A stretch of DNA of 64,000 nt, from contig OX344750.2 in NCBI GenBank assembly GCA_947034885.2, forward strand, positions 45,432,821 to 45,496,820, written 5' to 3'. Position numbers and translations under genes: made by a program. The stretch comes from Thuidium tamariscinum (Eukaryota; Streptophyta; Bryopsida; Hypnales; Thuidiaceae). The notes beneath the pieces are model-generated. The model saw nothing but the letters and a program-made list of their open reading frames with translations, was not told the origin of the DNA and did not search any database. How positions within the stretch are numbered: the first letter of the stretch is position 1; every line of letters begins with the position of its first letter. Shown one piece after another: positions 1 to 64,000 of this stretch.

Positions 1-2000
1 GCTTTTGATGTCACGCCACGCAGAGTCAAAATGCCCAGTTTAGGCCCCTGCTCTCGTGTGCCGAACCTTCGTCGGAACATTCCTCGCAATATAATTGGGC
101 AATTGAGCTTCACCCTCGCGTGCGCATGGATCACACGGAGCGGATGGCCAGACCCAGAGCCGATGCCCGCCAACGCATGGGACATGAGCACTAACTGAAG
201 CCAGCTTACGAGGTTGTACATTCGTTGAAGGCACGGCTCTACCAGTCTACCTTGATTCCTGCACTGATTGGAAAATTGGGGTTATTTTATTTCTAAGGGC
301 GCTAATGGTCCTGATTGGGAATTTAAAACCCTTTCAGCCGTTTGTTGCGAACAAGTCACGCCGCCGCAGCGTAAGTGCCTGGTATGCGCTTTCCACGCCC
401 CGCATGACCTGCACGCATACGTAATTACGTATGGAGACGAGGCAGAGTATTATTCTTTCGATTTGCGCCGGAAAACAATTCAATGAAATCAGTTAAGAAA
501 TCACACACGTTGGTCACCTTGCATGGGGCGATCAGGTGACGGCTCCTCGTGTGACGCCTGGCTTGGTTCTTGAATCTTGCAATCAAATTCTTTATCTGCG
601 CGAAAAAAAAAAAAATCTCTCTACTTGGGCCCTCTCTCATCTTCCAGAAGGGACTTTACATGCAAGTGTGCCACTTAGCGTCGACGGACACAATTCACGC
701 AGCGATGACAAATGTAAGTCAGTGGAAGATGAGCTAGTTTGGAATTCTCTTCAATCAGAAAGGGAAACTATCAAACATTTGTTTTCAAAACCATGAGAAA
801 AGAGAAAGCGGTTAATCTAAGGCTTCCAGAAGCGCAAGGACAGTCACAGCGAGTCCTGCGAAGGTGACGGTGGAGCCAGAATTGTAGGGTCAACTTCACC
901 TGTATTGATCATCGCGATTCCGAAGGCCTCTCGGTCACGGAATTCCAAAGATTCTATAATAATTTTTGTTTTCCTGCTGGCACGTAAATTGAGAAGAAAA
1001 TCTCATTAACGAAGAAGAGATTCCCAAGATTTTCAATCAGTAGCCACGGCAGGCGGCTCGAGTGTGCACGGGGAGCGTGAAACATGAGGCGCCCGCGCCA
1101 TGTGCCTGCGCACGGCCTGCTTCTCAACAGTGCTGACGCTTGGGTCGCTACGTCTCTGACTCGTCATTAATTCCAGAAGCCCTTGGCCCCTTGCTGACCA
1201 CAGAGTTTTTGCATTCATTGTGGCCGCTCATACATTACTCACTTGTTGAGCCAGGAGGTCGATGTTACGAAGAAACTGCCGAAACAGAATCTGTGAATGT
1301 CAGCTGGGCTGCTGCACTAATTTTATGATCGATTCCAACGGTTAACAAGCTTTTCTTTCTTTCTTTTTTCAAACAACAACAGTTTTGATAATAAGCTCTA
1401 GTTTGCTGGATTGCTGGAAGACCGCCTGGAATGCCGATACCTGAAGTCATCTCCTACGGCGTAGAAGGTATGCTGCTGTACCGAACAAGAGCATCGAGTC
1501 ACAAGGGACGCCATACCGTAGATTCTCTCGCTTGTTCGATGAATGAAAGGCTACGGTGGCCACTCACTATCCATTGTCCATGAGTTGGGAGTGCTGTATT
1601 TTACAATGAGTTGCTTGCAACAATAATTTGTAGTGGAAAGGGATTGGGAATTTACAAGGATGGGATGTCGCGGGCTTGGATTCTGAAATATCTGATGCTC
1701 ATGTGAAGCAAGGAGTTTCGTTCATTGGTCGTCGTTGAAGCTTTTTGTTCCGTGTGTTTAGCGCTGCTGCAAGTACACTTGGCAAGTTGATATACGTTAG
1801 ACTGCAAAGATTGCTCATGGAACATGAGGATTCCTGCCTGGGTCAGGCAGATGGGTGGTCCTCACATTCATTGAATGTTGAGTGCTGACGGAGGGAATGA
1901 CGGACTGAATGACTGATGCATTCAGTTGATGTACAGTAAGTATTGATGCAATGACATTCATCAATAATGTCTGACATCGCCTACGAATGCAGCCAAGCTT
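1..2000. other. GC-richer island without a recognisable gene
   Basis: This stretch is visibly less AT-rich than the DNA after 2000, but no reading frame in it has a recognisable domain or exon structure; the open frames are all short. It holds parts of a recurring GC-rich module: a GGATCACA segment near 127-136 followed by a CATGAGC segment near 183, an AGGGTCAACTTCACC segment at 886-900, and the near-palindrome GCTCATGGAACATGAGG at 1813-1829. The same segments recur in the islands at 19.2-21.8 kb and 38.8-42.9 kb. It may be decayed repeat or non-coding transcribed DNA; I cannot tell which. Confidence 0.5.
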
Positions 2001-2452
2001 AGCTGTTTGTGAGGTTTAAGCATCAGTCACCCTATTTGCACCTGAGTGTATTCAACACTGTTTGATTTGATTTGATTTTTCTTTTCAATAAGAAGAAGTG
2101 TATCTTAAGTCTTAACTGTGCTTGACATTCCCACCATGATGACATTGGGAATTCAGCGTTTGATTTATTAGGAATTAAGTATTTCTAATGAGTATTTAAA
2201 GAATGACAGTCGAAGATTTCTTGGGTTGAAACTCATATAATCTCAAATTCTTCTTCTTCATCTAGATTTATTTATATATATTTTTTTAATTTTTTTTTTA
2301 ATTTTAATTTTTTTTTTTGGGGGGGGGGATAATAGTCAATCCCACTCAAGGACACATTGTAGCCTTGTAGAGAGGTAAGAAGTAGGATGCCGCCTTCCAC
2401 CTAGGTTGACATTCCACATGACCTAGATTGCCATTGTTTCTTTTTGATTTTA

Positions 2453-2700
2453 ACCCCTAAAGCACTAAACTACATTTTGGGGTAACAAATCAATTTTGGG
2501 TAGCTCACTGCACATGAAGTTTTAATTTTTTTTTTCTTTAAAATTTTCCTACAACGTTTTTCCAACAAGTAATTTTGAGACCCAACAATTTTCATAACTT
2601 TTGACTACATAGTTAAAAATTATTATACTGTATGTAGTTTTCATTGTTTGGTGGACAACTCATTGTATTTATAAAAGATGTGTTATTTAATGGATGTAAA
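2453..2700. repeat. Half-copy of TTAACCCC foldback family (Z6)
   Basis: The segment starts with AACCCCTAAAGCACTAA, continues through ATCAATTTTGGGTAGCTC, and then carries the family's internal stretch (GACCCAACAATTTTCATAACTTTTGACTACAT). It matches one arm of the foldback elements at 28825-29404 and 47106-47975. The second arm is missing or decayed, so this looks like a truncated copy. Confidence 0.5.
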
Positions 2701-2964
2701 ATCTCAAGTGTGAGTATAACAAAAATCTAGTTCTAAGAGGGTTCAAAGTTTGTTGATCTTATGCACTAAGGTTTGAAAAAAAAGTTCTCACTTTCAAAAA
2801 TTATAATCTTGCTGTAATCAACATCATCAAATGGGTAAAATTTCCTCCACACTTTGAACAAAATGGTCTACTAAACTTTTGTACACTTGAATTGAGAAAA
2901 AAATATCCCTTGCCTTTTCAAGATTAAAGGTTGTATATTTCAATTTTAAAAAAAGATTTAAAAG

Positions 2965-3345
2965 ACTAGGTAACCTTCAAGCTATCGGGAAGGGACGAGA
3001 GGGTTACAAGATGTAACCAACTTTGTTCGTGGATGAAAAGTCTTGTAATTATTGCCTTCATGGATGAACATTGTGTGATTATGATCAAATTATCCTGCTC
3101 ATGGATGGAATACATTTGAACAGGCCAGTGTACACAATCAGAGCTACTTACGAACTAGGTAACCTTCGAGCCGCTAGGAGGCGATGAGCGGGTTACAGGA
3201 TGTAACCAGCTCTGTCCGTGGATGAAAACATTCGTAATTGTTGTCTTTGTGGATGAATGTTGTGTGATTATGAACGAGGTATCCTGCTCGTGGATGAAAC
3301 ACGTTCGAGCAAACGGATGCACACAATCAGAGCTGGTTACAAATG
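2965..3345. repeat. Tandem pair of ~189-bp units
   Basis: Two adjacent units begin ACTAGGTAACCTTC at 2965 and 3154. Each runs through GGTTACA.GATGTAACCA, several GTGGATGAA words and ACACAATCAGAGCT. The second unit is more GC-rich than the first; many differences are C/T or G/A. Open frames across it in both directions are short and unrecognised, so they are not called as genes. The rest of 3350-4460 shows nothing I can name. Confidence 0.75.
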
Positions 3346-4466
3346 AGAAGGAAAAAATGGAAGAAGGACCTTTCATCAGTCCAACATCCCTTCTATCAAA
3401 CTGGAGAAAAGAAAAGGAATACATAGCATGAAATCATGAATGACCTAAAAGCTGGTATTGGACTCAATCTGTACCATCCATTTTCATTTATAAGGCAATC
3501 AGGCCACTGATGCATTTCCACATAGTTGGGCATCTTTGGCCCGGGCCAGTCCCTACCCACTTCAGGTACTTTCATTTCCAGCTAGGGCAATGAGTGGGGC
3601 TGCTTTTTTGAACTCAGACTTGCCATTGGTTGCAAGCTTCAGTACCTATAGGTTGTAATAACTTTAACCATGGGATGCATTGCTAGAATTACCTGCAGTG
3701 TTCATGATGTGAGATAAAGGACTTGTGTAAGAAAAAAGTGAGACGAGGTAGATTATATCTAGGAATTCAGTTACACCTGGGTGTGTGGGCGATCTGGGTG
3801 GATTGGCCCCCTCGCTCGGCCTTACCATGTTTTACCAGAGGTGCAATCAAAACAAAAAGCCCCCTAGTTTGGGCCGTGATCACCCCTACTTTCATCTCCC
3901 CCTAGCTAATTTGTGGTCTCTGATCGCAAATATGAATTCAAAATTTGCAAAAAAAATTTGTGTGAAAAATAAAAAATTACAGTGTTTTACCCAAGTGGCC
4001 GAGCGAGGGGGTCAGTTCTCCCTGCCCGTGTGGGCTGGCTCCGTCATGGCACTTGTGTGTACTGTACTGTGCTGTGAAAATAAAATCCATAGATTCTTCC
4101 TGTGCCAAACACACGGCATGGGGAGCACCTTAAAACAAGGCCTCACGTTCCATGCAGGGCATGAAGCCAATGGCAGGCCTCCGTTTCACTCCCCCAAAGA
4201 ATTCTTCTTCTGTTGTTTCAAAATAAAGAAGAAGAAAGAATTCTTGCTTGGCACAGTACACTCTCCTGGTCTGTTGACTGCCATCATGGCCTCAAGTGGT
4301 GCCTACCCAGCCTCCAATACAATGCAACCTTCTGGTGATGAATAATGGACCCATGAATGATAAGTTAAGGCGGTCCCAGTGTCTGGGAGTCCTGGGTGGA
4401 GACGGAGTTGGAAGGTAGGCGGTGGTCCTGGTTTAAAAAGAAAAAGAAAAAAAGAAAAAAGAAAGT

Positions 4467-4886
4467 TAAGGTAGAACCACCTATACCGGATCAATTAAAC
4501 AATTATGGAACAGAGGAATATGAGGCTATGCACATTTTTTCCATGTAGAAAGATAGGAAATATGAGGATTGCAATTTTTTCATAATTTTATTCCCCATAT
4601 TGAAATTACTATGATTTTTGGAAGCCAAAAAGTGCACTGAATCCATAGCCAATGTCTAAAGTCTTTGAATTCGGATCATAGCTGAGACTACTCTGCTATT
4701 TGGTACTTCCTACTCACTTTAAGGCACTTTGGAACATGTGTCATGACCTTATTAATCCCAACCTTAAAAATGGGATAAAAGTACATTTCAATTTTTGATT
4801 ACAAATCTCTTCTAACCTTGGTTGGAAATAGATGCATCCTATAGGTTGGGTATGGATCCTTGATTGGGAATAGGTGGTTCTACCTT
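4467..4886. mobile_element. TIR element, family T copy 1 (MITE-like)
   Basis: The left end TAAGGTAGAACCACCTATA (from 4467) is the reverse complement of the right end TAGGTGGTTCTACCTTA (to 4886), giving inverted termini of about 17 bp over a 420-bp body with no coding capacity. TA at both edges could be a TA target duplication. The interior matches 10735-11125 (shared GTGCACT, CTTATTAAT and TTGGTTGGAAAT words), so it is a dispersed family. Confidence 0.6.
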
Positions 4887-6410
4887 AGTTTGGGCTTTCT
4901 ATTCCTTTTGATTGAAAATGTGTACAAATTTGTGGGAATTTTTTATTTTAAAAATTTTGAATAAAAAATCACTACATTTGCCTTAGATTCCAAGACAATT
5001 TTTTTTGTGTGTGGAGGTGGGGGTGGAGGTGGGGGTGGGAGTAAAAAGAACTATTCAACTTTTTATTAAGTTTTGTCTCCAAAATCTGCGTTTTTTGGCC
5101 TATGAATGTATACTAGACAAAGTAGTCTTCACTTTTGTATGGTTGAAATTAAAAACTTGAAGCACATCTATGTGCAAAAAAAAATATCAAAGTGGCACAA
5201 TTCATTGAAAAACTTCATTGTCAAAATGTCGTTGGGCATTGAGGCGTTAAGAAAAAGAAAAGAAAAAAAGACATTATTTGACCAAAAAATGGATAAAAAT
5301 CTATAAAATTTTATTGTGAGTAAAAAAATAGAAAAAACACTTCAAACTTAGATACTTGAACAACCAATTTACAAGTAAAAATCGAAGGAAACTAGTTGGT
5401 AAACTCTAAAAATATCCCAAACATTAGTCTAGGAGAGTATGTGACAACTTGAGAGTATATGGCCAAATTTGAGAATATGTGACAACTTGAGAGGAATGAT
5501 TATGATTATTTTCTTCAATTCTTTATTTGAAATGAATTATTTTTTTTGAAGGGGAGGAACACAATCCAGGGAGAAATTTTAGCTTAAGGAATAAAATCCT
5601 ACATTCTCTTGCACCAATTGATTGTTTGGAGTATACTCTTGGCCATGCCTTAAGAAAATGAAAAATATTATCTTTTTCCCCTCTAAAATGATCAATTTTT
5701 TTCTTAAAATTTAAAACTCAATTCAAAAATTCTAAATTTCAACTGGCTAACTTCTAAGTAAATGCCAATACTCCCCATTTGGGGTGGGTGGGTGGGTCAC
5801 TCTTGTTGGCCCCTAAACCCCTGCCCAAAATCCATTTTGTTTCCAGAGGACACAACAGCCCTCCAGGGGTTAAAGACACATGGCAGATTGACATCAAAAC
5901 AAGTGTCTGTGGTTACTCAATCAAAACCAGGAGTAAACAGCTCACTCCCTCCTCTTCAACTGCTTCCACGTTGGGTCAGAGGTCCCCTTATTACACTCAC
6001 TGACTGACCCGCAGAGTGTGCTGCAATACTTTTCTCATGCCAGCAAAGAACAGTTCAAAGCATCAATCATCTTTCAAGCAACCCGATGTCAATCATAAAT
6101 CGAGTGTTTCAAAAATAAAAAAATCATAAATCGAGTGCTGTCAGCAACCGCACACTTTCTTCATAGCCACAAGTTCTGTGTTTAAGATATGACCTTTGTT
6201 TGGAAATACCTACATTTGTGGTTCCATCATGGATAACATAAGTTAGTTGGGTGTATTCTTCATCCATTTAGGGGTCAGAGGATCATAATAAGTAGTTGTT
6301 TTTCTCTGGATGAGTATCCTCCGCCAGTGATGCTCATTGCTGAATGCTGGCACAACATTGTTAACCAATGCTGGGGTTTAGTCAGAGCCCCAACATGCCT
6401 CTACTTTCCA
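4887..6410. other. AT-rich intergenic DNA, no gene
   Basis: No domain-bearing frame is present. A G-rich tract at 5011-5040 (runs of GG to GGGGG separated by single A or T) could form a G-quadruplex. A short duplicated phrase around GTGACAACTTGAGAG lies at about 5440-5495. Otherwise I see nothing I can assign. Confidence 0.5.
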
Positions 6411-6660
6411 GCCAATGACTCTTTTGCAACTTTCTATTCATTCACTGACACTAGCGTTGCAGCTTCCTAGTGAGCCAATGACTCTCTTTCAATTTTCTAC
6501 TCAACCAATGACAAGTAACGTTGCAACTTCCTAGCCAATCAATGATTCTCTTTCAACTTTCTACTCAACCAATGACAAGTGATGTTGCAACTTCCTAGCC
6601 AGCCAATGATTCTCTTTCAACTTTCTACTCAACCAATGATGAGTAATGTTGCAATTTTGG
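6411..6660. repeat. Four ~64-bp tandem units, each with CCAAT motifs
   Basis: Units start near 6411, 6474, 6538 and 6602 with GCCAATGA or GCCAATCAATGA. They continue CTCTTTCAACTTTCTACTCAACCAATGA and end GTTGCAACTTCCTA. Each unit carries about two CCAAT words on the plus strand, so roughly eight occur in 250 bp. The flanks (6660-7550) are non-repetitive, with only short unrecognised frames. Confidence 0.8.
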
Positions 6661-7549
6661 AACCGACCAATGTAGTAAAAATATCTCATTGGAGTTGAAA
6701 TGGTTGAAAAACAAAATTCTAACTTCAAGTGTTATAATCTCTTAATTTGCCAAGTCAAAGTTTCTCAGATTTTTTCCACTCATTTCCGTAGTAATCTAGT
6801 ACAAATCAATATGGTTGAATTTCAAACAACGCACTTTTTGTTTCATTTTCTCTAAACTCCCCTAAAGTTCTTTCACAATTTTTGCTTGAAGATGATCCAG
6901 TTTTCAATGTGAAAGATGACATTTTTTTCACCATTCCAAGGTCACTTTGAGTCCCTGGTGAATTGGCGCCCTTCCAGGGCTAAGATGATTGTAAATGGTA
7001 CACAGTGGTTATAGGTTCCCTGTTCACTCTGGGTAACTTATCCCCTTCCGTACACACAACGGGTATGGTGTGAGTTTGTTGCAGCACAAGTCCAGGCACG
7101 TATCCCAACACTGGAACCAGACGTCATTTTTTACTCTACCTGCTTTTCATGTCCATCCCCAGCTGATTTCTTAACTTTTCCTTAATTTTACCCTCACAGG
7201 GCCCCACCACAAATGCTCTACTGTACTGTACAAATTAGTTTTTTTTTGAAGCAGACGAAGAATGCTCTACAAGTTACAATCTCTCCTTTCACAGAGTGGC
7301 TTGGTGGGGGCAACTTACGCTGTACACCACGATTCACTTGTAGATGCATGCATGTCAAAATACCTTACAAAAAAATGCGAAGGATTGTAGGGACTGACTC
7401 AAGATACTGTAGTGGACAAGCTACAGTAGAGGTCTACAAAAACAGGTTCTTCCCTGTGTCACTGAATTTTTCCTTCCAATGTTAGAAATTCCAGACGCAC
7501 CCACATGCCATTACCGCCTGTTCGGACTCAAATCATAACATTGAAATAA

Positions 7550-8808
7550 GGTTGCAATGGTCCTCCCCATGCTCCCCAAATTGCTAGATGCCAAGGAGGG
7601 ACTTATCAGGTCATTCAAGGATTGGGCGGGGTTGGCTGTGGGGTCCTCTTGCAACGGAAACCCCTCCTCATTGGTAAACAATGTTCTGATTCATCTTCCA
7701 CAGCACAATTTTCAGCAAATATCCGCCATAACATCCTGGGATTGAACGGAGCAAACGACAGGCACCATAACCCTTTGACATATCTTATTACCCAACAGTC
7801 GGAACCTGCCTACAGTACCCCGTCCCCTTGTTTGACCTCCAGCAGACATGCAAGTTGAGTGAGGTTAACATCGATCATCTGGCCAGTCAGTTGCAAGAAC
7901 ACAATTTCCTCGGGACCTGGAGCCGCCATTCCCGCCGTTACCCAAAGCCCCTTCGATTCCATGCAAGTGGATGATCAACAATTCGATCTTCCACAACGAC
8001 AGTCTGTTTAGATTCAACTGCAAAACTTGTATAAACCAGTAGTATCATTCACAAGGTACCGTCCAACCCAGCAAGGTGTAATCGAATACACCCAAGGGAG
8101 GCGGTGTGTCGAACCAGAATGGCTCCCCTAATCGGCCACCAAGAAACGCTATCATGCACCATTCCTCATCTATGAATCTCGTATCAATAGAAAAGCTGGC
8201 GATCCGAAAGCCGCACCGCCAAGTGGTGCGCTGGCCATCGCCAGTCTCCGGAACTAACTGCCACACCGACTAGAGCCTCGCCATCGATTAATGGCAACAG
8301 CGTTTGGGCGGCGCACTCCATGGAGAGGATATACCTATAACGTGCATTCCAGGAGGTGTCCAATAGCAACAAACACTAAATCCAACCAGCATTCTATCCT
8401 TGCCCACATCAATCCTTCCTCACCAACTACTGTGGCTGCGGGGAAGTGAAAATCATTCTCGGCAAGAAATTCAGATTTGGGTCTTCCTTGGCAGCAGTGG
8501 CTTTCGTGGCGACTTCAAGGACTCGGTGACTTCAGTGTTGGTTGCGTGCGAGGCGTTCAAATGGTCCTGAGATCCACCATGTAGGGGATCAGGAGTCAAA
8601 ATGCCGACAGTTTCGGTCTCCATTTCAGCGATCAGCGACGAGAGACTTGAGCCGTAAACCTACGCGTCGACACTCAAACGTTCGCTTTCTGTCAACCTGC
8701 CTCAACCAAAGTAAACATTCATTACCGACCGAAGGAGTTCCAACATCGACGCAGAATATCAAAGCGCTGACAGAGAGCAACACCTCGCTGCTACCATTAC
8801 ATTACAAC
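7550..8808. other. 3' flank of bHLH A, GC-richer, no second gene recognised
   Basis: The composition resembles the neighbouring bHLH gene, and short open frames exist on both strands (for example 8045-8372 minus), but none shows a domain or consistent exon joins. The part nearest the gene resembles the 3' flank of copy B: the words CTTTCTGTCAACCTGC (near 8686) and CTTTTTGTCAACCTGC (near 26558) correspond. This suggests the duplication includes the 3' untranslated region. Confidence 0.4.
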
Positions 8809-9796
8809 CTAATGCAGGCAGCTCTGATGGATCTGTGTCAGTACCAATGATCCGACGCAGTTGAGTACAAAACGTTCCTCGAATGCAACGCCAGCTCCTT
8901 CCACGTTAAAGCCGCTCGACTCCAGCACCTTCATTACTTCAGCCAGCAGGCCGGCCCTTTTGTCACACTCGACCCGGATTCGCAGACCCGCTCGGGTCCT
9001 CACCACCTCCACCTGATCATGCCAAAAATCTCGTCAGACTCCCCTAACCTGTCAACTTCGGGGCCGCGTTCCGTAATCGAAGCGAAAACACAAAAAGGGA
9101 CTCAGAAAAAAAACCTACCCTTGATCGCGAACGACCATGGCGACTGGCACAGCTCCATTCGAACGCAGAATTCGAATCCACGGCACTCTCCTCGACGCTA
9201 CAAGACGGACTTCCGAAGTCGTCTTCGCACGAGCTCGCATCGGCATCGCTACATGTCTCCGAGTCAAGCTCCGAATGCAGCTCCTGTACTTGGCTCTGAA
9301 GCTGAGCGATGTACTCGTACGCGTCTGTCAATACCGACGCCCTCTCATCCTGCACGCCACCATGGAGCAAGGATCGTCAGGCTCCCTTCGTCATCCCCTC
9401 ACCCTTATTTAGCTTCTTCACCCCATGGCGACAAAACAATTCAGTACTGCAGAGCCATGGTCTACGACCGGAGTCCCCCCACCCCTCTTCCCAAACTGCT
9501 CAACAAAGCACAAACACCAAAAAAATACTCACAGTGCCAGACGCAGGTATAACGGCTCGCAAGAGCTCCAGCTGCTCATCGATTCTACTCCGCACGCGTC
9601 GCTCCGGCACCACCCCGTTCTCCAACGACGCGCCACACGTTCGCTTGGAGGTTCGCGGCGCCACACAATCCGGCACTCGGGGGAAGTAAGCACACTCCTC
9701 ATCGCTCTCAGCATCCGTCAAGTCGGAAGCATAATCCACGTCTGTGTAATCGCAGTTCTCCACAGCATCATCAAACTGCTCCATCCTGAGCGCCAT
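8809..9796 (-). CDS. bHLH transcription factor with C-terminal ACT-like domain, copy A
   Basis: Nuclear DNA-binding regulator, inferred from domains. Three exons on the minus strand: 9796-9533, 9349-9119, 9012-8809, with GT-AG introns of 183 and 106 bp, both phase 0, giving 232 residues. The start is the first ATG after an in-frame stop at 9857-9859. Residues about 1-60 are acidic. The bHLH follows with basic segment PERRVRSRIDEQ (Glu and Arg of the usual E..R contact pattern present, no His/Asn at the position four before Glu), helix 1 LELLRAVIP, and helix 2 DERASVLTDAYEYIAQLQ starting exactly at exon 2. A Ser/Asp/Glu-rich linker leads to the exon-3 ACT-like fold (VEVVRTRAGLRIRVECDKRAG). Compared with copy B the C-terminus is 14 residues shorter. 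The subfamily is not assigned. Confidence 0.85.
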
Positions 9797-10660
9797 CAAT
9801 TCAGCAACTCGTGGTTCCAATAGTCCCCTCTCCCAACCTCGGTAGTTCCAGCGACTCTAATCCACTTGAAGACGATCCCAGTCCTCAACACAAATTTCGA
9901 TTTCCCTTCTCCTCGCTCTCACCACAACGCCAATCCCCAATCTCCGCGTTTCTCCTAGCTTCCTATCATCCAAATCAACGCACTCATCCTGTCCTCCTCT
10001 CCACAAACCCCACCCAGCACCGCTCCGCTTCCAAACCCCAGGCTTCCGTCCCCCCCAATGGACCCCTAGGTGTCCCAGATGTGCGCACGCCTGCAAAAGC
10101 TGCGCCTTGGGGACTCGTGCAACGGAAGGAACGCGCGCAGCAATGAGGATGGGGGACACCGGGTCATCGGTAACTTAAGTTGAGTGTGGAGTTGGAGTCG
10201 GCGGTGCCTGCGCCTGCGCCCACCTGCCGGCAAGTTGCAAGGGCGGCGAGATGCTAGTGGAGCTCCCGTCCAGTCCAGGTCCAGTGCAGGTTCAGGAGGC
10301 GCTACATGCATGAACCTGCATGCACGTGAAGGGATGGATATCGAAGCAGCAGACTACTGTATCGGGAATACCTCATGGAGACGAACTGAAGAGGCGAAGT
10401 GCGCACTGGGTGCATTATGAGCGAGTCCCGGAAGTTAAGAGACTGGGGACAAGGGGGGACTGGGAACTACAGTAATAAATAAGCTGAGCGGCCCGGGAGG
10501 GGAGGGGCTTTTGGTGGTGGTGGGGTGGGGGGCCAGTCTGCGGCCCGATGCGGCCTGCACTGGATTGGAGGACTGGAGCATGCGCGACTTGCCCCCTTGT
10601 TCACTGGGGCTATTCCTGTCGGGCAGGTGCGGGATGAGGGAGGGGAACTCGGGAAGCTCC
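9797..10660 (-). promoter_or_regulatory. 5' flank of bHLH A with CATGCACGTG element
   Basis: Upstream DNA of copy A. At 10319-10328 it carries CATGCACGTG, an RY-type CATGCA overlapping a G-box CACGTG, inside the longer conserved word CCTGCATGCACGTGAAGGGA, which is also found 5' of copy B. It lies about 520 bp upstream of the start codon. The surrounding upstream sequence of the two copies is otherwise strongly diverged. Open frames on both strands here (for example 10511-10837 plus) have no recognisable domain. Confidence 0.45.
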
Positions 10661-10734
10661 GTTTCACTGTTTGGGGTTCAGGTTCAGGTCCTGCTTCAAA
10701 TAAGGCAGAAGCACGAGCAGTTGCTCATGGAAGC

Positions 10735-11125
10735 AATTTGGGAGCAATGTGAGGTCGTGGAATTTTTTGCCATGTTGAAAGATAGGAAATGTTGGGATGG
10801 TAAAACTTTCAGAATTTTATTCCTAAAATTGAGTTGACTGGGAATCTTGGGACCAAAAAGTGCACTTCATGCATTGCCAACGTCTCGAGTCTTCTAGTTC
10901 CAATCATTCTTGAGTTACTTTCTTGCTCACTTCTTCCTCCTTTCTTGCTCACAACTATGGAACTTGTGTCATAACCTTATTAATTCCAACCTTGAAAAGA
11001 ACCAAAAAAAAACATTCCAAACTTTGGTTGGAAATTTCCTATAACCTCAATTGGAATTATTGCACTCCTGTAGGTTGGATGTTGGGCATGGTTGAATATT
11101 GATGATTCTACCTTAAATGGTTTTT
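10735..11125. repeat. Family T repeat, copy 2
   Basis: This is a diverged copy of 4508-4890: GAAAGATAGGAAATG, AAAAAGTGCACTTCATGCATTGCCA, ATAACCTTATTAAT, TTTGGTTGGAAAT and a right end TGATTCTACCTTAA appear in the same order. The left inverted terminus seen in copy 1 is not recognisable. Confidence 0.6.
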
Positions 11126-13030
11126 AGAAAACTTTGGGCACACATTGAAATTTCACCTCAAGTGGGAAGGCTTGGTACAATAGTTTAATTACTTGAAAGC
11201 ATCAGTGTCCTCTTAGCTTCACTGGTTGATGTGTTTGGTTTGTCTCTTCTTTTTTTGCAATTGGTTCATCAATTTTGATAAAAATAAAAAACAAAAACAA
11301 AACTTCATGCTAATTATGATAGGAAATCTTCTTAGTCTTCACTCTTGAACACCCAATATTCTCATTGGAAGTGTGGTTGTTTGCATTTCTCTTTTTTCTT
11401 TTTCTCAAATTCAAACCTCCATTTCATTTTTAAAGAACAACAATAGAAAAGAGAATTAGTAGAGGGAAAAATTAGGGGAGAAGGGATAACATCTTCACTG
11501 TAGGCCCTAACATTTATTCACCCCTTAAAGTATAGGCTCATGCCACTTTCAAATTCAAGGGACCCAATTACTCTCTCTCTTTGAGCATGTTTGTAGTTGG
11601 TAGACCAATCACAAATTCTCTTATTCAAAATGTACTAAGATAAAAGTTGATTGCAACTTGCAATCAAGTACAATAATCCATCTAAATTTAGTCTTAGAAG
11701 GTGTTGGAATGAGGATACTCTTAGTCTGTAGGATAAAACACTCCTCTTGTAGGTGTTATTATACTCTCTTTTAAAATAAAATCTCCTTCTACTTTCTTAA
11801 AAAATCCTAAAACAACGAAAGAGGAGATGTGGTAGAAACCAATTTCATAGTCTAAGAATACAAAATCTAAATCTAATAACATTTGTACCATCTTTGGCAT
11901 AGATAAGCTAGGTTTTTCTCCGTTCCGAATCAAAATATTTTATGCAATAGAGTTAATTATACAATGTGTACAATGAAGGAGTTGGAGTTGGAGTTTGAAA
12001 AATATGCAGGACAAAACTCTTTGAAGCATTCAAATGTGGTTTGATGGAATTTAGTATAGTGTTTCTATTTTTGTTGTTCTTAGTTGATCCTTCTTGACAC
12101 CTCTTCTTTGAATTGGGGGTCACTTTACAATTAAAGTAAACTACCCCATTGTCATTAAAATTGGAGCAAGCCCACTCATTGTGGACAAAATTATAATAGT
12201 GGTGTCCATTTAAAAACTTGAATCTACACCCACAAAGAGCTTGCTCCAATTCTGACAACAATGGGGTACAATGAAAACACCCAAAACTGTCAAAATAAGG
12301 AATTCAGCATAGTTGGAGGTAAGGTTTTCTAAAAATGATATTTTTCCAGTATTAGCGAGTGAAAATCATAAATATTAAAAAAAATAGATTTTTTAGATAC
12401 AACATGTAATTTCTACAAATTTTCACCCTTAAACTGGCTCCCTAAACCTGTGGAACCATCCTATAGGTGCCCCCCAAATTGAACCCTATGAAAATCAACA
12501 CTCAAGCAACCAAATTTCCCGACGTGTCCTTCAGTTGTGTCAACAAATTACAATCATATATATGGCAAACACATTAAGGGAAGTCTACTGATGCATTTGG
12601 GTGAATCTACAGTCCACTGCAAGGAACAGGTGCGGGAATAGGTGTTTTGCCCTTAAGTTAGTTTACCTTAACTCTCCATGTCTTGGGTGGTGATTCCCTC
12701 TAAACCCAGGAAAAGCCGTCATGGCCGTGTCACATATTTGGATGCCAATCAAGCCCGACGTGTGTTTATTGAAAATCATTCATCCGGTGCAATGGAGTTT
12801 GTCCATGTGTCTACAAAAAAATTTAAAAATTTACTACGTAAAATTTAAAATCATTCATCAGACGCTATTGGTCCTCATCAGAGTTTCCGGGTCCATCAGG
12901 CCCTATTTTCGAAGCACTACGTTACGCCCATACCGGTCCGGAAGCTGCTCTTCACCTGCCTTCTCCGTTGCAGACGGGAATGTAGATCAGTCTGGGAGGG
13001 ATATTCTTTCTTTTTCTAGTTTGGATTGAA
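11126..13030. other. AT-rich intergenic DNA, no gene
   Basis: No frame longer than about 100 codons is present, and none has a recognisable domain. No inverted termini or tandem repeats stand out. Confidence 0.45.
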
Positions 13031-13035
13031 AGATG

Positions 13036-13171
13036 GGAAGATTCGGAAGATTGGAAAGATTGGAAAGATTGGGAAGATTGGAAAGATTGGCAAGATTGGG
13101 AAGATTGGGAAGATTGGAAAGATTGGCAAGATTGGGAAGATTGGGAAGATTGGGAAGATTAGAAAGATTGG
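13036..13171. repeat. 10-bp minisatellite (GGAAGATTGG type)
   Basis: About fourteen consecutive 10-bp units of GGAAGATTGG, GAAAGATTGG or GCAAGATTGG. A higher-order pattern (GAAAG, GCAAG, GGAAG, GGAAG) repeats once. It abuts the first TA-flanked MITE by only about a dozen bases. Confidence 0.9.
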
Positions 13172-13184
13172 ACTCTTCTTTTTC

Positions 13185-13514
13185 TAAGGGAGGAGGTCCA
13201 TAAACTGACCATCTAAGGGCTGGAACAGAATTTTGGGCAGGTGAAACATCTTAAAATGATTTTCAGTGAACTTTTCTAGAAAGATAGCTTGAATAGGCAT
13301 CTAACCCAAGTAGTTTCATATTTTTTGGAGCTTTGTAGAATTAGTTATGAATTTCTGAAGTCAATATGGCATAGGGCTCCAAAACCGTCCACCCCTTCAA
13401 ATGTTCACTGTTTGTACATTACTGTAAAGATCAAAAAGCATCATGTACCAGAAATATACATTTCAGAAGGTGAGCGGTTTTGGAGACTGAGCGGTTTTTG
13501 AGCCTCTTCCCTTA
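13185..13514. mobile_element. TA-flanked MITE, copy 1
   Basis: Body bounded by AGGGAGGAGG at the left and CCTCTTCCCT at the right, each next to TA, the expected target duplication of Tc1/mariner-type transposition. The inverted similarity extends about 27 bp inward (left ..TCCATAAACCGACC against right GAGCGGTTTTTGAGCC). Copies at 13932, 14744 and 22255 are about 320-330 bp and closely similar. No transposase is encoded. Confidence 0.85.
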
Positions 13515-13931
13515 CCGCTTGCCACCAACATCACCAGCATCACAGGACGTTAAATCCGCCCCCACGAAGTAGGTCCAGCAAGGTAAAACTCATGTTACCT
13601 GGGGGTAAAAGGAAAAAAAGTTCTCTATTTTTGAACCGTGTTTTTGGATTTGTTTTAGGCCTTCCATATCAAATTCGTGGTTTTTATTCTAAATATATAT
13701 TCAGAATTTGCTAAAAAAGTTTGTGCAAAAAATACAAAAATTCAGCATTTATCCCTACGGTAAATCTAGCCACTTTGTAGGACGGGTTTAACATCCCACA
13801 CCAACATTTGTTTCAATTCTCATTCGGGGCCATTTCAAAAGTTGTATGCTCAAACCCAAGTAGGTGAAGGCATGCACTTGTAACTTACATTTTTTGAACT
13901 TTTATCCCTAAACGACACTAGAGCTTTTTCT

Positions 13932-14261
13932 TAAGGGAGGAGGTCCATAAACCGACCATCTAAGGGCTGGAACAGAATTTTGGGCAGGTCAAACATCTTG
14001 AAATATTTTTCAGAGAATTTTTCTTGAAAGACAGCTTGAATAGGCATCAAACCCAAGTCATTTCATATTTTTTGGAGCTTTGTAGAATTAGTTATGAATT
14101 TCTGAAGTCAATATGGCATAGGGCTCCAAAACCACCCACCTCCTCAAATGTTCATTGGTTGTACATTATTGTAAAGATCAAAAAGCATCATGTACCGGAA
14201 ATACACATTTAAGAAGGTGAGCGGTTTTTGAGCATGAGCGGTTTTCGAGCCTCCTCCCTTA
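13932..14261. mobile_element. TA-flanked MITE, copy 2
   Basis: Same family as 13185-13514: TA-AGGGAGGAGG at the left and CCTCCTCCCT-TA at the right, forming a perfect 10-bp inverted terminus plus flanking TA. The short open frame inside (MKDSLNRHQTQV..) is shared with other copies because the copies are recent; it is not treated as a gene. Confidence 0.85.
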
Positions 14262-14743
14262 GTCGATGAACATGCAAGTTTTTTTGCAATACAGGATAAA
14301 ATTGCAAGCATTCGTCCTTGGAATTAGAGGTGGAAAAGGAAGATCTTCTATAGTTCTTTGACTTTAAATGCACACTTTTGGATTTTTTAATATCAATGAT
14401 TACCACGGTTTCAAAAAAAGATGGTTCCTGGGTGACCCGGCATCGTTTTAAGGGTTCAAGTAAAGGATTTGAAACAAGTTATGTTTTTTTAAGACAAATC
14501 AGAAGTTAGCCTTGAGTGGTATTTTAGACTGAAAGCAAAAGGGAGACCTTTGATGAATCCAAGAGTAAAGGTACAGGCTTTGATGATCCGTGCAATGTCC
14601 TTCAATAAGGGCAACCAGTCTACAATAGGCAGAATCACTGGTTTGCCATCTTGAAATTATTGAAAAAATTTAAATTATTTTCAATATGAAAGACAAATGT
14701 GAGAAATGGAGAAAGCAATTGAAGTTGAAAGTTTGTTTTGACT

Positions 14744-15074
14744 TAAGGGAGGAGGTCCATAAACCGACCATCTAACGGCTGGAACAGAATTTTGAGCAGG
14801 TCAAATATCTTGAAGTATTTTCCAGTGAATTTTTCTTGAAAGACAGCTTGAATATGCATCTAACCCAAGTCGTTTCATATTTTTTGGAGCTCTGTAGAGT
14901 TAGTTATGAATTTCTGAAGTCAATATGGCATAGGGCTCCAAAACCGCCCACCCCCCTAAAATGTTCACTGATTGTACATTACTGTAAAGATCAAAAAGCA
15001 TCATGTACCAGATATATACATTTCAGAAGGTGAGCGGTTTTGGAGCCTGAGCGGTTTTCGAGCCTCCTCCCTTA
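14744..15074. mobile_element. TA-flanked MITE, copy 3
   Basis: Third full copy within 2 kb, in the same orientation, with TA-AGGGAGGAGG / CCTCCTCCCT-TA ends. Its internal short frame is frameshifted relative to copies 1, 2 and 4, which argues that the frame is not translated. Confidence 0.85.
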
Positions 15075-15544
15075 GTATGAATTTGTTATGAATTTTTGAA
15101 GAATGTTGTCTAATTGGTCTTAAAGTGTCTCTAGACTACGTCCAAATCATCCAAAAGTGTACCTCGGATGGTCAATTTACTTTTTGCAACAATCACAAGA
15201 TTTTCTAACATGACTACAATATTTTTTAATATGGTCATGACATGAAGGAACAAAGAAACGTCACTTCTTGTCATGAGTTTACACTAAACATGTAGAAGTT
15301 TGTATAGAAGTCACTAATAATTCCTTCACCATCACCTAAGGAGTTGGTTGTCACTATAGAATCAACCTCATTAGCTCAAATCTTATTTATTGCAAAAACT
15401 CTATCTTGGATTGGTGTAAGATTTGTAATGGATGATGTTCCTTGGTGTATCCATTGGCTACTTTGCTTGTTACAGTTGATTTACTTTAGTCATTGTTCTG
15501 TACATCATTATGGGTAAAATTCACTTCAATTCCAAAAAGACCAA

Positions 15545-16153
15545 TTACCGTTTGGGGGGGGGGGCAACATTGTAAATTTGGGCAACTTACTACTACTGGA
15601 ATTTTTTATTTTTTTATTTTATGAACTTTCGCACAACACGTGCCCAAAGAATAGCTTTAAGGCCCAAAATTTTTCATAATTTTTGACTATGTACATGGTT
15701 TTAAAAGTTATTGTTGGATATGCACTTTTCATTGCTTAGTAGGCAATCTAAGCAAATAAGAAAAACTCCTTTAAAAATCATTTTTTGAAGAAATAAAAAT
15801 TTGAAATTGATTATCTAAATCTATATATTTGTGAAAAGCTTTGAATCCCTAATTTGAATCATTCCATTTTGATTAATAAGATGAAAGTGGGTAGGTATGG
15901 GGTCTCTAAAAACCATACCTACATGCAAAGTAGAATTCCTCCTTACTTTCATCTCATTAATCAAAATGGAATGATTCAAAGCTATTCACAAATATATAGA
16001 TCTAAATAACTAATTTGAAATTTTTAATTCTTCAATAAATGATTTTTAAAGAAGTTTTTTGAGTTGCCTATGCTACCTACCATTGAATGAAAATTATATA
16101 TCAGGAAACAACCTTTTAACCATCTTGTCAAAAGTTATAAAAACTTTCGTGCC
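15545..16153. repeat. Foldback family Z, copy Z5
   Basis: An inverted repeat with its centre near 15905 (GGGTAGGTATGGGGTCTCTAAAAACCATACCTAC). Both arms carry ATTCCATTTTGATTAATAAGATGAAAGT-like sequence and a Z-type distal stretch (GGCCCAAAATTTTTCATAATTTTTGACTA). It matches the hairpin at 28825-29404. A G-run at about 15556-15567 lies at the left edge. The DNA from 15075 to 15545 has no gene. Confidence 0.6.
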
Positions 16154-17350
16154 TTAACCCCTAAAGGTTTTTGACTATGTTTTCACCAAAAATGCTCCAA
16201 AAATGCCATCTCTAATACAAGTGCAATTTTTTTTAAAACACATTTTTGACTCATGTAACCGTAGGATCTTGTAGTAAGGTGGTTTATAAACAATCATGTG
16301 GAAAAAATTTCAGAAATTTCCACCGTGTAGATTGCAAGATATAAGCATTTGAATTGATAAAAATTGTTTTATTATCCCTTCAAAAATCCGGGAAGCTGCA
16401 CTTCACAAGGTCACATTTGTGTGAAAAAAAATTCAAAATGGTGGCTACTCTTTGAATTCATACTTCAATGCAAGTTGGATACATTCTCAAAAAAATTCAA
16501 ACCATTTGAAATTGTACAACATATAGGAAAAAATAAATAAGTAGAAAGAAGTAAGAAAAATGAGCCAAAATACTAAATTGTGAATATTTTATTCATGGAA
16601 TTGAAAATTTTCAATCCCAATGGTTAAAATGTTGCAATAAACAATCTACACCTTCTATTTTTTTATTTTTTTCCAAAAATATGAAAAATTGAATTAAATG
16701 AAGAATTTCAAACTTTTTTTGTACTGTAGAGATTCTGTAATTGGCCGCAAACTACCCCAAACTCAAAATCTTCATTACTTTTGACTCATTGATTGGAATG
16801 GATTGATTCAAAGCTTCCCATGTCTGTATAAACCTAAAGAATCAATTTGAAATTCCACTTTTTTTTTTTTAAATTTAAAAAGTTTTTTCCAGCTGCCCGG
16901 GCTGCCCGGCGAGTAGAGAAAATAGCATATCCTGCCATAACTTTTTAACCGTGAAGTCAAAAGTTATGAAAATTGTGGGGCCTTAAAGCTACTCCTTGGG
17001 CACACATTGTATAAAAAATCCAAATAAATAAATAAAAACTCTATCGGTAGTGAGCTGCCCAAAAAATTTATAATCTCAAAAAACGTTGTTCATGGCTTTA
17101 GGGGTTAAAGCTACTCCTTGGGCACACATTGTATAAAAAATCCAAATAAATAAATAAAAACTCTATCCGTAGTGAGCTGCCCAAAAAATTTATAATCTCA
17201 AAAAACGTTGTTCATGGCTTTAGGGGTTAAAGTTACTCCTTGAGCATATGTTGTGGGAAAATTTCAAAGGAAATAAATTAAAATTCCATTTGGAGTGAGT
17301 TGCTGAAAATCACCATGTTGCCAAAAAGTGAAATTTTGTCTTTTAGAAGA
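16154..17350. repeat. Foldback family Z, long copy Z3 with internal tandem duplication
   Basis: It begins TTAACCCCTAAAGG at 16154 and ends in the decayed right end of the family near 17345. The left portion matches the reverse complement of the right part of 47106-47975 (shared ACCGTAGGATCTT, TTTCCACC.TGTAGATTGCAAGATAT and CCGGGAAGCTGCACTTCACAA). A 122-bp unit starting TAAAGCTACTCCTTGGGCAC at 16984 is repeated almost exactly from 17106, followed by a diverged third copy from 17228. Confidence 0.65.
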
Positions 17351-17389
17351 TAACAAATAAAACTAAACTAACTAAATTAAGGTATGGAC

Positions 17390-17640
17390 TTAATGTACCT
17401 TGAACTATTGATACAGTCAAAATAAAAGTGTAAGTAATTTTCAAATTTTTTAATTAAAAAAAACTTCAAAATTTAATAATTTTACAGTGTAGGTCTAAAT
17501 GCCATGAAAAAGAGCTTGTGTATGCCTCCTCCAAAAGTACTTTTTGACAATATAAGGAATGTGACGAGGGATGCACAATCTAAGATATCTCATTGTAAAG
17601 AACAAAACAAAACAAAAAATCTAATTTAAGTTTTGGATTA
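17390..17640. repeat. Dispersed repeat V, AT-decayed intergenic copy
   Basis: It shares order and length with 53720-53960: the AAAAGTG start, ACAGTGTAGGTCTAAATGCCA, a middle CCTCCTCC block and the AAAGAACAAAACAAAAC end. Where the intron copy has C or G this one usually has T or A. The rest of 17640-18985 is AT-rich and shows no gene. Confidence 0.6.
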
Positions 17641-18984
17641 CAAAATACAAATTAGTTTTATAGGATCCTATTGACAAGTGAAAAAGAGTCCAATGCATCT
17701 CAATTGGACACTAGTATGAAACTTCATAGTTTTTTGCATATAGTATATTTTTAATTGTTGTTGGACTCTTTTAGGCTCTCGTGCTCTCATTTGTGTACAT
17801 CCTATGCCATTAATATCTAGGTTGTAGTATTATTTTTGGTACAAATGCAAGTGTCTCATGATGGAATATTATCACCTCCAATAGCATATGTGTATAATAA
17901 TCTTCTGAGCAACTTTCAAGGTGTTTTGAATTCCAATTTTGTTAGTAACAAAGAGTTGAAGTTCTAAGGGCGATAAAATACTTTTATGCAACATGAACTA
18001 TGAAGTCTTCTAGAAAGCCAAGTACTTATTATCTTTGCAAAGTTTGATTTCAATCCAATCCATAAATTGCAAGATTATAACATAAAAGTGAAGGTTACTC
18101 CAAGGAAATGCCAATGTTTCGCATAACTAAAATTATACTTTGATTGTCTCTTTTGGACACATAAGATTTTAGAAAGTAGGCATCCTACATTCATTCTAAA
18201 GGTAACTAAATTCCACATGTATGGAAACAAGTCTTGTATTTTTAGGACCAAAAATGAGTGAGAAAATGGTCTTGCAATAGTGATTGTTTCATTGTTAAAT
18301 CTCAAAAAAATATGAGAAAAATGAAGGATTTTCCACAAACTTGAAGCCAAAATTCAAGGTTGATTATGGTAGAGTGAAAGAACACAAGAAAAGATGTGCA
18401 ACAAGAAAAAGAATTGGATAAACAACTCAAATTTAAGTGCAAGATGGATATTATTGTGGTTGTTGATTGATATAGACCGTGGAGAGCTAAAAAAATACAT
18501 GCCTCCACCTCATTGGCTAAAGATCCCTATTTGAGGACTTTTTGACTCTTTACCTCTAAACCACCCATGCTGTGGAAACTTTTATAAATTCAATAGTGAA
18601 TCTCAATAGTCAATTCAATAGTCAATTTTATTCTCTTGAGAATGAGCCCAAGAATGAGTGACTTTTCACATTCCTAAGTCTAGAAATGACCATTCTAAAA
18701 ACAAATTGATCATATCATAGTTGATAAAAATTTTAAGGGTTAAATTAGGTTGTTCACTTGTTTTGGTTTTGTTTGTTCACTGTATTGAGATCTCCTAGAT
18801 TATATGTCCCCTAAGTCTTGTTCTTGGTACTTTCGGAAAGCCCTCGCTAATGAGGGGTGCATAGGCTTTTTTTTCTTGGTGTTTGGACCTAAGGTAGGGG
18901 GCTGTAAAAGCGACCCTTTACCAGCTGATTTGCATTTTGGGGAAGCAAAATTCCTTAAAGCAACTTTTAGTAAATTTTCATGGT

Positions 18985-19175
18985 AAGAAAAATGGAATTG
19001 GCATCTAACCCAAGTCATTTCATATTTTTTGGACCTTCATGGAATTAGTTATGAATTTTTGAAGTTGAAAACAGAGTGGTTTCTAAGAGCGCCCCCCTGC
19101 TGAAATTTACACTTCTGGTACATGTTAGAAGCAAAATCTATCAGATCGCTTTTAGAGACAAGGTCACAATTACAG
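18985..19175. repeat. TA-MITE fragment (copy 7)
   Basis: The central part of the MITE family is recognisable (GGCATCTAACCCAAGTCATTTCATATTTTTTGGA, GAATTAGTTATGAATTTTTGAAGT), followed by a diverged GTGGTTTCTAAGAGCGCCCCC segment. Neither terminus survives clearly. Confidence 0.6.
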
Positions 19176-19199
19176 CCCCCTACCTTACATTGAGAAAGT

Positions 19200-21800
19200 T
19201 ACTGAATTTCAAAGTTTTTAAGAATTAAAAAATATCAAAAATCACTACTAATTTTCTTTTATTATACTGTGACACTGGCACAAGGCACACTAGCAAGGTT
19301 GAAGGACACTCCAATAAGCTTAACGAGTGCTGCGGCTAGATTTTGCAGTCCCATGGCCATGGCGTGCTTTGTAACCACTCCACATATCAAATCTCCAGAT
19401 CCACAGTGTCAAAGAAATTACATTGCCGACGGGGTGTTTTCCGATTTCTGCACGGAACCACAGCGCTATCCTGGAGGACAAGACCGCGGGATCGATTCTT
19501 ATTTGGGGTGCAAAAAATCTGATCGCTCGCAAAGTGCTGCGTACAAAATATAGTCGAATGAAATTGAATCACACGGTATATATGAACTCAGATTTGCCTT
19601 CTACAGTAGGCACTCATGACGTGAGATCGTAGATGAACAGACTCTCCAGTAATTATTCTTCCACTCCAGTCAATCCTTTTTACTGTTTGGAGTGTGCCCC
19701 GAATTGAAGGAAATAGGAGTATTATTGTTCGACTGTTGCCGCACGTCGCATGCTGCAAGGCCCACTTGGAAATGATCGACCCAGCACCAGAATCTCGGAT
19801 AAGTAGTCGGACTGCTGCGAAGCCCTTTGATTTTTGAGTCCTCAGTCTTTGCATTGATGGACACGCAGAGTCAAATGGCAAACTAGGAAAGTAGGAAGTG
19901 GTTGCGCTTCTTCTAAAGTGCCGCGAAGCTTCATTGGAGCATTCGCCTGCCACGGAGCCCCGATCGGAGGGTCAACTGCAGGGACGACAAAGGGAGGCCT
20001 CCTCATGGATCACACGGCGCAGCAGGCAGGGTCCCTGATATCGGGCTATCATTCGTGTCCCCCAGAAAAATTTAAATTTGTGAAGAAAAAAAAATAGTAG
20101 GGCATCACCGCATGGTCCGCATGGTCCGCATGCTGCATCTCTTGCGCTTTCAATTTCTTCACCGCGTCTGTAAGTTAGTGGGTTGACATCTGCAACGGAT
20201 ACTTGCACTGAGTGGCAACCTGCCAAGCTCGGGTTCAACAGCTGACTATGCGCTCGCTCGTAAGCAAGGTGCCACGCTATTCTCAGTCGTCGACTGCGAG
20301 GTGCGAGATTAGCCAAATTGGAGGGTCAACCACCTCTTTATGATAAAGCAGGTGACTGGATGCCTCGGTAGGAACTAGGCAGTCGTTCATTTGTAGAAAT
20401 ATTGGAGGGAAAGAGCGCGTGCAAAGTCGAAGCATCAGCATCGCAAATTTAAGATTTGGGCAATGCTCATGGAACATGAGCTTGGGTTGTAAAACGCCAC
20501 AGGCCATGGCCTGGCGCAGTTACAACCTGGTCAATCGCTAGAGGATCCAGGTGCTTTTCAGATCGGCGTTCTCTACGCCCCCAGATTCATTTGGGGATAG
20601 TGAGTGTCGCGACTAGGTCACATACTGTAAATTTGGCATAAATTTGGCCGAGCTTTTTCCGGCCGTTGCGCGAGGGTGGAGAGTCAGCGAATACTTACGG
20701 CGAAGGTGCGCAACTGTGACAAACAAATGCGTCCGAAATCCCGAATCCAGAGGGTCAACTCCATCCTCGCGGATCACAAGGCACGCAACTCCCCCGAAGC
20801 GACGACGTCCAAATTGTATGCATGGAACATGAGACTCTCTTGGCCATATGGCCTTGCCAACGTGTCAAACCAGCTCTCTGGTTTAATCAGGCGGTTCTCC
20901 GGTTCGCATGTGCCAGTCTTCGGATTTCCCGTTTTAATGCAGTGGCGTTTGCCATTTGTTCAAAAAACAAAAAACATAAACCCAGCTCGGTTGACCACAT
21001 TAATGAAGGGCAAACTATGAAGCAGTCAAATTGCCATTTATTGAGCGTGAAATTCTGTTGCGCCGCAGTACACCATCCAGACTTACCAGTCTAGAAGCAT
21101 TTAACATATGTCAGAATAGGATTCAAATTTTCCTCTAACACATAAATCTCTTACACCGTCGGCCATCAGAGTTCAAACTCACGATCTATGGCAATGATAT
21201 TCCGTTTCATTTGTGTCAAAAAAATCCTCCCAAGAACTCATGATCAATAATAAGTTATTCTTCTGTGACTGGAACCGTATGACGTTTCGATGACCTAACT
21301 GCATGCACTGTACTGTACTGACTAAAGTGGCAGAAAAGGAAGGCAGGGTTCCAGCATTGAGGCCTCGAAGAGTCGAAGGCTCCAAACCCAAGATGAAAAG
21401 AGGAAAGAAAGTGAAGTGCAGTGACGTGACTTACCTACTTGTGTGGTGCTCATGGAATGCGAGGCTTCTGATCATTGCGCTTGCTTTCCGTGTGAGCATG
21501 GAGAGGGCCAGAGGGGGAGAATTGCAGAGGGTGTGTGTCGCAAGGACGATTGAAGGTGCAGAGGGTGTGCATCATGAGCTTGCTCATGGAAAATGAGTCT
21601 GTCTCGTGCAGAGGCAGGGTGCCAGCGTCCTTTGGCCCCTGCATTTACCCTTCAGTGAGGGCCTGAGTGGGCACCCACCGTGAGCTTGCTCATGGAACAT
21701 GAGCCTGACTCAGATGCCAGCAGCGCTTCCTGTGCTGAACTTGCCAGTACACCTTTACTGGCATTGTTGGCTTACTCAGCTGGGTCTTGAAGAAAGTGAG
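19200..21800. other. GC-richer island without a recognisable gene
   Basis: Compositionally gene-like, with many short frames on both strands (longest about 120 codons), but no domain or exon joins could be followed. It is rich in the recurring module: GAGGGTCAACTGCA at 19967-19980 then GGATCACACGG, GAGGGTCAACCACCTC from 20321, GAGGGTCAACTCCATCC from 20750 then GGATCACAAGGC, and the palindrome GCTCATGGAACATGAGC at 20465-20481 and 21688-21704, with a variant at 21582-21598. It could be a decayed gene cluster, a decayed retroelement or a non-coding transcribed region. Confidence 0.5.
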
Positions 21801-22254
21801 ATAACTTAAGTTAGACTAGGCGGGTGTTGTGAGTGGGAATCACACATAGCCTACATTATTTCATTTTTAAGAAATTGGAGGGAAGCTAAGAAATTATTTA
21901 GGGTTTTTTATTTCTTGGTTGCGGAGAAATGAGCGAGATCACAAATAAGGTATCTTCGTGTCGAAGAACTCTGCTGTGTTTTTCTTTTGTGAAAATGAAA
22001 AAGCAACAGAAGATTTTTGAATTTTTGAATTTTTGAACAAATGGGTAGAACCCACTGCAGAACCCAAAGCAACGGAATATTGATGTATGTTTTCGTAAAG
22101 GAAAGTTTCCTCATGCCAATCTCACTCTTTTCCTGAAGCTACACGAATGATGGAGCCATTTAATTGGGGCCTCAGACGATATCAAATCAGATACACACAT
22201 CACTTTTAGACTTTGGATAAGTTACTCACCGTCACTTGTAGAGATTTTCTCTTC

Positions 22255-22576
22255 TAAGAGAGGAGGTCCATAAACCGACCATCTAAGGGCTGGAACAGAG
22301 TTTTGAGCAGGTCAAACATCTTGAAATATTTTACAGTGAAATTTTCTTGAAAGACAGCTTGAATAGGCATCGAACCCAAGTCGTTTCATATTTTTTGGAG
22401 CTCTGTAGAATTAGTTATGAATTTCTGAAGTCAATATGGTATAGGGCTCCAAAACCGCCCACCTCCTCAAATGTTCATTGGTTGTACATTATTGTAAAGA
22501 TCAAAAAGCATCATGTACCAAAAATATACATTCCAGAAGGTGAGCAGTTTTGGAGCCTGAGCGGTTTTCGAACTTA
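22255..22576. mobile_element. TA-flanked MITE, copy 4
   Basis: Left end TA-AGAGAGGAGGTCCATAAACC. The right end is degraded to GAGCGGTTTTCGAACT-TA but keeps the flanking TA. The interior is nearly the same as copies 1-3. The following 22577-23990 is AT-rich with no recognisable gene. Confidence 0.8.
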
Positions 22577-23997
22577 CTGTTGGGTGTGAAGAAGCACTAT
22601 TGAAGATCTATCAGCCCTTCAATAATCTTTAAAGGACTTGGCCCTTCATGACCAAGGTAGTTACTAAAACTACTCCAATTATTGAACCAATATGTGCATT
22701 CTTTGCTTTACAATGAACAATGCAATCATCCATTGATCACTTTTCAACCTCAACAACCTTCACGGATTAAAGGACCTTTTTTTTCTCTTTGGAGGCATTT
22801 CTACATTGGAATAATCAAAATTGTTGATTTAGTAGTAAGAGTTTTCTTGATTGAGCACGCATGTTGTATTTGTACTTGTACAATGATTATATAATTATAA
22901 TTACGAGTTCAATATAATTATATTATTTTTTGATTTACACTATAAGGGAGATTGTTTAGTCTAGAAGTTGGATCATAAGAAACCTCAACACTAGGTAGAG
23001 AAAATAATAGTGAACAATACATGAGCAAAAACTCCCCTTATTTTATTGCTTTAAGAGGTTGCATGTTCACATTTTACTAGTTGTTGAACTATTAAGTTAT
23101 TCATGGATTTCATGCCTACACCTCAAAATTTTCATGCAAGATTCTTTGGGTTGCCCTTCGAGGAACAAAATTATTCTTTAAAGATTAATTTTGGAAGGAT
23201 TGATCCATAAACATTGATTTCAACCTTTATTGTCCATGAATCTATTTATTGCAATTTTACAACTATATGTGAGTGAAAATGTTGTACTTATTATTTAAAG
23301 ATGAAATCATATGTCTACAAGTTATAAATTTTTTAATTATTTGAGTAAAAAATGAATTTATTGTGAATATTTTAAAATCCAAAATATTCTTTAAAAATCC
23401 AATTTCTTTTACTATAGATGTACATTATAGTGTTTAACATCATGGTTTAAACCAAAATTACTATATCATTTTTAATTTAAAATACAAAAAATCATGGTTC
23501 TACACTAATTTTTCATATTGCTTTAAAATATTGAATTTTATGAAGTTTGTGAAACTTGTGATTGGAATATAACAGTTCTTGATAAGCTTTTGAAAAAAGA
23601 ATTCCCTTGTACCACAAATGTAATAGGTGAAGTCATTCAAAGGACATTTTGCATCCTCTTCATTGTATGAAAGTTAATCCTACAAAGACACAACCTTGGT
23701 GGTAAATATACACTTGAAATGAATTATTTTTTGTATTAGTTGGTGCATTCTTTATTTCATTTGACACTTTGTGTCTTCTGCTAAATTATATTGAGTTTAC
23801 CTTAGAAGGATAAGACTTCTCACTTAAATAGTCGACGAAAAAAAGATGTGATTATTGGATGAATAGGTAAGAGAGATTGAATAAATGAAGTACAATTCCT
23901 ATATAGGAGAGTGTATTAGTACCATTCTATTTAGAAGAAGTGAGAATGGAAATTTAACAATATATAACTACTAAATAGTATCCCTCTAGGGAGATTA

Positions 23998-24701
23998 GGG
24001 TGAATGCAAGAAACACTTGTAATATTTGTTGCGTTTGGCTGATTTTTTGGGGAGTACTTTAAAATTAGAAAAAGAATTTAAATTTTAAAAAAAATGACTA
24101 ATATAAACACCTTTAAGATGAAGAAAACCACCAAAGGAAATATGTTAAGAAAATCTCTAAGTAGGAGAACTTGAAAAGTGCCAAACCTCAAGAAAATACA
24201 TACTTTGATGTTTTAATTAATAAAAAATAGTATTTAAGAAAAAAATTGTCCATTTGCAACAACTTTATAGAGATGATTATTCATCAAAAGAAATCACCAA
24301 AATCACTTTTTACATGTTTCCAAAAAAATGTAGAAGGAGGCTCACTTTGTGGACTTGTACACCACATAAATATAACTTTAAAAACAATCTCTTTTCTAGA
24401 AAGCTACAAGTCTACTAGAAGACCATTTCATTCAAATTTGAGCTCAATATCATTGAAAATAGGTACTCAATAATACCAAAAACCTCCAAATTGTCATTTG
24501 TGACATTCAATCACTAGTTTTATTTTAATATTAAACTATTTTTGAAAATTATGAAAAAATTAGGGAAGGTGTATGATAGTGATGAGTACCTTCCTATAAA
24601 CTTTAAGTCATTTAGAGCTTATACATAAAAGTTATGGCCAAAAAACAAATTAGTACATATTGTGTGATACAAAATAGTACAATTGTTTCTTGCGTTCACC
24701 T
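23998..24701. mobile_element. Non-autonomous TIR element E1 (GGGTGATTGCAAGAAA family)
   Basis: The left end GGGTGAATGCAAGAAACA and right end TGTTTCTTGCGTTCACCT are inverted copies, flanked on both sides by ATTA (23994-23997 and 24702-24705), a 4-bp target duplication. Length 704 bp, with no coding capacity. Internally it resembles 57423-58153 read in the opposite direction. Confidence 0.85.
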
Positions 24702-24744
24702 ATTAGTGAAAATTGTATTGTTAATATGGAAGACAAGATTGTCT

Positions 24745-24990
24745 ATAAGGTAGAAGGTCCTGAAATGAACCATCTAAGCACTGAATCTGAATTTCGGGCA
24801 AGTGAAACTTCTTGAAATATTTTTCAATAAATTTTTATTGGAAGACAAGAAGAATTGGCATCTAACCCAAGTTGTTTCACATTTTTTGGATCATTTTTGA
24901 ATTAGTTATGAATTTTCAAACGAGATGTGTCATAGGTCCCTATTTATGATCCTAGGTCCTTCTTAAAGTGTTCATTGCAACTTCCAGGGA
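24745..24990. repeat. Degenerate TA-MITE (copy 5)
   Basis: Recognisable left part (TAAGGTAGAAGGTCCTGAAATGAACCATCTAAG) and core (GGCATCTAACCCAAGTTGTTTCACATTTTTTGGA); the right end is lost around 24960-24990. The following 25000-25400 has no gene I can name. Confidence 0.6.
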
Positions 24991-25399
24991 AAAATGGGAA
25001 AAGCAAGGGAAATGATTGGCTCTTAGAATAATGAATAATATTTTTCTTGGTTCATTCAATGACTACGGAGGTCAATTTAGTAACCACATCCAATCCATTC
25101 AACCACCATTTATACAGTCCATTCTTAATGCCCGCTCCATTTTAGAACCTCCTACCTTATCTTTCAAAGGATTGTTTAGCATAGAACACTTTCAATATAG
25201 AACACCTTCAATGCTTCAAGCAAATAGTGAAACTCTCATATCAAAGTTGCATAGTAAGAATGATTGATTGGGATGCTCCTTAATAATGAAAAAGTTGTTA
25301 CTATACATATATAATACATCATGAGAATAGTATATATACAAATCCTTCCTATCATGCTATGATTATGAGCTTATTTGAGAGTTGGAAACATGCTTTATG

Positions 25400-26686
25400 T
25401 TTAATCATTGATCAAAAGCACTCGACTCACAAGTGGAATCACGACTCTTTCGAATTTTGATGTCTTTCAACCAATTCTGCTCCATTTCACCGGTCTTACG
25501 AGTTTCACACCAGCTAAGCTAAGCACGCTTTTCGTAGAAGCAGGGGCAATTCAGACATAACATTCAGAAAGACCAGACTATAGGCTCATTATCGAAGTAA
25601 TGGTGAAGACACTAGAAGATGGAGAAATCAGGATGCGTGAGACAGATTGTGTATGCAGAGTGGAGAAGTGCCAGGTCTCACATCATCCATCTTTCTATGT
25701 GAAAAAAACAAGCTTTCATTTCAGGTAGTAGGTTAAAATGACAACTTCAGCCCATAACGAAGCAACTGCTTCAAAGGGAGAAAGGTCGATAAGATATATA
25801 ATTACACTGAATGAGCTGAGAGTTCGACGTCCCTTTTCTAGAATCATGGGAGAACCATTGAATACTGTTGTGCTCCATAACGCGTTTTCGCTTCAAGAGG
25901 AGCTCAACGAACTGAAAATCGGATTTCAGGCAGATGACATAAAGATCAGAGAGACCCAGTCTACTTGACAGCTACCGCATCCAATCAATCTTAGTCGTCC
26001 ACAATGTCGTGCCACAAATTTAATGGTCTAATGGGTGACTTCACCTGAGGGAGACAAGTGAGATCAGCAATTAATTGAATGCTCCACGAACCAAGACATA
26101 CCCGCAATCGACGCTTAACTACGGGAAACGTCGCTGATATTCTTGCATTCACAACGTCAGCAAGCCTCCAGATTCATTCATAGGCTTTGCTCAAACCTCC
26201 AATCCAAGCTGCAAAGCCAACGTCTTCAGGATGAAACATCGTCAAGATCTGCAGCAGCCCGAGTCCCGTTCTGGACTTACAGAAAGCAGTCATTCTCTCA
26301 CGTCCCCCGCTAATTTGATTCTGGAGAAGGAAACTCCGCCGCTCTAGTTAACAGAAATCCCTGATTCCAACATTTGAATTTCTTTAAGCCTTCTGCATTT
26401 TTAACGGGTGAATGCACCGGAGGCAAAAGTCACCAATGCGTGCACGGCACTGAAAGATCAAGGAAAGCAGTTCAAGTGTACTATTTCCGACTTCAAGCGT
26501 GCGTCATCGTGATTAGCGACCGAAGGCGTGATCCCACGTATCTGCACTCCAGAACATGCTTTTTGTCAACCTGCAATAAACCAAACGACCAGTCAGCACA
26601 GATTCAAAGGGTTCAAAATGAAACTCCCAGTCGCTGCTGACTGTGCTCGGTATCACACGATTACAATTATACCAATGTACGGACAG
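25400..26686. other. 3' flank of bHLH B, no second gene recognised
   Basis: GC-richer DNA 3' of copy B. Short frames (for example 25738-25968 plus) have no domain. The portion nearest the gene, around 26555-26590, resembles the corresponding place beside copy A (TGTCAACCTGC followed by an ACCAAA-like word). Confidence 0.4.
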
Positions 26687-27721
26687 TTATCCCAACAACG
26701 GCTCTGTAAGAGCCACATACTGTGCAACGGAGCGATCGTGGCTTTGAAGGATTTGCGTCCGTACCAGTGATCCAAGGTAGTGCAATACAAATCGTTCCTC
26801 AAAAGCTACGCTGACTTCTTCCACATTCAACCCCCTTGCTTCGAGCACCTTCATAATGTCTGCCAGCAGACCGGCCCTTTTGTCACACTCGACCCGGATT
26901 CGCAGACCCGCTCGGGTCCTCACCACCTCCACCTGATCATGCCAAAAATCTCGTCAGACTCTCCAAACCGTGAAGGACACTGTCAACTTCGGGGCCGCGT
27001 TCCGTAATCGAAGCGAAAACACAAAAAGGGACTCAGAAAAAAAACCTACCCTTGATCGTGAACGACCATGGCGACTGGCACAGCTCCATTCGAACGCAGA
27101 ATTCGAATCCACGCCACTCTCCTCGACGCTACAAGACGGACTTCCGAAGTCGTCTTCGCACGAGCTCGCATCGGCATCGCTACATGTCTCCGAGTCAAGC
27201 TCCGAATGCAGCTCCTGTACTTGGCTCTGAAGCTGAGCGATGTACTCGTACGCTTCTGTCAATACCGACGCCCTCTCATCCTGCACGCCACCATGGAGCA
27301 AGGATCGTCAGGCTCCCTTCGTCATCCCCTCACCCTTATTTAGCTTCTTCACCCCATGGCGACATAACAATTCAGTATTGCAGAGCCATGGTCTACGAAC
27401 GGAGTCCCCCCACCCCTCTTCCCAAACTGCTCAACAAAGCACAAACACCAAAAAAATACTCACAGTGCCAGACACAGGTATAACGGCCCGCAAGAGCTCC
27501 AGCTTCTCGTCGATCCTACTCCGCACGCGTCGCTCCGGCACCACCCCGTTCTCCGACGACGCGCCACATGTTCGCTTGGAGCTTCGCGGCGCCACACACT
27601 CCAGCATTGGGGGGAAGTAAGCACACTCCTCACCGCTCTCAGCATCCGTCAAGTCGGAAGCATAATCCAGATTATGACCATCATACTCCAGCGCATCGGC
27701 AAACTCGACCGGCGCACCCAT
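26687..27721 (-). CDS. bHLH transcription factor with C-terminal ACT-like domain, copy B
   Basis: Paralog of copy A with identical architecture. Exons on the minus strand are 27721-27464, 27280-27050 and 26932-26687; introns are 183 and 117 bp, GT-AG, phase 0; the product is 244 residues. The start is the first in-frame ATG (MGAPVEFADALE); the frame stays open about 61 codons further upstream but contains no ATG. The bHLH has PERRVRSRIDEK, LELLRAVIPVSGT and then DERASVLTEAYEYIAQLQ. The exon-2 product differs from copy A at two of 77 residues and intron 1 at about three of 183 bases, while both protein ends differ heavily. The ACT-like domain is longer at the C-terminus (ending ..VALTEPLLG) and is probably the complete form. 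Such ACT-like domains in plant bHLH proteins usually serve dimerisation; target genes are unknown. Confidence 0.85.
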
Positions 27722-28540
27722 ATTCAATGGTAACTCCACCCCACCGCGCGTCGTCAGCAACCCTGACCTAGCTAACGATGTCACCAACCCTAGCCACCTA
27801 AACCCCCACAATCCCACTACCACTGTCAATTCCACCCGTCCCTGCAAGCAAGTACGTACGTCGTTCCCCCCAGGCCAATTCCTCTCACCCCTCCAGTTCT
27901 CCACAAATTAACCCCAAGCAATATATGCCCAACCAGTTAAACAACTGCCCTTCAATATATGCAAACCAGTGCTGCCTTCAATTCTTCGCAAGCAACCCCA
28001 CAACGAAGCAACGTTTTCCAAATCAATGTGATCGGCAGCTGGAGTCCGAAGACCAGCATTGATGGGGGCACGGCGAAGAAACCAAGACCCGCGACTTGTG
28101 ATAGATGCAGAACAGGCTAGAGCGAAGGGGGAGGAGGAGTGCTGGGCAGCCGCGGGTTGAGGACCTGCATGGACCTGCATGCACGTGAAGGGACGAGCTG
28201 GGCTTGGCTGCGACGTGGGGGACGTCGGGGACGTTGGGAAAGGGAATGGAGAGTGAGGGGGCAAATGGGAGGCTCTTTGTATGGGAAGGGAAAGGGGGGG
28301 ACATGATCGAGGTCAAGTGGCTGGCTGGGCCGCATGCGTTCCTTGCCGTTGCCTGGGCCTGTCCTGCGGCGCGTCTGACTTGAACCAGGCGCACCAAAGG
28401 AAAGAATCCTGCCTCCCACGGGCCGCTGGCTGGGGTGAACCGACATCGGTCGGCCCTGGGTTTTTCCCCAGTGAAAACACAGGAACTATTTACTTCCCAT
28501 TAGCGATCCTAGAACGGTTTTAGGGGAATTAGTTTCAAAG
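27722..28540 (-). promoter_or_regulatory. 5' flank of bHLH B with CATGCACGTG element
   Basis: Upstream DNA of copy B. CATGCACGTG at 28178-28187, within GGACCTGCATGCACGTGAAG, matches the element 5' of copy A and lies about 457 bp upstream of the start codon. A second GGACCTGCATG immediately precedes it. RY (CATGCA) and G-box (CACGTG) words are known plant transcription-factor sites; use here is inferred. Confidence 0.45.
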
Positions 28541-28824
28541 CTATTCTCGTGTAGAAAGGGAGCTATTCTTGTGACCGTGTCCTTTTTTTTTTAAAACATG
28601 GGGATAAACTCGTGAAAGAAAAGTGGCTTTTTCATTGCAACTTTTTTTTCTCAAATCGTACAACTTGCAATTGAGCAAGAATTTGGGAAGTGCATTCATG
28701 GCTATTATAGGTGTTTTGCAAGTGCTGCAGTTGCTAAGGGACTGTCGGAATTGTCTTAAGTTTGCAACTTTGGTGTGAAAATGTTGGATATTGTAAAATG
28801 GAACTTTCTTTGGAAAAAACAATG

Positions 28825-29404
28825 TTAAACCCTAGGGGACCAAGCTGCGTTTTTTGGCAACATAGCAATTTTGGGTAGCCCAAAAAACATCTTTTAAAAA
28901 CATTTTCTTAAAATTTAAAATTTAAAATTGATTCTTTACATTTATATACACATGGTAAGCTTTGTATCATTCCATTTGGATTAATTAAATGAAAGTTATG
29001 AGGAGTTTTAGTTTGTGGGTAAGTATGTAGTCTTTGAAATCCATACCTACCCGCAAACTAAAATTCCTCATAACTTTCATTTAATTAATTCAAATAGAAT
29101 GATTCAAAGCTTACCATGTCTATATAAATGTAAAGAATCAATTCAAAATTTTAAATTTTAAAAAAATGTTTTTTAAAGAAATTTTTTGGGCTGCCCGAGC
29201 TGCCTACCGTCAAATGAAAATGGCATATCATGCAATAACTTTTTAACCATGTATTCAAAAGTTATAAAAATTGTTGGGTCTTAAAGCTACTCCTCGGGTA
29301 TACATTGTGTGAAAATTTCAAAGAAAAAAGAAAACTCCATGCATAGTGAATTGCCCAAAATTGCTATGTTGCCAAAAAATGCAACTTGGTCCTTTAAGGG
29401 TTAA
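28825..29404. mobile_element. Foldback element Z1, ~580-bp hairpin
   Basis: Left TTAAACCCTAGGGGACCAAG and right CTTGGTCCTTTAAGGGTTAA are inverted. The arms continue pairing (GGCAACATAGCAATTTTGGG against CCCAAAATTGCTATGTTGCC, then the GAATGATTCAAAGCTTACCA region) almost to a centre near 29035, so nearly the whole element can fold back. TTAA at both edges may be target site or terminus. No coding capacity. Confidence 0.8.
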
Positions 29405-29743
29405 GAGTAATTTTAAAACTCAATGAATGCAAGATTGACAGAGTCTGTCACTAATAAGGGGGTTGAATACTTCTTGCATTTGCAAGATTGCCCAAAATGC
29501 AGTGTTAGTAGTACTGCACACCACCACACAAGTGACATTAGTTTTAATGGTTAATAAATAGTAACTCAATATTCTCTAGTTCTACACTCAAGTGCTTGCT
29601 CCAACTACCGTGCATGGAACTCAAGCTGTTGTACATACAATTCCACTACTCCAACTATTGTGCATAGAGCTTTGTTGAGTTCTTTGTTCACCTTCAAAAA
29701 TTAGAAGGCACCATCCCCATGGAGAATGTATCGTAGTATGTCA

Positions 29744-30497
29744 AGGTGATTGCAAGAAGCACTAGTCCTTTTTTTTGTCCCCTTAACCTCTACCACGTAT
29801 TTTTTTGCACATAACTTTTGCATCTTTTGTCTTTTTCCCTATAAACTTGAAATTTGGAATGAAGATGCACACAAAAGTTTTGTATATTGTGTAATTTTTT
29901 CAATTTAAAAAAAATTAGTTTACTATTTTTAAATTGCCCTCGATTGGTTGTCTACCTTGGCCATTTTGGGGGGTTTTAGTCCTATTTTTGACTCAAAAAT
30001 TTGAATTTCAAGATACAAATTGGACAAGTTGGAAGTCTACTAACATTTCAAGGATTGACGGTGAGTTTTTATGAAAATAGTAAAATGTCTATTGTCCACA
30101 TAGGGTCAAAATGACCTAAACACTATAAAGAGGAAAAAACATTTTTAGAGGAATTTTTTGTTGCAATGTGAGTACAATTTTGTTTAGAAAAATGGATTTT
30201 TTTTTAAAAATTTTTTTTAAAAATTATTAAAAATAAAAAGGTCCACAGACTTTTTTTCTGCTATTTTCTGCTCTTTGTGGCCTGTGAAGTACTTTAAAGT
30301 AGTCTATAGTATTGTATAGTAGTGCATAGTACTACATTGATGGCCCAAATCTACAAGCGCCCGAAATCAACTGTTGAGATTTGTAGGCGCACATCAGATG
30401 CGTTGTACTGTCAAGATTGTATAGTACTACTTACTAATACTATGTTCCAAAACAACGTTTTTGAGCTAAAACCGTGAAAAATTTCTTGCAATCAGTC
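29744..30497. mobile_element. Non-autonomous TIR element E2
   Basis: Left AGGTGATTGCAAGAAGCACT and right TTTCTTGCAATCAGTC, with flanks GTCA and GTCT (3 of 4 identical, consistent with an aged 4-bp duplication). Length 754 bp. It aligns throughout with E5 (43809-44552), including a subterminal cluster of ATAGTACTAC words near 30310-30450. The 29405-29743 stretch before it holds nothing recognised. Confidence 0.75.
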
Positions 30498-30642
30498 GTC
30501 TACAAATCTTGAGCGATTAAAGTGACAAAACCTCATGAAAACTAAGGAGTAAAATGCATTAGCAAGTGGAAGTAAAGGATACTACTATTGACCTCAATCA
30601 CAAATCCCCTTGTTAGCTGACCTTGGCAACTAATTTCCAAGA

Positions 30643-33600
30643 ATTTATAGCTTTCTTGTAAAGAAGTTCTCAAGGAAAAAGAACCATTGGCCAAACATTT
30701 GCACAACAAGTGGAAGATGCTTTCCTAATCTATTCCTATGGCATGATTTCAAAAACTTTAGATTAGAGTAACAATGCTTGTCCTCCATGGAATCCAAGAC
30801 CAAACAACATCCTAATTTTGCCAATTTAAAGTACTTAGAAATTAGAGAGGACAAGTATCATGATTGAGAAAGTTTCCGCCACAACTGTATGATCGGATTG
30901 ACATCTAAAAGTGCCCCATAAGTTGCGTTATAGTTGGCATGCATGGTGACTTTGAACAAACCTTATTGCAAATCCAATTTAGACGTTGAAAGCATCTTGG
31001 AGACAACAAATGATGTCCAACACTGTTTATGCTTTTGGCGTGATTGTAGAATGCCTTTAGAATAGCTAGGTGGTGGATGAAACTTGCCTCGGCCCCCTCT
31101 TGATGCCAGTGTTGGGGATAAATTATGCCAAAGGCATCTAGGATTTTTGTTAAAGAAATCTCTAATCAAATTTGTGACAAAGTGCTTGTGCAAGATCTAA
31201 TGCACAGCAAAAACAACCCGTCAGTCAACAAAGCGGCTGAAGCAAAGTAAAAAAAATGTGTCAATGAACTTGTGCAATATTTGAAGTACAATAAAAACAA
31301 CTCGTTAGTAAACTGAGGCTGAAGTACAACAATTGTACAATAAAAAAGACAAGAAACAAAAGAGGAAGCAAAATGAGCACAAACACAAGTTGTGAACCTA
31401 CATAAGAAGATTCTCTCAAGTCTCACAAAAATAAATTAGAAGCTGAATCAAAAGCAGCTAAAGCAAAAAATTTGAATAACAACATAGACAAGAAAAAAAA
31501 TTGGAAGCAAAATGAGCACAAAGACAAGATCAAAACCTAAATAACATAACTCACAACCAAAAAAATTAGAAACTAAATCAAAACCACACAAATTGAATAT
31601 AAAATGCAAAAAAAATTTGGAAATAGATACAAGTTTGATACTTGAAAATTGACGCTCGATGGTATCCTGAATATGATTGAAAACTTTATGGGTGGAAAAA
31701 GTATGTTGCCTAGTCTACTTGTCATGGATGCATATAGACTATAGTTGTGTTGAAATCAAACTATACAAGTGACTAATTTCAAAGCCTCCAAGGAGCTCCT
31801 TCCATTGTGGTCGAAGTCTCTGCATTGTAAAGACACCAAATCGGTGTAAAGGAGGGGGACTCCTTGTTAAAAAGTAGCAGGATCAATGAACAAGCAAGCA
31901 AGCTCTGCTTGGCAAACTTTCATTGCTTATAGAAGGATGTCTCGTGTCTGTCTGTCTGAGAAAGCTTCATTAAGCTATAAACTACATTGAAAAGTGGTGT
32001 GAAACATGCCAAGGATAGTAACACTTTGATGTTAGATAGACACTCAAACAGATCAGTAGCCCTAAGCACAACTTTATACCCAAAGCTAGTAGTGAAATCA
32101 ATTATGACTTTCACAAAGAGAGCCTTGTACTCAGACAATATTTGTAGTACAAGACTCCTCATAGAAATCCCCCTTGTTTTCACATTGCACAACATCTTGT
32201 TGCCCTTAGCTTCCATGAGATTTGCTAACTTCACCAACTCACAATGTTTGTTGTTGTTGTGACAAAAAAATGAATACATAGATTGAAAAAGTCCCTCAAG
32301 CTTAGACACTATGGGGTACTTTGACAATGTCTCAACCACAAGGTTAATCTTATAACTCACGTAGCTGAAATCTAGAGAAAATGGAGCCCACTTGTCTCAA
32401 ATTTAGGTTACCACATCCGTCTTGGGACCTTGAAACGTATTGATACCATTAGAACCAAAACAAACAAGTTCACTTACGATCTTAGCGTGAGTGAGACCTC
32501 CTTCTTCAACAAGAGTATACATCATGATGTTAGTAAGATTATTGGATGTGGCTCCATCAACCACATAAGATAGGTATAATAGGTGCAGTGCTCTTAACCA
32601 ACTATCTACAACATAAAAATAAATGCCAACCCAAGAAGTAGTATTGATAGCAGGGTGAATGCAAGAAACACCATACGTTTTTTGTAGTGTTTTGGAATAG
32701 TACTCATTTTTGGAATAGTGCTCTTTAAAATTAGAAGACAATTTTAAAAAAAAGTAAAAAATATATTTTATGTATACACCTTTGAGAAGAAGGTACTTTT
32801 AAGAAAAAGAAGTATAAAAAAATTATTGAAGTAGGTGAACTAGAAAAGTGCAAAATAGGATGAAATTGGTACTTTCACATTTTAATTGGTAAAAAATAGA
32901 ATTTTTTTTTCAAAAAAACCCTAAAAATTGGCCATTTGGGAAAAGTTGATGGTGATGAGATTTCACCAAAAGAATGATCTTAAAGCCATCTTTGATGTTC
33001 ATAAATTGCATGTACAAGAGTGATGTTTGCACACATGTAGAGGTCATAGAATAATATATTTTTAGATGCCCTTTGGTAGGCACATGTCTCTCTATTGTGC
33101 AAACAGACCATGAAAATTTTAGCTCTAGATCATTAAATTTGGATACACCTAATGTAGTGAAAATCCCTATAACATAGATTGTAATAAATTATCAAAATTC
33201 ACTATTAATTTTGAATATTTTTTTTAATTTCAGAAAAATAAGGGATCTAATCAACATCAAGTTAGACATCTTCAATAACTATTTCATATTCATAGAACCT
33301 AGGATTCAAAAGTTATAGGAAGAAACAACAATGTACCTCCAATTGTGACACAAAATAGTACTGGTGTTTCTTGCATTCATCCAGCAATGACTTCATCGGC
33401 ACTGATCAAGAAAAAACGCGCTAATTGAACAAACCACTTCAATGGTCCAAGAACAATAAGGTGCAAATGCTCGCACATCTCCTAGCTAGTAGACTTTGAT
33501 TAGTGCTTGCTAAGCAAATTCTTCAATTTCAAATGCTTGAAAAAGTATTGTTAGCTTTCAAAATTAGACATGAAGCAGCTATGAGAGGGAAGTTGAAACA

Positions 33601-34250
33601 TGGTTGAGAACCAAACTTCTTTCCTTCTACACTTGCCCTAGGACTCTTTGGCCATTAGCTATTGAGCCATAGTCAAACCAAGTTTGCAAGAAGCCTACAA
33701 TTTGCAATGCTTGGTGTACTTGTAGTCAAGTTTGTAGAATGTGTCACATTTCTTCAAATTTGGTAGCGACATACCATCCTCTAAGTACAAACACTTCCCT
33801 TCATGTTTTTCCAAGTTGTCAAGTTTTGGAACCATAACTTTCTTCCTCCTCATGATTGTCAAATAGCTCTAGCAGATGACACTAGTAAGGTGATAATCTA
33901 AATTGAACTCACCCTTCGCCCATGCAAACTTACATGCCCACTTCTTTGGTCACTTGTGTGTGAGGGAAGGTGCATTGGTTTTCCTCCTCTTTCGCGTGAT
34001 GGAGTCCTCAAGTTTGTTCTTCTTGCTTGTCTTGCAGACTTCCACATTGCTCTCACTTGGAACATCAACAAGCACCAGAGATGTCATCGTCTCATCAGAA
34101 GGTGGTTCACACACAATTGGATGACATAGGGACTGTGAGAGGCAAGTTTTGGAGACATGTGTCAACTAGCATATGTCATTCTCCACCGGACAATTGTCCA
34201 CCAAAACCTCATGGGAAAGACTAGCGACATACTTTCCTATGCCACTCGAA
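30643..34250 (-). pseudogene. Decayed hAT-type transposase gene (DUF4371/KIAA1586-like)
   Basis: Read on the minus strand, family-like segments appear in the expected order, in shifting frames and broken by stops. They are a basic segment TRKRRKTN (near 33980); a zinc-binding-like WACKFAWAKGEF region followed by VPKLDNLEKHEGK (about 33800-33940); SADEV near 33400; VVDG...GGL and LVCFGSNGINTFQG (32403-32645); NLVVETL...LEGLFQSMYSFF and GNKMLCNVKTRGISM (31920-32360); GIIYPQHW and an AILKAFY segment (31040-31150); and the hAT dimerisation-like tail NRLGKHLPLVVQMFGQWFF ending at 30645. These match my knowledge of hAT-derived DUF4371 proteins. Element E3 interrupts the gene right after SADEVIA. 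The start is unclear. The gene is inactive because of several frameshifts and stops. Confidence 0.75.
32653..33382. mobile_element. Non-autonomous TIR element E3, inserted in the transposase gene
   Basis: Left GGGTGAATGCAAGAAACACC and right GGTGTTTCTTGCATTCATCC are inverted, with a perfect AGCA duplication at 32649-32652 and 33383-33386. Length 730 bp. On the minus strand the host reading frame continues from SADEVIA before the element to NTTSWVG after it, so the insertion site is exact. Confidence 0.9.
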
Positions 34251-34334
34251 TTTTGGCTAGAATTGAAGCACCGGACCTTGAAGTTTTCAAGGAGCTTTAG
34301 TTGTAATGCTATGGAATTAGATTCTTGCATAAGT

Positions 34335-35050
34335 GGGTGATTGCAAGAATGACTTCACGGTTTTGTCTCAAAATGGCCTTAGTATTGCAGTATTGTGACT
34401 TTTGGAATAATTTTTTTTTAATGAAATAAAATATGGATACTCTTAAATAGTATGTGGATGAAAGTTCTAACTTAGAAAAATTTATCTCTAAAAGTTATGC
34501 TCTCTCAAAGAATGATGAAAAATACAAGAAAATAGATAGTTTGGAATTTTATTTTTCTTAAATAGTAGAAAAATTCAAAAAAATAAACAAAAAACTCCGT
34601 TTTTTCTAACTTAAAGTTGCTTCTTCTTGACAATTTCCATCTTCAAAAATATTATTTTGTGTTCTCTACAAGTGTACCTTGGTAGTGCACTTTGAGTACA
34701 TGTGGAAGGGGAATACTTTACTATTTTTAAAAAATCTCTTCGCAAGCTTGTGTAACTATATTAGAAATCCTTGTATTCCAATTTTTACCTTCAAATTTGA
34801 AATTTAGGATTGGAAATAGTACTAAAACCCCTCGAAATGGCCAAGGTAGACATCCAATCGGGGTCAGATTAAAAATAGTAAACTAATTTTTAAAAATTTC
34901 AAAAAATTACCGAATGTCAAGAACTTTAGTCTGTACATCTATTCCAAATTTCACGGCAAACAAAGACACACTGCAAAAGTTATGAGCAAAAAACCACTTG
35001 TCCAAAGCCTAGGGGACAACAAATGGGACAAGTAATTCTTGCAATCACCC
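34335..35050. mobile_element. Non-autonomous TIR element E4
   Basis: GGGTGATTGCAAGAA at the left and TTCTTGCAATCACCC at the right are perfect inverted ends. Flanks are AAGT and AAGA, a near 4-bp duplication. Length 716 bp, in the opposite orientation to E2 and E5 (its right part reads GGGACAAC..GGGACAAG). It sits immediately 5' of the decayed transposase gene. The 35051-35740 stretch has no gene. Confidence 0.85.
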
Positions 35051-35740
35051 AAGACGGCACAAAAAAAATATCAAAAGAACTCACAAATACAACACTCTAG
35101 TAGTCTACAATGTTCAACGGATTGGGAGTAGTTGAGACTTTAGGAGCAATTGGGAGCAACTAAACGAGGAAGAGAATTGCAAAAGTAAGTGATGCAAGAA
35201 TGAGCAAGGGGGAGATTAAATTCTATTGCAACATCCTCTACTCCTTGTTATGTGAACCGCCATTGTGACTCATGATTCATGAATTGGCAATTACCAACTG
35301 CTCTCTACACATTTGTGCACTTGCCATTCCTCATTGCACTTAGACAAACACCATTTCCCAGTTGCAATGAATGCAAAGGAGACAATCAAGAAGGATGCCT
35401 CCAAATTTTTTACTAGAGCTCAGAAGAGGCACCTTGGAAATTTGAAGCCCATTAGCCCTAGCCCCTAAAGCAATAAATGCCTACAATCAAATGGAGAATA
35501 TGCCATTTTCAAAACACAATAATGGATGAAATTGGTGCATTAATGAAACACATACAATGCCATGAATTAGGAATTCAACATTTAGCATTCAACAAGGAGC
35601 CAAAGAAGTAAGGATTAGTAGAAAAAAAGAGCTCATCATAACTCTGAAGTCTGAACACTGAACATGTATTGCAAATTTATAAGTTGCAAATGTACTGTAG
35701 GGAGAGCATTGTTGAAGTCTACAGGTATAGTAGAGGAGAA

Positions 35741-35871
35741 CACTAGTAGAAGATCTACACGGTTATGTTGTTTTGATTGCTTTGATGATCAATAGATTTA
35801 TGTTAATCAATAGAAATCTATTGATCATCAATGCAACCAAAACAACATAACCAAGTAGTTTTCTACTAGTG
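35741..35871. mobile_element. CACTAG-ended hairpin MITE
   Basis: CACTAGTAGAA at the left and TTCTACTAGTG at the right are inverted. Arms of about 60 bp (GGTTATGTTGTTTTG.. against ..CAAAACAACATAACC, ATCAATAGATTT against AAATCTATTGAT) enclose a short loop near 35805. A 3-bp duplication is not convincing (GAA against AAA). Confidence 0.7.
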
Positions 35872-36184
35872 AAAAGAAGACGGCATAAAACCTTGATGCA
35901 ACTTTGACAACCCAAATGTGGCCGTAGTATGAAAGATCTCAACGACTAGGAAGGCGCCACGTAATAAGCCTCGAAAATCCTAGGCAAGGAATGATATGTG
36001 ATTGATGGATGAAAAGGAACATTTGACAACGAATAGAGTATTTGCAAGAAATTCTCACTCAAATCTTCAATCTCAATTTTTTTCCTTAAAAGGGACATTT
36101 AGCTCCCCATTTTTTTTTGTAGATATCTAGCGCAATTTAGCCAATTTTAAGAACATTGCTTCCTACACATTATAAAATTTAGAA

Positions 36185-36480
36185 ATTTATATTTGTATAG
36201 TAGTAATTAAGAACAACATTCTCTTATGGCAATTTGTCATCAATTTGTACCAAAGTAATGGACCCCTTACCAAGCCCATGAAATATAAATACTAAAATTT
36301 TAGATGAAATTATCAAAAAACTTTTTATTAAAAAACTAAAATTTGGATGAAAATAGAATTATGGATATGCAATATATACTACTATAATATTTTCTATCCA
36401 ATATGTGAATGAATGTTGAAATTTGGAGCACCACTATAATATTTAATATCGCTACCATGGAATATTTTTGTGGCGAATTG
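36185..36480. repeat. Dispersed repeat S, copy 1
   Basis: It matches 56170-56455 in inverted orientation: ATGTTGAAATTTGGAGCACCACTATA and CAATTTGT.ATCAATTTGTACCAAA are shared. The short open frame 36409-36726 that starts inside it has no domain and is not called as a gene. The surrounding 35872-37125 shows nothing else. Confidence 0.55.
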
Positions 36481-37124
36481 TCACCAAGAACTACCTCAAT
36501 TTTGACTCATGAGTTTACTATGATAAAAAAATTGGGTTTTTCCTTTAGGGTTTGCTTGACATTGACAAACAAGTGGCTTATGGGGCCTTGTCAATTGCCC
36601 CAGCCCATTTCACATCACTTCTTTCGCCTCAAGTCTTCTCTAAGTTGTAGTGGCTCCCTCTTGTCACTTTTCTGTCTTCTTGCTAATAAACTTGAGTTTT
36701 CTTGTACCTTTGCTAAAGCGCATTAACTTCTAGGCCCCATTTGTTTCCAATCATTCTTACTTCTTCAAGGTTGTAGAAGCATCATCAATCAATTGATGCT
36801 CTTGAGGTTCTGTAATTTTGTTTTCTTATATAGGCTACTCAAATTTTGCGAATTAGGAGGTTTAACTTAGCTATTTACGCATTTTAGCTGTGCTAATGAG
36901 GTTTAATTTAGAGTCCACAGAACAGGCTGCATTTGCATTTAGCTTTCATTAATTTGCAATTGGTTTGTTTTGGGTATTGATTTAGGGTTTTGTTATTTTC
37001 CTACATGAAAAACAATTTCAAATTCCTAACGCCTTCATGGAATTAGAACAAAACGTGTGCATAAGAGGATTTTCAACTAGTTTACAAGATTGTGAGTTCC
37101 CAAACACTGGGAACTCATTGGGAA

Positions 37125-37420
37125 CACAAGAAATGCAGTGCTGATGTGGTCGAGCGATTGCCATGTCAGAAAATACTAATTAAATAATTATTTTAATTGA
37201 TTATTTAATATTTTAAAAATATTTTCTTAAAAGAAAACGTTTTTTTAAATCATTTTATTTCTTTTTTAAACATTCTGAATTTTTTTGAAAAAATAAATTT
37301 TAATTTTTTTTTCAAAATTCAAAAATTCAGACCAGCAAGGGCTAGTCTGCAATAGTAGGAATAGTTTCTGGGAACACCCCTGAAACAATCTTCTTGGGGG
37401 CCAGAATTCCTCTTATGAAT
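37125..37420. repeat. Dispersed repeat U, copy 1
   Basis: It matches 59545-59775 in inverted orientation through TCGAGCGATTGCCATGTCAGA, a long AT tract of A/T homopolymers, and CTAGTCTGCAATAGTAGGAATAGTTTC. No coding capacity. From 37420 to 38430 only short unrecognised frames occur. Confidence 0.5.
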
Positions 37421-38432
37421 TGCAAAGGTTTAATTGACAAAATCAACTTCCTCAAATTTAACTCTTGACATGAAGAATTTGGATGTGCAAGGCTATCTTG
37501 GTCAAATTTTGGTAATATATTGTTGTGTTGTAATTTTCTCTTGTTTTGGTTTAAATACATGTTGCATTGTTGATGTCTTGCTGTCGTCAAAGATAATTGG
37601 AAAGCTTGGTGATAGCTTCAAGCAGATGAGTACTCATCTTCTTTACTAGCATTTGCACATTTGATTTGGAGCTTCATTTGGTTATGGTTTTTTTTATTGA
37701 GGATTGGTTTGTAGGAGGGATGATGGCTCCTCATTAATCTATCATGAATAAGTTCTTATATGAAAGAAGAATTATTTTGCTGAAGTGTGAGGTTGATGGT
37801 TTACTTTTGGTCTCGCAAGTTGAGCTTCCTAAGAGCTAAGGAGATTCTTCAACACCGACTAAAGCCTATAAGCTACAACCACTGATACATCTTGGCACCT
37901 TTGTACCCAACGTTCTCGACAACATTGACATGCCCACCAATTGCCTCTTTGGCCACAACTCTGGACATGATTATCATAAATCCAATATTGATTTCTATGG
38001 CCCACAGTTTGGCCCATGTACCACATCTAAGTTACAAATAGAATAGATAGTGGCAGGACTCATGGGTTGCATGTCTCCTATAGACTGAGAGTATATTAAG
38101 AATAGATAAAAAAATTCAATGGGTATATTGTAAGGTGTGTTTGGAGGTTGAGGAAAGAAAAGCTCTTTGTTCGAAAATTGAATTTTCTTTGAAATCATTG
38201 TAGTCAAAGGAAGACCAACACTTCCTTTGGTAAGGTAAAGGCCAGTGAATATTACTTCCTCAACAATAATATTCATGTGAAAAATGAGAGGATTTTCTTT
38301 GCTCAATTGGGGAAGGTTGGATACATTGTATTACAATGAGTGACGTAAGGGACAATCTAGGAACAAAAAAGGATGAATATGTAGTTCCATGCAATTTTGT
38401 AGTTGCTTATGTAAGGTCAACCTTTGATTGAA

Positions 38433-38790
38433 TATGAGTACATGTGGGAGTTGTTTGAGCTCTTAGGCATCCTAGACTTTCCTAAGAAGCAATGGAATAT
38501 TACAGTGGGATGAGAGATGGCAACCCACCTCGCCATCATGTTGTCTAATTACACAAGGGAAGTAATTTCTAAATACCATTTTTTGACAATTCCAATCTTG
38601 ACAATTCATGCATATATTTGCATAGACTTCCAAAGAATCCCGATCTTATTGTCCTTGACTAGACTTTAGGATGGCAATGGGTCTCAAGGTGTAAGAGGGG
38701 CTATTCAGGATATGCTTGTCCATCACTACATACTCTTAGTGAGGCAATCTGATGAGATTAAGCTTATTTGGTGAATTGGTGTAACTTAAG
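38433..38790 (+). pseudogene. Remnant of a hAT-type (DUF4371-like) transposase
   Basis: A single plus-strand frame with only two stops reads YEYMWELFELLGILDFPKK, then a TGA where the family has Trp in a GWEMA motif, then HAYICIDFQRIPILLSLTRL, a TAG, and DGNGSQGVRGAIQDMLVHH. It aligns with the segment YFYVVDSW...VVDG...GGL of the pseudogene at 30643-34250. The part around SADEV is missing. Both ends are truncated, the right one where the GC-richer island begins. Confidence 0.55.
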
Positions 38791-38799
38791 CTTAATTTC

Positions 38800-41700
38800 C
38801 ACTTCCCCGTTCCCACGTCCCAAGCCCGTCAGCAATCCCTGGCGTTGAAAGCGAATTTGATTCAATTCTCCGAGAGATGCACGCAAGGAACAATCGAGCA
38901 ACACATATAATAATTTAACTGCTGCAATTATTTGGAAATGATTGTCCCCGGAGGATTGGGAGTATTTTATAATATGGCTGACTTTGGCAGATGCTGGGAT
39001 TTTCTGAACTTAGCCTGTCTTTTAATTCTCTCAGTAATAAATGGTCGAGCGCGCTGCTTCCGTTCTCCTGATTGGGACGAGGGGAAGCGACAGTAAACGG
39101 GCCGCTCATGTTCCTTGCTCCGAATCTGGCGCTCCACCGCAGTCTCTAGCTGTCATGCGACAACCAATTTAACATTGCGAACATGAGTAGCATTTGATCG
39201 ATCTCCCGAATTGGGCATTTGGGCTTGCCTTGCGATCCATGAGGATGGAGTTGACCCTCGAATTCTGTAACTGCTCCCTCGTCCTCTGAACGCACACTCG
39301 TCGTGCACGCGGTGGCGCTGACTGCAAACTAACTGCAGCCTCGCGCTCTAGTTACTGAAGGTCAGTTTTACGCTTCGTCACCTTCCAATGTTGTGGAAGT
39401 CGCTTCTTCACTCTTCCAGAATTTCAAAATTAGAGTAACATTTTCGCCGTTTCGTGTCCAGAAGTGATTCTCTCTCGTGTGAGGATGGCTAGCGTAGCAA
39501 TTTAATTTAACCGCTGATCAAATAAGGAGTAGTTAGTTCTTCTTTGACAATGACTGCGTCGTAAAAGTTGAAGGCCAGGAGGGCCGAAATGCTGATGTGA
39601 GAGTCGCATTGATCGAACAATCACTGCTTCGGAATCTGAAAAGGGGAAGGATCAGGCCTTCCACAGGAGGGCAAACAAGGTCGGACCTCGCATCTTGTTG
39701 GAGCAACGCCCTCGTGATCCACGCAGCCTGATAAATTTGAAATGCTGACCCTCGAATAGTCTAATGCAGGTGCAGATACACAAAGATACATCCCAATCCG
39801 TCTCCTGCCTGCATCATGAGAAAGGAGTTGACCCCCAACTTCAGGCTAATCCTGTCATGCTATCGAGATCTACGGGCCTCACCGCCAACGCCTGGCTCCC
39901 GTCCTCCGGCCCCCCTATCGCGAGCTTCGTGCCTGGCCTGGAAATCAGTGCTTGCAGCAACTGCCCCAGATGTCAACTCGCTAAACCTCCAGAAATCCAG
40001 ACCCTTTCTCCAGCGTGAGCCATTAAGAAAGCGATCGATGTGAATGTGTGCCCAAAAAGAAGAAGAAAGCGACCAATATCATGCCCATGAATCATGCCTG
40101 GTCGATTTAACCGCGCCGTGAGGTGCACGAGGATGCAGTTGACCCCTGAAAGGCTTTCCCGAAGTGGCACCCTTCATTTTCGGATGAAGTTTCCCCACAG
40201 GCTGGCGGCAACTCCCTTTCGACCTAAATTGGATGCCATTGACCCGAGAGTGCGGTGACATCGTATATAGTCGCCAAAAAGGGATCCAAAAGGCTTCGGG
40301 AAAGCTTCCAATTAGTCTTCCGAAGACCTGGTTGGTCCAGCGCACTCGACCATCAACACACCGCCACTCCGCCAGAACCACAGCTTGCTACAGTCTGGCC
40401 AATTCTCCACTACCGCCGTGTGATTGGCTCGCTTCTCGGCTGGAACTGGGGTATGGTGCGTGGGTTTTGTTTTTGTTTTTCCAGGGCAGGCCTCAGTGCC
40501 TCACTGCTTTAAACTGGGGATGAGATTTGATGGGGAACCTAGGGTTGTGTTGTGTAATCGATCCATGGGACGGACTCTGTGCGTGAAAGCGGAAAGGAAT
40601 CATTATTATTTCCTTCCAAATACCGATGCGCTGGCTGCGTTTCCAGAGGAGTGTGCCCAGGCAATCATGTGAATATTCCGTCGAGTCACTTGACACGGCA
40701 TATTCCAGAGATATCAAAGTGGTCTGAGAAAAGTGGTTCTTTTCAAGCTCAGAGAGCCAGAGCAGCTCGAGGCTCTGGCTAAATTCCGAGAAACCGTCAG
40801 TTTCAAAGGAGGTAAAGCAAAAGGAAGGCAAATAAACTCGAGCAAAGCGGATGCAACAGCTGGAAGTTGGGGAATTTAAAGCACATGGGACCTTAACTCA
40901 GGGATTCAAAGTCTGGATTAGAGGGATTTGCGGGTGGCATGTAACTACCTTGATATGGTATAGTTTACAGGAACTCACTCTCGATTTCCCTCAAACGGGG
41001 AGAACCGGCATTTGGTGCAAAGAGAACCAGTGCAATCAATGAAGTACCGGTATCCGGATCAACTTCGGGGAGAACAGGCAGTTAATGGAATGTGACCTAG
41101 CTCAATCACCCAAATAACTGATAACTACAGGATACTTTCCATTCTAAAATTCTAAAAAAGACACAATTCCAGTAAAAATAGAGGCTCGTGGAAAACGAAG
41201 TTGAAAACCAGTTGACTAAAGAAAAGGAAGGATAACGACGAGCATGATCCTTCAACATTGTCCGCGAATTCACTGTGTAACTGTGGTCGAACCCTGGTCT
41301 TCAAATTCGGTGAGAACTTCATTGATCCGTCCGGTCTTTTACCAGTCAATGAAATTCTCCGTCTCATGTGCCCCCGAAGGCTGCATGAAAATGTCGGAGC
41401 TCGCAGGCAGAATTGCAGTACAGCCATGGCCTGCCATTGCATAAAATTCCCAGTCCATGAACACGATTCAAACACATTTCAACGGCACAACGGTGCAATG
41501 AACAGTGCAACGCTACTGAACACTAGCTTGGCAGATTGGCAATCAGTAGTAGCAGGAATCTGCAAAATTTATGTCTCTGTCTTCACTGGCACTCCCTGCA
41601 GGAATTGAATCGCGGAATCGGGGCAGGTGATGTCAACCCACAACAGTCCAGACTCCAGAGACCGCCTTCCCAGCGTGTAATTAAGAAAGCGCAAGGGATG

Positions 41701-42900
41701 GACCGTGCGGCCATGCGACCCTGCTTAATTAATTACCTTGCCCGGTCTTTGATTTCCTTGCGACGACCTCACTTAATCCGAGCCTGCTTGTGATCCATGA
41801 GGTCACAGGGCTCAAGCTTGTCCTCCCAGGGCTTGACTCCGAAGCTTTGGAGTACCACTTTATGCTTTAGGCGGATCGGCCATTGTCTCTTTGTACTAGC
41901 TTTGCCATCGCAATTTTATTTTTCTCGAGAAGCCTTCAAGTAAAAGTGCCTGCAGAATTGAAAGAAGGAAAACAAAAGAGGTCAATCTGGACAATTTATG
42001 ACCGGTCTGATCTGATTCAATGCGAGGTAAGTATGAACCCACCTAGCTAAATTTCGTCGTGTTTATGCGCTGAATTTCGTCGTGTTTATGCGCTGAATTG
42101 AATGGCGACTGGAACTCCACTTTCACATCATCGCTGGGTTAACTTATTTCGGTGGAGCCAGCGCATTCACGTCACAAACAAACACGCAAGCGCGTTCCGC
42201 CTGCGCAGCACCAGTCTGGCGTCTGGCTGATACAGCTCCTCCTCGCTCGATGCTCGCGAAGGAAACGAGGACGACCTACAGTACTGCACTTCAGTGAAAA
42301 TTGTACTGCAAACACGATCTGACTGCGATCATTATCGACTTCAATGCAGATTGCGCGCAATGATTCGATTGCAGAAGTAGTAATTCCGATCCATTCGTAA
42401 AAGTTAAGCTAGCAATGTGATCGAGGGAATCAAACAGCAGCAAGGGAATTTCAATTACTCTGGCAATTTGTCAAAGGAAAAAACACTTAATTATGCATCT
42501 CATTTTTGGTGATCAGAGACTTGCAAATTTAGTTGAAATTGCCCTGCCCTGGCTCACCCTGTGAAGCGAAGATTTGGGTCATTCCATTGTGGAGACCAGC
42601 AGTGTGCTGCTCCTCAACTTCCTGGCACCGGTCCGAACTGTGATCAGGATGATTCTGAGCAAGCCTTACATGCAAATCAAAGTCCAAGATTGGCGATATA
42701 TTGTACTTACTAATTTCCTGTCAACTTCCAAGGCACCTCCATAAAACCCAAGCTCCCCCACACGTACATCTGCAAATTTCAAAGTCTAAATTTTTACGCT
42801 GTGCTGAGCCAAAGTTTACGAACGACATAATTCTTCGAGGAGCTTGAATGAGAGATACTTAGTCGTTCTTAAAACTCCTCATCACTAGATTACTTACCGT
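38800..42900. other. Large GC-richer island without a recognisable gene
   Basis: About 4 kb of mixed composition with many short frames on both strands (none above about 116 codons) and no domain or splice-consistent chain. Minus-strand copies of the recurring module lie at 39229-39261 (GGATGGAGTTGACCCTCG with GATCCATGAGG), 39824-39836 and 40120-40148. The word GCTCATGTTCCTTGC is at 39103 and ATTAAGAAAGCG occurs at about 40022 and 41680. A 24-bp unit (ATTTCGTCGTGTTTATGCGCTGA) is tandemly doubled at 42051-42098. Confidence 0.5.
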
Positions 42901-43225
42901 TGATCGAGAGGGCCCGAAGGTATTCACCGTGACAGATGCTAAGCTCAACAGTAAAGTGAATACACCTAAAAGCGCGTTAGGAAGCCATGAGAGTAAATAT
43001 GGACTCTCTACAGGCCTGTCAAGGTTTGACATGCCAGTCTATTACTAGAGGTCTAAAGCTATATTGAGCTAAAAAAGAACAAAATCATTGACACAAATGT
43101 GTTTCAGTTTGTGTGAATATTGTGAGCATTTATCAGTTTCTCTCCTTTTTTATTTTGAATCTATCAGAGGAGGGTACTCCAATGCCTTAGTTTATTTTTA
43201 GTTATGTGTTAGTCTAATGTCAACA

Positions 43226-43511
43226 TGGCGAATTTTGTTAAAATGGTAGTATTTCAAATGCCATTTTTCAAACCGCACGGTTTGAACTACAACTGACATC
43301 TAGGATTGGTATAAATTTTCAAAATCTAAGACAAATATAGATTTCAAACCACACAGTTTGAATATCATATCTTGGACAAGTATAGATTTCAGACATCTAC
43401 AACATGTTTAGATTTCAAAAATCTATGATAGTTTTACTTTTTAGACCACACGGTCTGAACCGTCAAAAGTGTCAAACTAATGGAATACTGCCATTTTAAC
43501 AAAATTCGCCA
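43226..43511. mobile_element. MITE W with 26-bp inverted ends and internal palindromes
   Basis: Left TGGCGAATTTTGTTAAAATG and right CATTTTAACAAAATTCGCCA are inverted, extending inward through AGTATT/AATACT. Length 286 bp, no coding capacity. Three related palindromes lie inside, a TTCAAACC..GGTTTGAA type at 43267-43286, one at 43343-43362, and a TTTAGACC..GGTCTGAA type near 43440-43459. A clear target duplication was not found. A decayed relative lies at 62560-62790. Confidence 0.75.
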
Positions 43512-43808
43512 CCAACACAAAAGACAACAAGCTACTAAAGGTGCAATTGCCCCTTCAATTCAATTTTTTTTATTGTTCGCACTTACTTTTGTTAGGGAGA
43601 GATGACAAGCTCCTACTTTCATGGTCCACCCAAAAGCTACAACTTGAATTTTTTTTCATTTCTTTGTGATTAAATGCTTTGACAATTGTAAAACTAACAT
43701 GAGCGACATTAGGGGAAAAAAAGTGTCAAGCAAAAATAAATATTATCTAAGGATCCCCTCCATTACTTCTTAGCGGCCCTATAGACTGTCCATATTTTCT
43801 TTGATGCT

Positions 43809-44552
43809 GGGTGATTGCAAGAAATACTTGTCCTATTTTTTGTCCCCTTGACCTCCAACGAGTAGTTTTTTACTCATAACTTTTGCATCGTTTGCCCTAT
43901 CAACTTGAAATTTGGAAGGAACGTGTACACAAAAGTTTTATATATTGCATATTTTTTTCAATTTTTTTAAGATTAGTTTACTATTTTTAAACTGCCCCAA
44001 ATTGGCTGTCTACCTTCACCATTTTGGGGGGTTTTAGTCCTATTTTTTACTCAAAAATCCGAATTTGAAGCCACAAATTGGACAAGTTGGAGTTCTACTA
44101 ACATTTCAAGGATTGATAGTGAGTTTTTATAAAAATAGTAAAATGTCTATTGTCCACATGGGGTCAAAGTGACCTTCCTTTGCACAAACTCTACGAAGAG
44201 GGAAAAAAAATTTAGAGGAATTTTTTTCTTGCAATATGTTTAGAAAAATGTGTTTTCTTAAAATGATTTTTTGATTTTTTTTAATTATTAAAAATAAAAA
44301 AGTCTACAGACCCTTTTTCTGCTATTTTCTACTCCTTGTGGCCTATGAAGTATTTATAGTAGTCTATAGTACTGCATAATACTACATAGTACTACACTGA
44401 CGGCCCAGATTTGCAAGTGCCCAAAATCAACGGTTAAGATTTGTAGGCACGCGTCAGACGCGCTATACTGTCAAGATCGCGTAGTACTACCAGTACTATG
44501 CCAAAAAACAGCATTTTGAGCCAAAAACGTGAAGTGTTTCTTGCAATCACCT
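43809..44552. mobile_element. Non-autonomous TIR element E5
   Basis: Left GGGTGATTGCAAGAAATACT, right GTTTCTTGCAATCACCT, perfect TGCT duplication at 43805-43808 and 44553-44556. Length 744 bp. It aligns over its whole length with E2. Near 44350-44500 it has ATAGTACTAC subterminal words and a CpG-bearing stretch CACGCGTCAGACGCG. Confidence 0.9.
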
Positions 44553-44558
44553 TGCTAT

Positions 44559-44747
44559 CACTACAAGAGAAAGGAGTGTTTTAAGTAGTGTCCTAGACAT
44601 CATGTCTTTTAAGTAATGTCTTTTAAGTAAGGTTTTAAGTAAAATTTTACTAACAATACAGTCTTTTTAGTAAAATTTTACTTAAAACCTTACTTAAAAG
44701 ACATGATGTCTAGGACATTACTTAAAACACCCCTTTCTCTTGTAGTG
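44559..44747. mobile_element. CACTA-type hairpin MITE 1
   Basis: CACTACAAGAGAAAGG at the left and CCTTTCTCTTGTAGTG (one mismatch tolerated) at the right, with a TAT 3-bp duplication on both sides (44556-44558, 44748-44750). CACTACAAGA is the classic En/Spm-like terminus. The arms pair almost to the centre (GACATCATGTCTTTTAAGTAA against TTACTTAAAAGACATGATGTC), so the transcript would be one long hairpin. It is inserted directly beside E5. Confidence 0.9.
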
Positions 44748-45010
44748 TATGTGGCATATCTGATGTGTTGTACAAAATAAATGACATTTTTTGTACATTG
44801 GTAAAAGACTATGAAACAAAATGCAAGTGATTCTATAATTTTTGGATTTGTTGTGAATTAGTTGGAAATTTTGAAAGATGCAAGGTTTAGGATGTCATGT
44901 AGGTGATGCAAAAATGCATGAAGAAATGACAATAGTAGAATCAAAACATGTGACAAAGTTTACCAAAAATTAACTACTTGTAAGGTTGGCACTTCCATAG
45001 TATTGTAAAT

Positions 45011-45760
45011 GGGTCATTGCAAGAAACGGCGTTCAAAAAGCATAGCGTTTTTCACAGTACTCCTGTTTTTTCAAGAGTACTTTAAAATTAGAAAAATAAT
45101 TTTAAAAAAAGATTAAAAAAAATAAGTTTCTTATATATATATATCTTTAAGAAGAAGGTACCCTAAGAAGGAAAAGTATAGAAAAAATTTCTAAGTAGGT
45201 GAACTAGAAAAGTGCAAAATCTCGTGAAAGTAGTTTTGTCATTGTAATTTCACATTTTAATTTATAGAAAATAGAGAAAGAAATTTTTCTTAAAACTAAA
45301 AATTGGACTTTTAGGAAGAGTTGATATTGATGACATTTCACCAAAAAAAAGATCCAAGAACCATCTTTAATGTTCTAAAATTGTGCGCAACAAAAGTGTT
45401 GTTTGTACTCTTATGGAGGACTTAAATAACGTATTTTTAGATTTCCTTTGGTATATATGAGTTTTTTTTATTATGCAAGTAGACCATGAAAGTTTCAACT
45501 CCAAATATTTAAATTTAGGGGCTCATAACGTAGTAAAAACCTCTAAACCTCAACTTGTGACAAATTAACAAAAATAGTTTTTAAATATTAAATGATTTTT
45601 TTAATTTATAAAAAATAAGAAATGTGATAATAATAAAGTTATACATCTTCAATAAAAATTTCATGTTCATTCGACTTGTACTTCAAAAGTTATTGTAGAC
45701 AATGAGAGAGTATGTCCAATTGTGACAGCAAAATAGTACCACCGTTTCTTGCAATGACCC
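45011..45760. mobile_element. Non-autonomous TIR element E6
   Basis: GGGTCATTGCAAGAAACGG at the left and CCGTTTCTTGCAATGACCC at the right are perfect inverted ends, with AAAT duplicated at 45007-45010 and 45761-45764. Length 750 bp. Internally closest to E3 (shared AGAAGGTAC, AAGTAGGTGAACTAGAAAAGTGCAAAAT and TTTCACCAAAA words). Confidence 0.9.
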
Positions 45761-46002
45761 AAATAGATATGCACACTATAGAAAATGGTCCCCAACTTTG
45801 CCTTATACTTGTCCTTTTAACATGCACCATTTTAGATATCCTCTCTATTCATTTTTCCTTTAAAAATAAGGATTGATTTGGAGTAGTGGTCCATTTTAGG
45901 TGTAATTATAGTATACCTCAATTGATGATGTAGGGTACATCCACTTTATCAAGTGGCTTTATATCACCAAGCCTATAGAATTCCCATGGATAAAGCTAGC
46001 TC

Positions 46003-46155
46003 TACTACAAGAAAATGAGGGTATAAATGACTTGTTCACAATGACTACACCGACAACAATGACTACAAAACAGTCATTTTGTAGTCATTTTGCAATCATT
46101 GTTGTCAGTGCAGTCATTGCGGACAAATCATTTATATCCCCATTTTCTTGTAATG
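46003..46155. mobile_element. CACTA-type hairpin MITE 2
   Basis: TACTACAAGAAAATG at the left and CATTTTCTTGTAATG at the right, with CTC duplicated at 46000-46002 and 46156-46158. The arms pair through GGTATAAATGA/TCATTTATATCC and ACAACAATGACTACA/TGCAATCATTGTTGT. The terminal base pair has drifted from C/G. Length 153 bp. Confidence 0.85.
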
Positions 46156-47105
46156 CTCTTCATTAATCTCCATTATTTAGAATGAATCTAAAATATGTTT
46201 TAAATTATAGGACAACTATTGAATCCGTAAGGATATCAATTATTTGATTTCCTTGAATGGGTACAATTTTGGCACCAAAAATTGTATTAAATGTTTTCAA
46301 TTTAATGAAATTGATTTTTTTTATTTTTTTAGAAGGAATCACACAAGTTTGAATGTAAATATTGAAACATATTCCACATAATAGTTAGTATTCTTATCTT
46401 CTAGGAGGTTACCATTTCTCTAAAATTTCTACGTTATAAGAACTTGTTGATGGATTGATATTATTATAGAGGCTTTTAATGTCGTGCCTTTTTCAATGGT
46501 AGAAAAAAAAAGTTCTAAGTACATCTCATTTAAGAATGACACATTATATAATTAATTTGTTGGATATGTAAGCAATTATATTTTCATTGGAATTGTGAGA
46601 CCTTAAGGAACAGAATATAGACACGCGGCTAGTCACTTACAATAAATAATTATAGTTGATATAGAACCTATAAACAACTTCTCTAAATAATCATCTAATT
46701 AAGTAATAGTATTAACAATGCTTCCTAGACTATGATTTTTTAAAGCCAAAAATGATTATTCTAGTTCATATATATAAGATACAATAAATACATAAAATTG
46801 AATCAATAAATACACTCACTTTAGAGTTTAGACCCTTTACCAAAACTATACTATCTACATTATTCTTCAAAATTTACATTCTCTTGAGAGTGAGCCTTAG
46901 AGGGTGGACATTGGGTTCATTTATAAAAAAAAAACTTGAAAATTCATAATTTTTTCATATAATGTCCAAAAAGTAAAGGTTGAAAGAATTTGGAATATTT
47001 TTCTAAGACCTTACAAAGTACAAACTATAAGACAATTTATTTGAAAATTCAAATTAAGTTTTCTATTCTAAATTATTTAGTTGTACTTATCAAATATATA
47101 TTTCA
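46156..47105. other. AT-rich intergenic DNA, no gene
   Basis: No frame of note, and no inverted ends or tandem structure recognised. Confidence 0.45.
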
Positions 47106-47975
47106 TTAACCCCTAAAGGACCAACATGCCTTTTTTGGCAACATAGCAATTTTGGGCAGGTACGTGTGGCTAGAGATTTCCATATTTTGGAACCAAACTT
47201 TAATAAAAGGTGTGAACAAGGAGTATCTTCAAAGCCCAACAATTTTTGTGACTTTTGACTACATGGTTGAAAAGTTATTGCATAAAATGTTGTTTGTTTC
47301 TCAACTTGGGTAGTTCGGGCAGATTAAAAAAATCATTTTTTTTGGGAATAAAAATTTGAAATTGGTTTTATAGATTTATATATACATGGAAAGCTTTGAA
47401 TCATTCCTTTTGGATTAATAAGTCAAAAGTAATGAAGAATTTTAGTTTGCAGGTAGTTATGGATTTTCTTCTCTAAAATGTAGGTTGTTTATTACAACAT
47501 TTGAAGCATTGGGATTGGCATTTTTCAATTCAATAAATAAATTGTTACCATATTTGTATTTTGAATCATTCTCTAGTTCTTTCTACTTACTATTCTTTTT
47601 GTACATGTTATACAATTCCAAATGATATAAAAAATTTCAAGCATGTAGCCAACTTGAATTGGAGAATGAATCCAAAGAGTTGCAACCATTTTGGACATTT
47701 TTTCATACAAATGTGGCCAGGTTGTGAAGTACAACTGCCCGGATTTTTGCAGTAGAAAAAAAATGATTTTTGTAACTTCAAACACTAATATCTTGCAATC
47801 TACATGGTGGAAATTCCTGAAATTTTTTCTACATCTTTCCAAACTAGTGCACTAAAAGATCCTACAGTTACATATGTCAAAAAATGTTTTTAAAAAAGAA
47901 TTTGGTAGCTACCCTAGAAATGACAGTTTTGAAGCAGTTTTGGTGGAAACATAGTTGTGATCCTTTAGGGATTAA
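47106..47975. mobile_element. Foldback family Z, long copy Z2
   Basis: Left TTAACCCCTAAAGGACCAAC and right GTGATCCTTTAGGGATTAA are inverted ends, with TTAA at both edges. The left third matches Z1 (TTGGCAACATAGCAATTTTGGGCAG). The right two thirds match the reverse complement of Z3 (16154 onward). Length about 870 bp. Open frames on both strands at 47561-47842 arise from repeat sequence. Confidence 0.7.
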
Positions 47976-50900
47976 ACACACAAATACCATTCCTACTATT
48001 TTGCAAACCTTTAGTCATTAAATGTCACAACCTCTTGAGTCTTTTTAATGTATTTTTAATATTTGAAACCTTTATTGAAATCTTTACGTGGTGTAATTCA
48101 ATTTTGTTTTGAAATATGCTATTCTAATATGAGCTCAAGGTACTAACTACTCCAAAGAGGTGCTCCAAGTACATTGAATTTTTTATTTTTGCACTAGACC
48201 AAGTGCACTATTTGTTTAGGTAAAATTTTTTTTATCTCAAATTTTATAATATTAGTGTAATAATTTTTCATGACTTTTCGTGCAAGGCTTTGTATTGTAA
48301 AAACATTCAATTTGGTACCAAATGGTATATAGTGTCAGTACATTTTCTATCTATAACACCTCCAAGACCTCCAAAGATCTTTGAACACATGTAACAACTG
48401 ACCATTCACATACATTGTTATCATAGTCTAGATGTTGAATTTTCTAGGTAGATGAAAGTGAAAAAAATAATAATACAAATTTACTTCAATACAAATGCAA
48501 GCTTAATTTCTTGTTTTTATTTAATTTTCAAAATTAACAAAAAATCAAACATTTCAACTACCTTCAAATATTATACAAATAATTCAAAATGTTAGAAGAA
48601 CCAATGCATTTGAAGGTCAAAGGGTGAAAGAATGGGAGGGTGAAGAAATATACTCAAAATATTATCAAATGAAAATGGTAACTATTAGAGTTTGAAGGGT
48701 TATTACTTCAAATTTTTTATTGGTATTACTAACAAATGTCCATCTAAAAAATAAAATTGGGCCATAAGTAGCCCCCCTCCCCTTTCCCCTTAACAAGTTT
48801 GAGATTTTTATGCACATGATTAGTGAGCGCATATTTAAATAACAAAGTGCAAAAATGTTCATGATATGACATAGTTTACCAAAATTACCATATAAAAGGG
48901 TTACCATGTTTGTCAAATGAGTGCTTGATTAGGTTATTTAAGGCATCTTTGATGGAAAATAGAAATTATGTGCACACCAAATATATCTTTATTTGAGTCT
49001 TTATCCATTTTGAATAGGTACAAGATAACTCCAATTTCAACATTAGTAAGAGAAAACAAACCACTTTAAATGGTAGATAATGGACAAAAATGATAGTGGC
49101 CCTAGCAAATTACACATACCGATGAACATTTCACTCTAATTTGCATTTGGAGTGTCAATGGCCAAATCTTTCTTTGGTAATGGTGATTTGCAAAGACCTC
49201 CATAATTTCTAACTTCCATCTTGCTTTTGAAGTGTTTTTTGAATGTCTAAATTTGGATTTTTCCTATGCCTATTTTAAAGACTTTTGGATGCATTTCCAA
49301 TGATAGTATTTTTAAGTTATAATTATATATGAGTCAAAAGATAGAAATACATTTAGAAGGCCAATATATAGGTTGGATTGAGAATGATCTTGTTACACAC
49401 TAGGTTTACAAACTATATTTTACATTAAGGATGATATGTGTGCAATTCAAAATGTCTCAACAATCAATTGGCAAGGAAAATTAGAGCTTATATGAAACAT
49501 TAACACACTTAAAAGGTCTCCAAAAACTTTTGCATTGGTGGCAAAAATTTATGAATAAAGAAATTTGGACATCTTTGAGTTGTAAGCTTTAAGGACATGT
49601 AGTATTTTATAATTCAATAATAAGTGTAGTGACTAGGTTACTCCATTGGTTATAGCTTGTCCAATGGTCCAACTGCTCTAAGTTACAACCGGGTTGTTCA
49701 TATATACTTTGTAAGGAAAAACAAAGTCTTTTATTTCACTTCTACTATCCTTGCTCACATTCACTCACTCACCATTTTTCATTTATACTAAACAATCTTT
49801 CTCACTCACATTCTAATGACTTTGAAGGTAAGTGATGACATGCAAGAGTTAGATGTATAGAGATCTAATTTTTATCACTAGATATGAACTTTTTGTAGCT
49901 TGACCCCTTAAAGTGACATAGTTAGATAATCCTATTTCCATTCAATGATCAATGACCATTGATATATAGCCTAATTGTACTTACACTTTCTAATAGTTAT
50001 TGTCCACTCAACCAAAGTATAAACAAGATGAGTGGTTGATTTAATGGTTGTGTAAAGGATCAATGTAGTAGATAAGATTAACACTTTGATTGTTTTAGAA
50101 TCCAATGTTGTGATCCTATAATATTTAAAAAGCTCAATTGTAAAACATTGTGTTTTGATACTAGTGTACTTGACAATAATGTCATGTCCTCAATTAACTT
50201 CATACCATACTTACAAGTGCAAAATGTATATATATTGAATTATAGTCCATAATGAGATTTTTGCATGATTTAATGAGCATGTACAAACAATTGCCCTTGC
50301 CACTCATTACTTGCATCCCTTATAGAACTAGAACCTTGTGAGGCAAGATAATGTTAATGCATAGCAAAGTGATACTGTGTGTTTCAAAATTAGACTAGTG
50401 TTTCCTTTGTATTTTCCAAATGAAATACTATCTTTTAAAGATTGAAGCTGTACAAGCAATCAATGAAATACAAAGGAAGAATACCTACAAATATACAATA
50501 TATAGGGATATAATAGTATAGTATACTATACAATAATTCAAGAATGTCTCATATCATTTCCTAGTAATGAAAATGATATACCATCTAGGTCATTGATTAC
50601 CTATCATTCTAAGCTTTTTTTATCCCTAGATGCCCAATGTACTAGAATTTGGTGTTTGCAAAACTTTGAAATTAAATGAAACCTAACCAAGTTGCTATTT
50701 TTAGTAGTTTATATTTTAGAAAACTTCTTTTTAAAGTCTAATTTTAGTATCAAAAATCTGATTTTGAAAAAATAATTGATTATGATTTTTCTATTCAAGA
50801 TTTTATGCAAGGGTTTCCAATGCAATCTTGACTTCCTATAGTGTTGAGGGCTCTTGGGAGTGAGCCTCAAATACACTAGAGCTTGGAGAAAATATTACAT

Positions 50901-51540
50901 TAAGAAAATTCTAGAAAATTTTAGAGTGGATTTTGAAAAGCTATAAATTAATTAGGAATATACATGTTAGGCCCTTTATCTTCATATTTAGATATGACAT
51001 GTGAATAGAATATCAAAAGATTTCAACTCACTTTTACAATTTTGAAACCCTCATAACAAAAATTATAATATTTCAATCCATAAATGATATTGTTGTGTTT
51101 TCTTTTCCTCAAGTGATCTGTAAGATATCTAGTCTAGATTTGTACAATCACATTTTTTTTTAAATTGATAAAACTTATCAAAATGTTGACTTTTAGTTCA
51201 ATTTAGAGCAAATTCCAAGAAGCTCAAAAAAAGTGTTGGACACTTACGGGTTAACCTACAGGAGTGGACATTTTCAACCATTCAATATAGGCTTTGAATT
51301 GGACATGTGAATTTTGAAAAAATAAACTATGGATTACAATGGAGCTTCATAAGATTTGTTTATATTTCTTCAATGGATGGTTTAAGAACCAAACTTGGTT
51401 CATTCCTAACTAAGTGACTATGTGTCTACTAATTTAATTCAAAATTAGGATTCATTGTTCAACTCATAGGCCCTTGGAAACCCATCCATGCATAGTTTGA
51501 AAAAAAATCAGGGTTTGTTCAAAAACTAGCATTGCAACAT
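47976..51540. other. AT-rich intergenic DNA, no gene
   Basis: About 3.5 kb with no frame longer than about 83 codons, no recognised domain and no clear inverted termini. It may hold old unrecognisable repeats. Confidence 0.45.
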
Positions 51541-51848
51541 GTGTAAAATAATTGAAATGGTTTCTAAAAGTGCCCCTTTCTAAATCTGAAATGAATGCTT
51601 GACTTATCATTATTTCAGATTTTTCAATACTTGTAAGGAGGGATCACAAGTTCACAACCTATACCAGATTGTGTTTAAAAATTCATAACTAATTCAATAA
51701 TGCTTCAAAAAATATGAAACGACTCGTGTTAAATTCCTCATCTATTTTTCTTTGACTGAAAAATAAAGTAAAAATATTTTCATCTCAGGAGATACATGAA
51801 AAAGGCGGACCAGCCCTTAGATGAGCGGTTTCTGAGCCTCCTCCCTTA
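51540..51848. repeat. Diverged TA-MITE, opposite orientation (copy 6)
   Basis: Reverse-complement core (TTCATAACTAATTCAATAATGCTTCAAAAAATATGAAACGA) and end (GGACCAGCCCTTAGATGAGCGGTTTCTGAGCCTCCTCCCTTA) of the family at 13185. The AGGGAGGAGG terminus with TA survives at the right; the left end is unclear. Confidence 0.65.
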
Positions 51849-52362
51849 CAACATTTTGCAAGGCAGCTGGAAAAGGGAGCGACAGTACCTTCTCTGTATC
51901 CTTTCTGACAACCCCGGTTGGTTCCGAGCTGACGACATAGGGCTAAAGTATCTTACAGATTCCAAAGGACAGTGTCAGTGTTGCACGTCCCATCAAAATT
52001 CCTTGAAAACTTCGTCATTGCGGTAAAACATCGAGACCATTGTTCGGACGCAAATACTGGAAAGAGAATATCTGTACTTGGGCAAATGGGGGGTTAGGTT
52101 AGCCCCCGGAGAGAGCTCCTGTGGCGGAACAAGCTCCACAATCAAGAGGCAGAACAAACGCTTTAATCATGCCGATATTGGAACACTACCCGCAGTTAAA
52201 CAAGCTTTTTCTTTGACCTTTCAAAGTTCTAATGGAGTGGGACTGCCTCGCTTCCCTTCTCTCTATTCCTGAACCTAACCTGGCTTTAGACAAGGTTCAC
52301 GGTTGAAGATCCGGAACTTACCTATTGTGAGGATTACCGTATAAAACAATATTTACGAAGCC

Positions 52363-55281
52363 CTACAAACGTGTACAGGAGAGGTCAAAGTCATCAGGCG
52401 CATGATTCAAAAGCCATGTACTGAGAGTTCTTTTTGAGTCTAAGCTGTTCATAGACGCCAATTCGTACATGCTGCACAAATTAAGAACCATCGTCTCATT
52501 CAAAGTGGATCGAGGACTAGCTTGCAGTGAGTCCTCGAGGACGGATGTTGCACCAACAAGCTCCCGCTGATACATCAAACAAAGTGCCTGCCAAACACAA
52601 GTGCGGGTGCTTAGTACCACATTTTACTGAGTTACTGACGAGTCTATACCAGTGCAGAGTCAATAACACTTTTCGTAAAAAACAAGAAATAGTCCGATAA
52701 AAATAGTGAATCACTGATTGCATTCATGAAAATATTTACACGTCTAGCAGTATGCAATTGAACAGAGCATGTAGGGCAACTTTACAAGGCAAGGCTATAC
52801 ATTTGACACTCGATAAACATGTATATGAATAGCTCACCTTGTTGTTTGCAGAAACCGTGTCATAAGGGCTTCTACTCAAGACAGTGGTAAATTCCTCAAA
52901 GGCCTTGGTGTACTGCTTCTCGGCAAAGTGAAGAAGGCCCCGATTTCGTCCTGCCATGTTTAAGAGCTTCTCGTCCACCGTATCTGAGAGAAGCGCATCC
53001 ACCTTAGAGAAGGTTTGCTGAGCTCCCCCAAGGTCACCTAGCTGGAGCTGAATATAACCTACCTTTGACAGGAGATCTGCATCTGTAGGGGACCTGCGGG
53101 AAAACTGGTGTCATAATCAAATATACTCTGGAAAAACTAACAATCCTTACCCATCAGAAAATAATGTGAACACTAAGTGCAGACTTCAACTAACCTGGCC
53201 AGGAGCTGATTCATCCACTGCAGCGCCACAATGTACTGCTTCTGAAATAAATGATGACCCACAAGGGCATACACAACAGTGTCCTTCCGCTTCATCCACG
53301 TGAGAACCAGCTTTCCTTTAACAGTGGTATCACTAGCCATGAACTCCCCAAAGTCTTCTTCCTCTTCGGTCGTACCAACCTCCTCCACAAGAGTCTCCTC
53401 GCCAGAGTCTTCCCTTTCAGCAGGAGCATCCTCAGCCATATCAACATCCTCGTTGGAAGGGGAGTCAGTAACGGCTTGTCCTAACGGCAACGAAGAATCT
53501 TCAGTGTCAGATCCAATCGATTGCAAAGATTCGACCTGGTCACACACACATGACTTATGAGTTATGATGAAAAAAAGTAGGCTCAGATTGGAAGAGATTT
53601 GAATCAGTAGAGAGTTGCAAAAGAATTAGAGGTAACGCAAGCTATCTCAAAGTGTCATATCGCAACCTAAACAAGTGAAAAAAAGAGACTCTTAAGACGT
53701 GTTTCAACTATAACTAGTGTGCCCGGAGCCGTTGCCACAATCAAAATCAAAGTAAAAGTGATTTTCTAATTTTTTTAATCCATAAAAACTTTGAAATTCA
53801 ATAACTTTCACGCTGTAGATCCAAACGCCACAAAACCAAGCCCGTGCACCCCTCCTCGCCGAGAACTTTCCGACGGTAGCAAGAACGCAATTGGGGGACG
53901 CGCGGTCCGGGAGATCTCAACGTGACAAACAAAACAAATTTAAAAAAAAAAAAAAAAAAAGCCTATCTTAAGGTTTAGATAACTGAAAGATCAACGAGCA
54001 GCACATTTCCTTATGATGATGCACAAGTTATGAGAACTTACTCTCGAATTGCAAAAATCCAAGAGAGCATACAGCCGTTCTATAGTGGTAGCCGTTTGCC
54101 CATTGCGATGAGGAAGCTCAGCGTGCATCCATCTCAGCGCAAAAGGCACCATTGAGCCTGTAATAGAGAAACGAAGGAATCAACGAGCAAGGCAAATACA
54201 AAAACTCACTTACTGAGCTGCATCTGCAAAAGTTTTCAGCGAGCAAAACGTTTCTGGAGTCCACGATTTCTGACCCCCAAAAGGTTACCTGACTTATCAG
54301 GATACACCGAAGGATACTCTTCATAACGATATTTCGTAGAATCGAGATCTCCCACAGCTGCCAATTCATCCGCAGCAGCACCATAACTTCGAAGCTTCAT
54401 TAAAGCCAGGAGATGATAAGTAGCGTAGTTTAGCTCTTCAACTGGCGTCGTCAAAGAGCCCCGTGCCTTTGAACCCTTCACCCTGTCAACTAACACTCTC
54501 CATGCCCCTTGTCTCTGCACCACAAATAGGAGAAAACGTTTAAAAGCGCCATTCCTTGAAGCCCAACGCAACCATAATCCACAAGTTCCCCGCAGCAGTC
54601 CATACTTAATCAAAACTTCAGATCAAACCCACGAACCACTGCATAGGAGATACACAAACAACCCAGAGAACTAGTTGCAAATGCGTTGAGAGTGAATGCT
54701 GAAAGACAGGACAAAGACACAGACACGAGTTATACCGCGAGCTTGCGTAAGCTGGGAAGCTCAGAAGAGGCTTGAAACGAGCGGCTGCCATAAGAGAGGG
54801 GACTGGGGTTCTGTGCAGCAGGTCTAGCAGAAGTAACAGCCTCCGGGGAATTTGAGAAAGTTTGTGTTGTGGAAGACGCGGATGCAGTTGGGAACTTCGA
54901 CGGGGACACACCGTCTTCTTCGTCCTCGTCACTGAGAGGATGGTTACCCATGAGGGGATGCTTCACAGCCTCCGTTGCGCCATTCCCCTCTTCAGCATGG
55001 AACAATCCCCACGGCTGGCCAAAATTGGATATAAAGCTTGGCTTTGGAGAGGTCAAAGATGCAGATCGCGTTGCCGAAGAGGGTGAAACTGGGGTAGTAG
55101 ACAGTGGCGACTTAACCTTCCCGTCATTAGCAACCTCGTGAGCAGGTTTGAAAGAGAGAGAAGATATGTCTTGCAATGGGGACGTGGTCGATGCAGGTGG
55201 TCGAGGAATCCGTAAAGGGTCCGCCATAAAAGTCTCGAAATTGTCCCCCGACGTTGCAGACGAGGGAGAATGCTCTTCCAT
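52363..55281 (-). CDS. TRAPPC12: TRAPPC12-like subunit of the TRAPP tethering complex
   Basis: Probable cytosolic/Golgi-associated subunit of a TRAPP complex (TRAPPIII-type in animals) acting in vesicle tethering. Six exons on the minus strand: 55281-54736, 54514-54289, 54157-54042, 53535-53195, 53093-52838, 52587-52363. All introns are GT-AG with consistent phase, giving 569 residues. Residues 1-182 are Ser/Pro-rich and probably disordered. About 183-296 carry the family core, including VEELNYATYHLLALMKLR and GSMVPFALRWMHAELPHR (258-275). About 297-360 form an acidic linker. Residues about 365-569 are TPR-type helices (VALQWMNQLLAR, VGYIQLQLGDLGGAQQTF, GLLHFAEKQYTKAFEEF, NETMVLNLCSMYELAS), ending DDFDLSCTRL like the animal C-terminus. 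The start is the first ATG of a long GC-rich exon. The C-terminal order and motifs make the assignment strong; the N-terminal extension is less conserved. Confidence 0.93.
53700..53965. repeat. Dispersed repeat V, GC-rich copy inside a TRAPPC12 intron
   Basis: It lies in the 506-bp intron between exons 3 and 4. It shares its order of words with 17390-17640 and 56740-57080 (AACTTTCACGCTGTAGATCCAAACGCCA, a CCTCCTCGCCGAGAACTTTCC block, GGGGGACGCGCGGTCCGGGAGATCTC, AACAAAACAAA) and is far richer in C and G. It ends in a run of about 18 A on the plus strand (53942-53959). Confidence 0.65.
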
Positions 55282-55870
55282 GATGAAACTGCGAGCGTCT
55301 CAATGGGACATAATAGCGCCTCCTATACTCAATTGCATCTCCCCAGTCTCCAAACTGTCCTTTTTAGACACAGGGAACTCCAATACCGTCCTAGCAATCG
55401 TTCAATACAAGGCACAAAAACCCTAAATTAAAACCGGATAGCCTAATAATTTAACTCGGAGCACACAAAAACCCTAAATTAATACGGAAACTGATTTAAA
55501 CTCGGAGCACACAAAAACTAAACAAGAGATCCCGTAACCTGAAATCCATTCATTCCACCATAAAACGCCATAAACACACAAAATTCATGAAACTAGGGTT
55601 AGGGGAACTTACAACAAATCAGCACTCGGTCAGGAATCTGCTCCAATCTGAATGTATAGCTTCGCAAAACCGCAATTTATTCCGTCATCCTCGTCGATCT
55701 GCACCCCCGAAATCCTGAACGCACCAGCGACCCACCGAACGATCCCTAATTGGTCCCAATCTCCTTCACGAGAAAAAGAACCTAATCATTTGTGCAGCAA
55801 CGAAGGACAGGAGCTACGCAACGGGCCCCGCTAGTCCGAAACAGAAATGGCTATGCGATCATCGAAATAA
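55282..55870 (-). promoter_or_regulatory. 5' region of the TRAPPC12-like gene, telo-boxes and possible 5'-UTR intron
   Basis: AAACCCTAA telo-box words occur twice in plus-strand orientation (55416-55430 and 55466-55480) inside a duplicated phrase of about 50 bp (ACTCGGAGCACACAAAAA..), with AGGGTTAGGG at 55595-55604. A good minus-strand donor GTAAGT at 55612-55607 and an acceptor-like TTTTAATTTAG near 55424 would make a 5'-UTR intron of about 190 bp. This is plausible but unproven. Confidence 0.35.
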
Positions 55871-55871
55871 T

Positions 55872-56053
55872 TCAAGTGAATTTTGAGCGACCAGTGTGAG
55901 AAACGTGGTCCTGCTTGGCAATGGCGATGATGGAGTTCATGTTTTCGGAGCAATTTTGAAATTCCTGCAACAAAGACTGCATAACTTGAGCCGAAGGTCG
56001 AGCAGAGCAATGCACGTTCCTAACGTTCCCCAAAACCTTCTCAAGTTCCTTTC
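55872..56053 (-). other. Possible unrecognised exon fragment
   Basis: On the minus strand one frame reads KELEKVLGNVRNVHCSARP, then AQVMQSLLQEFQNCSENMNSI and AIAKQDHVSHTGRSKFT and a stop at 55872. The composition looks like a helical protein rather than repeat noise, but no start or upstream exon was found and the family is not recognised. It could be a gene fragment or chance. Confidence 0.25.
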
Positions 56054-56169
56054 AACACGTACTATGCCCTGTGCCATTGTCACAGTATAATAAAATATAA
56101 AATAAAAATAAAAATAAAAATCATTTTGTAATTCATAACAATTTCGAAATTCAATATCTTTTCTATCCA

Positions 56170-56455
56170 GTCTTTCAAAAAAATTTAAGGGAAATGCTAA
56201 AGAGGCAATATAAAATGTTATAGTGGTGCTCCAAATTTCAACATTCATCTACATATATTGGATATGAAATATCACATTAGTACATATCATATAGCCATAA
56301 TTATTGTTTTATCTATAATTTGGTGATTTCATCAAAGGTATTTTTTTGATTTGAAGTTTTTGTGATTTCATCTAAGATTTTATTGTTTATGTTCTAACAT
56401 CATGGTACTAGGTCCACTAATTTGGTGCAAATTGACAACAAATTGTTGGAAGAAA
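56170..56455. repeat. Dispersed repeat S, copy 2 (inverted)
   Basis: Reverse-complement match to 36185-36480, with TAGTGGTGCTCCAAATTTCAACATTCAT as the clearest shared stretch. The open frame 55937-56248 on the minus strand starts inside it and is not considered a gene. Confidence 0.55.
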
Positions 56456-56739
56456 CGACCTTGTTTCTACTATTGGAATTGGAATGCCCTTCTTCATTGT
56501 TTCTAATATGAATGGAACAAAGTTTACACACCCTTTGTTGTTGAGGACTTTTCAATGATACTATGAATGCAGCCAAGGGACATATAGTTTTGGAGATCTC
56601 ATAGTAACTAAACAAAATAAATGAACAACTTAAGTTAATGTATATGTAGAGACTAATAATCACCTCTATTGCAATTGGGCATATGTTAATGTACTTTATT
56701 ACTATTAGATGACAAATTCAATTATACTTGTGTAGCCCT

Positions 56740-57080
56740 ATGCCATTGGTCCTTAACTAAAAAACCATAACTTTTACACCATATGTCCAAACACTATAAA
56801 ACAAAATTTGTGCACCTCTCTTCATGAGAGCTTTCTAATGGTAGTAAGTACAACTCTAGGGAATGCATGGTCTAAAAGGTGCATAATTTAGGAGAATTTA
56901 AGATCCATTAATATCTAAAAAATCTAAGCTTTCTACATTGTATGTTTAAATCTTGTGAAACAAAGTCTATGCACCTCTCTTCACAAAGAGCTTTCTAATG
57001 GTACATGAACATGACTAGGGGATACACAATTTTGCAAATTTCATTGTAACAAACAAAATAAAGCAAAAAAAAATGTTCTA
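56740..57080. repeat. Dispersed repeat V, AT-rich copies
   Basis: Two tandem-like diverged copies of the V core: TGTGCACCTCTCTTCATGAGAGCTTTCTAATGG near 56810-56840 and TATGCACCTCTCTTCACAAAGAGCTTTCTAATGG near 56970-57003. They are followed by GGGAATGCATGGTCT and GGGGATACACAATTT respectively. Confidence 0.6.
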
Positions 57081-57422
57081 ATTTGATGTGTAGATTGTGC
57101 CTTCATTCCAAGTGAAAGAAGGTTTCAATAAAATAATTCAACAATGTATGATACAATATGAATTTTTAGAGCATTTAAAATTAGATGTACCACAAATCAA
57201 CTTTGATGAGATGCTATACTATAGAGGGTTTGTTCTTAACCACAATATGAGTCTATGATAAAAGAATCTCAACAATGAATTATGCTAAAATCAATTACAA
57301 ATTGATGAAAAAAAATGTCATTGTTTATTCTAATAATAAATTTTTGACACAAGAAAAATTCTTAAACACTATACTTCATAAAACAAGTTTAGAATTATTG
57401 ATTTTATTATCCTTTCCTAAAA

Positions 57423-58153
57423 GGGCAATTGCATGAAAGACTTGTACTATTTTCCGTCACAAGTCTCATGCTGATCTGTTTTTTGACCATAACTTTTGCA
57501 TTTTTGCTCCAAATGACTCAAGATTTCTAGAGAAGGTACTCATAACTATCATACAGCTTACATGATTTTTTGATAATTTTCAAAAATAGTTTAATATAAA
57601 AATAGTACTAGTGATTGAATGTCACATATGACAATTTGGAGGTTTTTAGTACTATGGAATACCTTTTTTTAATGATTTTGAGATGAAATTTAGAGGAGAT
57701 GGTCTTCTAATAGACTTCTAGCTTTCCACAAAAGGATTTTCAAAAATAGTTAATTTTATGTCCTGTGGAGGTCTACAAAGAGAGCTTCATTCTGCTTGTA
57801 TTTTGAAACATATAAAATATTATTTTGGTAGATTCTTTGGTGAATGACCATCTCCATAAAGTTGTTGCAAATTTCCACTTTTTTTTTTAAATTTAATTAT
57901 TTTTACTATTTTTACCTAATTAAAACATAAAGGTATGTATTTTCTTGAGATTTGGCACTTTTCCAGTTCTCCTACTTAGAAAATTTTCCTATACAATTCC
58001 TTTTGTAGGTACCTTTGTCTTAAAGGTGTATACATAAGTCATATTTTTTTTTAAATTAAAAAATTATTTTTCTAATTAAATAGTACTCCCGAAAAAGTCA
58101 GGAGTACTATTGCAAAACGCAACAAATAGTACAGGTCTTTCGTGCAATCACCC
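57423..58153. mobile_element. Non-autonomous TIR element E7
   Basis: GGGCAATTGCATGAAAGAC at the left and GTCTTTCGTGCAATCACCC at the right, flanked by AAAA on both sides (57419-57422, 58154-58157). Length 731 bp. Read on the minus strand it parallels E1; its left end also resembles the left end of E5, linking the two subfamilies. Confidence 0.85.
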
Positions 58154-58157
58154 AAAA

Positions 58158-61100
58158 GTCTTGATCTAGAGTGAATCAAAAATTAAAATGTTGAAGATCA
58201 TAATGTTTGATGTATAAGGAATTATGTTTAGTCATATATGCCACACTTTTGCACAAATTCAAATATATTTTAGATTTGTTCATAATGAAATAAAATCCAA
58301 TTATTAGAAAAGAGTTTGATTGTGATTGTACTTCTTCATCTTTAAAAGAATGAAAATGCAATTGATCTCTTAGAGAATTAAATATATATGGAAAATATCA
58401 TACTTGTAATTGCAAAAAATTCTTTGTCCTAAATCATGTCTCCAATTTTCATGAGGTTGTCTTGTTGGTTGTAAATTAGCATTGTATGTCAAAAAGACCA
58501 AAGATTCATACCTTAATATATAATTACATAGATGATTGCCCCCTACAATTGTCCAATTTTCCATCTCACCTTCTATGCCAAAGATTCATACCAAATTTAC
58601 ACGGAAGGTTGATTGCCCAAAAAAATTGTCTAATTCTCCAACTCATTTTGTGTGCCAAAGCATTTTCTAAGCCTAAGTTTGAAATTATTGATCCAACGAA
58701 GATAAAATTTAGAATAAAGGTGGATGTTGCTATTTTAATCCAAAAGGATCAAGTGTTTATTCAATAGATACTTGAAAACTCAAGTAGGGTTGTATGAAGT
58801 CAATTTTCATTAGATGTTCTTGAATTCTTGACACATGATAAATTTTCCTTTTACAATTGTAGCCCCCCTAAATTATCAATCTAATGGCTAGATTGAAAAA
58901 TATTGAGTTGAAAATTTAAGGCAAGTTAGGCAACTATGAGGCAAGCAACTCAACAAAGATTGGTTGAATAATGAAGGCTTGTGCTTGGTAGAAGTGGAAT
59001 TAAGCTTTAAAAACCAAGTATTTGTAGGGGATTAGAAGTCCAATAAGGGTGTTGAAGGTGGTAGGGCATCTGTGAGGTTTGAATGGGCTTAATAGGGCAT
59101 AGACAACATTATGTTGTTTTGCTATAGTCAAGGCCAAATTGCTTTGAAGGGGGGATTTTTAGATGCTACAAATTACTCAAAACATGCTTGATTTGAAATC
59201 AAATTTTGAAAAGTAACTTGAAAACAAAGCCTACCAAGTTGGATCGATGGAATTCTAGAATTATTTCTATAATCACAATATGACTCAAATCTTTCAAAAA
59301 TAATTCAACTTTACTTCAATGAAATTGACAATGCATCAACAAGGTTACAATTAGAAGTGTCAAAGTTTAATACATATTCAAATTGAAAACCCTACTTTGC
59401 CATTATCTACCAATATACACTCCTACAATCATTTATTGAATGCTTCATCCATAATATCAACCATGACAAAACTTTACAAAATCCTAAGAAAACTTTGAAT
59501 TCAAGTTTCAAGGTCTAAATGACATGCAATGAAGCGTTCATTCAATAGAGGAGTTTTTAGCCTCCAAAATATTGTTTCAAGGCCGTTTCCTAAAACTATT
59601 TCTAATACTATAGACCAATCTCTGCTAGTGTGAATTTTTGAATTTTAAAAAAAATTCAAAATTTTTAGAATTTATTAAAAAAATTATTTATTTATTAAAT
59701 CCAAATAAATGTTTTAAAATTATTAATTAATTAATTAATATTATCTGACATGGCAGTTGCTCGATTACATCCTATTGCTAATGTGACAACATTTCCAATG
59801 TTTGTACATCATTCCTAGTCTTGGGAAACTTATAGTCTTCTAAAGGCTCAAATCTACCCTAATGATACAAAGTGAAGACCCACTTTCCAAATAGCAATAG
59901 AATATGCACCTACATCTAATCACTCAATGAAACGCACTAGTGTTCAAGTATAGAAACCTCTTCAACAACATTGAGAACAAAGATGAATACAAGTTAGAGG
60001 CCACAAATAGAAGCTATGAAGTGATAATTGTACAAAGTCAAACACTACATTTTCATTAGCATCTACCAAGTGCACTTGCATTCACTATTTCATTGTTAAT
60101 ATCTTTAATTCTACCAATACAACTTCCTCTTATTTGCTAAAATTTGGTGCCTATAAGAAAAAATGCATCTATAATTTTTGCCTACCTCTATCTTCTTTTC
60201 TCCAACAATTTCTTTTGCAAATGTCCTACATCTATTTAGTAATTCAATCACAAAATAGATATTGTAATTGAGCCGATTTAAACCAAACAATTCCTATAGT
60301 GATGTTGTGAGTGGAAGCTAGAACAAGGGCCTATAATGTCAATGCAATTGAAGACTCTTGTTGATATTTTTGGTAGCTAAATTGAAGCAATGAATGGGAC
60401 ATCCTTTTACAAGAAATTGAATATTCAACTATGGCTAGGTGAACAAGCTAAAGAGAATTGAAGGTGGTGTGTGCTTGGCTAGACAATGCAATTGACAAAC
60501 CTTTGTATGGATACCTAGCATTTTTAGAGTCATATCTTGTTGGGATGTCTATATATACATTTGAAAGAATATTAGGGTTTAAACCTCATGTTAGCTTGGA
60601 TCAAACAATCCTTGTCATGTTCGTTTTAGGATTCAAAATTTGTCCATCAAAACTAGCTAAAATGCAGCTAAGTGTCCTATACAACTACCCTACAACTCTA
60701 GACCTTTCTATTTGCAACAAATTGATTGCCACTAATGTATGTCATTGTTCTAAATCATTACTCTATTGTTTTAGTTGCAAAGTAGTCGTAGAATGAAGTA
60801 TAAAAATTGTTTTAGACCTATAGCAATCATTGAATGGAATATAGGATTATGAGAGTTGTAGCAAAGTTCAAATTTAGAACAAATGTGAGCTATTTTCGAT
60901 TCATTATTCATCACAATTGCTAATGTTGATAAGTTTGTACTCTATAGAATTGACAATGTCAATATGTACTTGCAAAAACAACTAGGAAATGAGTAGATAG
61001 CAATTGCAACTAGAGAATTACAATTAATCATTTCTTAGTTGCATTCTGGTCATTTTCTAGTCATTTCCTAGTCACATCATGGTTGCATCTTAGTTGCACC

Positions 61101-63180
61101 CTAATCATTTCTTGGTGGCAAATACCACACAACAACTATGTCAGAAAAGCTCATTGACAAAATTCTAAGTAAGCTACTAATTGAGTAACAACCCGATTTT
61201 GCTTTGTGACTAAGATTTGACATGCAACTTGTTCATAGCAACTAGAAGCCTCCAGATTATCACTAGTTGCAAATGTCTAGTGCAACCCAAAAAACAAGTA
61301 TTCTTTGTACTCACAAAACCCCTCATTTTCTTCTAATACCTTACATCCACCTAGATTGAGTATTCCTTGTCAAGTTTGTCAACCGAGAGAATTTAGTTAT
61401 TATGGTGAATAGACTTGATGTTTGCAATCATGATTGAGATGTATGTAGACACACTTAGTTTTTATTACACTATCATGAAGTTGAAATTCCAAGAAAGAAA
61501 ATTTATTTTTTATTTTCGACAATGCATTAAAAATAAGTAGTTTTTTTTCTCTCTTCCAAAACACTCTCTAATCTTTAGAAATTAGTAACACTTCAAAATC
61601 TCCTTTGAAATTTTTATGTAAACATTTCATTCAATATGAGTAAATTTTACACATATGGTTTCAAATATTGAAGTTAAATGGACTTTGAATTCTATCTTCA
61701 TATTGTAAATTTTTCAATTCATTGGATCCACTAAGGTAAAGGTAGCTTCTTTATTTGTGCAATATGACAATTTCTACCACTTGTAGTCAATACCTTATAT
61801 TAACACTTGATCTTTTAAATACATACACTATTTGTATTGTGGCACAATATGAATGAATCACACCTCTTTGTAGATTTTCTCAATTATGTCCATTTTGTTA
61901 TCTTTATCAAATTGTCTGTCCACATTTAAATTCATTGTACTATAAAAATTTATCATGACCTATTAAAGCTAATTTATTAATAAAAATTCTTTTTACATGA
62001 TGTTTTTACAAAGCTTAATTTATATTTATTAGAGTTTGTTGCATTTCATCAACCCTACAATAGCCCTACATACTATATAAATTTTTTCCACTTAAATTGA
62101 GTGGACCCTATCTTTTAACTCACAAAGTTTCCAAAAAGGTTGATAGTGATCTCCCTAAGTTCAAGCATTCCTTATTAAAGAGTTGGTTTGTAAGAGAAAT
62201 CACAAAACATTTGTATTGTTTTGGTGTCACTCATTCTAAACACAATCTTAGAAGCCAATCGTGAAGCCAATTCGAATGCAATCATAACTTTTAGGATGTT
62301 GGACAAATATATTGAAATTAGTATTACTTAAGCTTTTTTCATTTTTTTCGCAATCTATATTTATAAAAAATTATAAAATTAAGATACTAATACATTTTTA
62401 CAATTTGTCAAATTTTGCAACTATCATCTTCTTAAGACTTTCAACTTTTTCAATACCCAAAATAATGAATCTCATTTGGAAGCGACAATAATACAATTTT
62501 CTACTAGCCAGACTAAGGTCTAGGCACCTTCAATACACCTACTTGTTAAGTCTTGTCTAAAAGTGTCTATTATTATTTTTACCTTCTTGATTTTTGATAG
62601 AGTTGAGACATCTAGGTTTGCATCTTGAATAGGTATAAACTTCAAATTGTACAATTTGACTAGAAAAGTGATATTTGAGATAGGTGTACATTTTAATCAT
62701 TTAGTACTAGTAAAGATTTGAGATTACACAATCTCAACTACTAAAGTGCTAAAGTTTGTAGACAATAGTGCCATATTAATAAAATTCCCTTTAAATTTTG
62801 TTACAATTTGTGAGGTTTAGTAAAAAATGTATGAAATATAGTAAGTTGGAACAATTAAATTGTTTGGTTCAAAGTGACTCTCAAAAAATAAAAGACCTTG
62901 ATATTTGCTAATCACCAAGAATCTACAATAAAGATTTCATTCAAAGCCATAAAAAAATAAAGAAAAACTCATTAGGACTTCTTTATTGAGTAGGGGTTTT
63001 AAAGGGATCAAAAAACTACAAGGACTTATTCTAAAAAAATTGTAGATATTTGAGACATAATTTACAGCCCCTCTCCTTTGAATATTTATTGATGTACACC
63101 AACAATAAATATTTATTTAATGTGAAATGTCAATTAATTAGTATGATTCCCCTTAAATTCGGACCAAGAGATCGCAACAA
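58158..63180. other. AT-rich intergenic DNA with old repeats, no gene
   Basis: Frames up to 112 codons (60458-60796 plus) show no domain. Recognisable pieces are repeat U copy 2 at 59545-59775 (inverted match to 37125-37420), a stretch of short TAGTCATTT/CTAGTTGC words at 60980-61290, and the decayed relative of MITE W at 62560-62790 with palindromes at 62641-62660 and 62718-62737. Confidence 0.45.
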
Positions 63181-63229
63181 GTGCCGCAAAACAGCATACC
63201 AAGGACAATCTAAGACTCTCAAGTGATCA

Positions 63230-63610
63230 GTTCAATTCGATCTTACTCCGGTGCCTATTCAACACAAAACTCGTAGATTCGAAGGGACAAAGCACCGGCT
63301 CAAGCGCCCGGCCACATACAGCAGATTACGTAGATCCAGTGAATTAACCGTAGATATTAGAAAAAACACTGCACTTGAATCACATGTGGACGCTGATTCG
63401 TCGCATCGTTCGTAGATTTCATGGTACAGCGCGCAGGCCTCCACCCGGCCCGCAAGCCTTTCACACTTCCCTCCATGCGCTCATGTACAGTAGATCACGT
63501 AGATTGAGTTACAGAAGTGCAGATTCTTGAAGAAACAGTTCAATTTAATCACACAGTGACGCTGATTCGTGGAAGGAGTTGTAGATTCGAGGGCACAGAG
63601 CACACCGCCT
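63230..63610. repeat. GC-richer ~169-bp tandem repeat, about 2.3 units
   Basis: Shared landmarks recur 169 bp apart: CAGATTACGTAGATC near 63321 and AGATCACGTAGATTG near 63490; GACGCTGATTCGT near 63389 and 63558; GTAGATTCGA.GG.ACA.AGCAC near 63274 and about 63580, with a diverged counterpart between. It forms a small island in AT-rich DNA. The short minus-strand frame 63259-63444 is not recognised. Confidence 0.7.
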
Positions 63611-63694
63611 AGCACCGCCGCCCCAGCTCCACTTGCATTTCCTGTGCTCACCTGCATAGGAGGACGTAAGTTAGGCTGAGGTACAGAAGAGTAC

Positions 63695-64000
63695 AGGTTT
63701 TGACTATATTTTCAGTTTTAATACACGTATCAGAAATTATAATTTTTTTTGACATATGTAATCATAGGATCTTATAATACATTGGTTAGAAAAAATGTAG
63801 AACTTTTTATTTTGTAGATTGCAAGATATTAGTGTTTGAATTGACAAGAATCATTTTCGTTTGGCATAGTGACAACTTGGGCAACTGCACTTTGTAAGAT
63901 CACATTTCTATGAATTTTTTTTCAAATTGGTGGTTATTCTTTGGTTTTGTTCTTCAAAGCAAGTTAGTTGCATGCTTGTAAATTTTCAAATCATTTGGAA
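63695..64000. repeat. Foldback family Z, partial copy Z4 cut by the window end
   Basis: It matches the left part of Z3 (16190-16480): ATGTAATCATAGGATCTTATAATA, TTTTGTAGATTGCAAGATATTAGTGTTTGAATTGA, GGCAACTGCACTTTGTAAGATCACATTT. The remainder is presumably beyond 64000. Confidence 0.6.

Follow-up and report, generated by a model that had tools for sequence, protein, structure and literature searches.

The seven elements E1-E7, located in a stretch of 64,000 nucleotides of Thuidium tamariscinum DNA that was analysed as a whole (hereafter the window; C2:45432821-45496820 of a 363-Mb genome in 19 contigs), belong to a new transposon family of the 4-bp type that extends far beyond the window, with thousands of copies genome-wide. 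Very probably they represent one large, MITE-like family of non-autonomous cut-and-paste DNA transposons, which are about 0.73 kb in length and flanked by 4-bp target duplications. Inverted ends, a duplication of constant length, empty sites and the lack of a transposase frame, all of them features of the MITE-like class, were found here; the ends, flanks, empty sites, constant lengths and lack of any long frame thus point to a large non-autonomous family with true 4-bp duplications. In being short, non-coding, bounded by inverted ends and present in many copies, these elements resemble the known plant MITEs (Tourist, Stowaway and the Mutator-, hAT- and CACTA-types), from which they differ in their 4-bp duplication, their length of about 0.73 kb and their many deep subfamilies of near-equal length.

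Examination of the window recovered E1-E7 with the coordinates, lengths and flanks of the original prediction (Table 1), and showed GGGTGA as the outermost bases of their termini. The end motif, searched with at most 3 mismatches, has 15 matches in the window against an expectation of 1.19 (maximum of 100 shuffles, 5), and 14 of these 15 are termini of E1-E7. The 4-bp flanks are identical in five of the seven elements and agree in three of four positions in the remaining two; when seven random pairs of 4-mers were drawn from the window 100,000 times, five or more exact pairs were obtained in no draw, and neither were seven pairs matching in at least three positions. The prediction that these elements encode no protein was likewise borne out: the longest stop-free frames within E1-E7 span 46-92 codons, and the longest frame in the three subfamily consensuses is no more than 66 codons.

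Table 1. Elements of the family in the window, their terminal repeat, and the clean empty sites
Feature	Lineage	Position	Strand	Length	Flanks, sequence or related empty sequence
E1	B	23998..24701	-	704 bp	ATTA/ATTA
E2	A	29744..30497	+	754 bp	GTCA/GTCT (3/4)
E3	B	32653..33382	-	730 bp	AGCA/AGCA
E4	A	34335..35050	-	716 bp	AAGT/AAGA (3/4)
E5	A	43809..44552	+	744 bp	TGCT/TGCT
E6	B	45011..45760	-	750 bp	AAAT/AAAT
E7	B	57423..58153	+	731 bp	AAAA/AAAA
Terminal inverted repeat (E5 as example)	A	43809..43829	+	~21 bp in lineage A, ~30 bp in lineage B	GGGTGATTGCAAGAAA...
Clean empty site		L001 element			in L016
Clean empty site		L003 element			in window 50618-50988
Clean empty site		L007 element			in L020, L009 and L024
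Clean empty site		L016 element			in window 23323-23572
Clean empty site		L023 (4907-5637)			within other family members
Clean empty site		L023 (5753-6509)			in the end of another copy (L008)

Searches of the whole genome with the exact 16-base end recovered 6,139 matches (3,024 forward and 3,115 reverse), while the same string reversed, used as a control, gave none on either strand; we infer a total copy number of the order of ten thousand. Family members occupy 5,123 of the 64,000 bases of the window and 9,989 of 171,520 bases in stretches of C1 from which the seed elements had been subtracted, and 0 of 43,602 bases in loci of CACTA transposons.

To the elements of the window we added those of the loci L001-L008 and of 20 stretches of C1, each 10 kb long, which were picked mostly around exact end pairs, so that young copies are over-represented. 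Ends were paired if they showed at most 4 mismatches each and at most 5 together and lay 350-1,300 bp apart, all others being dropped before the count. This yielded 46 pairings, which were reduced to 41 elements by keeping the best 4-bp match wherever an end had several partners, a choice that slightly favours duplication. Exact 4-bp flanks are present in 26 of the 41 (shuffled mean 1.04, maximum 8) and flanks matching in at least three positions in 37 (shuffled mean 4.26, maximum 14), the 10,000 shuffles having been run without repeating the choice of best partner; prior to that choice the exact matches number 26 of 46 (shuffled mean 1.07, maximum 6; 2,000 shuffles). Of the four remaining copies two match in two positions and two in one, and a 404-bp derivative is among them. 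The original prediction of a 4-bp duplication in further genome copies, which named a different duplication length as the finding that would speak against it, therefore held: exact agreement extends over two bases in 8 of the 41 copies, over three in 2, over four in 26, and over five to twelve in none. The 26 exact duplications comprise 21 different sequences, none of them CCGG or CCGT; the 4-bp duplication is thus real and nearly non-specific in sequence. The duplications lean to A in the first and T in the last position (26/52, counting both strands, for which reason the two leanings are one fact seen twice), recalling the AWWT of Sola2 (PMC3627910, as far as its target sites are described there). 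This lean amounts to 0.17 bit against up to 0.19 bit at neighbouring flank positions, and is weak support for Sola2 because those positions lean as strongly.

Empty sites were sought by comparing 37 queries of joined flanks against the DNA that had been fetched. Related sequence spanning the junction was found for 13 of them, and in six of these 13, as judged by eye, the site is cleanly empty, with a single 4-mer where the occupied site has two (Table 1). Some of these 4-mers carry a substitution, and at two of the clean sites (L001 and L016) single-base gaps lie a few bases away from the 4-mer; the other seven spanning matches, being gapped, tandem or poor, were left out of the count.

We then aligned 39 elements, including two whose flanks match less well. 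They separate into lineage A (15 elements, including E2, E4 and E5) and lineage B (24 elements, including E1, E3, E6 and E7), with mean identities of 0.69 (A) and 0.70 (B) inside each lineage and 0.51 across the two. The statement of the original prediction that two subfamilies share one end understates the relationship, as the A and B consensuses can be aligned over their full length without reversing either (score 317, with 200 shuffles scoring 5 or less). The reversed B consensus scores 53 against A because the two share inverted ends. In the tree of the elements the internal branches are long, and tight young clusters stand among old ones, such as one of eight B1 copies that lie 2-8% from their consensus. 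One sequence, in L008, is a chimaera, and another (L009 4749-5152) is the above-mentioned 404-bp internal-deletion derivative, which retains both ends exactly and accordingly fits movement by the ends alone.

For such a non-autonomous family, mobilisation would presumably take place in trans by a DDE/D transposase: an enzyme made elsewhere would bind the GGGTGATTGCAAGAAA inverted ends, excise the element and insert it at a target whose two strands are cut 4 bp apart, the repair of which would leave the 4-bp duplication. Judged by duplication length, a Sola-type transposase is, tentatively, the most likely source. Sola elements make 4-bp duplications, have DDD transposases and are reported from a moss (PMC10741241, in the part on this superfamily), and the present family shares with Sola1 and Sola2 a 4-bp target duplication. 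The targets of Sola2 are AWWT-like and AT-rich (PMC3627910), a lean that is weak in the present family, which is likened to Sola2 by its duplication and not by its ends or enzyme; the Repbase rule for a match of ends allows one mismatch over positions 1-11 (PMC4455052). The original prediction had named both Sola and Ginger as sources of 4-bp duplications, and of the two only Sola stands as a possible one. Ginger1 and Ginger2 also make 4-bp duplications, but, as given in the part of PMC2836005 on their ends and targets, they terminate in TGTNR and insert at CCGG/CCGT or RTATAY, whereas the present family terminates in GGGTGA and uses targets of neither kind. A Ginger source is consequently not supported.

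Alternatively, the enzyme might belong to a superfamily that is undescribed, or new to this kind of organism, and makes non-specific 4-bp duplications at GGGTG ends, which we consider rather doubtful. In its favour, the classification of MITEs from 207 plant genomes into five superfamilies and Micron has no 4-bp class in the text available from PMC12550479, which also describes some MITE families as hard to classify; the Ginger ends of PMC2836005 do not suit a family with GGGTG ends; and no 13-base end string occurs among the 20 listed of 58 literature matches to at least one of three end strings, in a ranking that favours matches to more search terms. Likewise, literature text on 4-bp MITEs, Sola and mosses, including the portions of PMC6875170 and PMC12477816 that it covers, contained no matching family. 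Against it, Sola already supplies 4-bp duplications and occurs in a moss (PMC10741241), and the missing autonomous partner weighs little, given that 38 of the 432 exact lineage-A left ends in the genome were followed.

These 38 were taken from about 100 listed of the 432, mostly in order along C1, with about six chosen for another end or a transposase domain nearby. In agreement with the earlier view that the source transposase is unclear, none of the 38 led into a longer coding element. The opposite end lies at 713-759 bp in 35 of them; two carry nested insertions (L061, 963 bp in length with TGTT on both sides, and L062, whose far end lies beyond the 1.5-kb stretch examined), and one, L081, is a truncated copy. 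L019, L026 and L081 at first had the look of long elements but turned out to be ordinary copies, either truncated or cut by other insertions. We also compared the exact ends on C1 and the lineage-A left ends with the lineage-A1 right ends (56 exact copies). The comparison of ends on C1 gave one pair, of 760 bp (11425583-11426342), a second right end belonging to a 757-bp copy already found, and no long pair of lineage-A ends was present among the left ends listed. The lineage-A ends at C1:37369182 and 37378942, separated by 9.8 kb, were rejected as one long element, being those of two ordinary elements.

The wider proposition, that an undescribed superfamily with a non-specific 4-bp stagger and GGGTG ends is combined with a non-coding architecture of about 0.73 kb kept across many active lineages, appears unlikely. 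Quite unlikely, too, is the reading in which near-constant length over deep divergence (700-764 bp in the 37 copies whose duplication matches in at least three positions) reflects a functional interior, involved in structure or enzyme binding, rather than simple deletion derivatives. Lineages A and B are indeed colinear from end to end at their low mean identity and are separated by long internal branches, and internal blocks (161-180 in A at 0.94 and 521-560 in B at about 0.85) are conserved like the ends, but such blocks are explicable by shared ancestry alone. Folding of the interior, carried out for 12 of the 39 elements, gave z-values relative to shuffles of -2 or lower in four of the 12, but these are inconsistent overall, ranging from +0.66 to -4.82; we therefore rejected RNA structure as a general feature of the family. 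The strong folds at full length (e.g. E5 as DNA, z -7.4) arise largely from the inverted ends, and the existence of the 404-bp derivative also speaks against a required interior.

An improbable source is a CACTA-type (EnSpm) transposase acting on diverged ends, with the shared CAAGAAA inside the end as a relic of the motif CACTACAAGAAA. An alignment by eye of CACTACAAGAAA with GATTGCAAGAAA gives 9 identities in 12 positions, and CACTA transposase domains are plentiful in the genome (150 scored of 627 candidates). However, the family shows neither the 3-bp duplication nor the CACTA/CACTG ends that are ascribed to this superfamily in the overview of PMC10741241. Among the six CACTA domains listed on C1:0.25-6.8 Mb none lies less than 13 kb from an exact end, a comparison made by eye and of low power. 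End-like matches with at most 4 mismatches were found in seven of 12 CACTA loci, searched with flanks of 1.5 kb that may not reach the element ends, and none in the other five; they occur at one and the same place in each, which in L037 lies inside an open frame, and we took them as chance.

It is very improbable that the autonomous partner is an element encoding DUF7869 (PF25273), a domain that may be Sola-like. Such elements are abundant and transposon-like, with open genes (150 scored of 854 candidates; frames of up to 1,076 codons), and three D-bearing motifs discerned by eye in their protein (VDGMDQN, QADNTTRENKN and VGHTHEDIDQRFS) give it a DDD-like look; a search of literature text on DUF7869 gave no match. 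In L083 an E-type end directly follows the 3' end of such an element, with 2 mismatches in 23 positions, and none of 300 shuffles was as good. But of 13 further 3' windows, two of which were uninformative, 11 stop matching at the same ...TGTT without an E-type end (best 8-13 mismatches in 23), and so do L082 and L084; the E-type end in L083 is thus best understood as the result of a DUF7869 element having inserted into it. A second group, (b), ends in ...AAGGCCTT in all three copies. Since both sampled groups have other ends, ...TGTT and ...AAGGCCTT, we rejected their copies as the partner. Other ends of DUF7869 elements, AACACCGAATTAG... in one variant and AAGGCCTTATTCG..., are also unlike the GGGTGATTGC of the present family.

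Finally, it is extremely improbable that the family belongs to one of the common plant superfamilies (hAT, Mutator, PIF/Harbinger or Tc1/Mariner), with its ends misread and the 4 bp being part of a duplication of another length: GGG-type ends do occur in PIF/Harbinger, but the exact flanks peak at four bases alone and the empty sites also agree with 4 bp. The duplications do not have the 8 bp of hAT. Neither do they conform to those given for Mutator (7-12 bp) and Tc1/Mariner (2 bp, TA) in the overview of PMC10741241, or for PIF/Harbinger (3 bp, TWA) in the relevant part of PMC12595863.

Catalogues of plant MITEs assign elements to a few superfamilies by their ends and duplication length, and an abundant 4-bp family such as this one could be misfiled or dropped by them. 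Its transposase, once found, would either extend Sola to a burst of MITEs in this lineage or define a new superfamily. Moreover, its long-lived lineages of near-equal length would offer a test of what holds the size and interior of a protein-less element constant.

Besides the E family, the non-autonomous elements of ~0.73 kb with 4-bp duplications, we identified a second abundant repeat of ~0.86-0.94 kb, with inverted ends CCCCTAAAGGACCAA and TTAA flanks. TTAA precedes 21 of 41 end-like matches, the remaining matches including chance ones within E elements. It looks like a non-autonomous family targeting TTAA, of the piggyBac, Kolobok or Sola3 type.

Features in the window and in stretches fetched from elsewhere in the genome (L)
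Feature	Location	Strand	Remark
TTAA-flanked repeat, copy	47110-47971		
TTAA-flanked repeat, pieces	near 2454; 15.6-17.3 kb; 28829-29400		
TTAA-flanked repeat, further copies	L009, L018, L020, L024		
300-bp pair	9049-9348; 26980-27279		copies 17.9 kb apart
TPR protein exons	52736-55299	minus	Pfam TPR matches below cutoff at 52736-53110
hAT-like frames	31920-32798	minus	
Foldback repeat	L019:5161-5525		
Insertions at E-type ends	L023:5753-6509; L083		

Elements encoding DUF7869 (PF25273) are very abundant in the genome (e.g. L082-L084, L087-L089), with contig C11 carrying many of the matches listed. Their open frames reach 1,076 codons (150 scored of 854 candidates), and in group (b), one of two groups sampled by 3' end, three 3' ends are 99.6-99.8% alike.

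Among gene-like pieces in the window, the 300-bp pair is 99% identical and reads by eye as a fragment of a bHLH-like gene. The TPR protein, judged likewise, is perhaps TRAPPC12-like.

Frames resembling by eye a hAT-type transposase remnant, for which a Pfam search of the window gave no match, are overlapped at their upstream end by E3. Elsewhere, a self-inverted 0.37-kb foldback repeat, 72% alike, is nested within an E copy, and insertions of elements were seen within E-type inverted ends or directly at them. Such ends may be favoured insertion targets.
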